Origin: Micractinium sp. NFX-FRZ
Lineage: Eukaryota > Chlorophyta > Trebouxiophyceae > Chlorellales > Chlorellaceae
Direction: 5' to 3'
NCBI GenBank assembly: GCA_029339195.1
Contig: JAPTJF010000024.1
Location: 1 to 64,000, forward strand
DNA: 64,000 nucleotides
The notes beneath the pieces were generated by a model that was not told the origin of the DNA, ran no database searches, and saw only the letters and a program-made list of their open reading frames with translations. This document shows, piece by piece, positions 1-64,000 of this stretch (position 1 is the first letter of the stretch; each line of letters begins with the position of its first letter). Both the position numbers and the translations under genes were made by a program.

Positions 1-3000
1 CCGGCGCCGGCGCCGGCGGCTCCGCCGCCGCTCCACGGCTGGCGTGGCAGCCGGGCGCGGGCACGCTGCGGCACAGCAGCTTGTGCCTAGACAACCTGTG
101 CTACGTGCCCGCCGACATGCCGGCAGCCGAGGCAGTTACGTCGGTGGTGCGGCCAGCGATACGGCGCCAGCTGGCGGCAATGCGGCTTGATGTGGAGGAG
201 GCGGCAGCAGCGGGGGTGGCACTCGGCATCCCCAACCTGCCGCCGCAGCGCGCCCTGCACTTCCGCCCGCCCGGCTACACACACCACATCACGCTGGTAA
301 GTGTGGGTGTGCGGGGTGGGGTGGGGGTGGAGTTTGTGGGGTGTTATGGGCTGAGTAGGGTGGGGTGATGCTGCTGCAGGGGCTGGCCTGGGGCCAAGGG
401 AGGCAGGTGTGCTGGCTGCTGGTACAGCAGGCATAGCAGCTAGCAGTGCGTACCAGGGCAGGTTGTGCATACACACGCTGCTGGTGCATCCCCTTGCCAG
501 CCTCTCCATCCCCTCCACCTGACAGTTCTTCACACTGCCCGCCCCAGCACCGAGGGCAAAGTGCTGCTGCTCTCACCCAGTGCCTAACATGCACACTTTC
601 CCCTCCGCAGCTCTACCTGCTGTACCTGTAGAAGAGACACAGCGGCTGGATGTCACCGCCCCAGCGCCGGCCAGAAGGAGAGGCACCGCTGCCCACTATA
701 CAGCCAGGCTCATACATTCCACCCCTGCCCTTGTTCCTCTCCCCCCCCTGCAGCTCTACCCGCTGCCCCGCCCCAGCACCGAGCCGGATGAGGCGCTGGC
801 GCCCCGGCGCAAGGCGCTGCACCGCCTGCTGGGCCTCCCCTCCAACCGCCCGCTGCTGCGCGTCGCCAACGCGGTTGACTGGTCAACGGGCGGTGCCGCT
901 GCCGCCGGCAGCGGCGCGCTGGCGGCTGCGCTGGCGGCCGGCGGCACAGGTGGCAAGCTGCGGCTGAGCAACGTGCATGAGGGGCTGCCGGCGCCGCCAG
1001 TGGGGGGCAGCGTGCACCTGGTGCAGGGCAGCTATGATTATTACCACTACATGCAGGTGGGTGCTGACAGTGTTACGTTTTGTTATGAAAAAACAGAGAG
1101 CAGCTCCGTCCTGTGCTGGGTGCCGAGGTTCTGACTGGCAACGCTCCTTGCGCGCTCTGCTCCCCAACCTCCGCAACCGTCCTGCCCTGCGCTCCCCCCT
1201 CTCCCCTTGCCCCTTCGCGTTGCGTTGCTTTCTCGAAGTGGGTGTGTGACCAATGCAGCCGGGGCAGCGCCTACCGCAACCCTCTGTCTTCCATCCTTCC
1301 CCCTTCCCCAAATGCGCATAGAACACATTTTGCACGCCTGCGGCTGGGGCTGCGCCAAACTCCCCCCTTCCTCCAACCATCCCACCCACCCCTCAACCTG
1401 GCCCCCCTCTCTCAGGACAAATTCGATGACTGCGGGTGGGGCTGCGCCTACCGCTCCCTTCAAACCCTCTGCTCCTGGTTTGCGCGGCAGCACTACACCA
1501 CCCGTCCGCCGCCCAGCCACCGAGAGATTCAGGCGGCGCTGGTGCAGCTGGGAGACAAGGAGGCATCCTTCATTGGCAGCAAGTGAGTGGCGGCCGGCCT
1601 GGGGGCAGCCTAGAGACATGGGACATGGGTGGGCTGGGCTGGGCTGGTGCTGTTAGCAGGAAGTGGAGGGGGGTGTGCAGGGGAAAGGTTTTTTTTTTTG
1701 TTATCCTCTGGTCGCCGCCGCCCGGACACCGGGAGATCCAGGCAGACAAATCCCGGTTGTTGCGGGCGGGAGACGAGGAGGCATCCTTCATAAGCAGCAG
1801 TGAGGCGTGGTGGCGGGTCTGCCCCACTTATTGTGCGGGTGAATTGGCAGAGAGCGAGCAAGTGGGGCAAGCACAGGTGGGGCGGAAGGAGGCATCCTGC
1901 AGTGGCAGAAAGTGGGATGTGTGGGAAAGAGGGAGGCAACAGTTCAGGCCAAGGCGAGAGGCAGGGATCCTGGCGGCAATTGAGATGCTTGAGGTAGGGG
2001 GCGCAGCTGGTTCAGATGCGGGGTGGGGGCACCCTCCAGCTGGGGTGCCTGTTCGTCTTCTCACGCACGATGCCCCACATACTGCTTGCCTTGCAGGAAC
2101 TGGATTGGCGCCATTGAGCTGGGCTATGTTCTGGACGCGCTGCTGGGGGTGCAGCACCGCGTGCTCAGCTGCGGCAGCGGCGACGACATGCCCAGCCTGG
2201 CGCGCCAGATTGCGCACCACTTTGACACGCAAGGTGAGCAGCGCAGCACAGGTGGTGTGGCTGCAAGTGTGGGCGGGGATGAGGCTGGGGAAATTGGGGA
2301 CGGCATGCCGAGCTTGGCTTGTGCCGGATCACGCGCCACGCTTTTGAGATGCAGGGTGAGAAGGATGGGGGGTGGGCATGTGTGGCAGGAGCGGGGGCAC
2401 AAGAGGCCCCCCAGCTTCACTGACGGCTGCCCAGGCAGCTGGCGGGCCGTGGTCAATTTCATGCTGCTTTCCCCAACTCACATCCTCGGGCTGCACAGTG
2501 CGCCTTCTGCCGCACGGGCGGCGGCGTGCTGGCCTGCAATCTCCCAGGCTTGGTCTTATGTTGAGCCACGTTTCCACCTCCCCTTCCCCACCTCGCCCGG
2601 CAGACATGGTAGGCGGTGGCGTGCTGCCCTTGTCCCCCGCATCCTGCACCTCTTCTGGCATGATTCCCCTCGTTGTCCACCTCTGCTTCTTCGCCCCTCG
2701 TTCTCCACCTCTGCTTCTTCTCCACCCCTCGTCACCACCCCCGACAGGCACCCCCATCATGATTGGCGGCGGCGTGCTGGCCTACACCCTGCTGGGCATC
2801 GACTTTGACGAGCGCTCCGGCCGCTGCGCCTTCCTCATCCTGGACCCTCACTACACGGGGGCCGAGGACTTGAGGAAGGTGCACGCAGGTCTGTGTGGGT
2901 GTGTGTGGGTGTGTGGTGGTGGGGGAGGGACGGAGGGGTACGTTGTGTGGGAGTGGTGGAGGCGGAGGGTGTCAGGAAGGTCCACGCAGGTGGGGGGCCT

Positions 3001-3474
3001 ACCTTTTGTTCCGGGGTGGCAGAGTTGCATGCCTTTGCAAGGAAACAGCAGAAACGAAGAGTCCAGTGTGGTGGGCAGGGTTGTGTGCCTGGGGGGAGCG
3101 GCTGGGAATCGGCTGCCTGTCGGTGGCTGGCGGGCGGCGCAGAGGTGGGGTGGCGTGGCGTGGGCGAACAGCAGCGCGGGGCCTGGGCGCTGCGACGCCA
3201 GCGGCTGCCAGGCAGGCGCTGGCTAACCCCGCCCTGCCCGCCACACACTGCTCCCATGCACACTGCTTTTCACAAACGAGCTGCTTCCCGCCCCGCCCTG
3301 CTTTGCTCACACACTACTCACACACTCTCCCGCCTGCCCCCGCCTGGCCCCGACTCTGCAGGCCAGTGGGTGGCATGGAAGCAGCCGGGGGACAAGGCGG
3401 CAGCGGGGGGCGACCTGTTTGTGTCCGGCTCCTTCTACAACCTGCTCTGCCCGCAGCGCCCCACCACTGTCTAG
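1..3474 (+). CDS. UFSP2: UFM1-specific protease 2 (UFSP2), 5' partial
   Basis: Cysteine protease that matures the ubiquitin-like modifier UFM1 and removes it from targets such as ER-associated ribosomal proteins. The frame is open from base 3, so the gene starts upstream of the window. Exons: 3-296, 754-1056, 1416-1582, 2097-2233, 2748-2888, 3362-3474; the phases agree at every junction and give 384 visible residues. The last four exons follow the UFSP2 catalytic domain closely. The motif [13 protein letters not shown] carries the nucleophile Cys (codon 1443-1445). [17 protein letters not shown] follows, and [10 protein letters not shown] supplies the Asp (2843-2845) and His (2849-2851) of the triad. 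The protein ends in [12 protein letters not shown], the usual family C-terminus. All catalytic residues are present, so the enzyme should be active. The introns contain degenerate copies of neighbouring exon edges, described separately. The gene is convergent with paralog A. Confidence 0.93.
597..2640 (+). repeat. Degenerate exon-edge copies inside UFSP2 introns
   Basis: 597-630 repeats the acceptor and first codons of the exon at 754 but runs into a stop after six codons. 1327-1362 resembles the GWGCAYR part of the exon at 1416. 1711-1806 is a near-complete decayed copy of the second half of that exon together with its donor, and 1880-1922 is a further fragment. 2296-2345 resembles the end of the exon at 2097. 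2583-2640 resembles the start of the exon at 2748. All are in direct orientation next to their source. Confidence 0.75.
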
Positions 3475-4359
3475 CTGTGTCAGCCAACCCGAGGGGGCAT
3501 TGCCTGTGCAACTGCCGCCCCGCCAACAAGGAGAGCAGCAGCAGCCGCGCTGGGCCACGCCGCAGGGCCTGGTGGCAGCTGCAGCCTGTTGTGCAGCGGG
3601 TGCCTGCTTTTAAGTGCCTTGTTACAGCGGCAGCTTGCTGGCAGACACGGTGTAATTGTAACAGGGTGGTACTATGGCAACCCGGTGCAGTTTCAAAAAG
3701 CGGTGGCATGGCAGGACGTGCCGGTGTGGGCGGAATCAAGGGAGCCAATGCAGCAAAACAAGTTGTACAAGGGGCGGGTTGGTCACACTGGGGGAGCTCT
3801 GGGTAGAGGCGCAGCGTGAGCGCCAAACCGGGTGGGTGCAGGAAAGCAAAAACGAACAGAGCTCTGTGCCACGCTGGGAGGAGGCCATCGGCAACAGGAG
3901 CAAGGCATATGTAGGGCATGAAAAACGGGAGCCACGACAGCTCATGTGGGGCACAAAGGCAGGCTTCTCAACTTTAATTTGAATAGCTCCTGTGGGGCCC
4001 TGTGCAGTTGTGCTGGAAAGTTCAGGAAGGGGCAGTGCTAGAGTCTATCGAGGTTAAATCAAGGGGGGTGTTTGGGTTGGTGTGCAGGGGAGGGGGCGGG
4101 GGGCATCGCGCCAGGTTTGGGAGGGGATGGTTGCATGGCAGAAAGGGCGTTAAATAGGAGGAGCAGCCTTCGAGAGGGACCTGGGGGCGGGGGCACAAGG
4201 GGCGCGGTGCGCTCTCTCAACAGTTGCACTTGCTGCCGAGGGCGAGGATGGGCGGGGAATGAAAGCATGTAGCGCACATGAGCCGAACCAGAAACGTGTG
4301 CTGATGGTGGGTGACAAGTTGAGATGAGGTCAGCAAGGGGTGGGTCCATCCCAGCGCCC
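3475..4359. other. Convergent 3' region between UFSP2 and paralog A
   Basis: No gene is seen here. The stretch holds the UFSP2 3' UTR with its TGTAA words at 3651-3661 and the downstream side of paralog A on the other strand. A minus-strand TGTAA at 3626-3622 lies inside the UFSP2 3' UTR, so the two transcripts may overlap tail to tail. If paralog A instead uses the TGTAA at its stop codon, they may not overlap. Confidence 0.5.
3651..3661 (+). terminator. UFSP2 polyadenylation signal (two overlapping-range TGTAA words)
   Basis: TGTAA occurs at 3651-3655 and again at 3657-3661, about 180 bases after the UFSP2 stop. TGTAA is the normal poly(A) signal of chlorophyte green algae, so the mRNA probably ends 10 to 20 bases downstream. 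Confidence 0.65.
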
Positions 4360-6000
4360 TTACAGCATGTGAAGCAGCAGGTGCAGGCCTGCCAGCAGCA
4401 GCACGCTGTACGGCACCAGCAGCAGCAGCCATTCCATCAGGTGCGCTGCACACAGCATGAAGTTGCGCTGGGCAGCAGCAGCGCTAGCAGCAGGGTCTCC
4501 GCGGCTGCCAGCCGGGGCACCAGAACGGAGAGAGGGGGGTGAGGCCTCTCCTGCAGCAAGCACCACCGAGCCCAGTTTGAAGCGCACCCTGGGGCGGGGA
4601 GGGGCGGTGCCGGTGCTTGAGCGGTTGGCTGCCGAGCCTTCGGTCGCGTGGGCCTGAGCGCTGCTCGCAACACTCTCGTTTCTGCCCGTGCGCAGCGCCT
4701 GCGCCTGCTGCCGCCGGCACTGCGCCAGCGCTGCCAGCACAGCCGCAGGCAGGCCGTAGCCCACCACCGCCAGCACCCACGTGTGCATCAACCAGCAGCT
4801 GTGCTGCGCCTCGGGCTGCTGCTGCAGCGCCCAGGTGCCAGGCACCACCGCCAGCACGGTTTGCTGGGCGGCGTGCACGAAGCGGGTGCACTCGGCTGCA
4901 CGGTGCGGCACGGCGGCATGCAGCCGGGCCAGCTCTTGCATGCGTGTCAGCGCTGCTCGCAGCACCAGCGCTTGCACCACGAGATGTTGCTTGAGGGGCA
5001 GCGGGACGAGCGCCGCCAGCGCTGCCAGGAAGAGGGCCTGCGCAGGGGGGCAGGTGTGCAAGTGAGAGGTGTCAGCGGGTTGGTATACTTGGTGGGTGCG
5101 GGAGAGCACCCACCAAGCAGCGGTGGGTTTCAGGGTTCTTGCAGCAAGGGTTACGCACACCAAAGTACTGCATCCGAAAGGGCGCAATGATGAATGCAAG
5201 GCGGGCAGGCGGGCGGGCAGGCGGGCAGGCGGGCGGGCACGGGCACCAGCGCCTTGGCAGAGCAGGCAGGCAGGGACGGGCGTCTCGCACCTCTGCATTG
5301 AGATACAGGCTTCCCTCCTGGGTCGAGGAATTGCCGCCCTGCTGCACAGCACCAGCCTGCAGGCCGGCTCCAGGGCTGGGCAGCAGGCGCACCGGCGCCC
5401 AGGTGCCCGCCGCAGCTGCTGCGCCCACCCGAAGCGCACACCCGAGCGCTAAGCTGCGGAGGCTGCGCCTGCCGTGGCGGCGCCTCTGCACTGCCAGACA
5501 GCACGCCAGTGCCAGAGCCACCAGAAGAAGGCTCCAAATGCCCTGCGTCCACGCCACTGGCGAGTGCTGCCGGCCCGGCGGCGCCCGGCCGCCTGTGGAG
5601 CCGCCGGCACCACCGCCTGCCGCGGGGGCGCCGCTCGCGTCGGGCATGCAGCCCTGGCCAGGCCTGCACAAGTACGAGAAGACTTGGTGAGGCTTGCTAC
5701 AAGAGCTGGTCGTACTACTGTTGCGAGGTCCAAGCTTCGCATGTTCTTCCAGAGCGCTCACCTGCTGCCCAGCCTGGGGCTCACAAGTTTGGGACGCTCT
5801 GTCGTCCGCTCGCAGTCCGCCTCACTGTTGGATTGTCCCCAGACGTGCAGCCCCCCAAAGTAGTGGCAAAGTAGACGGGCTTGGATTGCGGAATCGGGAC
5901 TGAACCGCAGGTGAAACTCCAGCGTGGCAGGAGGGTGGCAACTGTGGCACCTCCAGGGAACAGAAGTCGGTGCCGCCCAGCGAACGCGCCACCTTCCCAT
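4360..6000 (-). CDS. Tandem membrane-protein family, paralog A
   Basis: Unknown function; first of three tandem paralogs. Exons on the minus strand: 6000-5762, 5662/5663-5291 and 5037-4360. The phases agree (2, then 0) and give about 429 residues. The start at 6000 is the first in-frame ATG; a near-cognate GTG lies upstream. The N-terminal part contains LEFHLRFSPDSAIQARLL. Hydrophobic stretches follow: WSLLLVALALACCLAV, ALFLAALAALVPLPL, WVLAVVGYGLPAAVLAALA, and a C-terminal WLLLLVPYSVLLLAGLHLLL. About five membrane spans are likely, with a Ser/Ala/Arg-rich loop before the last one. The cluster QHSCWLMHTW is shared with paralog B, and a variant of it with paralog C. A TGTAA overlaps the stop codon (minus strand 4364-4360). 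Confidence 0.6.
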
Positions 6001-6944
6001 AAACCATGAAGGAGGAACGAAAAGGGCTGGCCAGGCCGTGTGCCCCACGCCAGGTGGAGGTCAGGCCTGTATGGGATGTCGGCGGCGGAGGCGGGCGTCA
6101 CCGGTGCCGTGTGTGGCCTGTTTCACTGCAACCAATGGTTCTCCCTCAGGTGGCCCGTTGCTGCCTGGAGGCTGCTTGACAGTAGCATTTGCGGGCGGGG
6201 CCCGCTGCGTGGCCGCTGGCTGCGCTGATGCAGGCAGCGGGCGCAGGCGTGTGGCCACCCATGGGTCATGTACCTGCTGCTGCAAATGCATGCCTCGCGA
6301 TCGCCTCCTTGCACCGGAAGCAGGGCGAAGCACGGGGGGGGGCATTGGGGGGGACATGGGGGGTATCGAGGGGGTTGACGTGGGGCACATGGGTTGAACA
6401 GCTTGTCAGGAGCTGTCTGCAGGGTACCAGAGGTCCGCACCCACTGACTTGTGGCCACTGGCTTAGCCTGCAGGCGCCAGCTGTGCAAGTGGCAGCAAAT
6501 GGAGGTGTTACAGCAGCGGGAGCCACCTACACAGCGGCCAGCCACACCCATTGCACGCGGGAAGCTCAAAGGGTTTGGCCGAGGTGCTGGCAGCAACGCG
6601 AAAGTTGCATGGGGTGGCAATGTGGGGAACAACTTGGAGTGGTGGACGGGATTCGGCTGCAGTGAAGAGGTAGGCAGTGCAGAGGTAGGCAGTCTGACGG
6701 CGGGGTAGGGGGGACGGCAAGTTCAAAACACGCAGCCATCTAAGTGGAGATGCAAAGAGGGCCCATGGAGGGATGCAGCAGGATGGGGCAGGGGGCCAGT
6801 ACGGGTGGCCGTGTACCGAAGAAGGATGGGCGGCGCTGCCGCCAGCGCAAGAGGAATGCCAGTGGAGGCGCCCGGTTGAGGTGAGCCGGGCACAGAAAGC
6901 GGCGTGTTAAGCAGCGTGCTGCAGCAAACCAGGTATTCAGATCC
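6001..6944. other. Paralog A promoter and paralog B 3' UTR
   Basis: No coding gene is supported here. The right part is the 3' UTR of paralog B, with a minus-strand TGTAA at 6512-6508. The left part should hold the promoter and 5' leader of paralog A. I see no clear TATA element. Confidence 0.45.
6508..6512 (-). terminator. Paralog B polyadenylation signal TGTAA
   Basis: The plus strand reads TTACA, that is TGTAA on the minus strand, about 430 bases after the paralog B stop codon. Confidence 0.5.
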
Positions 6945-8402
6945 TCACAGCATGAGGGCTGCAAGCTCCAGGCCTGCCCAGAGCAGCGCGCTGGAGGGAA
7001 GCAGCAGCAGCAGCCAGTGCAGCAGGTGCACCGCTGGCAGGGCCAGCGCCTGTGCGAGCGAACCGGCAGGGTCGACGCCAGCAGCAGCACTCCTGCTGCT
7101 GCCTTGCGAAAGGGAGGAGGAGGGGGAGGAGGGGAGGCAGGCCGGGGTGCCAATTGCATTGCCTTCGTCCTGCATCTGCATGAACAGGCGCAGCTGGCGC
7201 CACCTGTCGGCTGCGCTGCCGCTGATGTGGCAGGATGAACAGCCGCCGGAGCAGCCGAGCTGGGCGCACAGGGGCTGCGCCGGGGTGGCTGGCGCCCCGT
7301 ATGGCCACTCGCACTCACGCTTGCGCAGAAGCCGCTCATAGCTCCGGCACTGCTCCAGGCGCTGCTTGTATTGCGCCAGCGCTGCCAGCACAGCCGCAGG
7401 CAGGCCGTAGCCCACCACCGCCAGCACCCACGTGTGCATCAACCAGCAGCTGTGCTGCGCCTCGGGCTGCTGCTGCAGCGCAGCACCGCCGGGCACCACC
7501 GCCAGCAGCGCCTGCCGGGCAGCGTGCACGAAGCGGGTGCACTGGGCTGCTGGGTGCGGCACGGCGGCATGCAGCCGGGCCAGTTGGCGCATGCGGGGGA
7601 GGACTGAGCGCACCGCAAGCGCCTGCGCCCACAGATGGTGCTTGAGGGGCAGCGGGATGAGCGCCGCCAGCCCTGCCAGGAAGAGGGCCTGCGCAGGGGC
7701 GGGAAGTGGGCGGGGAGCAGGGAGGCGGCGGGGCGAGGCGGGAGTGTGTCTGGTCGGATTGCGAGTGCGTTTGCTTTCTCCTACCCACATCTGCCCGCGA
7801 TAGATGCAACCTGCCCCGGCCCAGTGCCTTCGTACTGGAGGAGGACAACCTCCCGCTTACCCCTGAGTCCTGTCCCTTGCCTGATCGCCCACCTGCCCAT
7901 CAGCTATGCTACCCCCTCTCACCTCACCACTGGCAAACATGCCCATCACCTCGCCCGTGGGTTGCAGGGGGTGGGGCAGCAGCCTTTGCTTTCCGGGGAG
8001 GGACAGCAGGTGCGGGGGCGACCAGGCCGCCGCCGCCACCGCCAGAGCGAGTCTCAGAAGGCATCGGAGGCCTATGCTGTGGGTTCCCCAGCTGCGGATG
8101 CTGCTGCGCCGTTGCACACTCTGCCAGCCAGCGAGACCCAGCCCGGCCACCAGCCGCCATTGGTGCTGCGGCCAGGCCGTGGGCGGGTGCGGCGCCGGCG
8201 GCAGGCCGCCGCCTGGTTGGGTACATTCACGGCCGGCTCCCCGGACATGCATGGGCGCCATCCCGGGCCCTGCACAGGATGGTGCTGTGGACGGTCATGG
8301 ACCTTCATACGCAGCAAGGCTACCTAAATGGGCCCGCCAACCCGGTGTCCAGAACCGCCGTCCGACCGGAGTGAACGGGGCCTCCGCCGGAACGTTTTGC
8401 AT
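6945..8402 (-). CDS. Tandem membrane-protein family, paralog B
   Basis: Unknown function; second of three tandem paralogs. Exons on the minus strand: 8402-8324, 8269-7923 and 7688-6945, with phases 1 then 0, about 389 residues. The two 3' exons are well supported by paralogy. The first exon (MQNVPAEAPFTPVGRRFW) rests on phase agreement and an ATG only. The last exon begins ALFLAGLAALIPLPLKHH, exactly where the other two copies have their acceptor. It keeps the block around QHSCWLMHTWVLAVVGYGLP and ends in a membrane span, HWLLLLLPSSALLWAGLELA. A Cys-rich insert (CGG/CSSC-like) and a Ser-rich stretch lie in the loop. Conserved intron position and the QALAVR/QALVLR motif show common descent from one gene. 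Confidence 0.58.
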
Positions 8403-8609
8403 GCTCGTTTCGATTTGCACGTTGTGACTTTCACAGTGTGGAGCGGTGCGGTGACCCTGGGCGCGTCAAAGTATGTCCCATACCTGCCAGCGCCCTGCTG
8501 AAGTTTGCGACGGCTCACACCCCTCCTAGAGCTTTGCAGTCGATTTAGAACAACCAATGTCTGCTATTAGATGCCTGGGGGTCGGCCGGCGCAGGGTAAT
8601 GCTCACTGT

Positions 8610-9199
8610 TCAAGTGGGCAACGACTCCGCACTGCTGGCGCCAGCCTGGCAGTCGTGAATGACACATGAGCACGCAGCGCTGGCTGCCCCAGCCAATGCG
8701 CTGGGAAAGTCGCCGTGAGAGGAATATGATGTAGCTTTGGCCACTTCAAGTTGATTGTGTTGCAACTGCTCAGCTTCAGGAGTGCATGAGCGTTGGTGGG
8801 TGTCGTCGGCAACAACATGCGACAGATGGAACTGGAGCTGGCGCCGGCAGGCCCATGCAGAGCTGGCAGGGATGTGGCGGAAGCTGCGAAAGAACAGCAC
8901 CACCTGAGCGTGCCCACACCTGTGCCCACACCGGCGCAGCAGAGCGGCCGCAACTTGGGTGCACTGGCACGTGTGCGCGCTGTGCATGCTGTGCACGGCT
9001 TACCTGCCACTGTTGATGCCCCCTGCCTGAAGCAGCGGTCGGGCAGCCTGCAGCACAGCTGCTGAATGGCCACCCTGTGGACTGCAATATGCAATATCTG
9101 CTGCCCACAGCTGTGCTGGGAGCGCTCACCGTACGGCTGGCGTACGGCACGCCAGAGGGCAGCAGCTGCAGGGCAGCGGTGCAGAGCCAGGGCGAGCAT
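8610..9199 (-). CDS. Possible small mitochondrion-targeted protein
   Basis: Weak call. Exons on the minus strand 9199-9130, 9058-9004 and 8883-8610 join in phase (1, then 2) to give about 132 residues. The splice sites are good (GTGAGC and GTAAGC donors, CAG acceptors). The start MLALALHRCPAAAALWRAVR is Arg/Ala/Leu-rich without acidic residues, like a mitochondrial presequence. The rest (around RRQLQFHLSHVVADD) resembles nothing I recognise. It lies between paralogs B and C on the same strand. It could instead be untranslated transcript or chance. Confidence 0.3.
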
Positions 9200-10176
9200 G
9201 CTGCTCAGGCGCTCAAGAGCGGCGTTTGGCAAAGGGGGCAGTGATGACGGCCGCCACCCCCGCCTCAAGAACGGAGGTCTGCGGGGCGGCACGCTGCTGC
9301 CACTGGCTACGACTGGCGCATTGCGCCTGGCAGGCTGGCCGGCCGCACCGGCAGCCTGCTGAGCAGCCTGCTCAGCTGAAGGTTACTGCCCGCAGGTTAC
9401 CGCAGGCACCTCAATAGCTCACGGTCCCCTCCACTCAGTGAGATTCCTTAATTCCCAAGCCTTGCCCAGCTGCCTGCCCTCGCCTCTTCCACCGGCTGTG
9501 CTGTTGTGCTGGGCAACACTTGATGTGTTGAGCAGCATTGCCCTCCTCTGATCAGCTCAGCTGGTGTGGCCGCCCTGGAGGTGGCGTGCTGTGCCAGCCA
9601 GCACATGTGGTGCTGAAAGAAGACTACTTACAAAGGATTGAACGAGGCATTGGCAAGAGATACGTGCTTGGCAGCGGTTGGGCTACTTGGCCAGGATTGA
9701 CAAAAGGCATTGATAAAAAAACTACGTGCGTGGTGCTGATCATTGTCGACTTGCAGAAGGTTGATGTGCACTGTGTGCATGTGTGCTTTGCAGCGCCGAG
9801 GGTTCCGGCATGCAGTGGGCGCAGTGAAAAGGTTGATGGGCGTGTTGGGATGCCTCAGTGCCCAATGGTAGTGCCAATACAGACATTAAGCCCTCTGGGC
9901 GCAAGCATGTTGTGTGGGTACCGAGCAAACGGGAAGAAATGGAACGGGTTGGTATCCTGGGCCCAAGGCCGACGCAAGGGGCTGGGAGGGCAGACTGTGA
10001 AGATGGACAGGAAGGGTGTGAACAGGGCAGGAGGCACCTGCCTCGCTACCCACGTAAGCTTGGCTTGCATCAAAGAAAAACAAAGCTACGATCAAGGGCT
10101 TCAAGAAGTTCTTCTTCCTCTCTTCTTCGGCAAGCAGGAACGCTGGGGAAGTGGCTGACCACAACGCGGCGGTGCA
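9200..10176. other. 3' region of paralog C
   Basis: This holds the paralog C 3' UTR, with a minus-strand TGTAA at 9632-9628, and flanking DNA. The part around 9600-10100 is clearly richer in A+T than the coding DNA around it. A long open frame on the plus strand here (9538-10158) has no recognisable motif and was not accepted as a gene. Confidence 0.4.
9628..9632 (-). terminator. Paralog C polyadenylation signal TGTAA
   Basis: TTACA on the plus strand, TGTAA in the sense of paralog C, about 545 bases past its stop codon. Confidence 0.45.
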
Positions 10177-11295
10177 TTAGGAGAGGTGCACTGCCACCTC
10201 CAGGGCAGCCCACAGCAGGGCACCCGAGGGCAGCAGCAGCAGCAGCCAGTGGAGGAGGTGGGACACAAGGTGGGGCAGGCGGATGTGCGGCTCAGCAATA
10301 AAAGGGGAGGGGCCCCAGCCAGCGCTGAGAAGTGGGGCGTGGGTGGGGGAGCAGTTGCTGCTGACGTCAGAGGCACAGAGGCCTGCAGGGAGGAGGGTGT
10401 GAAGGCGGCTGTCGCTGCCGGTGAGCTGCGGGCTTTGCATGGCGAGCTCAAACGCCGCCCCCTTGCGCACAAGTGCCGCACTGAGCTCGGCACTGTGCAT
10501 GTGCATGTGGGCTGCGGACTGCTGCCGCTGCCGCTGCCACCACGCGGCGTGCTGCGCCAGCGCTGCCAGCACAGCGGTGGGCAGCCCCCAGCCCAGCACC
10601 ACAGTGAGCCATACATTGGCCATCCAGCAGCTGTGCTGCGGGGACAGGGTGCTCTGCTGCTGCTCCGGGGCGCCGGGCACCACCGCCAGCACGGCAAGCC
10701 ATGCGCAGCGTGCAAAGCGTGCACACGTGGCGGCCCCGTGCGGCTGCGAGGCGTGCAGCAGGGCCAGCGGGCGCATGCGCGCCAACGCTGACCGCAGCGC
10801 CAGTGCCTGGCACCACATGTGGTGCTTAAGGGGCAGCGGCAGCAGCAGCGGCAGCGCTGCCAGGAAGAGGGCCTGCGCAGGGAGGTACGGGATGAGTAGG
10901 GGATGAGTAGGGGATGAGTACTGACTCAGCCCCAGGTGGCGAGCAGGTGTGGGGTGTGACAGCTAGCAGTGTGAAGTGAGCAGCGCAGGCACCCTCTATT
11001 GCGGTCTCACCTCTGGGTTCAGCCAAGCGTTGAAGCCACCAGGTGCCAGCAGGGGCATGGGCGGCAGCAGGGGCGCCCAGGCAGCGGCCACCGATGCCAT
11101 GCCCAGGCGTACCGCGCAAATAAGCGCGGTACGCTGCAGCGGGCATGTGGTGCCCAGGCTGCGGCCTCGGCGGCAAGCCTGGCACCAGGCCAGGGACATC
11201 CCTGCTAGAGTCATACGTGCAGCACGTGCCATCTGCTGCAGCTGGCTGGGGGGCGGCGGGGGCGGCGGCGGCCTGCTGCGCTCTCCGCCAAGCAT
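10177..11295 (-). CDS. Tandem membrane-protein family, paralog C
   Basis: Unknown function; third and most diverged tandem copy. Supported minus-strand exons: 11295-11011 and 10872-10177, joined in phase 0 at the same place as in paralogs A and B, at least 326 residues. The 3' exon starts ALFLAALPLLLPLPLKHH. It has HSCWMANVWLTVVLGWGLP in place of the paralog A/B block and ends in a hydrophobic span, HWLLLLLPSGALLWAALEVA. The upstream exon shares the VAAAWAP motif with paralogs A and B. ATG 11295 is the first in-frame start after a stop, but a further 5' exon between about 11300 and 11570 is possible. Confidence 0.55.
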
Positions 11296-12524
11296 TATCT
11301 GCACCCAGGGCCCGTACGTAGGGCGGGCAGCTGGTCAGCCGTTGATCAAAGAGCACAAGTGTGCATGCCCCGGTATGGATGGGGGGTTCGCCAACAGCAA
11401 CCGGAGGTTCCGTTAACTAGTGCGGAGGCCGTATACGCACCAGGTGCCACGGGCGGCCAGCAGCCCTGCGTCACGGCTCCGGCAGGGTGTTTGAAGGGCT
11501 GAACCAGGCGGGCAAACGAGACCGCCGGCAAACGAGGGCAAGGAGACCTCACCAGCTGACGTGGCATGGGATGATGTTCACGCTGAATTCACAATGAAAC
11601 CTACTTTGAGTGGTCATGCATGTGGTCTTTTATGCAATTTCAAGCGCGCGACGCCCCTGTGTTGGCTTAAAACTGGCCTTCCCATCGGCCTGGACCCAAG
11701 CAATGGGGTCCTAGCGAGAGCGCTGCATGCGTGTCTGTACCGCCCGCGCCGCTGCTGCAGACAGCCTGGAAGGCATGCGGCAGGCTTCTGGAAGGCATGC
11801 GGCGCAGGTACCAGGCACAACTGACCTGCTTTGTTAAGCACTACTTTGTTAGCAGCTGCATGCCTGCAGCTCATGTGGCAGAGAGGGAGGGGCACCTGCG
11901 CTGAAGGGTGTCGGTTCACCCTGCCAGGCTGGCGCCCCAACTAGGGTTTAACATGTGAGCATGTTTACTAGGAGCATCAACGTAGCCACGACTCCTGGAA
12001 CGGCAAGCACTGCTCTGCTTTCCTACGGCGGACATTGGACTGGGCTCGCCTTCACCCAGGCCTGCCCTCACGTGGCCATTCCGTGTGGGGCACACGGACG
12101 CAATGCTGGCGGGGCCGCCCCGGCGCCGGCGCCGCAGGCGGCGCTGCCCTGCCACCGCATCTCAATTGCTGCACTGATGGGCTGGATTGCTGCCCCGCTC
12201 TCTCTCACCGTGAACCTCCCGCTTTCGCCAGCACCCCAGCCTCTGCGTCGCCACCTCTTCTGTTACATCCGCCCGCAGGACAGCACAACGGCACAGGTGC
12301 GCAGGGGATGGCTGTGCTCGCAGGCAGGCCCCACAAGCGCTGCGTGCCCGGCAGTGCCGGGCCAGCAGTTGCCTGCACGCAGCACAGTCAGAGCCGCTCG
12401 GCAGCGTGCCAGGCCTCTGGCAACAAGACTATGGGTGGGAGCAGGGGCCTCCAACAGGCCTCTTGTGGGCAGCGTTCCAGTGGGGTGGGAGGGCAAGAAG
12501 GGCCCGTTGCAGCTGCAGAGGCCC
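11296..12524. other. Region between paralog C and NPL4
   Basis: No supported gene. The right end is the NPL4 3' UTR up to the minus-strand TGTAA at 12267-12263. The left end should hold the promoter and perhaps a first exon of paralog C. Confidence 0.4.
12263..12267 (-). terminator. NPL4 polyadenylation signal TGTAA
   Basis: TTACA on the plus strand, TGTAA in the NPL4 sense, about 260 bases after the NPL4 stop. Confidence 0.55.
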
Positions 12525-15500
12525 TCACAGGCCCGCCATGGAATCAATGATGATCTGGAAGCCCTCGGGCACGGGCGACTTGTCCCGCACCGCGTCCACA
12601 AGCACGCCGATCTGCATAAGAGGAGGAGGGGGAGAGGGAGCGGGTGAGGGGGCGAGCGGAAGATGCGAGAAGGTGGCAGCGGAGGAGGTGTGCAGGGGCG
12701 TGGTACAAGTCGGCGTCGGGCTGATGGCCACGTGCTCGCCAGGCGCAGCGGGCGCAGCGCAGCAGGGGCATGAAAGGTGTAGCATGAGAGGCGCAGCATA
12801 TGCGTGTGTCCGCCCAGCCAACCGTCGCCCAGCTGCCCCCACCCTGCCCAGCCCTTCCCTGCCATGCCCAGCCATTTCGCCTCGCTACCCGCCCTACCCT
12901 TCACTGCTTCCCCTGCCCCAACTCTACATAAGAAGCCCACCCCTGGCTCATCAAACATGGTGCCGCCGCGCCGGCTGCAACAGCATGTGGCCCCTCCCTA
13001 CGGCACTGCCCTGACCCCACCTCAACTCTGGCTCCCTCCCTGCCCCATCCCGCTCATGCATGCATCTACGGGATGCTAGCGCGCATCTACGGGATGCACA
13101 CATCATGACACGACCGGTTGGTCAGGCCCACCTCTGGCTCGTCAAAGTTGGGCTGCCGCGCCAGGTAGAGGAGGAGGTGGAAGTCGGAGAGGCGGGCCCA
13201 GTAGTGGGCGGAGCGGCGCGACTGCAGATGCGCCTTGAGCTCAGCGGTGCCTGCGGGGGCAGGCGGGGGGGAGGGAGGCAGGCCCCGAGGGTTAAAGGAA
13301 GGCAGGAAGGCAGGGTGCGCCTTGAGCACAAAGGCATCTGCAAGGCACAGCGGGCAGGGGCAGAGGGCAGGGGCAGAGGGCAGGGGTGAGGCGGTGAGGC
13401 GACGGGCAGGCAGGCAGGCAGGAGCCGGCGTGTGAGCCACAGCAGCAGTGGTTGTCCAGCAGGCGCACCCACCCCCGAGAAGCTTCAAACCTGCGGAGGC
13501 CCGAAGCATAAGCCACACCGACACAATGCCCCTGCAGCAGCAGCCGGTTCTCCACCGCACACGTGTTCCCCAGCGGGCCTCCCACCCACCCCAAAGCATG
13601 GACAAACTAAGGAAACCCACCCTGCGGCAGCAGCCGGTTCTCCACCGCAAACTTGTTCTCCAGCGGCCCCTCGTGGTCCTTCACCGCCACGGGCACCAGG
13701 AAGTAGTCGTTGTCCGCCTCCCCCTCGTCCTTGCCCGCTATGATGACGGGCGTCTCGTCCTTGGGCTCCTGCGCATGGGGCGGCAGGGGCCAGGTGGGAT
13801 GAGGTCACAAAGGGCAGCAAGAAGGGCCATCACTGTCCGCCTGATCCGATTCTGTGCCCGCTATGATGACGGGCGTCGCGTGGTTGGGCTGCTGCGCGTG
13901 GGGGGCAGGGGCCAGGTGGTTTGGGGTTAAGGCCAGGGCAGGGCAGCGCTGACAGCCCGGGGAGCGGGCGGGGGGGGCAGAGTCTTGTGCTGCCAGACCC
14001 CGTGCAGGTGCACCACCCTGCCCCGGGGGCTTGGGAGCTTTGCGGTCGGGACGTGGGCACCTGCGCTTCCCGCCACCGCCCCTACATCACCCATCATAGC
14101 TCCCCATGCATTGCACCCATTACCCCACCCACCTTTGGGTTGCGCAGCGTCAGCTTGCCGCTGGGCTCGCCCCCCTGCTCCTGCTGCTGGAACCAGCCCT
14201 CCTTCCACAGCCGCACACACTGCTCTGACACCTGGAACACCTGCAGGCAGGGCATTTGCCCAGGGGCGGGCAGAACAAAGCAAGAGGCATTAAGTGGTGA
14301 GTGACCCGCTGCTTCGAGAGCGGCATGCAGCGCTCAGGCGCTTGGCACACCGGGAGGGGTCGGGAAATCAGCAAGCAAGCGAGGGAGGCGGGTAGGAGCG
14401 CGCCTGGGGCGCCTGGAGCGGCGAGCGGTGCAGGAGTGCAGCAGCAGCAGTGCTGCAGCCGGTGCCGATTCAGGCTGCCAGCTCAGGCAGTGCAGGTGCC
14501 AGCACGTGCTTGCTGGTCCCAGCCTGCTGCCCAACAGTGATGGCTGCCGCCAGCCAACTGTCGCACTCGACGCCTCCCCGCGTGCCGCCTCACCTCAAAG
14601 TGCACTTCCGGCGTGCCGTCCTCTCCCGGCCAGGTCGCTACCACCGCCGTGACTGCATGCTCCCCCATCTCATCCTGTCGTGTGCGTGTGCGCAAGTGAG
14701 AGTAGGGAGAGTCGAGGCATTCAAGGCGGTCAGCAAGGGACGTTCCGCTCAACGTCAGCACTTGCCAAGGATTATCCCACCCACCCCGCCTGCACTGCCG
14801 CCACCTGGCGGACCTCCCTCCGTTGGCTCATGCCGAGGCCTTTCCTTCTGCCCTGCCCCATGCACTGCTCTTGCGACTCACCACGCGACACACCCACCTG
14901 CACCACTGCCATCCGTCACACCCATGCCCCACCTTCACTTGCCCTCCACACACACCATGTGGAAAGAAAGCATGAGCCACCCACCCCACCTGCACCGCCG
15001 CCATCTGGCACACCTCCTCCCCGCTCATGATGAAGTCCCGCTCCTTGGTGGACTGGGCAAAGATCCAGCCCACCTTGCGCCACCTGGGCAGTGGGGGGAC
15101 AAGGGCGCAGAGCAGGGGGCATGCGGGTGAGGGCGGGCGGGCAGAGAGGCCAGCCAGACGGGGCGTGTGAGCGGCCCCTCAGTAAGCTGAGCAAAGGTCC
15201 AGGCAACCTTGCGCCTCTGAAGGGAGAAAGGCAGGTGTGGGAGCTGAGGCTGGGAGCCGGCAGCTAGGGGAGTGGTGGAGGGAGGGCGCCCCACCCCTCT
15301 GCCTGCCACTGCAGCCACACAGCAGAACAATGGCATGGCAGCGGCCCCAGCCCCACCAGCTCCACTCATCAAACAATACATACAAAGCATGTACAAACAG
15401 GGAAAGAAACTCTCCTCACCCCAGGCGTTGCGCGATGAAGTCCGCCTCCCGCTCCTCCTCCGTCCCCCGCTCCAGCTGCAGGCTGTCTGGGCTGCCCTGC

Positions 15501-17081
15501 TGCGGCGGCTCGTAAATGGCGTTCACAAACACAGCGCCCTCCTCGTCCACTGCAGGGGGGCCAGGGCGGGGAAGGCATGGGGCAGGGTGGAAAAGGAGGA
15601 GAGTGGGGCTGGGGTCGACATGGGTCTGCCCTGTGTCAAACACCCTCACCCTCTGCGTGCCCCCACACAACCCACTGTTACCCACATCCCGCGCCCTCGC
15701 CCCGCCACCTGCCGCACATGCCCATCTCTTGCCCGACCTTCAGGATCTGCCCCTGCTTCCGAACGAACAACACCTGCGCTGCTGTGCCCTCTACAGTCGC
15801 CCCCCATGCCGCCCCCACGCACGCTCTGCCAGCACCCACCTGTGCCATACATGATGCCGCCCCGCTTGATCGAAAATGCGATTGCCGAGGCCACATAGGA
15901 TTGGAACGCATTGGCTGCTGCAAAGTCAAACGACGCCGAGGCGGCCTTGGGCGCGTCCTGCCGCTCGATGCGCGTCTGAGCTGCCACCATGGCTGCCACG
16001 TCCATGTGGGCGCCAAAGGGGCGCTTCTCCCAGTCGGCGCGCTTGACAGCTGGCGGCACCTCACGCTCAAAGTGGTAGAGCAGGAAGACCTGCGGTAGGA
16101 ACAGGGGCGGCGGATTTGCGTCGTCCATGTAGGCACCAAAGGGCCGATAATGTTGAGGTCCAACGGCACCTACCATTAGCACCCAACCGCTCCCCCAAGC
16201 CGCTCAGCATGCTTGCGACCCGTGGCAGCACACATGAGCGCCCCCCCCATAGCGCCGACAGCGCAGCACCCAGTGACGCTCTGCTGCCTTTGGGGCCATG
16301 CTGACCCGCAGCAACCACCCGCCATGCACATTGCCTAGATGGGTCGCCCTCAAACGCGCCCACGGCCCCAGCGGCAGCAGCAGCAGCAGCCCTCACCATG
16401 TCCCCGTGCGCCACCCCCAGCTGTGCCAGGCTGGCGCCATCGTTCAGCATGTCTGTGAACCCTGGCAGCGCCTCGTCCTTAGCGGTCAGCTGCATTAAAG
16501 CAACCAGGGCAGAGGGCGGTTGTAGGTTAGGTGATGCGGCATGGGCGAGATAGCAGGAGCGGGTTCATGAACTCAGGCAACGCCTTGCTCTTGGTTATCC
16601 CGGCAGGGCAGCAGCAGGGGAGCAGTGTGCACGCTCGCTGGCGGGATGGTGCAGGAAGGGACTCGGCTATCGCAGCGGCGGCTGTCTGCCGGTGGGGGCC
16701 CAATGGCCAGTGCGAGCCACGCATCACAGCCTTCGGCATACTGCATGCCCACACCATCCACTGCAGGGCATCGCACTGCCCTGGACGAGGGCCCGCACCC
16801 CACCACCCCAGCAAGCGCACCAGTGCGGGGTTCTTGGACAGCAGCATGTCCTCCAGTGGCACCCCCAGCTTGGCCTGGATCGCCTGCTTCAGCCCCGCCA
16901 GTGTGGCGCCATTGTCCACTTCGATGCGCTCCAGGCCATCCCTGCGAATTGGGCCAGACAGAAGCAGCATGGCGGTGGGCGGCGGTGGCGGCAGCGGACG
17001 GGCGGGCTGGCGGGACAGTGGCGGCAGGTCAGCAGTCGTCCCAGTCGGCGCCGCGCACCTGGACCTCAACCGGATAATCAT
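12525..17081 (-). CDS. NPL4: NPL4, CDC48/p97 ubiquitin cofactor
   Basis: With UFD1, NPL4 recruits the AAA-ATPase CDC48 to polyubiquitinated substrates for ER-associated and ribosome-associated degradation. Minus-strand exons: 17081-17059, 16941-16821, 16489-16397, 16089-15840, 15549-15420, 15083-14990, 14674-14594, 14240-14133, 13768-13621, 13250-13132, 12611-12525. All phases agree: 417 residues, the length of the plant protein. The N-terminus MIIRLRSRDGLERIEVDN is the ubiquitin-like domain. The central NPL4 domain has SIKRGGIMYGTVDEEG and IYEPPQQGS. The C-terminus has LSDFHLLLYLARQ and SPVPEGFQIIIDSMAGL. As in plants, no C-terminal NZF zinc finger is present. The first exon encodes only 7 codons and 2 bases. 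The gene is divergent from CKS1. Confidence 0.95.
12940..16605 (-). repeat. Exon-edge copies inside NPL4 introns
   Basis: Decayed direct copies of adjoining exon edges occur at 16553-16605 (start of the exon at 16489; reads ITKSKALPEFMN against LTAKDEALPGFTDM), 16108-16150 (inside the exon at 16089), 15178-15222 (start of 15083), 14893-14930 and 14783-14835 (end of the exon at 14990, two copies at about 100-base steps), 13834-13925 (start of 13768 plus flanking intron), 13527-13585 (end of that exon), 13310-13345 (start of 13250) and 12940-12985 (end of 13132). Confidence 0.8.
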
Positions 17082-17614
17082 CTGCCCCTCGCTGGGCCCG
17101 GCCAGCCCGCCCTCGGCTCCCCGCTGACGCTGCGCTCTGAGCGCCGATCGTGTGGCAGCGTGGCTGGACTTCTGTGGCTTCCCGGGTTCTGATGCACTCG
17201 GTGTGATGCTTGGATCGATGCACATAGCCTCGATCATCCGTCTCGCGCGCGCATGAGGAGCTGCTGGGCATGCTGAGAAGGGCTGAGCGCCCTCTCAAAG
17301 AGGCAATCGAACAGTGACCACTGCCATTCCGACATTCGCCACGCTTCTGGGGTTCAACAGCAAGCTCGCCACCCGCCAACTGACCGCGGCTGTCGCTGCC
17401 CTGCGCCCGGTCTCGTTCTTAGCCCGGCCACCCCAGGTGGGGCACTGCCGGGCTCAGGGCCGCTCTCTGGTCTGCTAGAGGGCCAGCGTCACGGCGCTGA
17501 GCATGTGGAGTGGCCGCTACTGCAGAACGCCTGGTGACCGCCAAGTGCTGACCGACCCGCCCTGCGCCCTGCGCCGCCCCACTGCAGCCCCTGCAACCAC
17601 CAGCACCCACAACC
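17082..17614. promoter_or_regulatory. Divergent promoter region, NPL4 / CKS1
   Basis: 532 bases separate the two start codons, which face away from each other. Both promoters and leaders must lie here. I see no convincing TATA box. Confidence 0.5.
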
Positions 17615-18833
17615 ATGGGCGCCGCCGGCATTTCGTACTCTGAGAGGTACCAAGATGACGTGGTGAGCTGAACGCGGCAGGGGGTCTGACAGCGGCCGTT
17701 GTTGGGAGGCAGCGATCCCACCGGCAGAGGGCCAGCACCCACACTGACCTGGCGGGACCGCCTCTCTGCGACATGCCGCTGTAGCGCCCGGCACCCACCC
17801 AGCACCCACCCAGCACCCACTTTCCTTGCAAGGCTGGTGACGCAATGCCAGTGTTGCAATGCTGCGCTCTGCCTGCCGCCCTGCCTCCACAATTCTCACC
17901 CAGCACCTCCCTCACCACCCCTCATGCTTCTGCAGCACGAGTACCGCCACGTCATCCTGCCCCAGGTGTGCGAGTCGCGCGTGCACGCACCGACCTGGCC
18001 ACCAGCGCACTTCCACCACCGGCAGCACTGCGGCTAGCTGGGCGGTGCAGCGTCACCGCCGGTCAGCCACCCCCCACCCTTCAGTCCCACCATTGGTCTA
18101 AGCCAGAAATGCCCCGCATCCTCCTCTCCTCTCCCACTTGCAGGACATCGCAGCCATGCTGCCCAAGAACCGCCTGCTGTCCGAGGTGGGTGCTGGGTGG
18201 GGCTCTGCTGTGGTGCTGCATTGCGCATCAGGGCATGTGGCGACAGCACATGCACCCGCCTGCTGCACACGGCACTGCCGACTGTCGCCAGCACCCACAC
18301 CGGCTTTGACTCCTGAGCTCCCCTGCCCTTCCTGCAGCCGGAGTGGCGCGCACTGGGCGTGCAGCAGTCCCGCGGCTGGGGTGAGTTGGGGCTCAGTAGG
18401 TATGGTGGGTGATGCTGCTTGCTGGACCGCCAGGCACGCCCGCTGCAGCCACGCCTGTTGCTGCGCAGCATCTCCTGCTGACCCTCCTGCCCCCTTCCCC
18501 TTGTCTTTGCAGTGCATTACGCGTGCCACAGGTACCGACCGGCTGTGCCAAGTGGCAATGGGTGGGATGGAGTGTCGTGAGTTATGCCCCTGGCGCGGTG
18601 ATTGCAAGTGTCAAGCTACTAGTTGCTCCGCAAGGGGAAGAGGGTTCCCAGTGTGCCTGCCTCTCTGCTGGCACCATCTGTGCTGGTCCCTCACCCCCAC
18701 CTGCCGCCCCTTCCCTTGTTCACAAATGTGCAGGCCCGAGCCCCACATCATGCTCTTCAAGCGGCCAAAGAACTACGACCACGCCGCCATGCAGCAGCGC
18801 ATGAACAATTACCAAGCGGTGGGCGGGCGCTGA
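17615..18833 (+). CDS. CKS1: CKS1, cyclin-dependent kinase regulatory subunit
   Basis: Small docking subunit that binds CDK and phosphorylated substrates and promotes multisite phosphorylation in the cell cycle. Exons: 17615-17662, 17936-17965, 18144-18185, 18338-18380, 18513-18531, 18734-18833. Phases agree; 93 residues, the family size. Family motifs in order: ISYSERYQDD, EYRHVILPQ, LPKNRLLSE, WRALGVQQSRGWVHYA, and RPEPHIMLFKRP. The beta-hinge motif HIMLFKRP and the phosphate-binding residues of the family are intact. Two exons are very short (30 and 19 bases). The Kozak-like ACCATGG fits the chosen start. The gene is convergent with COX16. Confidence 0.96.
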
Positions 18834-19017
18834 GGTGTGGGCGCAGCAAGCGGAGGAGGAGGAGGGGCAGTGGCCATTCAGCCGTTGCGAGCAGCAGCAG
18901 CACCGCAGCCCGTCCCACTCACAGCACTGCGAGTAGTGTGCTATTTATTCCTTTGATTGCTACATTTATTTTGCTACTCATCTTTTGATTCATTATGAGA
19001 CCCATGTGTGCTGAGCA

Positions 19018-19022
19018 TGTAA
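19018..19022 (+). terminator. CKS1 polyadenylation signal TGTAA
   Basis: TGTAA about 185 bases after the CKS1 stop codon. The COX16 signal on the other strand is at 19330-19326, so the two 3' UTRs meet but need not overlap. Confidence 0.65.
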
Positions 19023-19325
19023 GCTTGGGCCTGGCACTGTACAGAGCAGGCGGAGGCCCTGGCCTCACGTGCTGCTCAAATCACAAAGAACCAGATTCAT
19101 AAGCTGCAATACTTGGTGGTGCCCCAGCAGCTCTGCCGCTCACAGCGCATGCGCTGCCCAGCCTGCGGCCGTGCTGCAGCTGGTTCTCACGCTTCATGCA
19201 CCCACCGGATGGCCACTGCCCCGACCACCCGTGTTGCTAGGGAGCAGCGCAGGCTGTTCATCCCTTTCGAATCGGCGGGGAGGTCTGTGCACCTGGCGGC
19301 CAGCAAAACCAACATCGGGCATGGC

Positions 19326-19330
19326 TTACA
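19326..19330 (-). terminator. COX16 polyadenylation signal TGTAA
   Basis: TTACA on the plus strand, TGTAA in the COX16 sense, about 350 bases beyond its stop. Confidence 0.5.
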
Positions 19331-19680
19331 CTTGATCATACAAGGGTGCGTGCTGCTGGGGGTGGGTGCGCTGGCATGTTTGTGCAGGAGGCAGAAGCGA
19401 GGCGGCACATGTCGTGGCAGCGAGCTGGGTTTAGCAAGGGTACAGGGCAGTTCATTGGACAGGCAAGGTCGTAGCAAGATGGGTTGAGCAGGATGGGCAC
19501 AGCAAACCAACAAATGGGGAGGAGGAGAAGGCTGGGAGGGCAGAGGTATAAGGGGGCACATACCGGCCGCGCACCTCGCGGTGGCATTCAACTGGCAGAT
19601 GTAGCTTTGGGTGCAACACGGGGCACCACAGCAACCTAAGAGTTGAGAAGCAGCAAGGTCTGCATGCGTGTCCCAGCATG

Positions 19681-20527
19681 TCAGTCCTCGTCTACGGGCA
19701 GCTCCTTGGGGCGTGGCACTGGCACGTTCTCATAATGCTCCAAATCCACTTCGCCTTTGAGCCGCTGCATAATCAGAGCAAGCAGCAGAAGCAACAGCAG
19801 TGGGCTTCACCATGTAGCAGTCAATGCAGGCCCACATCGCCCGTCAGACGCTGCAGGCGCACCAGAGTGGACACGTCTGCAAGATCACGTTGCGCCAGCT
19901 CAGCTTAATCTATCCCCTGCCCACCTGTGCGCCAGCATACCCTTTCTCTGCCAGCTCCTCCTTCAATCAACACATTTGGCTTAGCCCGCTGCCAACTCAG
20001 CCAAAATGAAACGCCAGCTCAGCAGCCCCCTGCCAGCTCACCGCCAGCTCCTCCTCCAGGTTGAACTTCTTGGCCCGCTGCTTGGTCACAGGGGCGCGCA
20101 GGTCCAGCTCCTTGCGCTGCGCATCCTGCAAAAGGAGGAGAAGATGAGAGAACGAGAGACGTAGGGCGGCGCTGAACGCATCCATCTTGCACAGCAGGCG
20201 AGGCACGGTCACAGGGCAGCGGGAAACAGGTGCTGCAGCAGGAGCTCACATCAGGCAGGCACGGCAGCAAAGCAGAATCTTGTGATCCTCGTCAGCGGTG
20301 GGCAGCGCCCTAAAATGGCGACAGCAGCAAGGCTGCATGCAGGGCAGCTGCGTGTCCGCCATGGGCAGTGCTGGCAAGCCCACCCTCGGGCCGGCCCCCT
20401 CACCCAGCCCCACCTGCACATCCAGGCGCCCCTGCAGGAAGAACTGCAGCCCCATGAAGCCTCCTATTGTCAGCCCCAACAGCGGCACGCCCGCCCGCAA
20501 GAAGGGGTGGGCCTGCCGCGGCGCCAT
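19681..20527 (-). CDS. COX16: COX16, cytochrome c oxidase assembly protein
   Basis: Single-span inner mitochondrial membrane protein needed for cytochrome c oxidase assembly (copper delivery to COX2). Minus-strand exons 20527-20414, 20125-20042 and 19764-19681 join in phase 0 at both junctions: 93 residues. The N-terminal exon has HPFLRAGVPLLGLTIGG, the family signature before its transmembrane helix, then FFLQGRLDVQ. The middle exon is the charged stretch KQRAKKFNLEEELA. The last ends EHYENVPVPRPKELP, matching the N-I-R-G-P-R-P-W-like tail of the family. The start has a good context (GCCGCCATGG). A (CGG)n run lies about 40 bases upstream in the leader. Confidence 0.88.
19945..20000 (-). repeat. 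Exon-edge copy in a COX16 intron
   Basis: This stretch repeats, with changes, the end of the COX16 middle exon (20043-20085). The two share CCAGCTCCTCCT..., TTGGC.TAGCCCGCTGC-like sequence at about a 95-base offset, in direct orientation. Confidence 0.6.
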
Positions 20528-20563
20528 GGCGGCGGTGGGCGAGGCGGCACGCGCCGGCTGGCA

Positions 20564-20600
<37 letters not shown>

Positions 20601-21643
20601 GCGGGGGAGTGCTGCTTGGCTGTACACCTTCGCTCGCCCCGCCTGCTGCTGTGGCACGAACGTAGTCCCAACGAGCTGCTGATGCTGCAGCTATCGCTCA
20701 GGGTTGGTAGAGGGCGCCAAGGCCGAAGCTCGCAGCGTCGAACCACCGCCGCGCTGCCTTGTATGGTGTTAATTTGATCAGACTATTGAGAGATTGCGGA
20801 TTGGGGATCCATGAGCTACGTTCGCCTGCTGCGCAAGTTCGCCTGCGTGTCGGCGGCCCTGTCGGCGGCGCCCCACTTCTGTGAATACCAAGGGATCTGG
20901 TCGCTGTGGTCATTCTGCGCCCTATCCATTCAATCACAAAAGCTCACGAGTCTTATACCGCCTGCTCGATAGCAGCTTGAGTAATAGAGGCGACTGCCCT
21001 CTCTAACCACTGGCCTGCAGCGCGGCACTGACACCACGAAAGCACCACGACAGCAGCCTAGGGTAAGCGAGGGTGATCGCGGCCGCCTTCGAAAGGGGTC
21101 TGTTGCCGCGGCCTGCCTCGAGCCGCGCCTCCGCTTCCCTGCGCTGCGAAGTGCCTGGTGTCCGTTGCATTGCGACCAGGGGTGCACCTAGCCTTTCGCG
21201 GCACGCCCTGCCCAGCCCCCGCAAGTATGGCTGCCCGCCCGTTGTCCCGTCGATAGGCTTCAGCCTGGCCCCACGCCCGCAGGGATGACTACGCTAGGCG
21301 CGGTAGGGTGCGCTGGCCCGGGCGCCGCCGCGGTGCTGCGGCAGCAGCCTGGGTGCAGCAGTAGCGGGCGGGCGGCTGTCCCGACGGAGCGGCGACTGGT
21401 GAGCAGCGCACTGTGCCTGCCCTGCTCTGCCATGCATAAGGATGTGCCATGCTTAAGAAGGTTGCTTCCTGCCGTGGCGTGCCGCCGCAGGCCCCTGATA
21501 CCACTCCCTGTGCCCTCCCTGTGCCCCGGCAGGTCCGCCCGTGTGCTGCACGCATCGCTGCACCCCTCCCTCCCTCGCAGCAGCAGCGCCAGCAGCAGTG
21601 GCAGCAGCGGCTGCGCCCGCCCGCGGCGTCGGGGCGGCCCGCC
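20528..21643. promoter_or_regulatory. Divergent promoter region COX16 / kinase, with (CGG)n
   Basis: Head-to-head interval. A pure CGG/GGC trinucleotide run occupies about 20566-20601. On the right, 21285-21398 is an open frame ending in a good donor, joinable in frame to an acceptor at 21533. It may be an upstream coding exon or the 5' leader of the kinase. Confidence 0.45.
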
Positions 21644-24600
21644 ATGGCAGCAACACAGCATTCGCAGCTGCAGCGGCGGCGGCGGCCGCCGGCGCTCACC
21701 GTCGTTTGCGAGGCGGCAGCTGCCGGGCAGCAGAAAACGCCGGCGCCTCATGCGGACTACCAAGCAAAAGCTGGAGACTCTGCTGTGCTGCAGCGCCCTC
21801 TGAAGAGCGAGCTGCTGCCGGAGGAAATCCACAATGTGTTTGGCTACCCCCGCAACCTGAAGGACAAGTGAGTTTGATGCACACTAGCTTGGGAGTGCTG
21901 AGCTGACATGTGACGCTGACGGCTCAAGGGTGCTGGCGCTTTGCAAGTTGTTGAGCCGACGTGTTGCTGGTTGCTGGACTGGGTGCTGGCACACTGCTCT
22001 GTAGCATAGCAGCTGTGCTGGCTTTTGGGCGGATACCATGGCACCTGCAGTATCTGTTGCTGGGGCCTGATTTGGGCGGGCCTGCTGACTGTGCACCTGC
22101 CGTGCACCTTCTCTCGCCCCCGCCTCCCCCACCTCTCACTAGTCCCCCCTCCCCTCCGCCCGCCATCCCTTTTAGGTACGTGCTGGGCTCTGTGCTGGGT
22201 GCCGGCTCGTTTGGCGTCGTGCGGGAGTGCACCGACCGGCGCAGCGCGCGCCGCTTTGCGGTCAAGAGCATCAACAAGGTGCCCAAGAATGCGCGGGCCA
22301 CGCCGCGCTACCTGCTCAAGATACAGACGGAGGTGGACGCGATGCAGCAGCTGGGGGGCTCGCTGGACGCCGTCTTCCTGCAGGTCTGTGGGTGGGTGGA
22401 TGCTGGTCTGGTGGGGCGGGGCGGGGCCACGTGGTTGTAGGCGTGTAGGTGGGGGTTGGCCTGGTGGGCAGATGGATGTTGGGCATGCAGATCCTGGTGT
22501 TTAGCAGGTGCAGCAGCTTGGGGGCCTCGCTGGGCTGGTGGGCACGTGGGATGCAGATCCTGGTGTTCAGCGGGTGCAGCAGCTGGGGGGCTTGCTGGAC
22601 GCCGGCTTCCTGCAGGTGGGGTTTCCTGCAGCGGGGTGCTGCAGCGGCGTGCTGTGGCGGGCGCTTCTCACAGGAGAGTGCTGCTGGGCGGGTCCCAGTT
22701 TGCTGCTGGAGGCCTCTGCTGCACCCGCGTGCCGTTCGTCCAGCCTCTGTTTCCCCCTTTCAAGCGCAGGACGTGTTTGAGGACGACATTGCTTTAGTAG
22801 AGCAGCTGTCATCCAGTTCCTGTTTCTCCCTCGTACCTCCACAGGACGTGTTTTGAGGACGACATTGCTTTAGTAGAGCAGCTGTCATCCAGTTCCTGTT
22901 TCTCCCTCGTACCTCCGCAGGACGTGTTTGAGGACGACATTGCGGTGCACCTCTGCTGCAGCAGCGTGTCACTCATCCGGTGTTATGTTTCTCCCTTGTG
23001 CCCGCAGGACGTGTTTGAGGACGACATTGCTGTGCACCTGGTGATGGAGCTGTGCGAGGGGGGGTCCGTGCTGGACGGCCTCAAGGACGGGGAGTACAGC
23101 GAGCGGCAGGTGGGGGCACGGTTGTAAGGCAGGGTGGTTTGACACGGGTGGTTCGACAGGGCTGCTGGGGGTGTGCTAAAGGAGGGAAGAGTTTGCCGAG
23201 CGGCACGTGTGGCGAACGGTGTGTGGGGGGGTGCTGGGGGGGCTCCCAAGGACAGGGAGCGCAGCAGCCGGCAGGTTGGGGCCCGGGGCTCGCAGTTTGG
23301 GGGCCTGTGCGCTGGCGTGGCATGGCGTGCGCTGTGGTTGCGGTTCCTGCTGAGCAGAGTGAGGCCGGGCTGTGGCGAGTGACGCCTGTAGGCCCAGGCT
23401 GCTGCAGGCACGCGCAAGCAGAGCACGCTGCGCTTTACCGCGGCACCATCTGCCGGCGCCTGACCACCTGCCGCCCCCTGCCGCCCCCCTGCCTCCTTGC
23501 GTGCCCTCAACTGCAGGTGGCACACATCATGCGCGCTGTGGTGCGCTTCATCGCCCAGTGAGTCCGCCGTGGTGCAAGCCAGCCCACTGCTTGTGCTACT
23601 GCCAACGTTGCGGCTCCCCGCCTCGGCCGCTGCCTTTTGTCTGCTGCTCCGGCCGCTGCTGCCAGGGGCTCTGGCAGTGTGGTGGGTGGGGCAATTGCAC
23701 TGCTGCTGCGGGTTTTCCCTCTTCTCTGCTTGGTGCCATTGATGCAGTGCTGCTGCTGCCAGCTGTCGCCAGCACCTCTTTGTATCTGCACATGCACCAT
23801 TTCAGGGCTGCTGATTGCGTGCTACTAGGTGTGCGTGCAGACAGGCAGCGCGCGCATGCTTCGCAGCTGCGCCAGCCTCTGTCTGCCCTGCGTCTCCCGC
23901 TTGACCTGCCCCTCCAACCGCCAGCACTCTCACCCGCCCTTTGCCAGGTGCCATGCCAAGGGTCTGATCTATCGGGACATCAAGCCCGGTAAGTTTGCAC
24001 GTTGTGCTGTGCACGCTGTGCTGTGCCGTGTGATGTTAGCACGGAAGAGCGCTATCTCTGCCCTGTGGGTGTGCCTAGCGGCCCCGCCGCCCAGCCGCCG
24101 CCCCCGCCCCGCCGCTGAAGGGTGCACCCCCTCGCCTGCCCGCGTTGTGTCCCCTCCCTCCCCCTTCAGACAACTTCCTCTTGGTTAACAAGGTAAAGCT
24201 GGAGAGCGCCAGTGACTCAGCAGCCTCGTTTCTTGATACGTTTGCCAGCTACTCGGCAGCTTCCGACGGCGATGGCTCAGAGCCCGGCAGCGGCGCGCTT
24301 GCAGCGGTGGCGGCGGGCGCTGCGGTGCTGGTTGGCGAAACGGCGCGTGCGGCAGCAGCGCGCACACTGGCAGCAGGCAGTAGCAGCAACATCCTGCCAG
24401 CGGCCAGCATGGGGGGGCCTGTATGGAAGTACATCACTTGCCAGGTAGACAGCAGACCATGGATGGCTTCTGCCGGTCCGCCCTCCCGCTGAACCTGCCT
24501 GCTCTGCCCGCTCTGCCTGCTGTGCTGTGCCTGCTGCCGGCGTGCAGGCCTCCCCACGCAACCCCCTCCTGCGATTTGGCGAGGCTCTGGGGCTGGGCTC

Positions 24601-27600
24601 GCACGGATCGCAGGTTGGGACACTTTCTGACACGTTGCGTGCGCTGGCTGGCCGGCCGCTGGTGCTGCTGCCGCTGGTGCCCTGCCGTGCGCATGGCTGG
24701 GCGCCCCTGGGGGCCTCCGCAGCCCACGTGCACAGGCGCACATACAGCGCCAGCAGCCCGCCCCGGCTGGCCAGCGGTGCGGGGCGCAACCCCTCTGCGC
24801 GCCGGCACTTGGGGGGGAGAGGGCGGTGGGTGCTTGGCTGCTTGTGTGGCACTGGGCGGCTTGAGCCGAAGCTCACCAGGGCCCGTCAGTGCGCGCTCCC
24901 GCCGCCCCTGCCACCCCTGCCTGCCCGCGTGCCTCCTTGTTCGGCCCGCCCATTGCATCGCTGGCCTTTGCTTGCTTGCATACCAACCAACCCAACCCTT
25001 TCCTCATCTTCTTGTCTGTGTTGTTACCAGGATGTGGACTCCCCAGTGAAGGCCACCGACTTTGGGCTGTCCATCCGGCACCGCCCAGAGGTGTGCTGCT
25101 GCCTGTGCTGCTTGCCCAGCTGGGCTGCGCAGTCTGGCTGTGCCTGTGCCTGCCGTCCATCCGGTGCCTTGCGTTGACCGGCTTGCTCGGGTGCTGGTCA
25201 CAGGCTGGGCGCCAATCCTGTACAGTGGCGCGGCCCGGAGGCGTGCCCTGCCTGCCCGCCTGCCTGGGTCTCCCTGGCTGGACCATGTGCTGCGCCCCGG
25301 CCTGCGGTGCCTGCACCGGCTGGCATCCTGTCGCGCTTTATCTGTCTCATGTCAGTGTACGCTGTCAGTGCACCCTGACATGAGACCCTACAACCCGCTC
25401 CTGCCGCAGGACCCGCCCCTCAAGTCGCGCAGCGGCACCCCCGCGTACATGGCGCCCGAGGTCATCCAGCAGAGCTACGACGAGCGGGCAGACATGTGGA
25501 GCGCGGGGATCATGATGTACCAGCTGCTGACGGGTGAGCAGCTGCATGGTACTGCCTTTGATTCCTGATTTTCACAGCACTACAGCAAAGGGCAGGGAAT
25601 TGCGGTTGGCACAGCAGGTGATGTACCAGCTGCTGACGGGTGAGGGAGGAAGGGTGCTGGATGTGTGGCGGAACAGGAGTGTGGAGAAGGGGAGGTTGCA
25701 ATTGGAGCGCGGGCATCATGATATGATGAATATCATGATGCACCAGCTGCTGACGGGTGAGCAGCTGCGTGTTACTGCCCTTTCATGCATGAATTTTACA
25801 GGGAGACCGCAAAGGGCAGGGAATTGCGGTTGGCAGAGAAGGTGATGTACCAGCTGCTGACGGGTGAGGGAGGAAGGGTGCTGGATGTGTGGCGCAACAG
25901 GAGTGTGGAGAAGGGGAGGTTGCCGCTGGAGTGCGGGCATCATGATGCAATGCCCGCGCTGCTGACGGGTGAGGAGGGGGGGCTGTGCCCTGAAGGAGGG
26001 CATGCGTGAGGTGCAAGTTAGTTTGGGGTGTGGGGTGCAGCCTGGCAGTATTATGATGCAGCAGCTGCTCACGGTTGGGAGCAGTGTGTTGTGCCTGGCC
26101 TGAAACACTTGAAATCGTGGAGACGAGGGGAGCACGTGGGGAGCGGAGATCATGCCTGCTCGCTGCTGCCCCTTCTACCATGCCCCTCACCCCCGCCATC
26201 ATCAAACTGCAACTCCCCCTCTCGCTTCTCCTCCCCACCTCGCCCGGGCAGGCAAGTTCCCGTTCTGGGACAACGTGCGCGACTGCACGCTGCAGCAGGT
26301 GTGGAAGAGCATCCTGACCGACAAAATCAACTGGAGCGCGCCCGCGCTGCGCGAGGTGTCCGCCCCCGCCCGTGACCTCCTCAAACAGGTGGGGCTTTTG
26401 GTTACTACCAGCTGCCTCTGTGAGCGTTTGGATGTGGAGGGGTGGCTGGAGCGTGGCTGGTCACGTCAGGGTGGCCGCTGCCAACGCCATCCAGTCCTTG
26501 CCCATATGTAGCCGCCTCCCCGCACACGCCCTCCCCTCCTCCGATTCCTTCTGCACATGCTGCGCCTCGCTCCCACCAAGCACCCCGCATGCTGCTGAAC
26601 CCCTGCGCCACTCGGAAACGCGCGTCCCGCACATCCCAATCCTCTTCCCTCCCATTGCCCAAACCGCAGATGCTGGAGCGCACCCCGACGAAGCGGATAC
26701 GCGCCGCCGATGCGCTGCGCCACCCCTGGCTCCAGGACGCCGACTCCACCTCCGCCCTGCCCCTGCGCTCCTCCGTCGTCCAGCGCCTGCAGCGGTTTGC
26801 CACGTACGGCCACCTGAAGCAGCTGGTGCTGCGCATCATCGCCGACGACATGGCGCAGCACCCCACCACGCAGAAGGAGAGCCAGGTGAGGCGCCCTCTG
26901 GACGCCGTGCTTTTGTTCGCTAGGGTTTGGGGGGCAGCACCCCGCCACGCAGAAGGAGAGCCAGGTGAGCGGCTCTTGCAGACACTGCTTCTTGAGAGAC
27001 TGCTTTCTTGGGTTCTACCTATGCTTTTGAAACAGCGTAGAACAGGGCGCAGCACCTCACCGAACAGGAAGGAGAGCCAGGTGAGCTCTTCCTGTAGCGC
27101 AGCAGCCCATGGCCCTGCAATGTTGTGCCTGCCGCAGCTGGCCCAGGGGCTGGCCTTCCTGCGTTGAGCACCCATCACTAGTACGTCCATTCACTAATTA
27201 TCGACCTCGGCGCGTTTGCTGTCGCCCACTGCAGGAGCTGATCCAGGGGCTGACCTCGCCGTGTTGAGGAGCTGGACGTGAACACCTCTCGCCCCCACCA
27301 TCGCTGACTCACCATTGGCCCTCTTCATGCCACACACACGTCCGCAGGAGCTGATCCAGGGGCTGACCTCCCTGTTTGAGGAGCTGGACGTCAACGCCAG
27401 CGGCAGCGTGTCCATGGATGAGCTGGTCAGCGGCCTGGACCGGCTGGGCTACGACATCCGCATGGACGGTGGGTGGCAGGGGAGGGAAGGCTGGGCTGGC
27501 GGAGCGGGGGTGCTGGAGCATGCGTCGGTGGGTGGGGTGGCACTGCGGGAGGGTGGGCGCCAAGTCGAACAGGCTGGTGGGAGTCGGGGCTGAAGCATGC

Positions 27601-29607
27601 GCCAAGGGGTGGGCTATTGCTGCACGGCTCCGCCCTTGTTAAACCGTGGACCCTCCCGAGTATGGCCCAGTCGGCTCTCGCCCATGCTTCGTCCTCTTGC
27701 CTCCACCTGATGCACCGCCTGCACATCATTTGCCGCACTTGATGACGTTCGTTTGCCCTGTTCCATCCAGCACTGGATTGCTAGCCCTGCCCTGCTCCCC
27801 CCTTCCTCACGCATCCCCACCTGCTCCCCCCTTCCTCACGCATCCCCCTTTCACCCGCAGAGATGGAGCACCTGATGCACCGCGTGGACATCAACCACGA
27901 CGGCGTCATCCAGCTCACCGAGTTTGTGGCGGGGCTGGTGGACTGGAAGGCGCTGCAGAACGACACGCAGTGGGGGCGCTGGGTGCAGATGGCCTTTGAC
28001 CGGCTGGACATCGACGGCGACGGCTGGCTGAGCCTGGAGGAGCTGCAGCAGCAGCTGCCGGACGACGGGTCCACCGACGCGGGTGAGGGGGCGTGGGGTG
28101 GGAGGGGCGGCATTGTGTGGGGAGGTGGAGGCAAGGGGTGGGGAGGGGAGGGTCCCGCATTGCGGGTGAGGCGGCGAGGTGGGAGGCGAGTTGAGGGGGC
28201 GAGGGGAGGGAAGAGGAGGGGCGCTTTGGAGGCAGCGCCTATTCGGCTCCTGCTCATGCTGCCGCCGTGGCGCCCACTGCCATGGCCTTCACCCCAACCT
28301 CCCTCACCATTCAAGCGTCCTCACCATCAACATCAACCGCCCTCCCCGCTGAGCAGAGCGCATGCTCGAGGCGCGGCGCATGCTGCGGGAGGCCGACACC
28401 AATGGGGACGGCCGCATCAGGTGCGGGACTCGGTGTGCTGCTGGATATGAAAAGTACACTCCTGGGGATGGTACAACCTGTAGAACCAGGAGTGCACAGT
28501 TTGCAACATCTGAACTACTCTGGTAACTCGAAGCCCATCGGGACTAGAGCTGAACTGTTACCACAAGCTGAGTGACCATACTAACCCGACCATACTTCAT
28601 CTTCTCCCCCCGGCCCTCGGCCTCCAGTGCTGCCTCACTATCCGCACCACTATCCGCCCACCTGCCCCCCCCCCTCCCTCACCCCGCAGCCGTGACGAGT
28701 TCATGGAGCTGCTCATGGGCACCTCCCTGCCCGACACCCTCAACCAGTACGACCCACGCATCAAGCTCAACTTCCAGCTGGACGAAACGATGGAGGAGGT
28801 GGGTGGGGCTGCGCGCATTTGCTGCTGCTGGTATAGTGGTGTGTGGGGGGGGGCTTTGGGCGGTTGCTGGGGGGTGCGTCATGATAGGGGGCCTGCACAT
28901 CAGGCTGATCGTCCCGCTGGACAAGACGCTGGAGGCGTTGGGTGCTGCTGCTGGCGGCCTGCCTGCCTTGCCCCCCTACACTTGCCTCGTACCGCCCCTT
29001 TACCCCACCCCATGCCGGCCTCAAACCCCTTGCATGTTGCCCCTGCCCACCCGCCCCTGCCCCCCTCCCCCCACAGATCCAGTCCTTCAGCCTGGAGGAC
29101 AGCGACAGCTCAGCAGCCAACCACAGCGTGGACAACATGGCGGTGAGCACATGGGGGGGGGGGGGGGGCTCGCGGCTCTGCTGCCGTGTAAGGGAGGTCG
29201 TTGTCAGCCTCAAGCGTGCACAGCATGGCAGCGCACAGTAGGGCAGCTGGCTGGCCTGGGCTGCTGCCGCTGGCTTCAACTGCATGCCTGGGCACACCCC
29301 TGCATGTGTGTGCCTTTGACGCCCTTCGCGTCCCGGCTGCCTGCCCATTTTGGGGCTGGCGCCGCCAGCAGGCCCCTCAACCCGCCCCCGCGGGCGGCCA
29401 CAACAGCACATGCCTGTGCGCGGCTCGCTGCCTAGCTTACCCTACATGTAATCGTGTGTGGGTGTTTTGTCTTTCTAGCCGCAGGCGGCCATGGCGGCCA
29501 ACATGGGCAAGCGCAAGCAGGCACGCGGCAGCAGCAGCAGCGGCAGCTCCCCGCCGCCGCCAAGACGCCGCAACGACGGCAACGCCGAGACAGGAAGCCA
29601 GGACTGA
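21644..29607 (+). CDS. Calcium-dependent protein kinase (CDPK), possibly plastid-targeted
   Basis: Ser/Thr kinase fused to a four-EF-hand calcium sensor. Exons: 21644-21867, 22176-22383, 23008-23109, 23517-23557, 23948-23988, 24170-24192 (or to 24444), 25031-25090, 25410-25533, 26252-26388, 26670-26885, 27348-27468, 27861-28082, 28357-28420, 28690-28798, 29077-29142, 29479-29607. Phases agree; about 628 residues, or 712 with the longer exon. Kinase motifs: [23 protein letters not shown] (Tyr replaces the usual His of HRD), [18 protein letters not shown] loops: [48 protein letters not shown], all with intact calcium ligands. The N-terminus is Arg/Ala/Ser-rich with ALTVVCEA, like a plastid cleavage site. 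The ATG at 21644 has a perfect GCCATGG context; an upstream in-frame exon at 21285-21398 is possible. Confidence 0.92.
22505..22965 (+). repeat. Tandem copies of kinase exon edges before exon 23008
   Basis: 22505-22620 holds two decayed copies of the end of the exon at 22176 (the [12 protein letters not shown] edge with its donor). Then 22766-22965 holds three successive copies of a 3' splice site followed by GACGTGTTTGAGGACGACAT, the first 20 bases of the true exon at 23008. One copy carries an extra T that shifts the frame. Each copy has its own pyrimidine tract and CAG or AAG-type acceptor. Confidence 0.9.
25513..25980 (+). repeat. Tandem repeat of a kinase donor edge in its intron
   Basis: The true exon end with donor (CAGCTGCTGACGGGTGAG, 25521-25538) recurs near 25625, 25742, 25850 and, shortened, 25960. 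Copies alternate within a unit of about 225 bases that also repeats the flanking intron (TGCTGGATGTGTGGCG, GGCATCATGATG). Several copies keep the MYQLLTG codons and the donor. Confidence 0.88.
26930..27290 (+). repeat. Further kinase exon-edge copies
   Basis: 26930-26968 and 27040-27085 repeat the end of the exon at 26670 (ACGCAGAAGGAGAGCCAG plus GTGAG). 27128-27165 and 27232-27290 repeat the start of the exon at 27348 (CTGATCCAGGGGCTGACCTC), the latter with a usable CAG acceptor but a frame-breaking stop. Confidence 0.85.
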
Positions 29608-30960
29608 GCCGACGGGCGTCGGCAGGCACCGCGCAGCTCCAGTAGTGTGGGAGATATGCGGCCTGCCTTGATTTGGATCTTGGCCCCCTTTTTGTGCTGC
29701 TCAAGCAGAGCATGCTCGCATCTGCTGCTCTACATACCTACCTCCACAGCACGCCCAGCGTTTGGGTTCCCACGCCCTCGCCCGCACGAGTATAGGTGTG
29801 CCGATCCGCGGCGCGACCCCCCGCCAGGGCCTGCCACCGCCGGCACGGCCTCTGCCCCTGGCTGCTTTTCAGCGTCCCCCACCAGCCTGCCCCGGCTGAT
29901 CTATATGCCATAGTGACTTCATCGTCGACCCTACCTCCATTCTTTGCCTTGCCCTGCCCTGCCCTGCCCCGCAACAACACAGCGGATGAAGCAGTTTTTC
30001 CTACCGACTTCTAGCATTCCTCCCCTCCCCTGCCCCGCTTCGTCTTGCGCTTCCATTCCTGCCCCAGCACCCGACCCCGAGAGCTCATTACATACCGAGC
30101 GATGCTGTGTGCTGATCCCACCCACTCCCGCCCTCCCCCCCTCCCTGCTTCCCTCTGCTTCATAAACTGACGCTTCGGCTGGCTGACACCCCTGCCCGCC
30201 CCCATGTACAACTTCCGCATCCCCAGTTCTGCGCCCCGCCCGGCCGGGGGCGCACCGTGCCGCAGGCTCGCCCGGCTGGCAGCCCTGCCGGGCGGCGGGG
30301 ATGCGCGGGAGCAGCCGTCCCCTCTTGCTGCCTTGCTTATTTGACTTCCTTCGCCTGTCAGTCATGTGAAATGCTGTCCCGCTGTGAATGCATCCTCTGT
30401 GGCGGCGGCGCGACGGTACCGCCAGGGCCGGGATTGGAAACTATCCCAAGCAACCGATCGGATCGTAGCTGCCCTGCGGGGGCTGCAGCGGGTGGGCCGT
30501 GCCAGCGCATATCTGGTGGCAGCTGCTGCCGCCGCTGCTGCCGCTGCCATCGGTCTCTTGTGCACTCTTTAAGGTGATCCCTTTTGCACTCCCATGGGTG
30601 TCCCCACGGCTTCACAAGGTGTGCAGCAGCAGAGCAGGCAGTCAAGGGGGGGGCCGCGGCAAGCAACTCTGATTTGGGGCGTCGGCGGTCGAGTTCGCAA
30701 ACTGAAGCAGACAGCGTGGGCGGGACGGCAGTCAGAACAAATGCACAAGCGCAAAGACGGGGGAGGCGATGTCCACGTTTGCTGGCACCACTGTGCCACA
30801 TCTTCGGGCCGCCATCTCCGCACCAGCTGTCGCCGCCTCAGCAGCTGCCGCTGCAAACAGCACATGCCTCCCCGTCAAATCCTCTTGGCCGCCTGGGTGC
30901 TGCCCCGCACGCCAGCCCGCAGAGCACGCCGCCACAGCTCAGCTGCTGCCGCCCCGAGCC
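29608..30960. other. Convergent 3' region, kinase / plastid-type protein
   Basis: No gene supported. I see no plus-strand TGTAA after the kinase stop. A minus-strand TGTAA (plus TTACA, 30088-30092) could end the transcript of the gene at 30961-34058 after a long 3' UTR. The stretch 30200-30560 is open in several frames but has no protein motif. Confidence 0.4.
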
Positions 30961-32854
30961 TCAGCTGCTGCCGCCCCGAGCCTCGTGCAGCAGCTGCGCG
31001 CAGTACTGCGTCTCCACTGCCGCCACCACCGCCGCGACTGCCTCGTCGTACCCCGCGCCCGCCGGCAGCGCCAGCTCGCCAGGTGGCAGGGCCGACACGC
31101 CGCAGCCGTTGGTGGCGGCGTGCTGCGCCAGCTGGGCGGGGGGCACGCTGACGATTTGGATTTCGGCGGCCCCGGTGCCAGCCTGCACACAGGGCGGCAG
31201 TGGGGGAGGCGGGCGGGTGGGTGGCCAGAGCGCCAGGAACAGCCAGCCCAGCGAACAACTGTCGAGCAAGGCCAGCCGGCCTGCCAAGCCGGCAATAGAC
31301 AGACACCCGCCCGGCACAACATGGACTGTGCATCAACAAACCACAGACGCCAACACAGGCTACAAGCGCATCAAAAGCTGCAAGCTCCTCAAGACATCCG
31401 AAATAACATCCGTACAGAGGCCCCACCCCGCCCCACCTGCAGGGAGCACTCTATCACTGCCTCTGCTTTCCTCACGTCTACAAACAGCCCAGCAACCCTA
31501 CAACATGCCACCCCACAAAATAACAGAGCCATCACCGCCTGACCTGCAGGGAGCACTCTATCAGAGCCTCTGCATCCTTCAGGTCTGCAAAGGCAACGAG
31601 CCGACGCTCCACCCTGGTCCCCTCGCTGCTCTGACCGCTGCTTTGACCGCTGCAGCTGCTGCTGCCGCCGCTGCTGCCGCCGCTGCTCCCACTGCTGCTG
31701 GTTTGGGGCCCGCTGCTGCCTGGCGCCGTGGCGTGCGTGCTGAGTGGGACAGTCATCAGGCCCTTCACTCCGCCTGCGTACACCAGCTGAGGGACATGGA
31801 GCACCGGCAGCTGGAGCCACCAGTTGGCGTTGTCGTGCCGCCGGGGCACCTTCTCCGACGCAGGGTCCCATGCAGCAGGAGAGGCCTGCTGTGCCTGCCG
31901 CAGTGCCTGCTGCACCTGCTGCTGCGCTGCCTGCAGCAGAGCCCCTGCGTCTGCCGCCGCTGCCGGCGCAGCGGCCGTGGCGCCGGGAGCGCTGCCATCG
32001 CTGCCGCCCTTGGCTGCAGCCGCCTGCGCTTGCAGCCTGGTGGCCGCCGCCTCCATCTGCTGCCCGCTCAGCAGCAGCGCGCGCTGCTGCAGCACCGAGT
32101 ACAGCAGCTCCGCTGCATCTGCTGGCCCCTGCTGCTGCTCCCCCTCTGTGTCCTTCTCTCCACCCGCCGCCTGCTGTGCCTGCTCGGCTCCCGCCTCCCG
32201 CTGCCCCGCCTCCCTCTGCTGCTCTTGTTGCGCCTGCTGCTCCTGCTGCCCCTTTTTCGCCTCTGCCGCTGCTTGCGCCGCCGCGACCTCCGCCACCGCC
32301 GCCAGCTCACCTGCCAGGCTGCCGGCGCCGTAAAAAGCTGCACCCCACCGCCTGCGTCCAGCATCGGCCGCCATCTGTGCCGTTGGGAACTGCTGCAGCA
32401 CCGTGGGTATGCCCATGAGCTGCTCTAGAAGAATCTGAGCTGCCTCGGCATCCGCCCGGGCCTCCAGTAGCGCCACACAATGCTCCTCCGCGCCGTTGGG
32501 CAGGGGGAAGAGCAGGCGCAGGGCCACAGAGCCGCCCTCCACCAGGCGGCACAGCACCCACACGCGGGGGCAGGCCAGCAGCGGTGCGGCGGCCGATGTG
32601 GCCGCGGCGGCGGCGGCGGCTGCCGCGGCAGCTGCCGCATCTGCTGCCTCCACGGCGGGTGCCAGGGTGGTCTCACACCAGCTGCCCCCCTCCTGCTGTG
32701 CCTGCTGCTGCTGCTCCTGCTGCTGTGCCTGCTGCGCCTGCTGTGGTGGCAGCGCTCCCTGCTGCGGCTCTGTTGTGCCCGTCGCCTGCACCTGCGCCTG
32801 CTGCTGCGCCTGCTCCTGCCGAATGGGTGCTGCTGGTGCATCCGCCTGCTCAGG

Positions 32855-32891
<37 letters not shown>

Positions 32892-34058
32892 TCTGCCTGC
32901 TGCTGTTCGTCCGGCGCTGCAGGCGACGCCGTGCCAGTTGGCACAGCCTCTGGCTTTTGGGCGCTTCCAATAGAGGGCGCTGTCTGGGCAGCGCTAGTGT
33001 GCGGCCGTGCTGGCGTGCTGGCTGTCTCTGCGGCAGCGGCAGGCGCGGCTGCTGCTGGCGGGGCGGCACTTGCTGCTGCCGCCTGGCTGCTGGCGCCAGC
33101 AGCTGCTGCGCCGGTGCTGCTGCCGGCTGCTGCTATCGCTGCCTCTGCTGCCGCGGCGGCTGCCGCCGCATCCGCCGTCGCCGCAGCCTGATCCTGGCTG
33201 GCCAGCACGGCTGCAGAGGAGAAGACTGAATCACCAGACAAGGACAGCCCCGAGGCGCCTCCCCGCTGTTCAAGCAGCTCCTGCACACTGGGGGCGCCCC
33301 CGCCACCGCTGCCGCCGCCGCTGCGGAAGCTGCCGCGCCGCCAGCCGGTGCGCGCCTTGCTGGCGCCGCTGCTGCTGTCCTGGTCGGGCTGCAGGATGTA
33401 TCGCCGCACGAGGCTGCCGAAGAAGAAGGAGCCGACAGATATGATGGCAAGAGAGGCAGCAAAGGCGGGCAGGGAGACTCCAGCCCTGGGCGGCGGCACC
33501 TCCTCGCCTGCAGAGCAAGGTAGCAGGGCAGGGGCAGCACAGGCACAGGCTTGGCGCAGGGGTGGTGGGAGTGGTGTTGGGTGCTGCATGAAGGGCGCAT
33601 GGTGCACACACTGAGCGATGGCACGGAAGCAAGCAGCTGGAAGGGTGCAGCATGTAATGTAAAGCAGGCAAAACTGCTGGGTCCCGCCCCACCCACCTGG
33701 CGGTGGCACGCCCTGCTTAACCTGCACCCGCCGCCCGTTGCGCCCCTTCCCCTGCTCCGACATCGCGGCTGCTGTCAGGATCTCGTCATCTGTGCCGCTG
33801 CAGAGGGCGACAGAAACAGGGTGGGTTGTATGTCATGGTGGGGCCTCGGGTTGCCGCCGACGGGCACTGGCGGCAGAGGGACGCGGAGGCCGGCAAGGGC
33901 TTCTGCTGGGCATGCGCCTGTGCTTGCCTCTTGTCCGCGGGCGTCCAGAATGCTGTCACGTGTAGAGACCGCAGAGGTCGCCGCCGCTGCAGGCGGCATG
34001 GCCGCGCTACTTCTAAGCGGCCTCCTGAAGGCCGCAGCAGGCCGCTACGCGTGATCAT
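30961..34058 (-). CDS. Plastid-type membrane protein with Ala/Gln-rich linkers
   Basis: Function unknown. Minus-strand exons: 34058-33928, 33797-33697, 33507-31544, 31182-30961; phases 2, 1, 0; about 805 residues. The first intron needs a GC donor (AG|GCAAGC). The N-terminus is Arg-rich and poor in acidic residues (RPCRLQRRRPLRSLH), like a plastid transit peptide. One membrane span follows (LPAFAASLAIISVGSFFFG). The long second part has poly-Ala and poly-Gln tracts around two better conserved blocks, WVLCRLVEGGSVALRLLFPL and NANWWLQLPVLHVPQLV. A third block (RRLVAFADLKDAEALIECSL) continues into the last exon (AEIQIVSVPPAQLAQHA). These blocks recall plastid proteins of unknown function in plants, but I cannot name the family. 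The stop lies inside a perfect 22 to 24-base tandem duplication. Confidence 0.75.
31428..31466 (-). repeat. Copy of the exon 33507-31544 donor edge in the next intron
   Basis: About 110 bases into the intron the end of the large exon recurs. The copy encodes VDVRKAEAVIECSLQ against ADLKDAEALIECSLQ and is followed by another GT donor. Confidence 0.85.
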
Positions 34059-34210
34059 GTTGTGCCACGAGTGTGTCGCAGCCAGCTGCAGGCGCCGCGC
34101 CGTTCTCAACCACCCGTGCCGCGTCGAAAAGCAACTGCGTGATGCCTCGGCCCTTTTTTCACCAGCAAGATTCCCTCGAACGCAGGAAACGGGCTGCCAG
34201 AATTGACACG

Positions 34211-34215
34211 TTACA
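34211..34215 (-). terminator. DUF3429 gene polyadenylation signal TGTAA
   Basis: TTACA on the plus strand, TGTAA in the gene's sense, about 100 bases after its stop and 150 bases before the next same-strand start codon at 34058. Confidence 0.6.
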
Positions 34216-34316
34216 CCAGAGCCTGCCGGGCGCACATAAATGTGCCGCAAAGTCAGCCCTGCTGCGCTGCGACGTGGCGCCAGCGCCCAGGGCATGCCGC
34301 GGCACCGCAGGCGGCC

Positions 34317-36709
34317 TCAGGTGGTGGCCGCGGTGAGTGCAAGGCCGCCCGCTGCCAGCAGCGTCAGCGGCAGTCGCATCTTCATGTACCAAGGCGGCAG
34401 CAGGCCCTTGCTGGCCCAGGAGCGGTCCACAGCGTACACAGCAGCCAGCAGCGCCACCTGGCGGTGAAGGCCCAGGGGAGGGGGCAGGGAGGCAGGGAGG
34501 CGTGATGGGATCAGGGAAGAAGCGGGCCAGCAGCTGTAGACGCACACGGCACAACCCAAGGAGCGGCACCTGTGCCGGCCGCCCAACCGCCGTGCACCAT
34601 CCGCCCACCAGCTCCCGCCCTGCCGCATCATCCCAGCCCCGCCTGCTCTGCAGGCCCCCAAGTGACCTAACGCGCTTCCTGCTTCGCTAGGCCCCCTCAA
34701 GTGACTCCTGCTCCCCCTTCCCGCTCTCACCTGGATGCCCGCTGCCTGCCCCACAGGCATGGCAACTGTTGGCCAGGCCATCAGGCAGGGCAGCACGCTC
34801 CAGATGAAGCGCTGCTCAGCCATCTTATAACCCAGCGTCCCTGCAGGGGCAGGGCAGGGGGTGGGGGCCCAGGGACAGGGGGAAAAGTGAATGGGATTAC
34901 AGGGCTGGAGCTACGCGGGGAGGGGGGCGAGGGGTGGGGGGAGGGGATGGGGGGCAAGGGGCGCGGGCAGGGAAGGGGGGGTCATGCCGCAATGTCAAGG
35001 ACGAGGATGGTGTGACACCGCGCGCAAGCCCGGGCGCCAGGAGGCAAGGTGCTTGGATGGGGAGGGGGAGCGGGAGGGGTTGAACGGCAGGGCAGTCGTC
35101 TGCTGTCGCATCACCCGGAATGCCACCCAGCTGCGTGGCACCGAGGCCAGCAGGGCATGGCAACACTTCTGCGCCCGTTCGCGCACACCTCGCATCCGCA
35201 CCAGGGCACCCATCTCACTCCACTTAATACCAACAGACAGACGCACCGCCTAAATGCGCGCCCCACAGGGGAGCCCGCTCACCTCCCACATTGGTCATCG
35301 CCAGCCCCCAGTGCACGCCGCCCAGGAAGGACAGAATGGTGGCTCCATACCCGATTTGCAGCAGCCCAGGGGATGCCAGCAGCTGCAGGCAAGCTCACGG
35401 GAAGGCCGGTAGGTGGGTGGGGTGCGGGGCAGGAGCAGGCTGAGGGCGGAGAGTGCAAGCAACTTGGCTGGTGTGGCAACGCCGCAGTGGCATGGTACCA
35501 CACAAACAAAGGAGCTATAAATGATAAAGCACGGGACAGCAGCTCAGCACAGCGGCAGCAAAATACAGTGCAGCACAGCACAGCACAGCACAGCAGCAGC
35601 ACAGCAGCAGCACAGCGCAGTGCCCCCTCACCTGCGGGTCAGCCAGCAGGTCCAGCGGCAGATGCTGGGCCACAGTGGGAGAGAAGACCCAGAAGGGCAG
35701 CGCGCCTGCACAGGTGGAGTTGGGAGCGGTGAGGGTGGGGTGTCTGGGTTAGGACAGGAGCATGCAAGCGGAGCTCACAGGTGTGTGCAGGTGTGTGCAC
35801 AGCGCACAGCGCGCACCGCACATGCGAAGAGGCATTGTGGATGGCTGCCCAGCCGGCACTGGGCAGGCGGTTGTTGCGCACACCGCGGGCGCCGCCGGGC
35901 GAGGTGGCCGGGGGTGGGCAAATGTCGCGGCAGCCTGCCGGACCAAACCGGCGGCTCCTTCAGGGCACGATGCTGGGTGCCCCCTTGCTGTACACGCTAA
36001 TTGCTGCTGCGCCGCTACGCCTCTGCAGCAGAAATGGCTGCTGGCTGAGACATATGGCTACAGCTGCCGGGCGCGCATGACAACGGAGCCCTAAGCAGAT
36101 GCTCACCTGTGAAGCCCAGGAATGTGGTGATGCCCGGCACTCCTGTGGACGGCTTGGCGTGCGCCTCTGCTGCCGCCTTGGCCACAGCCCCAAAGAACAC
36201 GCTCTCTGTTGCACCCGCCGGCGCAGCGGCAGGCGCCTGCTGCTGCGCCGCAGATGCTGCCTCTGGGCCGCTGCCGCTGCCGCTGCTGCTGGTGGCCTCC
36301 GCGGGCGGCTTGCTGGACTCTGCAAGCCGCGTCGCTGCTGCAGGATGCACTGCCTGCGGGAGGTGAGGGGCAGACAGGGCCAGATGAGGAGGACAGCAGC
36401 GGCAGCGATGGCGGCGGCGGCGGCAAAGATGAGCAGACAGCTTTGTGCTGGCGAGTGAGTGCAATTGACACAACCCACGTGATCAACTCCTCGTGCTCAC
36501 CCGAGCTTGCTGCAGCGCCCTCCAAGCGGGCGCCGAGCCCTGCCCGGTCTGCAGCACTTCCTGCAGCGCGGCCTGCAGGCATTGATCCGTGCAGCAGTGT
36601 GCATATCAGATAAGTGGTGTTGGGTTGGTGTGGTGCGCGTCCTGCAGCGCTGGCCATTGAAACCCGTCACCTGCTGGCGCGCCAGAGCGGCTGCGGCCCG
36701 TCGAAGCAT
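34317..36709 (-). CDS. DUF3429/TMEM69-like organellar membrane protein
   Basis: Multi-span membrane protein of unknown role, related to bacterial DUF3429 proteins and animal TMEM69. Minus-strand exons: 36709-36671, 36572-36501, 36353-36107, 35705-35632, 35382-35283, 34840-34731, 34457-34317. All phases agree; 260 residues. The start MLRRAAAALARQQ is a typical mitochondrial-type presequence. After an Ala/Ser-rich linker come GVPGITTFLGFTGALPFWV, LLQIGYGATILSFLGGVHWG (the family signature, with the conserved GG.HWG), a WSVLPCLMAWP span, and a last span near the C-terminus. It is divergent from PACRG. Confidence 0.85.
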
Positions 36710-37097
36710 GGTTTAACCTCAGGTTGCAAATACCCGCCGCTGAGAGGACCAGTCGAGAGGCACAAACCCCAGCACGGCGCAGCAGGCCTGCTTGTTTTGG
36801 TCTCAAGAGCTGCCCCGGGCCCCTCATTGTCATCCGGAAACGAGGCACCGTCAGCCTGCCAATTGAACAGCTCCTTCACAAGGCAGGAGAGCCCTCTGCT
36901 CAGTGCCCAACGAAACCAGCTGCGGCGAGCTCCTCAGGTGCGCCGCATTTCGGGATGGGTCCCGAACGACGGTGTGGAGCGTCGGGATGCCACTGCGCTC
37001 GCCCGGGGGCCGCCATGCGAGGATGCGGCCTTGTTGACTTTCTGCCGCCGCCTGGGCACCCCTCCCCTTGCTTCCTGGCAGTGAGAGCCTCACAGGC
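36710..37097. promoter_or_regulatory. Divergent promoter region, DUF3429 gene / PACRG
   Basis: 388 bases between head-to-head start codons. Nothing coding is seen. Confidence 0.45.
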
Positions 37098-38520
37098 ATG
37101 ACGCACTTCGACACCAAGCCCTCGGAGCGTCCCGACCCCACCCAATACCTGCGCAAGCGGGACGGCAGCCCCGGCGGCCTAAAGCCCGACCCTGCGGCGC
37201 GCAAGCAGCGCGCCGCCGCTGACAGCCCCAAGTCCGGCCTCATCCCAGCCGGAGCTTCCGGGTCCCCCAAGGGCAGCCCCAAGGCTAGCTCCCCAGCAGC
37301 AGCGGGTACCAGCACCCACTTCCGCCGCATGTATGAGCGGGGGGACCTGCCCATCCGTGTGGACCAGAGCCGCCCGGGGCACAACACCATCAGGTGAGCC
37401 CTGAAGTGATGTGAGCAGCGGCCATGGTTGCTGGAGCGGAGTGGCTGAAGCCAGGCGGGCGAATGGGCCCGGCAATGAGGCGCGCCGGGAAGAGCAGAAC
37501 ACGCACATGCACATGCGCATGCGCTTGCTCTCACGCCGCACGCTGCCGCACTTCCCGCTCCCCGCCAGGTGGACTGTGGACCTGGGCACAATCGACCTGC
37601 ACTACTACCTGCCAGTCTTTGCAGACGGGCTGCAGGAGACGCAGGTGGGCAGGCATGCAGGGCAGCGGCGGCGGGTTTGCAAGGGGGTGGCACGCCCTCC
37701 GGCAGTCCAACAGCACTGCGCTCCGTGCCTACCGGCCTCCTCACCATGCACCCACATCAAAAACCTTGCCACCTCGCCTGCACGCCTGCCGCTTCCTTTT
37801 GCCATCTCTCCGCAGGAGCCCTTCAAGTTGATGGCACGGCGGGGCTTCGAGGAGCTGGTGAGCAGCGGCGGCGCGCGCGTGCTGCCGGTGTTCCCCCAGC
37901 TTGTGATGCCGCTGCGGGGGGCGCTCAAGTCGGGGGCGGCCGAGGTCATCCAGGCGGGCCTGCACGCGCTCGAGCTGCTGGTGCAGAGCTGCCCCGACGG
38001 CGGCGCCGCCCTGCTGCCCTACTACCGCCAGCTGCTGCCGCCACTCAGCAAGTGAGGCGGGAGATGTGGGGCGGGGTGGCGGTGGGGGGAGCGGGGTGCG
38101 ATGCCAGGTTCGGGGCGCAGCGGGGCAGCTGCGTGGGGCAACAGAGGAGCAGCCATGCACACTGCGCTGCCTGTCTTGGCCTGTCATGTGCCCACCCAGT
38201 ACGGAGTCCCTGTCCCCGCCCTGCCCGTACCAGGCCTGTAGATGATAGCATCACCAACCATGTGCATGACCATCCCTCAACTAACCACCAGCCAACCATC
38301 ACCACGTCCGTGCTGCAGGCACGTGGGCGACAACCTCAACATCGGGGATGCCATCGACTACGGGCAGTCGAAGCACAAGGGGTCGCTGGGCGACCTGGTG
38401 GTGGCCACGCTGCACCTGCTGGAGCGCAGCGGCGGACCCGACGCCTTCCACCACATCAAGTACCACGTGCCCACGTACGAGTCGTGCCTGCGCCCCTCCC
38501 GCCTGGCGCGCAAGGCCTGA
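37098..38520 (+). CDS. PACRG: PACRG, Parkin co-regulated gene protein (axonemal)
   Basis: In flagellates PACRG is a microtubule inner-junction protein joining the A and B tubules of axonemal doublets. Exons: 37098-37393, 37569-37644, 37816-38051, 38319-38520; phases 2, 0, 2; 269 residues. After a Pro/Ser-rich head it follows the family throughout: [65 protein letters not shown], and [14 protein letters not shown]. No frame break or missing block is visible, so it should be functional. A CAG acceptor-like sequence just before the ATG leaves open a 5' UTR intron. Confidence 0.94.
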
Positions 38521-38814
38521 GGGAGGCGGCTCACCTTGACGGCATGCCGGGGCATGGGGTGGAGGCTTTGGCTGGCCACTGGGGCAGCGCCACCACCGGC
38601 GCTGCGCGCTACCCTGACCGCTGACCTCGCACGCTGCTCGTGCACGCTGCTCGTTGGGTTCTAATGCTTGTCTCGCTCTCTCTCGCTCTCTGACACACAG
38701 GTCACATGGGTATACGGTATACCCATTTCCTTTCATGTACCCCCCCCCTTGGTTGTCCTTATGCAACACCCTCGATAATGGTATGGTGTTCAACATTGAG
38801 TTTGCAGTCTTGTT

Positions 38815-38819
38815 TTACA
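38815..38819 (-). terminator. D27-family gene polyadenylation signal TGTAA
   Basis: TTACA on the plus strand, TGTAA in the D27 sense, about 270 bases beyond its stop codon and inside the gap before the PACRG end. Confidence 0.55.
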
Positions 38820-39089
38820 GGTCAGTGCTCTTCTCAAACAAGCTCAGAACACAGCTCAGTTAGAAGAAAGCTCAGTCAGCAGGGAAGCACGTCTCGAACT
38901 GATAGGTGCGGCTGTTGGGCAAGGGGCCAACCCCATACACACATACGTACATAGCAAGGGCTGTGCTCGGCGCACACAGGCGCAAGGGCTGGAGAGGCCA
39001 GGTAATTGATTGGAGGCAGGAGTGAATAGCCATGCAGGCCGACAGCTTCGAGCTGCCTCATCGCAGGCGGGAGCGCAGCTGGCAGCACC

Positions 39090-42000
39090 TCAAGCGGCCA
39101 CGACGCCCGCTGCCACCTTCTTTGCCCGCTCGGTGTCAATCTTGGGGCAGGGCTTGGCCAGGTCCTTGCTGCTCACCGTGCCCAGGTTGCACTGCACCGG
39201 GGCGGGCAGGGGGGGGCGTGCATGGGAGGCCCAAGGGCGGGGTGGGGCAGGGGGGCACAGGGCAGGTGGGGTGAAGAGACGCCAAGCGAGCAGGCAGGCT
39301 GTCAGGTTGGCTGGCTGGTCGACGCTGTTCCCTGACCACCACTCCCTGGCAGCTGCCAAGCTCGCCCTTGCACACCAGTGCACCGCACAGCGCACAGCAG
39401 CAGCACAGCGCAGCCACACGCACCTGCTTGGAGAAGCAGGGCTGGCTGTACACCTTGTCCTGCTCCACCGGGGGCGGCGCCTGCCCAAAGATCATTTCGC
39501 AGCTGAGGTCGTCAAAGTTGGGGTTCATGGTGAGGGGCAGGCCTGGGGGGGAGGAGGGGGTGAGAAGGGGTGCATGCAAAGGCAAGGTAAGGGTGTATTG
39601 CTGGGTGTGCTGCGCAGGGTGCGAGAGCAAGCACAGTATCCATACAACCAGTGCCTGCTGATGTCGCTGCATCAACCGTGCCTTTGCTCCCGCCTCCCTG
39701 CCGCTTGCAGGGGCATGCCGCCACTCCGGCCTGCTCAACGGCATGGGGTTCAGAAGGTGCAGGCTGCCTGCAACCAGCGTCCAAGTGCGGGCCCTGCTCT
39801 GTAGGCTGGGTGTGCTGCTGCAGGCGTGGCCACGGCGGCTGGCACCTCAGGGCAGGCTGTGTGTTTGGAGGGCATGCCTGGCGGGGCGCGGCTGCCGCTG
39901 AACCCTCACACCCGCTCCTACCAAATGTTTCGGTGAAGAACTGCAGGCAGCAAGGGAGGGAGGGGAGGGAGGCGGATTGTTGGGCCCAGAGGCGGCGAGC
40001 AGGGGACACACCACGCAACCAAAGGTGTGGGTGCTGAGTTGCTGTCTTTCTAATGTGGTCGTGCTTTCGTGTTGGCGTCAAACAGCACCCTGCCCGTGGC
40101 AGTCAGCTTGCAAACCACCCAAGGCGCCTGCCCGCCGGCCCCTCCCTGCCCGTTCGCCCACCTTCTGTGTGGGCAGCTTGCACATGTTGGTGCACATGCC
40201 CACGCAGCCGCTGCTCTCCAGGTAGCGGCACTTCTTGATTGTCACGCCTGCACAGGGGAGGGAGGGGGGGGCAGGGGCAGGTGGGGCAGTCAGACGGCAG
40301 CTATCCAGGCAGTGCCACTTCTTGATCGGCATTCCAGAAGGCAAGGGGGGAACGAGGAGGTGGCTGGCTCAGAAGCAAAGAACGCAGGGGGAAGGCAGGA
40401 AGAGCAGTTTGTGAATGCTGAACATGATTGGGATGGTTGTGGCGCCTGTTGCGACGCAGACGTTGGGACGCCCCCGCGTCAGCATGAGGGACACCACATT
40501 GGCGCAGCAGAGCAGCGCACAGCAAGGGGTCTGCCGAGCGCCCCTGTGGCAGCCCCCAGCCCAGCGCGTGGCAGCACCCACAACAGTTCTTTCAGGTGCA
40601 GTGAACAGCGCTTTCCACCCACCGCTCATCCACATCTCCTTGCGACCCTCAAAGTTCACCTCCACCTGCGGCAAGTGCCAGCGGGGGACCGGGCTGTCAG
40701 CTGTGTGTGGGGGAGGCAGGAAGGCAGGGTGGATCTCAAGTGTGGGCGGAGCTCAGGCACGGTGTGTGTGCTGGGCGGCACGCCTTCGCCTCTGGCAGGG
40801 GCCAGGGTGGCAAGGGTGTGGCGCGGGGTTGGGGCGGCAGCAGGGGATGCAGGGGGTGCTGCCACAGCATGAACCGCTCGTCCCAACGCACTCCCTCCTT
40901 TGCTGCCCCTCTGCATGTGCTCCTCTGCCCCAGCCTTCTCCGCGCCCTCCCTCTTGACCACCGCCTCATCCCACACCCACCCATGCTGCCCTGCCACCCT
41001 CACCCCCGCTCTTGCTCTCGCCCTCCCGCACCCACCCGCGAACCTGCGTCACCCAAACTTCCTAACAACTACCCTCTGCTGTGCCCCCACCCCTCCAACC
41101 CACCCACCCCCTTGAGCTTCCAAGGCCCCACCAGCTAGGCAAAGCCCAGCACAGTTACGAACCGGTTGCCCTACCCCTACCCCTCCCTCAACCCCTGCCT
41201 TTCCACCTCCCACTGCCCCTTCCCCTGCACCTTGCACTCTCCCAGTGCCTGCTGTCGCCCCTGCACCCTCCCCATACCGCGCCACCGTGCACCCCTACTT
41301 AACCCACCTCCTTAAGCTTCGAAGGCCCCACCAGCCAGGCAAAGCCCAGCACAGTGATGAAGGCGTTGAACTCCGCGTTGCGCTTGTTCAGGGGGAGCCA
41401 GCGGCGGAAGCGCTCGGGGGCCTGCAGGGGAGGCGGGGCAGGGGAGGCTGGGCGGGGCGGCCGGGGCAGGCTGGCTGTGCTCAAGGTGCTGCTGCTGCTG
41501 CTGCTTGGACCACCCTAGTGTCGGCGAGAGGGACCCGTGCGGTGGCTGCCGGGTGCGTCCGGCGCGTGTGGTTGGTAGCACGGGTGTATGCTCATGCAGT
41601 GGAGCTGGCGGCCAGAAGCGGCTAACTGCCAGGTGGACCTGCTTGCCTGCGGCGGGAGGAGGCCGCCCAGCACCCCCGCCACCGTCTCCTGCTGCTCCGC
41701 CGAGTTGCGCCCCCGCATGATCTCGCGGGACAGGTCCACAAACCCGTCCCAGCTGCCGTCAAACGCCTTGCCTGCAAGGGGGAGAGTGTGGGTGGGGGGA
41801 CGGTTGTGTGTGAGCAGCAGGGAGGCGGGAGGAAGAAGGGTGCATGTGCATGGGGCCCCCAATAAAAGCTGCTGGCAGGTGCATCGTGAGAACGTGAAAA
41901 GTGGAGGTGTGGGATGGCGGGCAGCGTGAGCAGGGCAGAATGATTACTGGCACAGCGCATGCCAGTGGTGCTGCATATAAGAGCTGCAGAAGTGGTTCCT

Positions 42001-42370
42001 GCACAGAGAGCACACACATTTTATGTCCGTGGCCCTCGGCAGCCCACCGCCCTCGTCACCCTGCCATGCGCCCCCCTTGCTCACCGCCCAGCTGCTTGGA
42101 CATGACGTTGGAGAAGTAGTAGATCATGGCCTTGTCAAAGAAGTTGTCTTTGTACACGCTCTTCTCTGCAAAGGGGTCCACCGCTGGCGGGGTCCACGGG
42201 TCTGCCTGCTGGCTGCTGCTGCTGGACGCCGCGTGCGCACGCAGCGCCTCTCCCCGCGCCGCTCGGCGGCTGCCGCACCATGCGCGTTGTTGTTGCTGGC
42301 CGCGGAACGGCAGACGCCGCTGCTGGAAGCAGCCAGTGGGCTGCAGGGAGGCCGCAGCGCAGGTGGCCAT
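39090..42370 (-). CDS. D27: DWARF27-family carotenoid isomerase
   Basis: Plastid iron-binding protein family whose plant member isomerises all-trans to 9-cis beta-carotene, the first step to strigolactones; algal members have an unclear role. Minus-strand exons: 42370-42085, 41771-41647, 41421-41308, 40665-40623, 40247-40162, 39940-39922, 39542-39424, 39191-39090. Phases agree; 297 residues. The Gln/Arg/Ser-rich N-terminus is transit-peptide-like. Family motifs: [69 protein letters not shown] and PCPK. The conserved Cys clusters are intact. The second intron uses a GC donor (CAG|GCAAGC). One exon is only 19 bases. Confidence 0.93.
40300..41165 (-). repeat. Exon-edge copies inside D27 introns
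   Basis: 41098-41165 repeats the end of the exon at 41421-41308 (GAAGGCCCCACCAGC..GGCAAAGCCCAGCAC, plus strand) about 200 bases downstream of it in the gene. 40300-40345 repeats the start of the exon at 40247 (GTGCCACTTCTTGAT..). Confidence 0.8.
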
Positions 42371-43525
42371 TGTGTGCAGGATGGCTGGCGTTCTTGCAGG
42401 CTGCGCTTGGCGGCTAAATATGATCAGCGATGCGATGGTGGCTCTGCGCGGCTCCCAGGGGCGCGCGACACTGGCTCAACTGGCCAGCATGGCGGCGGCA
42501 CTGGCGGCGACGTGGCGGGCGAGCTTTGCGATATGTGCAGGCAGGGGCCCAGCGAGGCAGCCATCGTGTGTGAACCAAGGCAGGAAGCTATGAGGCCTTC
42601 ATGAGGCCTTCATCAATATGGCTGGATCTGGTCCTGGCTGCTGAAGCCGCTACACACGGCAGCACCAACCGACGGCACTCCCGCCGCCCTGCCGCTCCCC
42701 CGACCCGGTCTCATCCAATCCCGTGATTGTAAGTGTTGTGTTCATGTACATACAAAACAAACAACATTTATATGGAGAATGTCAAGATAGTGCGCCGAGG
42801 TACAAGTCGCTGCCACTCCGCATGAAAGGAAGGTTTGTGTTTTTGTCAAGTACGCGCATAGAGGAGAAGGGGAGGGGGTGGTGGGGCCCAGGGCCCTCGG
42901 TGAGCAAAAAGCCGGGGGCAATGGCCGGCAGGCAAGGCGAGGCGTGGGAGATCGGGGAGGAAGGGCAGTGCATAAAGTAGCGGAGCGGGGGTGAGGCGGG
43001 GGCTGCTGCACGCAGGCGGTACAACTGCGTTCGTACGGGGGGTGGTCACACGGGAGGCGCTGCATTGTGTGCATGGGGTGGCGCGCTGGTACAAGGGAGG
43101 CCAGGCAGCCGGAGGTGCTGCTGAAGAAAGGAAAAGGAGGGCGCGGGGCAGGGACGAGTGTTGAACATGCTGGAATGGAGCAGCAAACGTTGCGTGGCAG
43201 CGGCGGCAGGGTGGGGCAGGGGTGCGGGCGGGCAGGGCGGGCAGTGGAGCAGCACGGGGCCGCCCGGCGCCATACTGCCACACAAGGTGCTCACCCCAGC
43301 ACCGCTGGCGACCTCAACGCACATCGTACAAAAAGAATGGCACACTGGGAGGGTAGAAAAGGGGGCAAAAGGGGCCCGGTGCTGCTGGGAGGGCCTGTGC
43401 GGCGACCCCCACGATGCCGGCGCGAGCGCGTGCGTGGCCGCGCTGCTGGGTGCTTCCCGCCACAGAGCGCGGCCCGCCACGCGGCAGCCGACTCGCGACA
43501 GGCCGCCACGCCCACGCCAGGCACT
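42371..43525. other. Gap between D27 and the next minus-strand gene
   Basis: No gene supported. It should hold the D27 promoter and the 3' UTR of the gene at 43526. An A+T-richer patch lies at 42720-42800. I found no minus-strand TGTAA. Confidence 0.4.
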
Positions 43526-44704
43526 TCAGGCCTTGGGGGGCGAGGAGGACGCCTTGTGGCCGTGGTGCTTGTGGTGGTGCTTGTGCTTGCCCTTGGCCAT
43601 GGCCGCCGCCTTGATCTGCGCAATCTTGCTCTTGTCCGCGTGGCGCAGGCTCAGCTCAATCAGGTGGTCCTGCTCCATGCCCTGCGGGGGTGAGGGACGG
43701 GTGCAGGCAAGGGGCCGGACGACGGGTGCGGGTGAGCGCACACAAAGGGAAGCAGCTGCTCCTTGGAGGGCTGAGCACAGCTTGCAGACACGGCATGGGG
43801 CGCAACTGCTGATTCACTGGGCTGTAAGATGCATGCATCATGCAGCGCGTCAGCAGGCTGCATGCCGGGTTGTGGCGGCTGCAAACTGCAAGCTGGCGGG
43901 CGAGGGGTGGGGCCGCGGCACGACGGGGCACACCCATGCTCCGAGGCAGGCCAGGCAGCGCACCTCCAGCTCCGCCATCAAGCTGACCCAGCCCTCCACC
44001 TCCTCCAGCTCCTCCAGCTCTGCGGGGCTGACGCTCATCTGCAGGGGAGCAGCAAGGGGAACAGTGATCATGCTGGGGGCAGAGAAGGCAGCGCAAGGAG
44101 CGGCGGTAGACCCGCGTGAGGAGCAAAGCGCCTGCACCCTGGCAGCAACCGAGCGGGGCCGGGCTGACCGGCCCCCGCGCTCCATCGCCTCGAGGTGTGA
44201 TCATAGCAGGAATGCAGACGCGAGGAGCAGCTGGGCTGGGACGCGGGGTGTGAAGGATACTTGCTCTTTGCAAGAAGCTGCTGGCACCACATTCCAGCCA
44301 GGAGAGCTGCCAAGCACCCGGTATGGCGATGCAACAGCCTTTCGAAGCCAGCAGGCGCTGTCGGGGAGCCCGCCGAGAGCGGGCAGCAACAAAGAACGCT
44401 CGCCCTGCCGCGTGCGGCGCCCGAACGGCCCGAGGGCCGCGTACATGGCCGCTAATCAGCCCCAGGGTGACAGGGAGGGCGACTGACCCGGCCGGGAGGG
44501 CCGAGGCGCGGCCCCCGAGAGGTGGGTTGGAGCGCCCTGAAGCTGGCGGCCACCTGCAGCTCTGCGCACCTCTGGGGCGAACGGGTCCTCAGGCAGTCCG
44601 TGATCTGCGCTCGGCTGGGCGCCGGCTGAGGGGATGGAGATGGCCTGGGAGGCAGCCCTCCCAGCGGGCGTCCAGGGCTGCGCTGCGGGGTTGAGAGGCG
44701 CCAT
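43526..44704 (-). CDS. Small protein with Lys/His-rich C-terminus, function unknown
   Basis: Minus-strand exons 44704-44570, 44038-43964 and 43681-43526 join in phase 0 with good splice sites, giving 121 residues. The N-terminal third is Ala/Pro-rich. The middle exon is acidic (SPAELEELEEVEGWVSLMAE). The last exon has EQDHLIELSLRHADKSKIAQ and then a basic tail KGKHKHHHKHHGHK. The His/Lys tail could bind nucleic acid or metal ions. I do not recognise the family. The frame-preserving exons and non-repetitive middle argue for a real gene. Confidence 0.6.
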
Positions 44705-46022
44705 CGTAACTGTGTGTCTCAGGGGGTCTCAAAGGGAAGTGGAAATGCGAGCGATCAGGCCGGGTTGGGCATGTGAGTCTGCGCCACCTCATCGATAACC
44801 ACCCATTGGCGTTCAAACGGGGGGAACACATGGCTGCCCGCCGGCGTGGGCAACTCCTTGCCCGATCAACTCTCGAGCCCAGCAGGGAGGAAGCGAAGCG
44901 CCGCTGTCCCATCTGGCCTCACCTTGCGGCGCTCGCTGCGGCGCCAGGACGGCGCTGCGAGCGGGCACACTGGGACAGGCATGCACAGGCGTGCACCCAC
45001 CAAGGCGCCAGCGCCTTCATTTCCGCAAGTAACACCTCCTTCCTGCTCAAGATGGCCCTGCACCCCTGCTCCTCCCATCAACCCGCCCTCTTCCACACAC
45101 ATGCCAGCTGCCGCAGCAGCTCCTCCGCCTCACTAAGCCACACGTGTGTCGGCCCGTTGGCAGGGCTTGCAAAGTGGCAACGCTGACGCTGCTGTGCTGC
45201 AGATTGCATGCAACGCAGCCCTGCCACTGTGTTCAGACCAGGGTCGTTCTATTGTGGTGACCCATACCAAGCACAGGCTCTCGCCTACTGCCCCCTTCAA
45301 GCTCCTGCCTTTCCTGCACGCATTGCCCGCTGGGGTTCACCAGCCACGACGGCAGCGCCGGCTCGGACACGCACTTGTGAGTGTATTCGTGCTGTACCTC
45401 AAACAAGCCATCCGTCTTCCTCGCTCTCCCACACTGTGGCCGCCCACCTTGACCTTTTAGGCAGCCTCCCTTGCCTGCACACCTCATGCCTTGAAGGATG
45501 TAACATGTGCAGCACCTCCAGGGGCCCTGAGAACTCAGCCAAAAAGGCACACACCGCTCAGCGTTCCAACAGACAAAAAGGAAGGGCCACGCTCAACAAG
45601 CAACGCTCCAGAGGGGAATGTTGTGGCACGCTCAACACATTTGCTAGATGCCTGAGAAAAGGGGACGTTGCAGCTCAGATCACTGCACGGGTGATCGAGG
45701 GGCACCCGGCAGCGCACTACACTCAAGCACACAAGTGGAAAAAGAGGCGGCAGTGCGTTTCTACGAGGCGCTCGCCGCACGGAAGGGGCCGGCTTACTGC
45801 AGAACGCTGGAACACTCGGCACTCGAAACAAATGACGCTACTGTGTATGCATTGGCAGTGCCTGTGGGGTGGAACAGGCGAGGGAATTCCTGGAAGAATG
45901 CTGGAAAGAATAAGAAGGGCGCGCTAAACAGGAAGGCAAGAAGCAAGGAAGCAAAACACCCCAGAGGGTGGGCTGGGCAGCGCAGCGCAGCGCAGGGGGC
46001 AGGGAGCAGGGAGGGGTGCGGC
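44705..46022. other. Intergenic stretch
   Basis: No supported gene. It should contain the promoter of the 43526-44704 gene and the 3' UTR of the transporter. A plus-strand TGTAA lies near 45498-45502, but no plus-strand gene was found for it. Confidence 0.35.
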
Positions 46023-49000
46023 TCACGCGCCCACCATGCCCTCCGCCTGTGCCTCGGCGGCAACCAGCAGGTAGGGCTCGGGGGGCGCTGGGGAGCCCGC
46101 TCCGGGCTGCTGCGCTGGGCCTGCTGTGTCGGCGTTGAAAGCGGCGTCCGCCACAGAGTGCTCGGCTGCTTTCCTCTGCTGCAAGAGGTACCAAGAGACG
46201 GCGAGTAGCAGCAGGGCGCAGCCGCCCCACTGCCAGGGGCCCGCCAGCCCCTCGGAGAGCAGGGGGTAGGAGGCAGCCAGGGAGCCGAGCAGGCGCACTG
46301 CAGGCGGGGCGGGCGGGGGAGGGCGAGTGAGAGCGGTTGGGTGACCTGGCGCTGGCGTGGATTGACACAGCACTACCTGCACGGTCCGAAGCTGCTGCTC
46401 ATCGCCACGCCACCCGGTCCCTCTTGGCAGGCCTTGCCGGGCAGGAGAGGCTGCTGCCTGGGGCGCTACCAACGCCTTCACGCACATATCCGGCGCGCCC
46501 TAATGGCACCCCAGGTTGCACAGCCGCCCCCAACTCCCCTCCCAAACTTCAAACACGCCCGCAAGCGCCCCACCCGCTACACAACGCGCCCCCTCACCAG
46601 GCAGGAAGGCCGCCGCCTGGGGCGCCCCCAGCACCTTGATGCACATCTGCTGCGCCATGTTGGCACCCCAGTTGACGCCCGCCGCCAGCGCCGCCACCGC
46701 CCCCAGCTCCCGAGGTGCCAGGCCCAGCAGGCGGCGCAGGCTGGCAGGTTCAAAGCGCCACAGCAGGCAGGCGCAGAGGGCGGACTGGGCCAGGAAGTTG
46801 GCCCACAGCACCTGCTGGTTGCTCACCACGCGGCCGCAGCGCTGCAGGGCAGGGGTTGACAGGTGGAGGGGCGGGAGGTGGGCACGAGTGATGAAGGGGC
46901 AAGGAAGGGGTGGGAGGTGGGCATGGGTGGGGGCGAGCAGGGGAAAGCGACAGGCCACACATGACCCGTCGGAGCCTCGCCTGCACCACAGCCTGAAGCC
47001 GGCCCTTACCCAGCCCTGGCAGACGCCCCCGCACCCAGCCAGCCAGGCACTGCTGTTGCCACCCCACCCCCACCCTCACACAATTTCACGCTCGTGCACA
47101 GGCCAACCTCGAAGCCTCACCTGCACAACCAGCATGAAGCCCGCCAGAGAGGTGGCCCCCAGCAGTGCCAGCCCAATGCCCACCGCGTCCCTCGGGCCCA
47201 GGCCCTCGGAGCGCAGCGCGCCGCTGGCGGGGCCGCACAGGCGGCGCAGCCAGCACGCGGCCGGCGGGCCGAGCACGGCGCTGCACAGCCAGGCCTCCTG
47301 CCCGCTGCGTGACCAAAGGCTGGGGAGCGCTGTGGCCGCTGTTGGCTCATCCACCGCTACAGGGAAGTAAGAGGGCTGCCAGGGCGCGCCTCCAAGGCGG
47401 CTCTGGTGTGTGGCCAGGGCGCCGTCACCCCCGGAAGCAATGTTGGGGGTGGGCGGCTGCCCTGCAGCCTGCGCCTTGCTTCCAATCACCATGCCGCAGC
47501 CCAGCAGCATGAGGAGCAGGGCGGTCCACAGGCCCGGCGGCAGCGGCTGCCTGCGGGCAGGCGGGCAGGCAGGCGGGCGGGCAGGCAGGCAGGTCAGCAA
47601 GACGGTGACTCTGGCCGACCCAACACGGGCGCATGCACTCCAGCTGCAGAGGAGGTGCTCGCGGCTACGGCAGCGGCCTGCTTGGTTCCCTGACAATGCA
47701 CCCCTGCCCCGCCCCCGCCCCCTCCACCCCCTGCCGCGCACTGGAAAGTCTGCCGCCCGCCCTGCCCGTCCCTGCCCTGCCCCATACACACTTGAAGAGC
47801 GCGCGTGCCAGGAGGGCAACCATGACCGGAGCCAGCAGGAACACCATTTGGCTGAGGTAGGCCTGGGGAGCAGGCAAGCAAGCAAGGGGGAGCGGGGCAA
47901 GCAAGCATGGTCAGAGAGGGCAAACAGGCAAGCACGTACGCAAGCAAGCAGGCAGGGTGAGCGGGGCAGGCAAGGGGCGGGCGGCACTGGGGAGGGCTGG
48001 CTGGCACAGGCTGAGCTGGCTGGGGGCGGGTCGGAGGGCCAGCAGACGGGCGGTGCCAGCAGGCGGCCAGCAGGCCTTAGCGCAGCCAGGCAGCCGCAGG
48101 CGCACCCCTGGCCAGGAGGCACAGCAGGTTGCGTGCACACCCAGGCAGGCAGGCAGGCAGGCAGCGGTGGGCGGGCAGGGCCAGGGTGAGGGGCAGGGCC
48201 AGGTGAGAGCGCACCGTTGTGAAGAGGAGGGAGAAGACTTGGGCGAGGAAGAGGGTGGTGAGGAAGAAGGTGGTGCCCAGCAGCACCAGACAGACCTGCC
48301 CCCAGCTGGCGGCCGGCCCCTGCCCAAGAGCTCGCCGCTGGCCGCCCGTGAGCGGGCGTGCCCGGGCCGTGGCCGGCTCGGAAGGGAAGCTGGGCTGGAG
48401 CGGCAGCGGCTGCAGCCGAGGCGGCACCGGCCCCCCCAGCTTGCCCTTCTGCTGCTGCGTCCACTGCTGCTGCTGCTGCTCCTCGGCGCCGCTCACCTCG
48501 CTGCTGGCGCTGGCGGCATAAGCGTACTTGCGGGGGGGCCGGAGGTGGGTGGAGGCGTGCCCCGGGGTGGGCGGCAGGTCTGGGTGGGGAGGCGAGAAGG
48601 CGGAGCCCCATCCCGCCTCCACCCCCTGCAGCTGCTTCCCCAGCTGCAGCTCGAGCCACTCCTCAAGTTCCTCCTCCCCCTCGGGAGGCAGCAGGGCCTC
48701 CCCCAGTGCTGAGTCATCCAGGGCGCTCCGCCGCCAGGCCGCCTGCTTGCCCTTGCCAAGAATGGGGGTGGGGGATGCCGCCGGGCCAGCACTGTGGCCC
48801 GCCGCTGCCTCTCTCACCGCCGCTGACGCTGCAGAAGCCTCTGCTGCTGCGGGTTCGTGGTCAGCCCCGTCGCTGCCGGAGTGTGCGGGGGCTCCCCCAA
48901 ACTTGCTGTGCAGCCATGTGGGCAGGGTGGTGCCCAGCAGGATCGCGGGGCAGGCCAGGAGGTTGATGAGGAGGCTGCATCCAGGGGAACGAGAAACATC

Positions 49001-49280
49001 AAGTGCTTGGTTGAGGACCGGGGCGGGGCACTGCTGTTGTCTCAGCAATCAGTCGCATCTGCTGGTAACAAGGTCGGGGAAGCACGACAGGGTACGGTGA
49101 GGGTACGGCAGAGGTATGGCAAGGGTACGGCAGCACGGTTCGCAGGGCGCGCACAGGCAAACAGGGAGCTTGGACTGTGAGCGGCACCCAGCCTGCCCAC
49201 CTGAGCTGCAGGCTGGTCAGCGGGGAGGCTGCCTGGGTCTGCAGGTAGCGAACCGCGGCTGGGTAGATGCCCCACACAAA
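46023..49280 (-). CDS. DMT/EamA-type membrane transporter, 5' end unresolved
   Basis: Drug/metabolite transporter superfamily membrane protein; substrate unknown. Supported minus-strand exons: 49280-49201, 48974-48215, 47862-47792, 47550-47121, 46841-46598, 46297-46023. Phases agree; 619 residues from the first of these. Membrane segments include [120 protein letters not shown], and [11 protein letters not shown]; spans with the pattern of EamA repeats. A loop of about 170 residues rich in Glu, Ser and Gln is inserted between the second and third spans. The frame continues openly upstream to an ATG at 49373, and a GC donor (CAG|GCAAGT) near 49650 hints at a further 5' exon. Confidence 0.75.
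46425..46495 (-). repeat. Copy of a transporter exon end in the following intron
   Basis: The end of the exon at 46841-46598 recurs about 150 bases downstream in the gene. The copy reads [13 protein letters not shown] against [13 protein letters not shown]. Confidence 0.82.
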
Positions 49281-50087
49281 CTGCAGGCAGGCAGGCAGGC
49301 AGGCAGGAAAGTGGCGGAAAGTGGCGGTGGGTCCACAAGCGGCGGCAGGGACCGTTGACCATATGCCCCACATGTTGATTGGAGCAATAATCAGAGGCCA
49401 GAGGCGTGTGGGGTGTAAAGGCGCGCGTAGAGAGCCCAGGCTGCCCCTGCTGCCCCTGGAAGCCGGGTGGGCAGCCACGCAGCACCCGGCGAAGCGGCCG
49501 CCGACTGCGCCGCCGCGCCAGAGGCTGTTCCTGCCCGCGCTTGCTCCAGGCGCCGTTCAATGCGACTGGCATCCCTGGCGCACACTTGAGCGCAAATCAA
49601 GGGCCTCGTGCAGTGCGCGCATCCCATCACCGCGGCTCGACTGCCGACTTGCCTGACAAGCCACCGCGAGGAGCAGCCACCAGAGGCGGCTGGACCCAGA
49701 TGCCGGCATGCGTGCAATTACCACGTGAACGCAAAGGCCGGAAGCACGGGTGTGGGCCTAGAGCCCCTCCCACCTTCATCACCGCCGGCTTACAAGGATC
49801 AAACCCCATGAGTCAAAACTTGTTCAAACCCATTTGGTGAGCATCTGAGCTGGTTGCCACCCTGCACTCAGACACCACAGAAGCCATGCTCCCATGAAAC
49901 ACTCAGGTTCAGCGACTCTTTGCGCACAGGACTGTAGCGCCCGCAAGCACAAGGCAAAGCGGGCGCTACATGGAGGCGGGCATGGTTACTCAGGTCACAG
50001 GTAGATACGTTGCGGTTCGCTCAGCAAGGTTTGCTCAGCAAGGTAATGAATGAATCAAAGGCATATTCAGGTGGCAGCTCAGTACTA
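49281..50087. other. NAT10 3' UTR and transporter 5' region
   Basis: A minus-strand TGTAA (plus TTACA, 49790-49794), about 300 bases after the NAT10 stop, should end the NAT10 mRNA. The rest probably holds the transporter promoter and one or more unresolved 5' exons. Confidence 0.5.
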
Positions 50088-53000
50088 TCATTGTCCTTCC
50101 CTCTGCTTCTTACGCTGGTGCCTCCCCTCGCCGCCAGTGCCGCCGCCGCCGCCCTTCAGCTTTTTCGTGCTGCCGCCGTCTCGCTGCTTGCCGTTTGACG
50201 CGCCGCTGCCGCTGCCGCCCTGCTGCTGCTTCTCCTGCTGCTGCTGCCGCCGCTTCTTGCCCCCGTCGGCGGCCTTCACCGCAACAATGCCGCCCGGTTT
50301 GAGCGCCGCTGCGCCGCTGCCGCCCACCGCGCCCTCAAAGTCTGCTTCCGACGCAATGGCAAACTGGGCCAGGTCTTCGGGCCGGAACTGCTCCCGCATC
50401 GCCGCCTTGATCTCCTGCGCATCGGCGGCGGGAGCGGCAGGGGGAGAGGGGTTTAGAGAACGGGTGCAGCACAACAGGACGGTTGGTTGTTGTGAAGAAG
50501 CGTGGGTGCAGAGATGCCAAAAGGTGCACTTTGGGATGCAGAAGGAGTGAGGTAGGGTTTTAAATTGCTACTGATGCACCTTGCAGTCAAGGATGCAGAG
50601 AGTGAGTGCAGGTGAGGGTGCCTCAGACTGCGGGTTGCCCCGCGCCGTGTGCGCAACTGCCGATCCATGGCGGCCCCCCCGCCCCCGGCGCAGGCGATCG
50701 GCACCCCCAGCCCCGGCAGAGCGCCGGGGACCGGCGGGCCGTTCGCTGCTGGTGGGGGCACCCCCGCGCGTGGGTGGCGTTAACCCAAGGCAGAAGGCCG
50801 CACCCTCTCCGGGGAGAGGAGGGGGCACATGCATGCCTGGTGCCACCGCGGGGTGGGGGCCGGATCAGCGGCGGCCGCTGGTAGGTTCGTGTCTGCGAAG
50901 CAGACGCCAGCAAGCACAGCCGCGGCACTGCGCCCAGCTGGCAAGGTTCGTCACGGGCGATGCAATGCGGGGTGTGTGCACAATGCCAAAGCCCAGAGCG
51001 GAAGGGGGTGGCCCAGCTTCCATCAAACAAACGTGCGCATATGTTCAGTGCGTGGGTGGTGTATAGCTGGGCATTGAGGGTGGTGTGCAGGGTACTGGCC
51101 AAGGGGTGCAACATCTGGAGTGTGGGAGATGCAAGCCAAGAGGGAGGCAGGCTAGGGTGAGCCTGCATGCCGCCCTGGCACTAAACAGCCGGCACCGCCG
51201 GCTGCGCCACCTCAGCAGACCTCCCTCCCCCCCCCGCTCACACACCGCTTGTCAACCCCTCGTCCCCAGCATGCAGCCGCTCTCCCATCTCACTCCCAGC
51301 CCCCCTGCCCCCCAAGCTCCCACACTTTCTCGCCCTCACCCCTCCACCGCACGCTCCTTAACACTTTCACGCGCACACCCCAAGCTCCCACCCTGACCTC
51401 TCCCCACCTGCGCCGCCTCGTCCAGCTCAGCGTCCAGCTCAGCCTCGTGCGGCGCCAGCTTGGCGGCGCGCGCCGTCAGCGCCGCGCTGGGCTTGGGCAG
51501 CGCGTGCGCCACCTCAGCCTCCTTGGCCGCCCGCAGCAGGCCGTGCAGGCGGCGCAGCGCCTTGTTGAACAGAGCCAGCGCCTGGCTGGGGGGCAGGTCC
51601 AGCGTCTCCTCCAGCTGCAGGGCGGGACAACAACATGGCCGGCCTCTGTTATACACTGCGCTCCTCCCTTCCCACAGTCTCGCACACACCCTCACTCCTG
51701 CTCCTGGTACCACCCTCGTACTTCTCACAATACAACCACCTTGCCGCGCAGGTGCCGCTGCAGCCCCGCGCGTGGCGGCAAGAGCATACACACGCCCGGC
51801 ATCTGTGGGGGAACCAGCCAGCCAATCAAAGGGGGCGGAGCGCCCCTTGAAAAGGTACGCTCTTTGTCGGGCGGAACCCAGCAACAAAATCAAAACGGGG
51901 GCGCACCTTGCCGATCTCGTGCTGCTGCAGCCCCACGCACGCCAGGATGGCTGCCTGGGAGTAGGAGAGCGGTGCAGGCAGGCGGCCCATGAAGTATGCG
52001 TGCGCCAGCGGGGGCACCAGGTCCAGGATGAGGTGGTGGTCCACCAGGTTGTTGGAGTAGGCCTGGCGGGGGTGGGGTGGGGGGGGGCACGGGAGTTGAA
52101 GAGTTAAGAGGTGATGCCACTACATAGCCAGAGGTGGTGGTCCACCAGGTTGGAGTAGGCCTGGCGGGGGCGGGGGGAAGGGAGGCGGGGGGCACGGGAG
52201 GAGGTTGAGGAGGGGTGGGGTGGGGTGGGGTGCAAGGGGAGTGCTCACAAGGGCACCCAACACACACAAGCACATGTGCCCAAGGAACTGTCTACTGTAA
52301 GCATAAATGCCTAAGCATCTTGAGGGCACCCACCTGCAGGCGTTTCAGGTCGTAGGGCGACATGGAGGCGCCCCCCGGCTTGTGCACCACCACCCCCGAG
52401 GCCAACGCCTTGCCGCTCTCCGCCTCGCTCCACGTCAGCTTGGGATCCAAAATGGACAGCACCAGGGCGGGGGCAAACTCTCGGAACGCGCCTGCAGCGA
52501 GGCGGGCGGGCGGGTGGGGTGGAACGGTGGGTTGGTTGGAAGGCGGAAGGGGCAGAAGTGAGCCTGTGGTTGAGGAAGGAGAGCACTGGAGCAGACTGCA
52601 AAGTCTGCCAAAGTCTCTGCAAGCTGGTGGTGGGCGATGCAGGGAGACTCGAGCTTGGGGCGCAGGCACAAACCAGGCGCTGGCCGCGGCGTGAAGCGGT
52701 GGCGGAAGACGGAGGCAGGGCGTGCCCCAGCGCACACAGCGTCCCCCGGCATGCCCCCAGCACGCGCAGCGCGCCCACCTGCCAGCAGCGTCATGAAGCG
52801 CGAGCGGAAGTCGAGGACAAAGGGGTCCAGCCAGGCGGGGTCTGCCACGTCGGGAGACTGCAGCGGGCGCAGCATGATCACCGTGTGCTCGCCTGCAGGC
52901 AGGCAGCGGTGGTGGTGGGTGGGTAAGGGAGGGGAGGGGAGGTGGGGAGGCGGGGGGAGGCAGACGGCATGCATCCCCTGGCAACCCGTGCTGCCTGTTG

Positions 53001-53555
53001 TGCCCGGGGGCACCTGACGAGCAATAACCGGAAAACGCGCCCCCGTCGCCCCACTTGCACCCCCCCTGCCCACCTCCCTTCCCACAACCCTCACCCGCCC
53101 ACACACCCACCAGTCACGTCGCTGGGCGTCTGCCGCAGGTAGACGGGCCTGAAGGCCGATCGCCGCCAGAAGGAGTAGAGCTGCTGTGTGAGGCCAAAGG
53201 AGACGCCCAGGTAGTGAAGCCGCTCGGCGGGGCGGTCAGCCAGGTTGACCAGCAGCGGCGGCAGGCCCGCGCGCGGCTTGAGCTCCTCGCCCAGCAGGCC
53301 GCCTGTTTGGCAGGAAGAGATGGGGGAGGGAGGCGCCAACATGTGTGTGTATAAGCTTTTTGACGCGTGTGCTGGAGCGAGATTTGTGAAGGAAGGAATG
53401 ATTTGTATCGATGAGTGGCACAGACGTGCGGATGGATGAGTGACACGGAGCAGCTCGCAGCAGGGGCAGGGGGCAGGAGGCGGCCAGGCACGGGCAGGTG
53501 AGGCGCAGGCGCCCGGCAGCAGGAGCCGGATGTGTGCAGGCAGGTCATCACAGGC

Positions 53556-53591
<36 letters not shown>

Positions 53592-56500
53592 AACCCGTGC
53601 GTTCACCTGCGCCCTGCGCCGCGGCCGCGGGCCCGTTGGACGAGCGGTTGCCGGCTGGCGCCGCTCCCCTGCCTGCCCGCTGCTCTTCATCGTCGTCGGA
53701 CATGACGTCCGCTATCTGCCCCTCGTAGTAGCGCTTGAGCTGGTCCAGCGCCCGGGAGCCGTACCTGTTTGAGGAGGGGCAGGCGGGAGGGGGCACGCGT
53801 TAAAAGAGGGGCAGAGGGAGCGGATGAAGAGGCAAGAGGAGAGGCACAGAGGAGGGTTGGGTGGGGCAGGACGGGGGCGGTGCAGGAGGCGCAGGGGGTG
53901 AGGAAGGGAGGCATGGCAAGAGGCATTCACAGCAGCATTCACAGTGCCCAGCACGCGTGCCCAGCGAGCGTGCACGGCACCCCAGGCCGACACTCGCAGG
54001 CACAGGCACAGGCATGGGCACAGGCAAGGGAGCGGGTACAGCCGGTGCAAGCGCAGCAGGCGCGGCAGGCGCGCTCACCCGGCGCGCGGCACCTCTGGGT
54101 GCACCGCGATGCGCACCACCCGCGCCCCGCTGAGGCTGGGGAACTCGGCGTCCTGGAACTGCTGGCCCACCGTCCAGGGGATCAGGTCGCCCTGCGGCAC
54201 GGGGACAGACGGAAAAAAAGGGCGCGGAAACATGAGGATTCAGGAGGGCTAGGGAAGCCGGCGCCCGCTGTCCAGGGGATCAGGTCGCCCTGCGGCACAG
54301 GAGGGCACACAGAGCACGGAGGCAACACAAGTCCAGAGAGTTTTAAAGATTTGGGGCTGGGAAATTCTGCGCCACCTGGAGCTGCCGGGCCCCTACCGGC
54401 GAAGCATGCACAGCCTTCCTTCTTTCTTCTGTAGCATGCCCCCGCGCCCCAGCACCCCGCACCCACCGCTGCTGCTAACCTGAGGCAGCTGCCCCGCCGC
54501 CAGCGAGGCCTGGGCGCTCTTCTTGGAGATCGCCCCCTCCAGCGCCACCTGGACCACAGCAAGCACGTCGGGCAGAGCGTTCTGCGGGGGGGGGGCGGGG
54601 AGGGAGGGAGGGAGGGAGGGAGGGAGGCGGGAATGTGAGGGCGGAGCGGTTTGCAGGGCGGAAGGAGGGAGGGAGAGCGGGCGACTTGATGCGGGCAGGC
54701 ACCGGCTGGGCCAAGCAGGCGGGGGGTGGGGGCGCACGGCAGGGGCGCAACCGACAGCCGGGCCGAGGGTCACCCGCCCTCGCCCGTGCCCCTGCCTGTT
54801 CTCGGTTGGCAGGTCTGCCCCCACCCAGGATTTTCCCGTGGGACGCCGCACAAACAACACAGAAGCACAGTGGACATCCCATCTCGCACCCATGCCACAC
54901 GCACACAAGCCTACACACCCTGCGCACGCAACACCCCCCGCACCTGCGTCTCGTCCACCGGACCCAGCAGCACGAAGAGGTGGTGGGCGGGCGCGTCGCT
55001 CATGAGTATGAGGTCGTTGGGGGTGTTCTTGTAGTGGGAGGCGACGTAGAGGGACATCATGCGCTGGAGGAAGGACTCGGAGGCCTGGGCAGGGGCAGGG
55101 GGGCAAGGGCGGGTGGGGGAGACAGGTAAGGGTGTGTTTGGGTCGCTTGCAATGACACAGAGAAGCAGTGTGCGCTGCAGGAAGGACTCGGGGGCCTGGG
55201 CAGGGGCAGGGCGGGGGGTAGAGCGCAACAAGTGCATACACGTAAGGAAGACAACAAACAAGTGTGCTCGTGTGGCGTGAAGCGACACAGAGGGGCCAGC
55301 GTGCGCTGCAGCAAGGAGGCGGATGCCTGTGTGGGGAGTGAGCAAGAAAGGATGGAGTGTGCAAGGAGGCAGGGCGGGCCCCACAGGTGCGCGCCCCGTG
55401 CGTGCTCGCAACCAAAGGTGCATGGGAGGGAGGGAGGTGCGTGTGGTGAGAGGAGGGAGGTGCGCGGCCAGTGTGTTGGAAGATGAGGGTAAGAGGAGTG
55501 TGGCACCCAAAAATTGAGGTGCAGGGGAGGTGCAGGGATGTGCGCAGCCAGTGTGTTGGAGGGTTGCCATGGGGGAGGGCACAGCCAACGATTGAAAGCT
55601 GACGTGTGATGTGGCAAGCAGCGCGACCGGGGGCCCCAACCTCTGTCAAAGGGGCTCCCACTGGCGATGCTTGCCGTGGGAGTGCAAGTGTGCATTGAGA
55701 CAACAAGAAATCCTTTCACAAACGAAACCATGCAGGGCACGCCTGGCGGCGGCGGCGGCGCAGGGAGCGACGCGCACGGCGCCTCAGGCCCGCGAATGCG
55801 GCCAAGCAGGCGGCCCCAGCAGCACCTGTGTGCGGCAATGCAGCAACATCTATACAGAACGAAACCGCGCATGGAACATGTGGCCAGCGCACCTTGTGGA
55901 AGGAGAAGAGCGTGTCGCGCTCCACATAGTACAGCTCGCACTCCTCTGCACAGCAGGCACAGCATGGCAGGCAGGCACAGCGGGGGGCGACTAAGAAACG
56001 GGAGTCTGATGGTCGCTCCGGCGCGGCAGCTGCCGCGTGTGTGCCCCCGCCGCGCTCTGCGCAGCCGCACACGCCCAGCCGTGGCCGCCCTGCCCACCTC
56101 TGCCGCCTCCCCTTGCCACGAAACAGTCGTTAGAAAACCAGTTGTCATCCTCACCAGGGTGCGGCAGGCGCGCGGGGGGCGGCGGCGTGTGCTCTGCGGC
56201 ATCCAGGCACAGCAGCTCGTTGAGCCAGCGCTCCACACGGTCGCCCAGAGAGTAGCTGCACAGCAAAGGAGGGGGAAGAGAAGAGGTGAAGGGCAGGGGT
56301 TGAGCGTGTGCGAGGGCAGAGGAGCTTGTTGAATCTGCGCTGAATGCGGCCCCCCGGGCTCACAACCCCCCCCAGAAATACACACCTCACCCCTTTCTGT
56401 AGTGCTGTTGCAGAAGGCCAGCTCCCCGGGGAAGGTGTGCCTGCCCCACCACCTCCTCCCATGTATGCACACGCCGTGCCCACCCAACACCACTCTTGCT

Positions 56501-59500
56501 GCAACGAATCTATGTGGCAGTGCAACTCTTGTTGCAACGAATCTATGTGGCTAGCTCACCGGATGGGCTCCCCCAGAATGACCTCCCGGAACGTGCGCAT
56601 GCCGCTGCCCGCGCCCGCCGCCGCCTCGCCGCTGGCGCCGCCGCCCTTGCCCTCCCCGCTTGCCAGCTTGGCGCCCTGCTGGCGCAGCTGCTGAATGAGC
56701 TTCAGGGACAGGCTGCGCCCCGTGCCCTCGTAGCCGTTCACTGCGGGCCCAAAGGGAGGGAGCGCAAGAGGTTTTGCTGTCAGGTGGGGTTGGCCAGCGG
56801 GGCGCCCTGCTGGCGGAAGAACACGAAAGTAACGCCACCCGTGGAGCAGAGGAAGGTGCGATAGGCCCCTTTCCCCAGCCCCACGCCTACCATAGGAGAC
56901 GAGCGTGGCGGGCACGGCAGACGGTGCCCAAGCACCCCAACAGGCCCGCACTGCTGCACCAGCAGCAGCAGCACTAGCCCCACCGCGCCCATGCCGCGTA
57001 CTTGCAGCACCAACACAGCTACACAGGCCGCCTGTCCCCCAGGCGTGCACAAAAGAAAGAAAGGAAGGAGGGAGGTGCACCCACCCGTGGAGCACAGGAA
57101 GACGAGGTAGGGCCCCAGCATGGCCTTGACCAGCGGCAGCGGGATGGCGGCCGCCTCGTCAATCACCAGCAGCTCAGCCTGCGCCAGCCTGCGAGCGGGG
57201 AGGGTGGGGGAAGTGTGAGGCACAGATTGGGTGAGGCACAGATTGGGTGAGGCACAGCGTGAGATGCAGGTGTGTATCAGTGCTGGGTGCCCAATGAGTG
57301 GAAGCCTAGTCAGGTCGCCAGCAAGCAGCTCCGCTTGCTCCAGCCTGGAGGTAAAAAAGTACAGGCTCATGAGCATCAACAGCCGTGTGGAGGTGCTCCT
57401 GCCTCCACCTCGCCACCCCCGCCGCCTGCATCATGCACCGACATGCCGCTGCCGGCACACTGAAACCTTGCTCGAGCGCGGCCAGCCGGCCGGCAGGCGT
57501 GCGAAGCAAGCGTGCCCACCTGGCGTGGTGCTGCGGTTGGATGTACTGCACGGTCTGGCGGTGCGAGCGGTACACGTTGACCCGCACCACCGCCTTGCCA
57601 AAGGCGGGATTGGTGGACTCCACAAGGTCGTAGTCAATGTGCTCCTGCATCAGAGAGGCGATTCGAGCACGTTTCCGTGTGTTTGGCAAGGCGTGTTTTG
57701 GACAGGTGATCGAGGCTTGGTGGGCAAGGTCGGACTCAATGTGCTCCTGCGTCAGGAAGAGATGGAAACAACAGTGCAAGTTGAGTACTCTTGGTGTATA
57801 TTGTGGTGAACGCAGGGTTTGTGGGGTCGAGGTCAGCACAGCGCAGCGCAGGTACTGGTGCAGCAGCAGCAGGAGGAGGGCTCAGTACTTCTTAGAGGGT
57901 TGTTGATTTGGATCCTCATGAGGCCGGAGCCCACTTGGAAAGACTAGATCAAGCTTCTCGTCCCTGCCCTGTCCTGGTGTTTGCTGGCACGGAGTGCAGG
58001 CAGGTCATGAATGCGGCAGGCATGCTGGGCTCGGTACTTCTTGGTAGAAGGTTTTGAGTGTATCCTCAAGGGCCCCAGAGGGACCCGTTCAGAGGATTGA
58101 CAGATTCAAAGTGTATCGTCACCGCCCGCCTGCCAGACAGCAGGCAAGGCATGCAGCTCAGGTGTGCATGTGCATGCATGCGGGGGCGTGCTCAGAGAGT
58201 GTGCAGCTTTGCGCGGCCGGCGTGCTGGACTGGGCTCAGTACTTCTTAGAGGGTTGTTGATTTGGATCCTCATGGGGCCGGAGCCCACTTGGAAAGACTA
58301 GATCAAGCTTCTCGTCCCCGCCCAGCGCTGATGGCCAGCTGACAAGGAGCGCAGGGAAGGTGTGTGTGGGGTAGGCAAGGGTTGCAGCAGGCAGCAGCAA
58401 GCAACACAGAGGTTGGGGCTCAGTACTTCTTAGAGGGTTGTTGATTTGGATCCTCATGAGGCCGAGGCCCGCTTGGAAAGACTAGATCAAGCTTCTCGTC
58501 CCCGCCCCAACTGCTTATGGCTGGCAATGAATGCAGGCAAGGAGCGCATGTGGCGTTGCGTTAAGAGTGAAAGAAGGCCTGTGTGCGGCAGGCGTGCTGG
58601 GCTCAGTACTTCTTAGAGGGTTGTTGATTTGGATCCTCATGGGGCCGAAGCCCCGTCGGCAAGACTAGATCAAGCTTCTCGTCCCCGCCCAGCATGGCAC
58701 AGGGCGCACCAGGCAAACACGCATGCACAGCGTGCACGCGGTGCAAAGCATGGGAGCAACGCGCACGGGCAGGCTGTGCGCACTGCCAAGAGTGCCATGG
58801 CGTGAATGCGTGCAAAATGAGATGAGAGCGCGCTCAGGTTTTTAGGTTATGGTCTCCGCCACGGTTTTGGAGTCAGATTGAACAGCAATTGATCGGTATT
58901 GGTATCATCCTCGCGCGCGGTGCAGGCGTGCAGGCTCGACCACAGCCCAAGAGCAGCAGGAAAGACACACCCACCTTGCACCCCAGCCCAGCCAGCTCCG
59001 TCAGCCACAAACCCAGGCAAGCAGGTTCTATAAAGGAGGGTGCCACCCAAGCTTGAAAAAGCACAAACACACAGACACAAAGGCGCCCAAACCCAAACAT
59101 ACACCGCAGAGAAAGAGAGAAAGAAAGAAAGAAAGAAAGAACAGCCCACCTTGTATCCCAGCTCGTCCAGGCCCTTGAACACAAACTCAAACAGGGTGCG
59201 CAGGTTCTCAGGGGAGGGGGCGGTGACAAAGATGTTCGAGTAGCCCAGACCCAGGGCGCCCGCCACCGCCAGGCCCAGGGCCGCCGACTTGCCGCGCCCG
59301 CGCGCCGCCGTGAGGGCCACCGTGCTGCGCAGCGTCTTCTCTGCAGGGGGAGGGAGGGAGGGCGGGGGCAGCCGGGAGGGAGCGGGACAGGGTGAGGGCG
59401 TTGGGGGCTGGGGCACTGCCAGCAGCAGCAGGCAGATGAATCATCAAGGCGGCAAGTGTTTCCAGAAACGGATTAGTACATGATGAGGCAAGGCAGGTGT

Positions 59501-62500
59501 GTGCGCCACCCACCCAAGGCTGCCATCCAGCCCCAGTGACATCGATTCTAGAACAAGCCAATGTTGTTCTTCCAATAATAGACAGGATGTGTGTGCCACC
59601 CACCCGAGGCTGCATCCAGGAAGGTCACCACCGCCTTGGCCTGGTCCAGCGTGCGGCACTTGCCCACCAGCGCGCCGGCTGGCTGCAGGGTGACACACAC
59701 ACAGGGGACGAGCGAGCAAAGGTGGGGTTGGAAAGACGGCAAGGGGGAGCTCAGAATCCTGGCGCATGTGCGTGCGCGTGCACCTTGACCCGCCCCATGA
59801 CCCATTTCCAACAACATCAGTCACATATGCTGTGAATGCTGTAAGGAGGCACCCACCTGCGTGTCTGCCAGGCTCTCTGTGAGCTCCCGCAGCTCGCCGG
59901 CGGCGGCGGCCGAGGGCAGCTCCACCGCCGGCGTGCCGTCGGGGTTGGTGGGCAGCGGCTGCAGGTACTTTACCTGCGGCTCACAAGAAGGGGGGGGGGA
60001 GAGGCGGGGGCATATGTTGGGTGCGGGGAAGGGAGGCGGGCGGGCGGTGGGTGGTGGGCAGCAGCTGCCAGTACTTAAGAGCTGCAGGCCGAGGGTTCAA
60101 CGGTTCACAGGATCCTGAAGCGGGCCACGGGGGTGCTTGGGAGGGATGGGGGGTCGGTTGGTTGGTACAGTGAGGATGCAATCCAAGGGAAGCTGAGCCA
60201 GCAGGCAGCAAGGCAAGTGTGGCGGCACGGGACCGTGCCCGAGCTCCGCTCTTATGGTGCTGCACACAGGTGTAGCCTGCCTGTCAAGACTCACGTGTGT
60301 GGAGGTGGGCAGTATGTTGAGCTCGTCGTCCATCAGGATGCAGTTCTGGCAGGAGGCCAGGGACAGCACCAGGCGCTCGTTGAAGCGGCCTGTGGGCGTT
60401 GGGCGGGAGCACGGGTGCAAGAGTGCAGGAGCGGGTCAGGGTGGTTGGCAAGGGCGGGGCACGAGGCCAGCGACTGCGGCGTGCGCTTGTTGAAGCGGCT
60501 TGCAAAAGTGGGGAGTTGCAGCAAGGGCGATTGAGGGCATAAGGAATATGAGGAAGAGGTGCTGGCAGGATGTGCGCTGGAAATGCTTCTAGGTTGGGGT
60601 GTGCCAGGGGGGCACACAGTTGGGGGTGCAAAGAGAGTGGTATGAAAGTGGGTATGATGGGATGTGGCGGCGTGGATTGAGCGGCAACTCATGGGGTGTT
60701 CGCCCCGCCCACTTTTGTCACCGCGGTCTGCTCTGCCAAAGCGTGACGAGAGGCCGGCTCATGCCATTTATCGGCGGCCTCTGCTTTTTGCCTGGCGTGT
60801 GTGCGTTTGCGTGCAGGGTGTGATCCAGCGCGGCGCGGGGGCAAGTTGCTGGAGGCAGCTGAATCGTGACAGGGGCCCTCATTCCTAGTAAAGCTTGGCA
60901 CATGCGCAGCCCATCACAGCACAGCATGGCACAGCACGGGCACGGTGACCTGCCGGTGGCTCTCGGTGCGCAGGCGGGAGCGAGCGCCCATGGTCGGGTG
61001 GCAGACCACAGCACAGCACAGCACGCAGGCAGCACAGCGTGCACAGCGCACCCGTGACCTGCTGGTGGCTCTCGGTGCGCAGGCGGGAGTGGACGTCCAT
61101 GGTCAGGGAGTAGAGCTGGGAGAGTGAGTCGAGGGAGGAGAGGAGGAGGACCACGACACCGCCGCCCTCCACCGTCTCCACCGTGCGCGCCATCAGGTTG
61201 GGGGTCAGCGCCTCAAAGTCCTGTAGAGTGTGAGGAGTGAGGAGGGCATGGGGTTTAGGGGAGTGGGAGGTGGGTGGAGTGGGTGCATGCAGGCTCAAAA
61301 TTTCGCCTAAAGTCCCAGTGAGGATCAAGGGAACCATGCCGCTGCCTGCAGCACCAGCGCGCCCTACACGCGTTGCCCAGGCCACTGTTTGCGTCGGCCA
61401 GCCCCTCCTCACCCCCGCGCCCTCCCACAAGCGCCACCCACAAGCACACACAAGTGTGCCCCGCCCACCTGCAGCACCAGCATGCCGTACGTGTTGCCCA
61501 GGATCTTGTGTGTGTCGGCATAGTAACAGTAGCGGATGTTGGTGGAGGCGACAAACAGGGAGAAGGGGTCCTCCTTGTCGGGGTCCAGCAGCCCGCGCTG
61601 CACAACAGATGCGTGTGTGTGGGGTGGGAGGTACAGGAGAATGTGAGCTGGCAGGGGTGCGAGGAAGAGGGAGTGGCCCGGCGCCCAACCAAGCGGGGGT
61701 GTGGCGCTGTGCAGTGCAGTGCAATGGGCTGGGATGGGATGAAATGCGTGCGCTATGGAGAAGGTGTATGGGAACGGGGATGTGGCGGCGTGGATTGAGC
61801 GGCAACTCATGGGGTGTTCGCCCCGCCCACTTTTGTCACCGCGGTCTGCTCTGCCAAAGCGTGACGAGAGGCCGGCTCATGCCATTTATCGGCGGCCTCT
61901 GCTTTTTGCCTGGCGTGCGTGCGTGCGTGCGTGTGAGTGCAGTGTGTGATGCAGCGCGGCGCGGGGGGGCAGATGCCGCTGCAAGCAGCCGAAAGTCCTA
62001 CCCACCCTGCAGCACCCTTTTCTCTTGGCCTGCACGCTTAGTGCACACATCCACACCATCGAATACACATGAACTATGCACTGCCAAGAACCTGCACAGC
62101 AAAGAACACTCAACCGCCAAAGCACTCCCCCTTTCATGCAAACACCCGCCCCAAGCATCCGCCCCCCCGCCCCCTCTCCCCCCACCTGCGCCATCTTCTG
62201 TATCTGCTTCATCCGCTTCTTCTTGTGGCTGCTGAGGTACAGCTCCTTCTTGTAGCACCACAGCACGCTGGGCCGCGCCTTGACCACCGTCTTGCTCAGC
62301 ATGTAGTGCAGGTTGACCACCTGCAAATGAAATACTCAAGAAAGAAAGAAGGGACGCTACGGGTTGGCAGGTGTTTCAGACGCCTTGCTCAGCATGCAGT
62401 GCAGGTTGACCACCTGGGGAGGGGCGAGTGTGGAGAGGGCGGGACAGGGATTGGGTTGAAAGGCTGGAGGAGGGCCGCAGAGGGAACAATTGCAGCTCAG

Positions 62501-62827
62501 CCTGTGTTGCAGGTTTTAGTGGATAGTTCAGGGTGCACACGCGGGGGCTGCCGGAGCACGCAGCAAACCAACTCCACGCCCCGCCCTCACAGCACACCCA
62601 GTGCCTCGCCCTCCCATGCTGGCGAATATTGGCCGCTGCCCCAGCATGACGCGGCGTCCCCCACCCCAAACCCCACACCAGGACGGGGGCCTTTAACATT
62701 GTACTTGCCCATGCGAACCCACCTGGTCGCGCCCCTTGTCTCCCACAATGACAAACATGGACCGCTGGCCCAGCTTGACGCAGTTCTCCACCAGGGTGCG
62801 GATGCGGCTGTCCACCTTCTTCCTCAT
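50088..62827 (-). CDS. NAT10: RNA cytidine acetyltransferase NAT10/Kre33
   Basis: Nucleolar enzyme making N4-acetylcytidine in 18S rRNA and tRNA with acetyl-CoA and ATP. Minus-strand exons: 62827-62723, 62320-62186, 61597-61469, 61220-61052, 60389-60295, 59973-59857, 59682-59604, 59340-59150, 57644-57520, 57188-57085, 56740-56560, 56255-56155, 55945-55893, 55084-54944, 54581-54480, 54191-54079, 53764-53607, 53302-53111, 52892-52779, 52491-52334, 52062-51907, 51614-51408, 50414-50088. All 22 junctions keep phase: 1083 residues, near the human 1025. Start MRKKVDSRIRTLVENCVKLG. Walker A is ARGRGKSAALG (about residue 290), Walker B is VIDEAAAIP (about 390), and the GNAT acetyl-CoA motif is RIAVHPEVPRAGYGSRAL (about 635-652). 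The C-terminus is Gly/Lys-rich, as expected of a nucleolar protein. It is head to head with SerRS. Confidence 0.96.
53559..53588. repeat. (AC)n microsatellite in a NAT10 intron
   Basis: About 14 AC units in the intron between exons 53764-53607 and 53302-53111. Confidence 0.9.
57882..58685 (-). repeat. Five-unit intronic array with a conserved short frame and hairpin
   Basis: In the largest NAT10 intron (57645-59149), four units with an 83-base core (57882-57964, 58236-58318, 58420-58502, 58603-58685) are nearly identical, while the spacers between them differ. A fifth, diverged unit lies at about 58030-58110. Read with the gene, each of the four encodes DEKLDLV[F/L]P[S/T]G[L/P]RPHEDP and then NQQPSKKY and a TGA. 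Most differences between units are synonymous. The same region can fold into a hairpin whose stem is kept by paired changes. It may be a duplicated terminal exon, a small-RNA array or a satellite; see findings. Confidence 0.8.
59109..59140. repeat. (GAAA)n microsatellite beside a NAT10 donor
   Basis: A purine run of GAAA units begins about 10 bases inside the intron after exon 59340-59150. Confidence 0.85.
60662..60870 (+). repeat. About 190-bp direct repeat, copy 1
   Basis: Begins GATGTGGCGGCGTGGATTGA and is almost identical to 61779-61975 over about 150 bases, then less similar to the end. It lies in the NAT10 intron between exons 61220-61052 and 60389-60295. No coding motif or clear terminal inverted repeat was seen. 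Confidence 0.9.
61779..61975 (+). repeat. About 190-bp direct repeat, copy 2
   Basis: Second copy, in the NAT10 intron between exons 62320-62186 and 61597-61469, offset by about 1117 bases. It differs chiefly in the number of GTGC units near its right end. Confidence 0.9.
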
Positions 62828-63523
62828 CTTGCCGCGCCCTGCTGCTGCCGCTGCCTACTGGATGTTGGGGACTCGGCCCCCTGTCCGAGCTGTCAGCAGA
62901 GCTTGAGGGGCTTGAGGGGCGGCCTGCAAACGGGGCGTGGCGGCGGCGGTGAGCATAGTGGTGGCGGGCGGGCGGCGGCAGGTGGGGGCTTGCACTCTGC
63001 AGCAAAGTCGCATGTATACCCGGCTTGCATTGCCATGAAATCTTGTTTACGCACCGTCAGGGCCTCGCAGGCGGCGCGTCCCTCCGAGCGTGGGGTGGCG
63101 GAGACTGCTGTGGGTGCCCCAGCGGCGATGGGTAGGTGTACACGAGTATGTGCGCCCTTACGGGATTGATGCAACGCCTCAACAGCCCAGGAGCAAGGCC
63201 AGTCGGGGCATGCGCTGTCGGGATGGCTCAAAGAGTGCGCTGCGTCACTGCATGCACCGCTGCCGACCTGGGCAGGCGTCGGGTAACGACGCGGCACTGT
63301 TCTGCCGCAGTTTATAGCTCCCCATGCCTGCTGCGGTGCTGCTGTGCTGCGGCCAGCTCACAGTGATTGATGGTGGGGTGGGTGCTGTGAACAGGCGCCC
63401 TGCATTGTGATCAACCAGCCTGCGGCAATTGGCCAATTGCCATTTCTTGAGCCGGCAAGCAGGCAACAGCCCCGCCGGAGAGTAGCTCCAGCATCGGCAG
63501 CTGGTGGCGGTTTATCGAGCACA
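62828..63523. promoter_or_regulatory. Divergent promoter region, NAT10 / SerRS
   Basis: Both start codons face outward from this 696-base interval. It is the only place for the two promoters. No clear core element or other gene is seen. Confidence 0.5.
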
Positions 63524-64000
63524 ATGCTGGACATTAATCTTTTCCGGACAGGCAAGCAGCGCTTGGCACGGGCCTGCCATGCCACCCGCCGCATCGCGAG
63601 AGCGCTGGCCAGGGCTCCTCTCCTCCCGCTTCCAAGTCACGTACAATGCATAGGGGCCTCGGCTACGGAAGGATCCAGCTGGACTGCCGCTGCCTGCTGC
63701 ACGCCCGCCTTGCAGGCACTGCCGCCGCCTGCCGCCAGTGGGCCGCTGGCTGTGCCGCAAACTACGCAGCCCCTCACTCACTGCCCCCGACTCCCCTGCC
63801 CCCCTTTGTGCGTCCGGCAGAGCGTGGCGGCGACCCGGAGGTCGTGCGCGAGAGCCAGCGGCGGCGGTACAAGGATGTTGGGCTGGTTGACCGAGTGCTT
63901 GAGCTGGACGCCAAGTGGCGCGAGGGTGGGTGCTGGGCACTTGGGTGCTGGGGGTGGGCACATGGGGTGCTGGTGTGGGGTGAGCTGCTGTTTACTATGA
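63524..64000 (+). CDS. Seryl-tRNA synthetase, 3' partial
   Basis: Charges tRNA-Ser with serine; cytosolic-type by its start. Exons in the window: 63524-63551 and 63821-63925, with the next intron running off the end. The first exon, MLDINLFRT and one base, is followed by an intron with a GC donor (ACAG|GCAAGC). Splicing gives [20 protein letters not shown] and [14 protein letters not shown], the start of the N-terminal coiled-coil tRNA-binding arm of SerRS. The phase fits only if the GC donor is used. The catalytic domain lies outside the window. Confidence 0.88.

Follow-up and report, generated by a model that had tools for sequence, protein, structure and literature searches.

About one in ten of the exon edges tested in the green alga Micractinium sp. 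NFX-FRZ is echoed within the adjoining intron by a short, decayed copy, a pattern pointing to repeated local duplication at the ends of exons as the way in which these introns grow. A sequence-only reading of the window, i.e., the whole 64-kb stretch of contig JAPTJF010000024.1 (assembly GCA_029339195.1, positions 1-64,000), had claimed that introns in eight genes hold decayed copies of the adjoining exon edges. This is borne out over 314 kb, in which a match between an edge and its own intron at p≤0.01 was obtained for 58/525 donor and 45/534 acceptor edges, a frequency 8-11 times that of chance, whereas the reverse-complement control gave only two matches for donors and two for acceptors. 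The exon-edge copies are confirmed as real and extend beyond the window. Each of the eight genes named in that reading (UFSP2, NPL4, COX16, a CDPK gene, an Ala/Gln-rich gene, D27, a DMT transporter, and NAT10) has at least one edge that passes this threshold in its own intron, with 35 such entries in the window, and Pfam agrees with the names UFSP2, NPL4, D27, COX16, and EamA.

Exon edges were counted over 314 kb of the 66-Mb genome using our own gene models, which are ab initio and were built from sequence alone. A first gene finder, calling almost everything coding, was dropped, and a second one supplied the models. Edges of exons shorter than 20-30 nt were omitted before counting, and eight kinase loci and loci L034-L038 were left out of the counts. 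The main edge scan omits introns below 100 or above 1500 nt (24 of 580), the length limit being 170 nt for position-matched controls and 150 nt for a scan with 40-nt windows.

The copies are specific to the edge and to the side. Windows placed 40 nt into the exon match the intron less often (10/452 on the donor side, 7/466 on the acceptor side). Tail copies lie downstream of the donor and head copies upstream of the acceptor, the direction that had been claimed, and the tests on the wrong side and on the next intron stay at chance level (19/1,456 at p≤0.01). The scan with 40-nt windows (void at displacement 30, where the windows compared overlap) gave matches at p≤0.01 for 60/473 donors and 53/477 acceptors at displacements of 80-130, and on either side the window copied most often comprises the 30 nt of exon and the 10 nt of intron next to the junction. 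Self-BLAST of the 64 kb returned 39 direct versus 2 inverted pairs, 29 of the direct ones being less than 500 bp apart. Introns duplicate internally too, at lower similarity. Strong matches (score 40 or more) are about twofold more frequent at exon edges (33/1,059) than in intron-internal windows (56/3,878), the excess that is expected if drift affects only the intronic copy.

A typical copy comprises 20-55 nt of exon edge, often including the splice site, and lies 80-140 nt from the real edge. The matched sequence extends 15-79 nt into exons whose median length is about 110 nt. The exon part exceeds 56 nt in only 5 of 67 matches, and at least 40 nt separate the real site from the copy in 65 of 67. 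Spacings below 80 nt concern 3/67 exon-intron pairs versus 56/79 intron-intron pairs (0/47 versus 9/32 in an earlier complexity-filtered scan). The median intron measures 335 nt with copies and 236 nt otherwise, a difference partly due to ascertainment. Copies had been said often to include the splice site, and indeed 25 of 37 clean-register copies retain it (GT/GC in 12/19, AG in 13/18), for a neutral expectation of 14.8/19 and 13.6/18. Scores of the copied sites are 1.31 for donors and 3.76 for acceptors, versus 3.36 and 4.19 expected. The copies decay without coding constraint: mismatches are even across codon positions (122/1031, 167/1029, and 147/1027) and 48 of 49 gaps are not multiples of three. 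Spacing modulo 3 has no clear bias (17/22/19 for donors, 18/11/16 for acceptors), and AG or GT flanking the inner end of a copy, as a mini-exon origin would have it, is not enriched.

In UFSP2 (plus strand), acceptor edge 754 is copied at 526..555 (displacement d 228, identity 0.86), donor edge 1582 at 1768..1800 (d 218, 0.91) with a second copy at d 329, acceptor edge 2748 at 2500..2538 (d 248, 0.95, the match beginning 17 nt inside the edge), and donor edge 2888 at 2958..2989 (d 101, 0.78). NPL4, on the minus strand, carries copies of donor edges 13132 (12941..12971, d 191, identity 0.83), 13621 (13531..13579, d 90, 49 nt, 0.90), and 14990 (14790..14817, d 200, 0.86, another at d 92), and of acceptor edges 15083 (15187..15217, d 134, 0.86) and, weakly, 13250 (13316..13337, d 87, score 25). 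The NPL4 peptide pair quoted in the earlier reading is present on the minus strand at 16448-16477 and 16563-16589, the latter being an echo, SKALPEFMN, about 112 nt upstream of its counterpart in exon 16397-16489; that edge is not significant as DNA. The sole matching edge of COX16 (minus strand), donor 20042, has a weak 17-nt copy at 19949..19965 (score 27).

In the CDPK gene (plus strand), donor edge 22383 is copied at 22510..22550 (d 167, identity 0.92, the match beginning 17 nt inside the edge) and more closely at 22575..22617. Upstream of acceptor edge 23008/23009, 76-bp tandem units that are 97% alike (22767..22943) hold copies at about 22770, 22845, and 22921, the last being taken as a CDPK edge by the final gene model, in a ladder before 23008. 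A 224-bp tandem unit (25509..25946) spans donor 25533, with copies at d 106, 223, 330, 435, and 541, of which those at 435 and 541 coincide with the end of the array or lie past it. A self-match reveals copies of the donor edge at 26885 at 26931..26969 and 27042-27085; this edge is outside the counts, as the gene finder reads 26953-26964 as an exon. Other copies are those of donor edges 23109 (23224..23274, d 165, 0.76), 28798 (28898..28937, d 139, 0.79), and 29142 (29213..29230, d 88, score 24, weak), and of acceptor edges 27348 (27235..27285, d 113, 51 nt, 0.90, an older one at d 212-213) and 27861 (27696..27728, d 165, 0.92, beginning 8 nt inside the edge). Some copies were mistaken for exons by the gene finder, e.g., 22580-22615 and 26953-26964. 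Neighboring-exon sequence beside an edge copy, indicative of a cDNA origin, was not seen by eye in this gene.

The remaining four genes lie on the minus strand. Donor edge 31544 of the Ala/Gln-rich gene is copied at 31437..31484 (d 107, identity 0.85). D27 has copies of acceptor edge 40247 at 40297..40334 (d 87, 0.83, beginning 8 nt inside the edge) and of donor edge 41308 at 41108..41161 (d 200, 54 nt, 0.90, splice site retained), and the DMT transporter has copies of donor edges 46598 (46438..46511, d 160, 0.77) and 47121 (46981..47005, d 140, 0.84). In NAT10, 12 edges pass the p≤0.01 threshold. Its donor-edge copies are those of 51907 (51740..51771, d 167, score 23, weak, overlapping an 18-nt predicted exon), 52779 (52677..52711, d 102, score 23, weak), 56155 (55962..55988, d 193, score 27), 57085 (56839..56869, d 246, 0.81), 61052 (60943..60998, d 109, 56 nt, 0.89), and 61469 (61346..61396, d 123, 0.77). 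Its acceptor-edge copies are those of 54191 (54263..54289, d 98, 0.93, splice site retained), 55084 (55171..55195, d 111, 0.92, an older one at d 242), 57188 (57324..57344, d 156, score 27), 59973 (60036..60079, d 106, 0.81), 60389 (60458..60499, d 110, 0.81), and 62320 (62381..62413, d 93, 0.94). No NAT10 relatives were found in a viral or prokaryotic sequence collection.

At least two copies, mostly 75-131 nt apart, are carried by 16 edges, two of which (22921, and 3989 in locus L026) are probably copies misread as edges. The first spacing of these ladders is 76-126 nt in 13/16 and successive spacings are 75-131 nt in 17/20, the units following one another head to tail at regular spacing as in a tandem array across the junction. 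Tandem units of 224 bp (CDPK) and 97 bp (locus L015) cross a junction with matches, and units of 76 and 81 bp are composed of edge copies. A step of about 105 nt is rare among arrays wholly inside introns, where the unit is at most 68 nt in 38/39, and short units (27, 33, 36, and 63) also occur in four of the eight arrays that touch exon as well as intron. The nearest copy is the more similar one in 10/16 ladders, a weak order of decay. Whole-unit (intron-side) homology is found in 7/13 ladder comparisons with the nearest copy, one of which uses an edge (22921) that is itself a copy, and in 2/14 with the second copy. On the intron side, homology otherwise dwindles over the first 10 nt or so from the junction. 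It was detected there in 5/33 strong matches and 13/96 of all matches (8/30 strong ones in an earlier variant), and a stricter local test of the nearest 6-30 nt gave 0/17 and 0/14. By simulation of even decay of whole units, covering the donor side, 70-96% of strong matches would keep it. Between two intronic copies, selected for exon similarity, similarity is 0.90 for the exon-derived part and 0.61 for the remainder, close to the 0.57 of unrelated sequence.

Ladders together with some full-unit homology favor junction-spanning tandem duplication as a means of lengthening introns, the part of the earlier duplication idea that is supported. Plain neutral tandem duplication is not supported, as it fails on the length of the exon pieces, the minimum spacing, and the fast loss of the intron half. 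In the explanation that we prefer, and to which we give slightly better than even credence, units of about 75-130 nt straddling the exon-intron junction would duplicate in tandem, repeatedly, while the exon would go on using the outer, original splice site. Each duplication would leave a short exon edge and its splice site about one unit deeper in the intron, so that repetition would yield a ladder and lengthen the intron by about 105 nt per step. Splicing would filter the survivors: a copy whose exon portion exceeds about 55 nt, or whose distance from the real site falls below about 80 nt, would compete too well with that site and be lost. Rewriting of the copies by the exon, or another cause, would let the exon-derived part outlast the intron half. 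Such duplication may be the origin of every copy. Real splice sites with copies are not stronger than other sites (p 0.20 and 0.76), which lends no support to the filter. It is possible but doubtful that a junction-anchored process builds the 105-nt-step ladders at a tenth of junctions at least, with the exon as a protected master rewriting its echoes; if so, intron length would be set largely by exon-end duplication and limited by splicing.

The loss of homology so close to the junction, with intron-side homology in just 5/33 strong matches, would also fit patch copying, by which repair or template switching would place just 20-55 nt or so of exon edge, plus 0-11 nt of splice site, in the intron at a distance of about 65 nt, the intron part not being duplicated. 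This process, rather unlikely in our judgment, is at odds with the regular ladders and the full-unit homology of the youngest cases, and gives no reason for the sparing of exon interiors. Selection at the RNA level could instead keep the copies as functional decoys, e.g., for splicing-factor recruitment or splice-site choice, and the constrained spacing and an exon-derived part outliving its flanks are consistent with this, but copied splice sites decay about as neutral sequence would (12/19 and 13/18, as above) and the codon pattern is flat, which makes the idea improbable. That introns were born by AGGT tandem duplication and are now seen as exon fragments, as the earlier reading proposed for intron creation, is very improbable. 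The spacing does equal or exceed a plausible minimal intron length, but the copies sit inside longer introns, and the signature of such a birth, an intron whose end repeats the upstream exon tail and whose start repeats the downstream head, reaches 60% ungapped identity over 30 nt in just 1/516 and 1/524 introns, respectively, in a test that may miss old, decayed cases.

Chance, low complexity, or a gene-finder artefact is hardly credible. The models are ab initio and some copies were read as exons in them, but position-matched controls give the same 10% (49/451 and 45/453; antisense 6 and 4), 18 of 64 edges have copies among junctions verified against relatives' proteins in two genes, and a Markov control yields 0 segments versus 108 in the real sequence. 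Near-identical units, such as the 76-bp ones at 22767, could be assembly effects; copies at a mean divergence of about 14% hardly can. Mobile introners or other dispersed repeats are scarcely to be entertained either: dispersed elements are present in some introns, but in a genome-wide search with simple repeats skipped, the only match to CDPK stretch 25350-26400 is the stretch itself. For three further gene stretches, there are 6, 9, and 15 matching places elsewhere in the genome, over 35-118 nt. No paralogues with or without a copy, which could date an event, were found for CDPK and these three stretches.

Intron lengthening and the tolerance of duplicated splice sites are rarely visible, their traces fading. 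Here, the exon retains a record of its copies, and so the number, spacing, and age of events are readable from one genome. If the limits of about 55 nt of exon and at least about 80 nt of distance are set by splicing, they would measure the exon context needed per splice site in a green alga. Exons ending in AG, which recursive splicing at AG|GT ratchet sites would favor, are not enriched among edges with donor copies (31/58 versus 57% overall); exons starting with GT account for 10/45 of acceptor-copy edges versus 14% overall. Internal gene duplication, reportedly treated by Gao and Lynch (2009), likewise involves duplications inside genes. In searches confined to open-licence papers, no account of short exon-edge copies was found. 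Mutually exclusive exons, for which PMC6071210 describes tandem duplications affecting exons and adjacent introns, differ from the copies reported here, limited to the exon edge, broken in frame, and decaying as non-coding sequence; no complete same-length, in-frame copy was found. Introners, i.e., similar introns in many genes, were likewise rejected, one ladder being unique in the genome and three gene stretches having short matches only; the copies here are local to a gene. A shared point is the kind of lineage, as PMC9860276 places intron change chiefly in fast-evolving groups, green algae among them. In the potato RdRp gene, according to PMC4974935, an intron-exon structure was duplicated, the unit containing branch site, tract, 3' site, and an exon piece, in a single event giving a new intron, and an 83-bp tandem duplication inside an intron of that gene is also mentioned; here, the process is recurrent and touches about 10% of edges, with no new intron seen. 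Finally, the AGGT model, as given in PMC3443670 and PMC4974935, shares with the present case a local tandem duplication including splice signals. In that model, however, duplication of a segment of exon gives rise to a new intron, whereas in this alga the exon-edge copies are added to introns already in place, and the signature of intron birth is lacking.

Exon edges are copied, in decayed form and in the same direction, within the introns that adjoin them. The sequence-only reading had claimed this for eight genes of the window, and the observation is confirmed and extends to a 314-kb sample of the genome. For the terminal 40 nt of each exon, its tail for donor edges and its head for acceptor edges, similarity to its own intron was set against similarity to 100 length-matched intron pieces from other genes, at a threshold of p<=0.01. 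A first set gave matches for 49 of 434 donor and 44 of 438 acceptor edges (2 and 4 for the reverse complement), and the 314-kb set for 58/525 and 45/534 (2 and 2), an excess of own-intron matches over unrelated introns on both sides. With position-matched intron controls and the comparison confined to 40-130 nt from the junction, the counts were 49/451 and 45/453, with 6 and 4 in antisense. Altogether, 95 of 556 introns carry an edge match. Matches drop to 10/452 and 7/466 at p<=0.01 when the query is taken 40 nt deeper inside the exon, and exon tails do not match the opposite-side intron, nor heads the next intron (19/1,456 across four such tests). A Markov control yielded no segment, versus 108 in 264 kb of real sequence.

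The genome comprises 66.07 Mb in 838 contigs, the window being the beginning of contig 24, with a G+C content of about 65%. The closest named proteins come from Micractinium, the CDPK and NAT10 being 92% and 90% identical to those of M. tetrahymenae, so that the organism belongs with the Chlorella-like green algae, and Pfam backs the names NPL4, UFSP2, D27, COX16, and EamA transporter. Gene models were predicted ab initio, without RNA or annotation, by a purpose-written two-strand gene finder self-trained on the sequence, on the window together with 10-kb stretches of other contigs, at first 20 and later 25. The final sample of 314 kb includes 75 genes and 580 introns (median 250 nt), with a median exon of 110 nt. 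As a safeguard, CDPK and NAT10 junctions were kept only if the spliced peptide aligned gap-free to the proteins of relatives, which retained 32 of 39 introns. Among these protein-checked junctions, 18 of 64 edges match their own intron, a rate that is not a genome estimate because both genes were taken from the list of the sequence-only reading, and one of the 18, edge 22921, is a ladder copy taken as an edge by the gene finder. The true CDPK edge, 23008, matched its own intron in the first set. Exon-edge copies were also mistaken for extra small exons at 22580-22615, 26953-26964, and 51740-51757 of the window, and the same error may sit in published annotations of such genomes. On the minus strand at 4360-11158, successive related membrane-protein segments were merged with NPL4 into one gene; two of them (4721-5048 and 7372-7699) are 88% identical, and they probably form a local gene family.

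Copies mostly begin within 2 nt of the exon end and reach 24-51 nt into the exon for donors and 21-51 nt for acceptors (10th-90th percentile). On both sides, the segment copied most often covers the outermost 30 nt of the exon and the adjoining 10 nt of the intron. The splice site is retained in 12 of 19 donor (GT/GC) and 13 of 18 acceptor (AG) copies in clean register. Among 67 matches scoring at least 30, the real edge and its copy lie 80-140 nt apart in 42 and less than 80 nt apart in 3, whereas intron-intron repeats found similarly mostly sit closer (56/79 below 80 nt); an earlier complexity-filtered scan gave 0/47 versus 9/32 below 80 nt. Two or more copies were found for 16 edges, two of which (22921, and 3989 in the sampled locus L026) are probably themselves copies called exon edges, and 17 of 20 successive spacings are 75-131 nt. 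In the best ladder, the copies of one CDPK donor edge lie 106, 223, 330, 435, and 541 nt away; a genome search with this ladder matched only the ladder itself.

The best-supported account of this intron lengthening is that the copies arose by tandem duplication of a unit straddling the exon-intron junction, the main rival being patch copying. The former rests on the regular ladders, on junction-crossing tandem units of 224 bp in CDPK and of 97 bp in the sampled locus L015, and on intron-side homology between the edge and its nearest copy in 7 of 13 cases. The outer splice site would remain the used one, so that each event would lengthen the intron by about one unit. Of the proposal that AGGT-like tandem duplication lengthens or creates introns, only lengthening is supported. 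Intron creation is not supported, as the predicted copying of opposite exon edges by intron ends was found in only 1/516 and 1/524 cases.

A simple form of junction-spanning duplication fails in several respects. Uniform breakpoints predict matches 40 nt deep at about 0.43-0.45 of the edge number, whereas 3/918 versus 63/1,059 were observed at a score of at least 32. Equal decay of both unit halves predicts intron-side homology in 82-90% of strong matches with modest indels and 70-87% with heavy ones, against 5/33 observed (8/30 in an earlier test version); therefore, the exon-derived part of a copy outlives the intron part. Even between two intronic copies, though these were chosen for exon similarity, the exon-derived part is 0.90 alike versus 0.61 for the intron part. 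In the proposed reading, splicing would eliminate those duplications that carry a long piece of exon or are closely spaced, and copies would perhaps be rewritten from the exon, in that direction because the opposite conversion would harm. However, real splice sites adjoining copies are no stronger than others, which speaks against a splicing filter, and the decay of copied splice sites is close to that expected of neutral sequence, which speaks against selective maintenance.

A third misfit is that 38 of 39 arrays lying wholly within introns of the 314-kb sample have units of 12-68 nt. The sample also holds 30 tandem arrays in predicted exons, six outside genes, and eight touching both exon and intron (units 27, 33, 36, 63, 76, 81, 97, and 224), the 76 and 81 units being arrays of edge copies called exon by the gene models. 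Intron-internal windows likewise find matches in other parts of the same intron: in each position class 18-40 of them, or 3.8-7.7%, reach p<=0.01, and at most positions 3-7% match at displacements of 80-130. At scores of at least 40, matches number 56/3,878 for intron-internal windows versus 33/1,059 for exon edges. This twofold excess is expected if introns duplicate generally while the exon edge stays fixed and the copy drifts; the pattern is thus in part a general local duplication of introns, made visible by exon edges.

Some other repeats are dispersed. A 180-190 bp stretch occurs in two NAT10 introns (60659-60841 and 61777-61967, 93% alike), with relatives at 79-93% on four other contigs; it is dispersed and may be a small mobile element. 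Another short dispersed element is a stretch of about 117 nt in a predicted intron of L026 (about 8222-8339), matched at 94-95% on two other contigs. The large NAT10 intron holds a tandem array of about 184-bp units (57878-58693) that is weakly matched, at 74-76%, on two further contigs.

Exon-copy mismatches fall evenly on the three codon positions, and the reading frame is disrupted by 48 of 49 gaps. The copies are therefore not coding-constrained alternative exons. The recognisable peptides pointed out earlier are present and best read as remnants. Copy-derived inserts are absent from the annotated CDPK proteins of four relatives, at junctions inspected by eye. The copied splice sites are candidate alternative sites for transcripts. 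No description of the frequency of such copies, their confinement to exon edges, or their step of about 105 nt was found in the portions of the open-licence literature consulted, whereas the type of event itself is already known.
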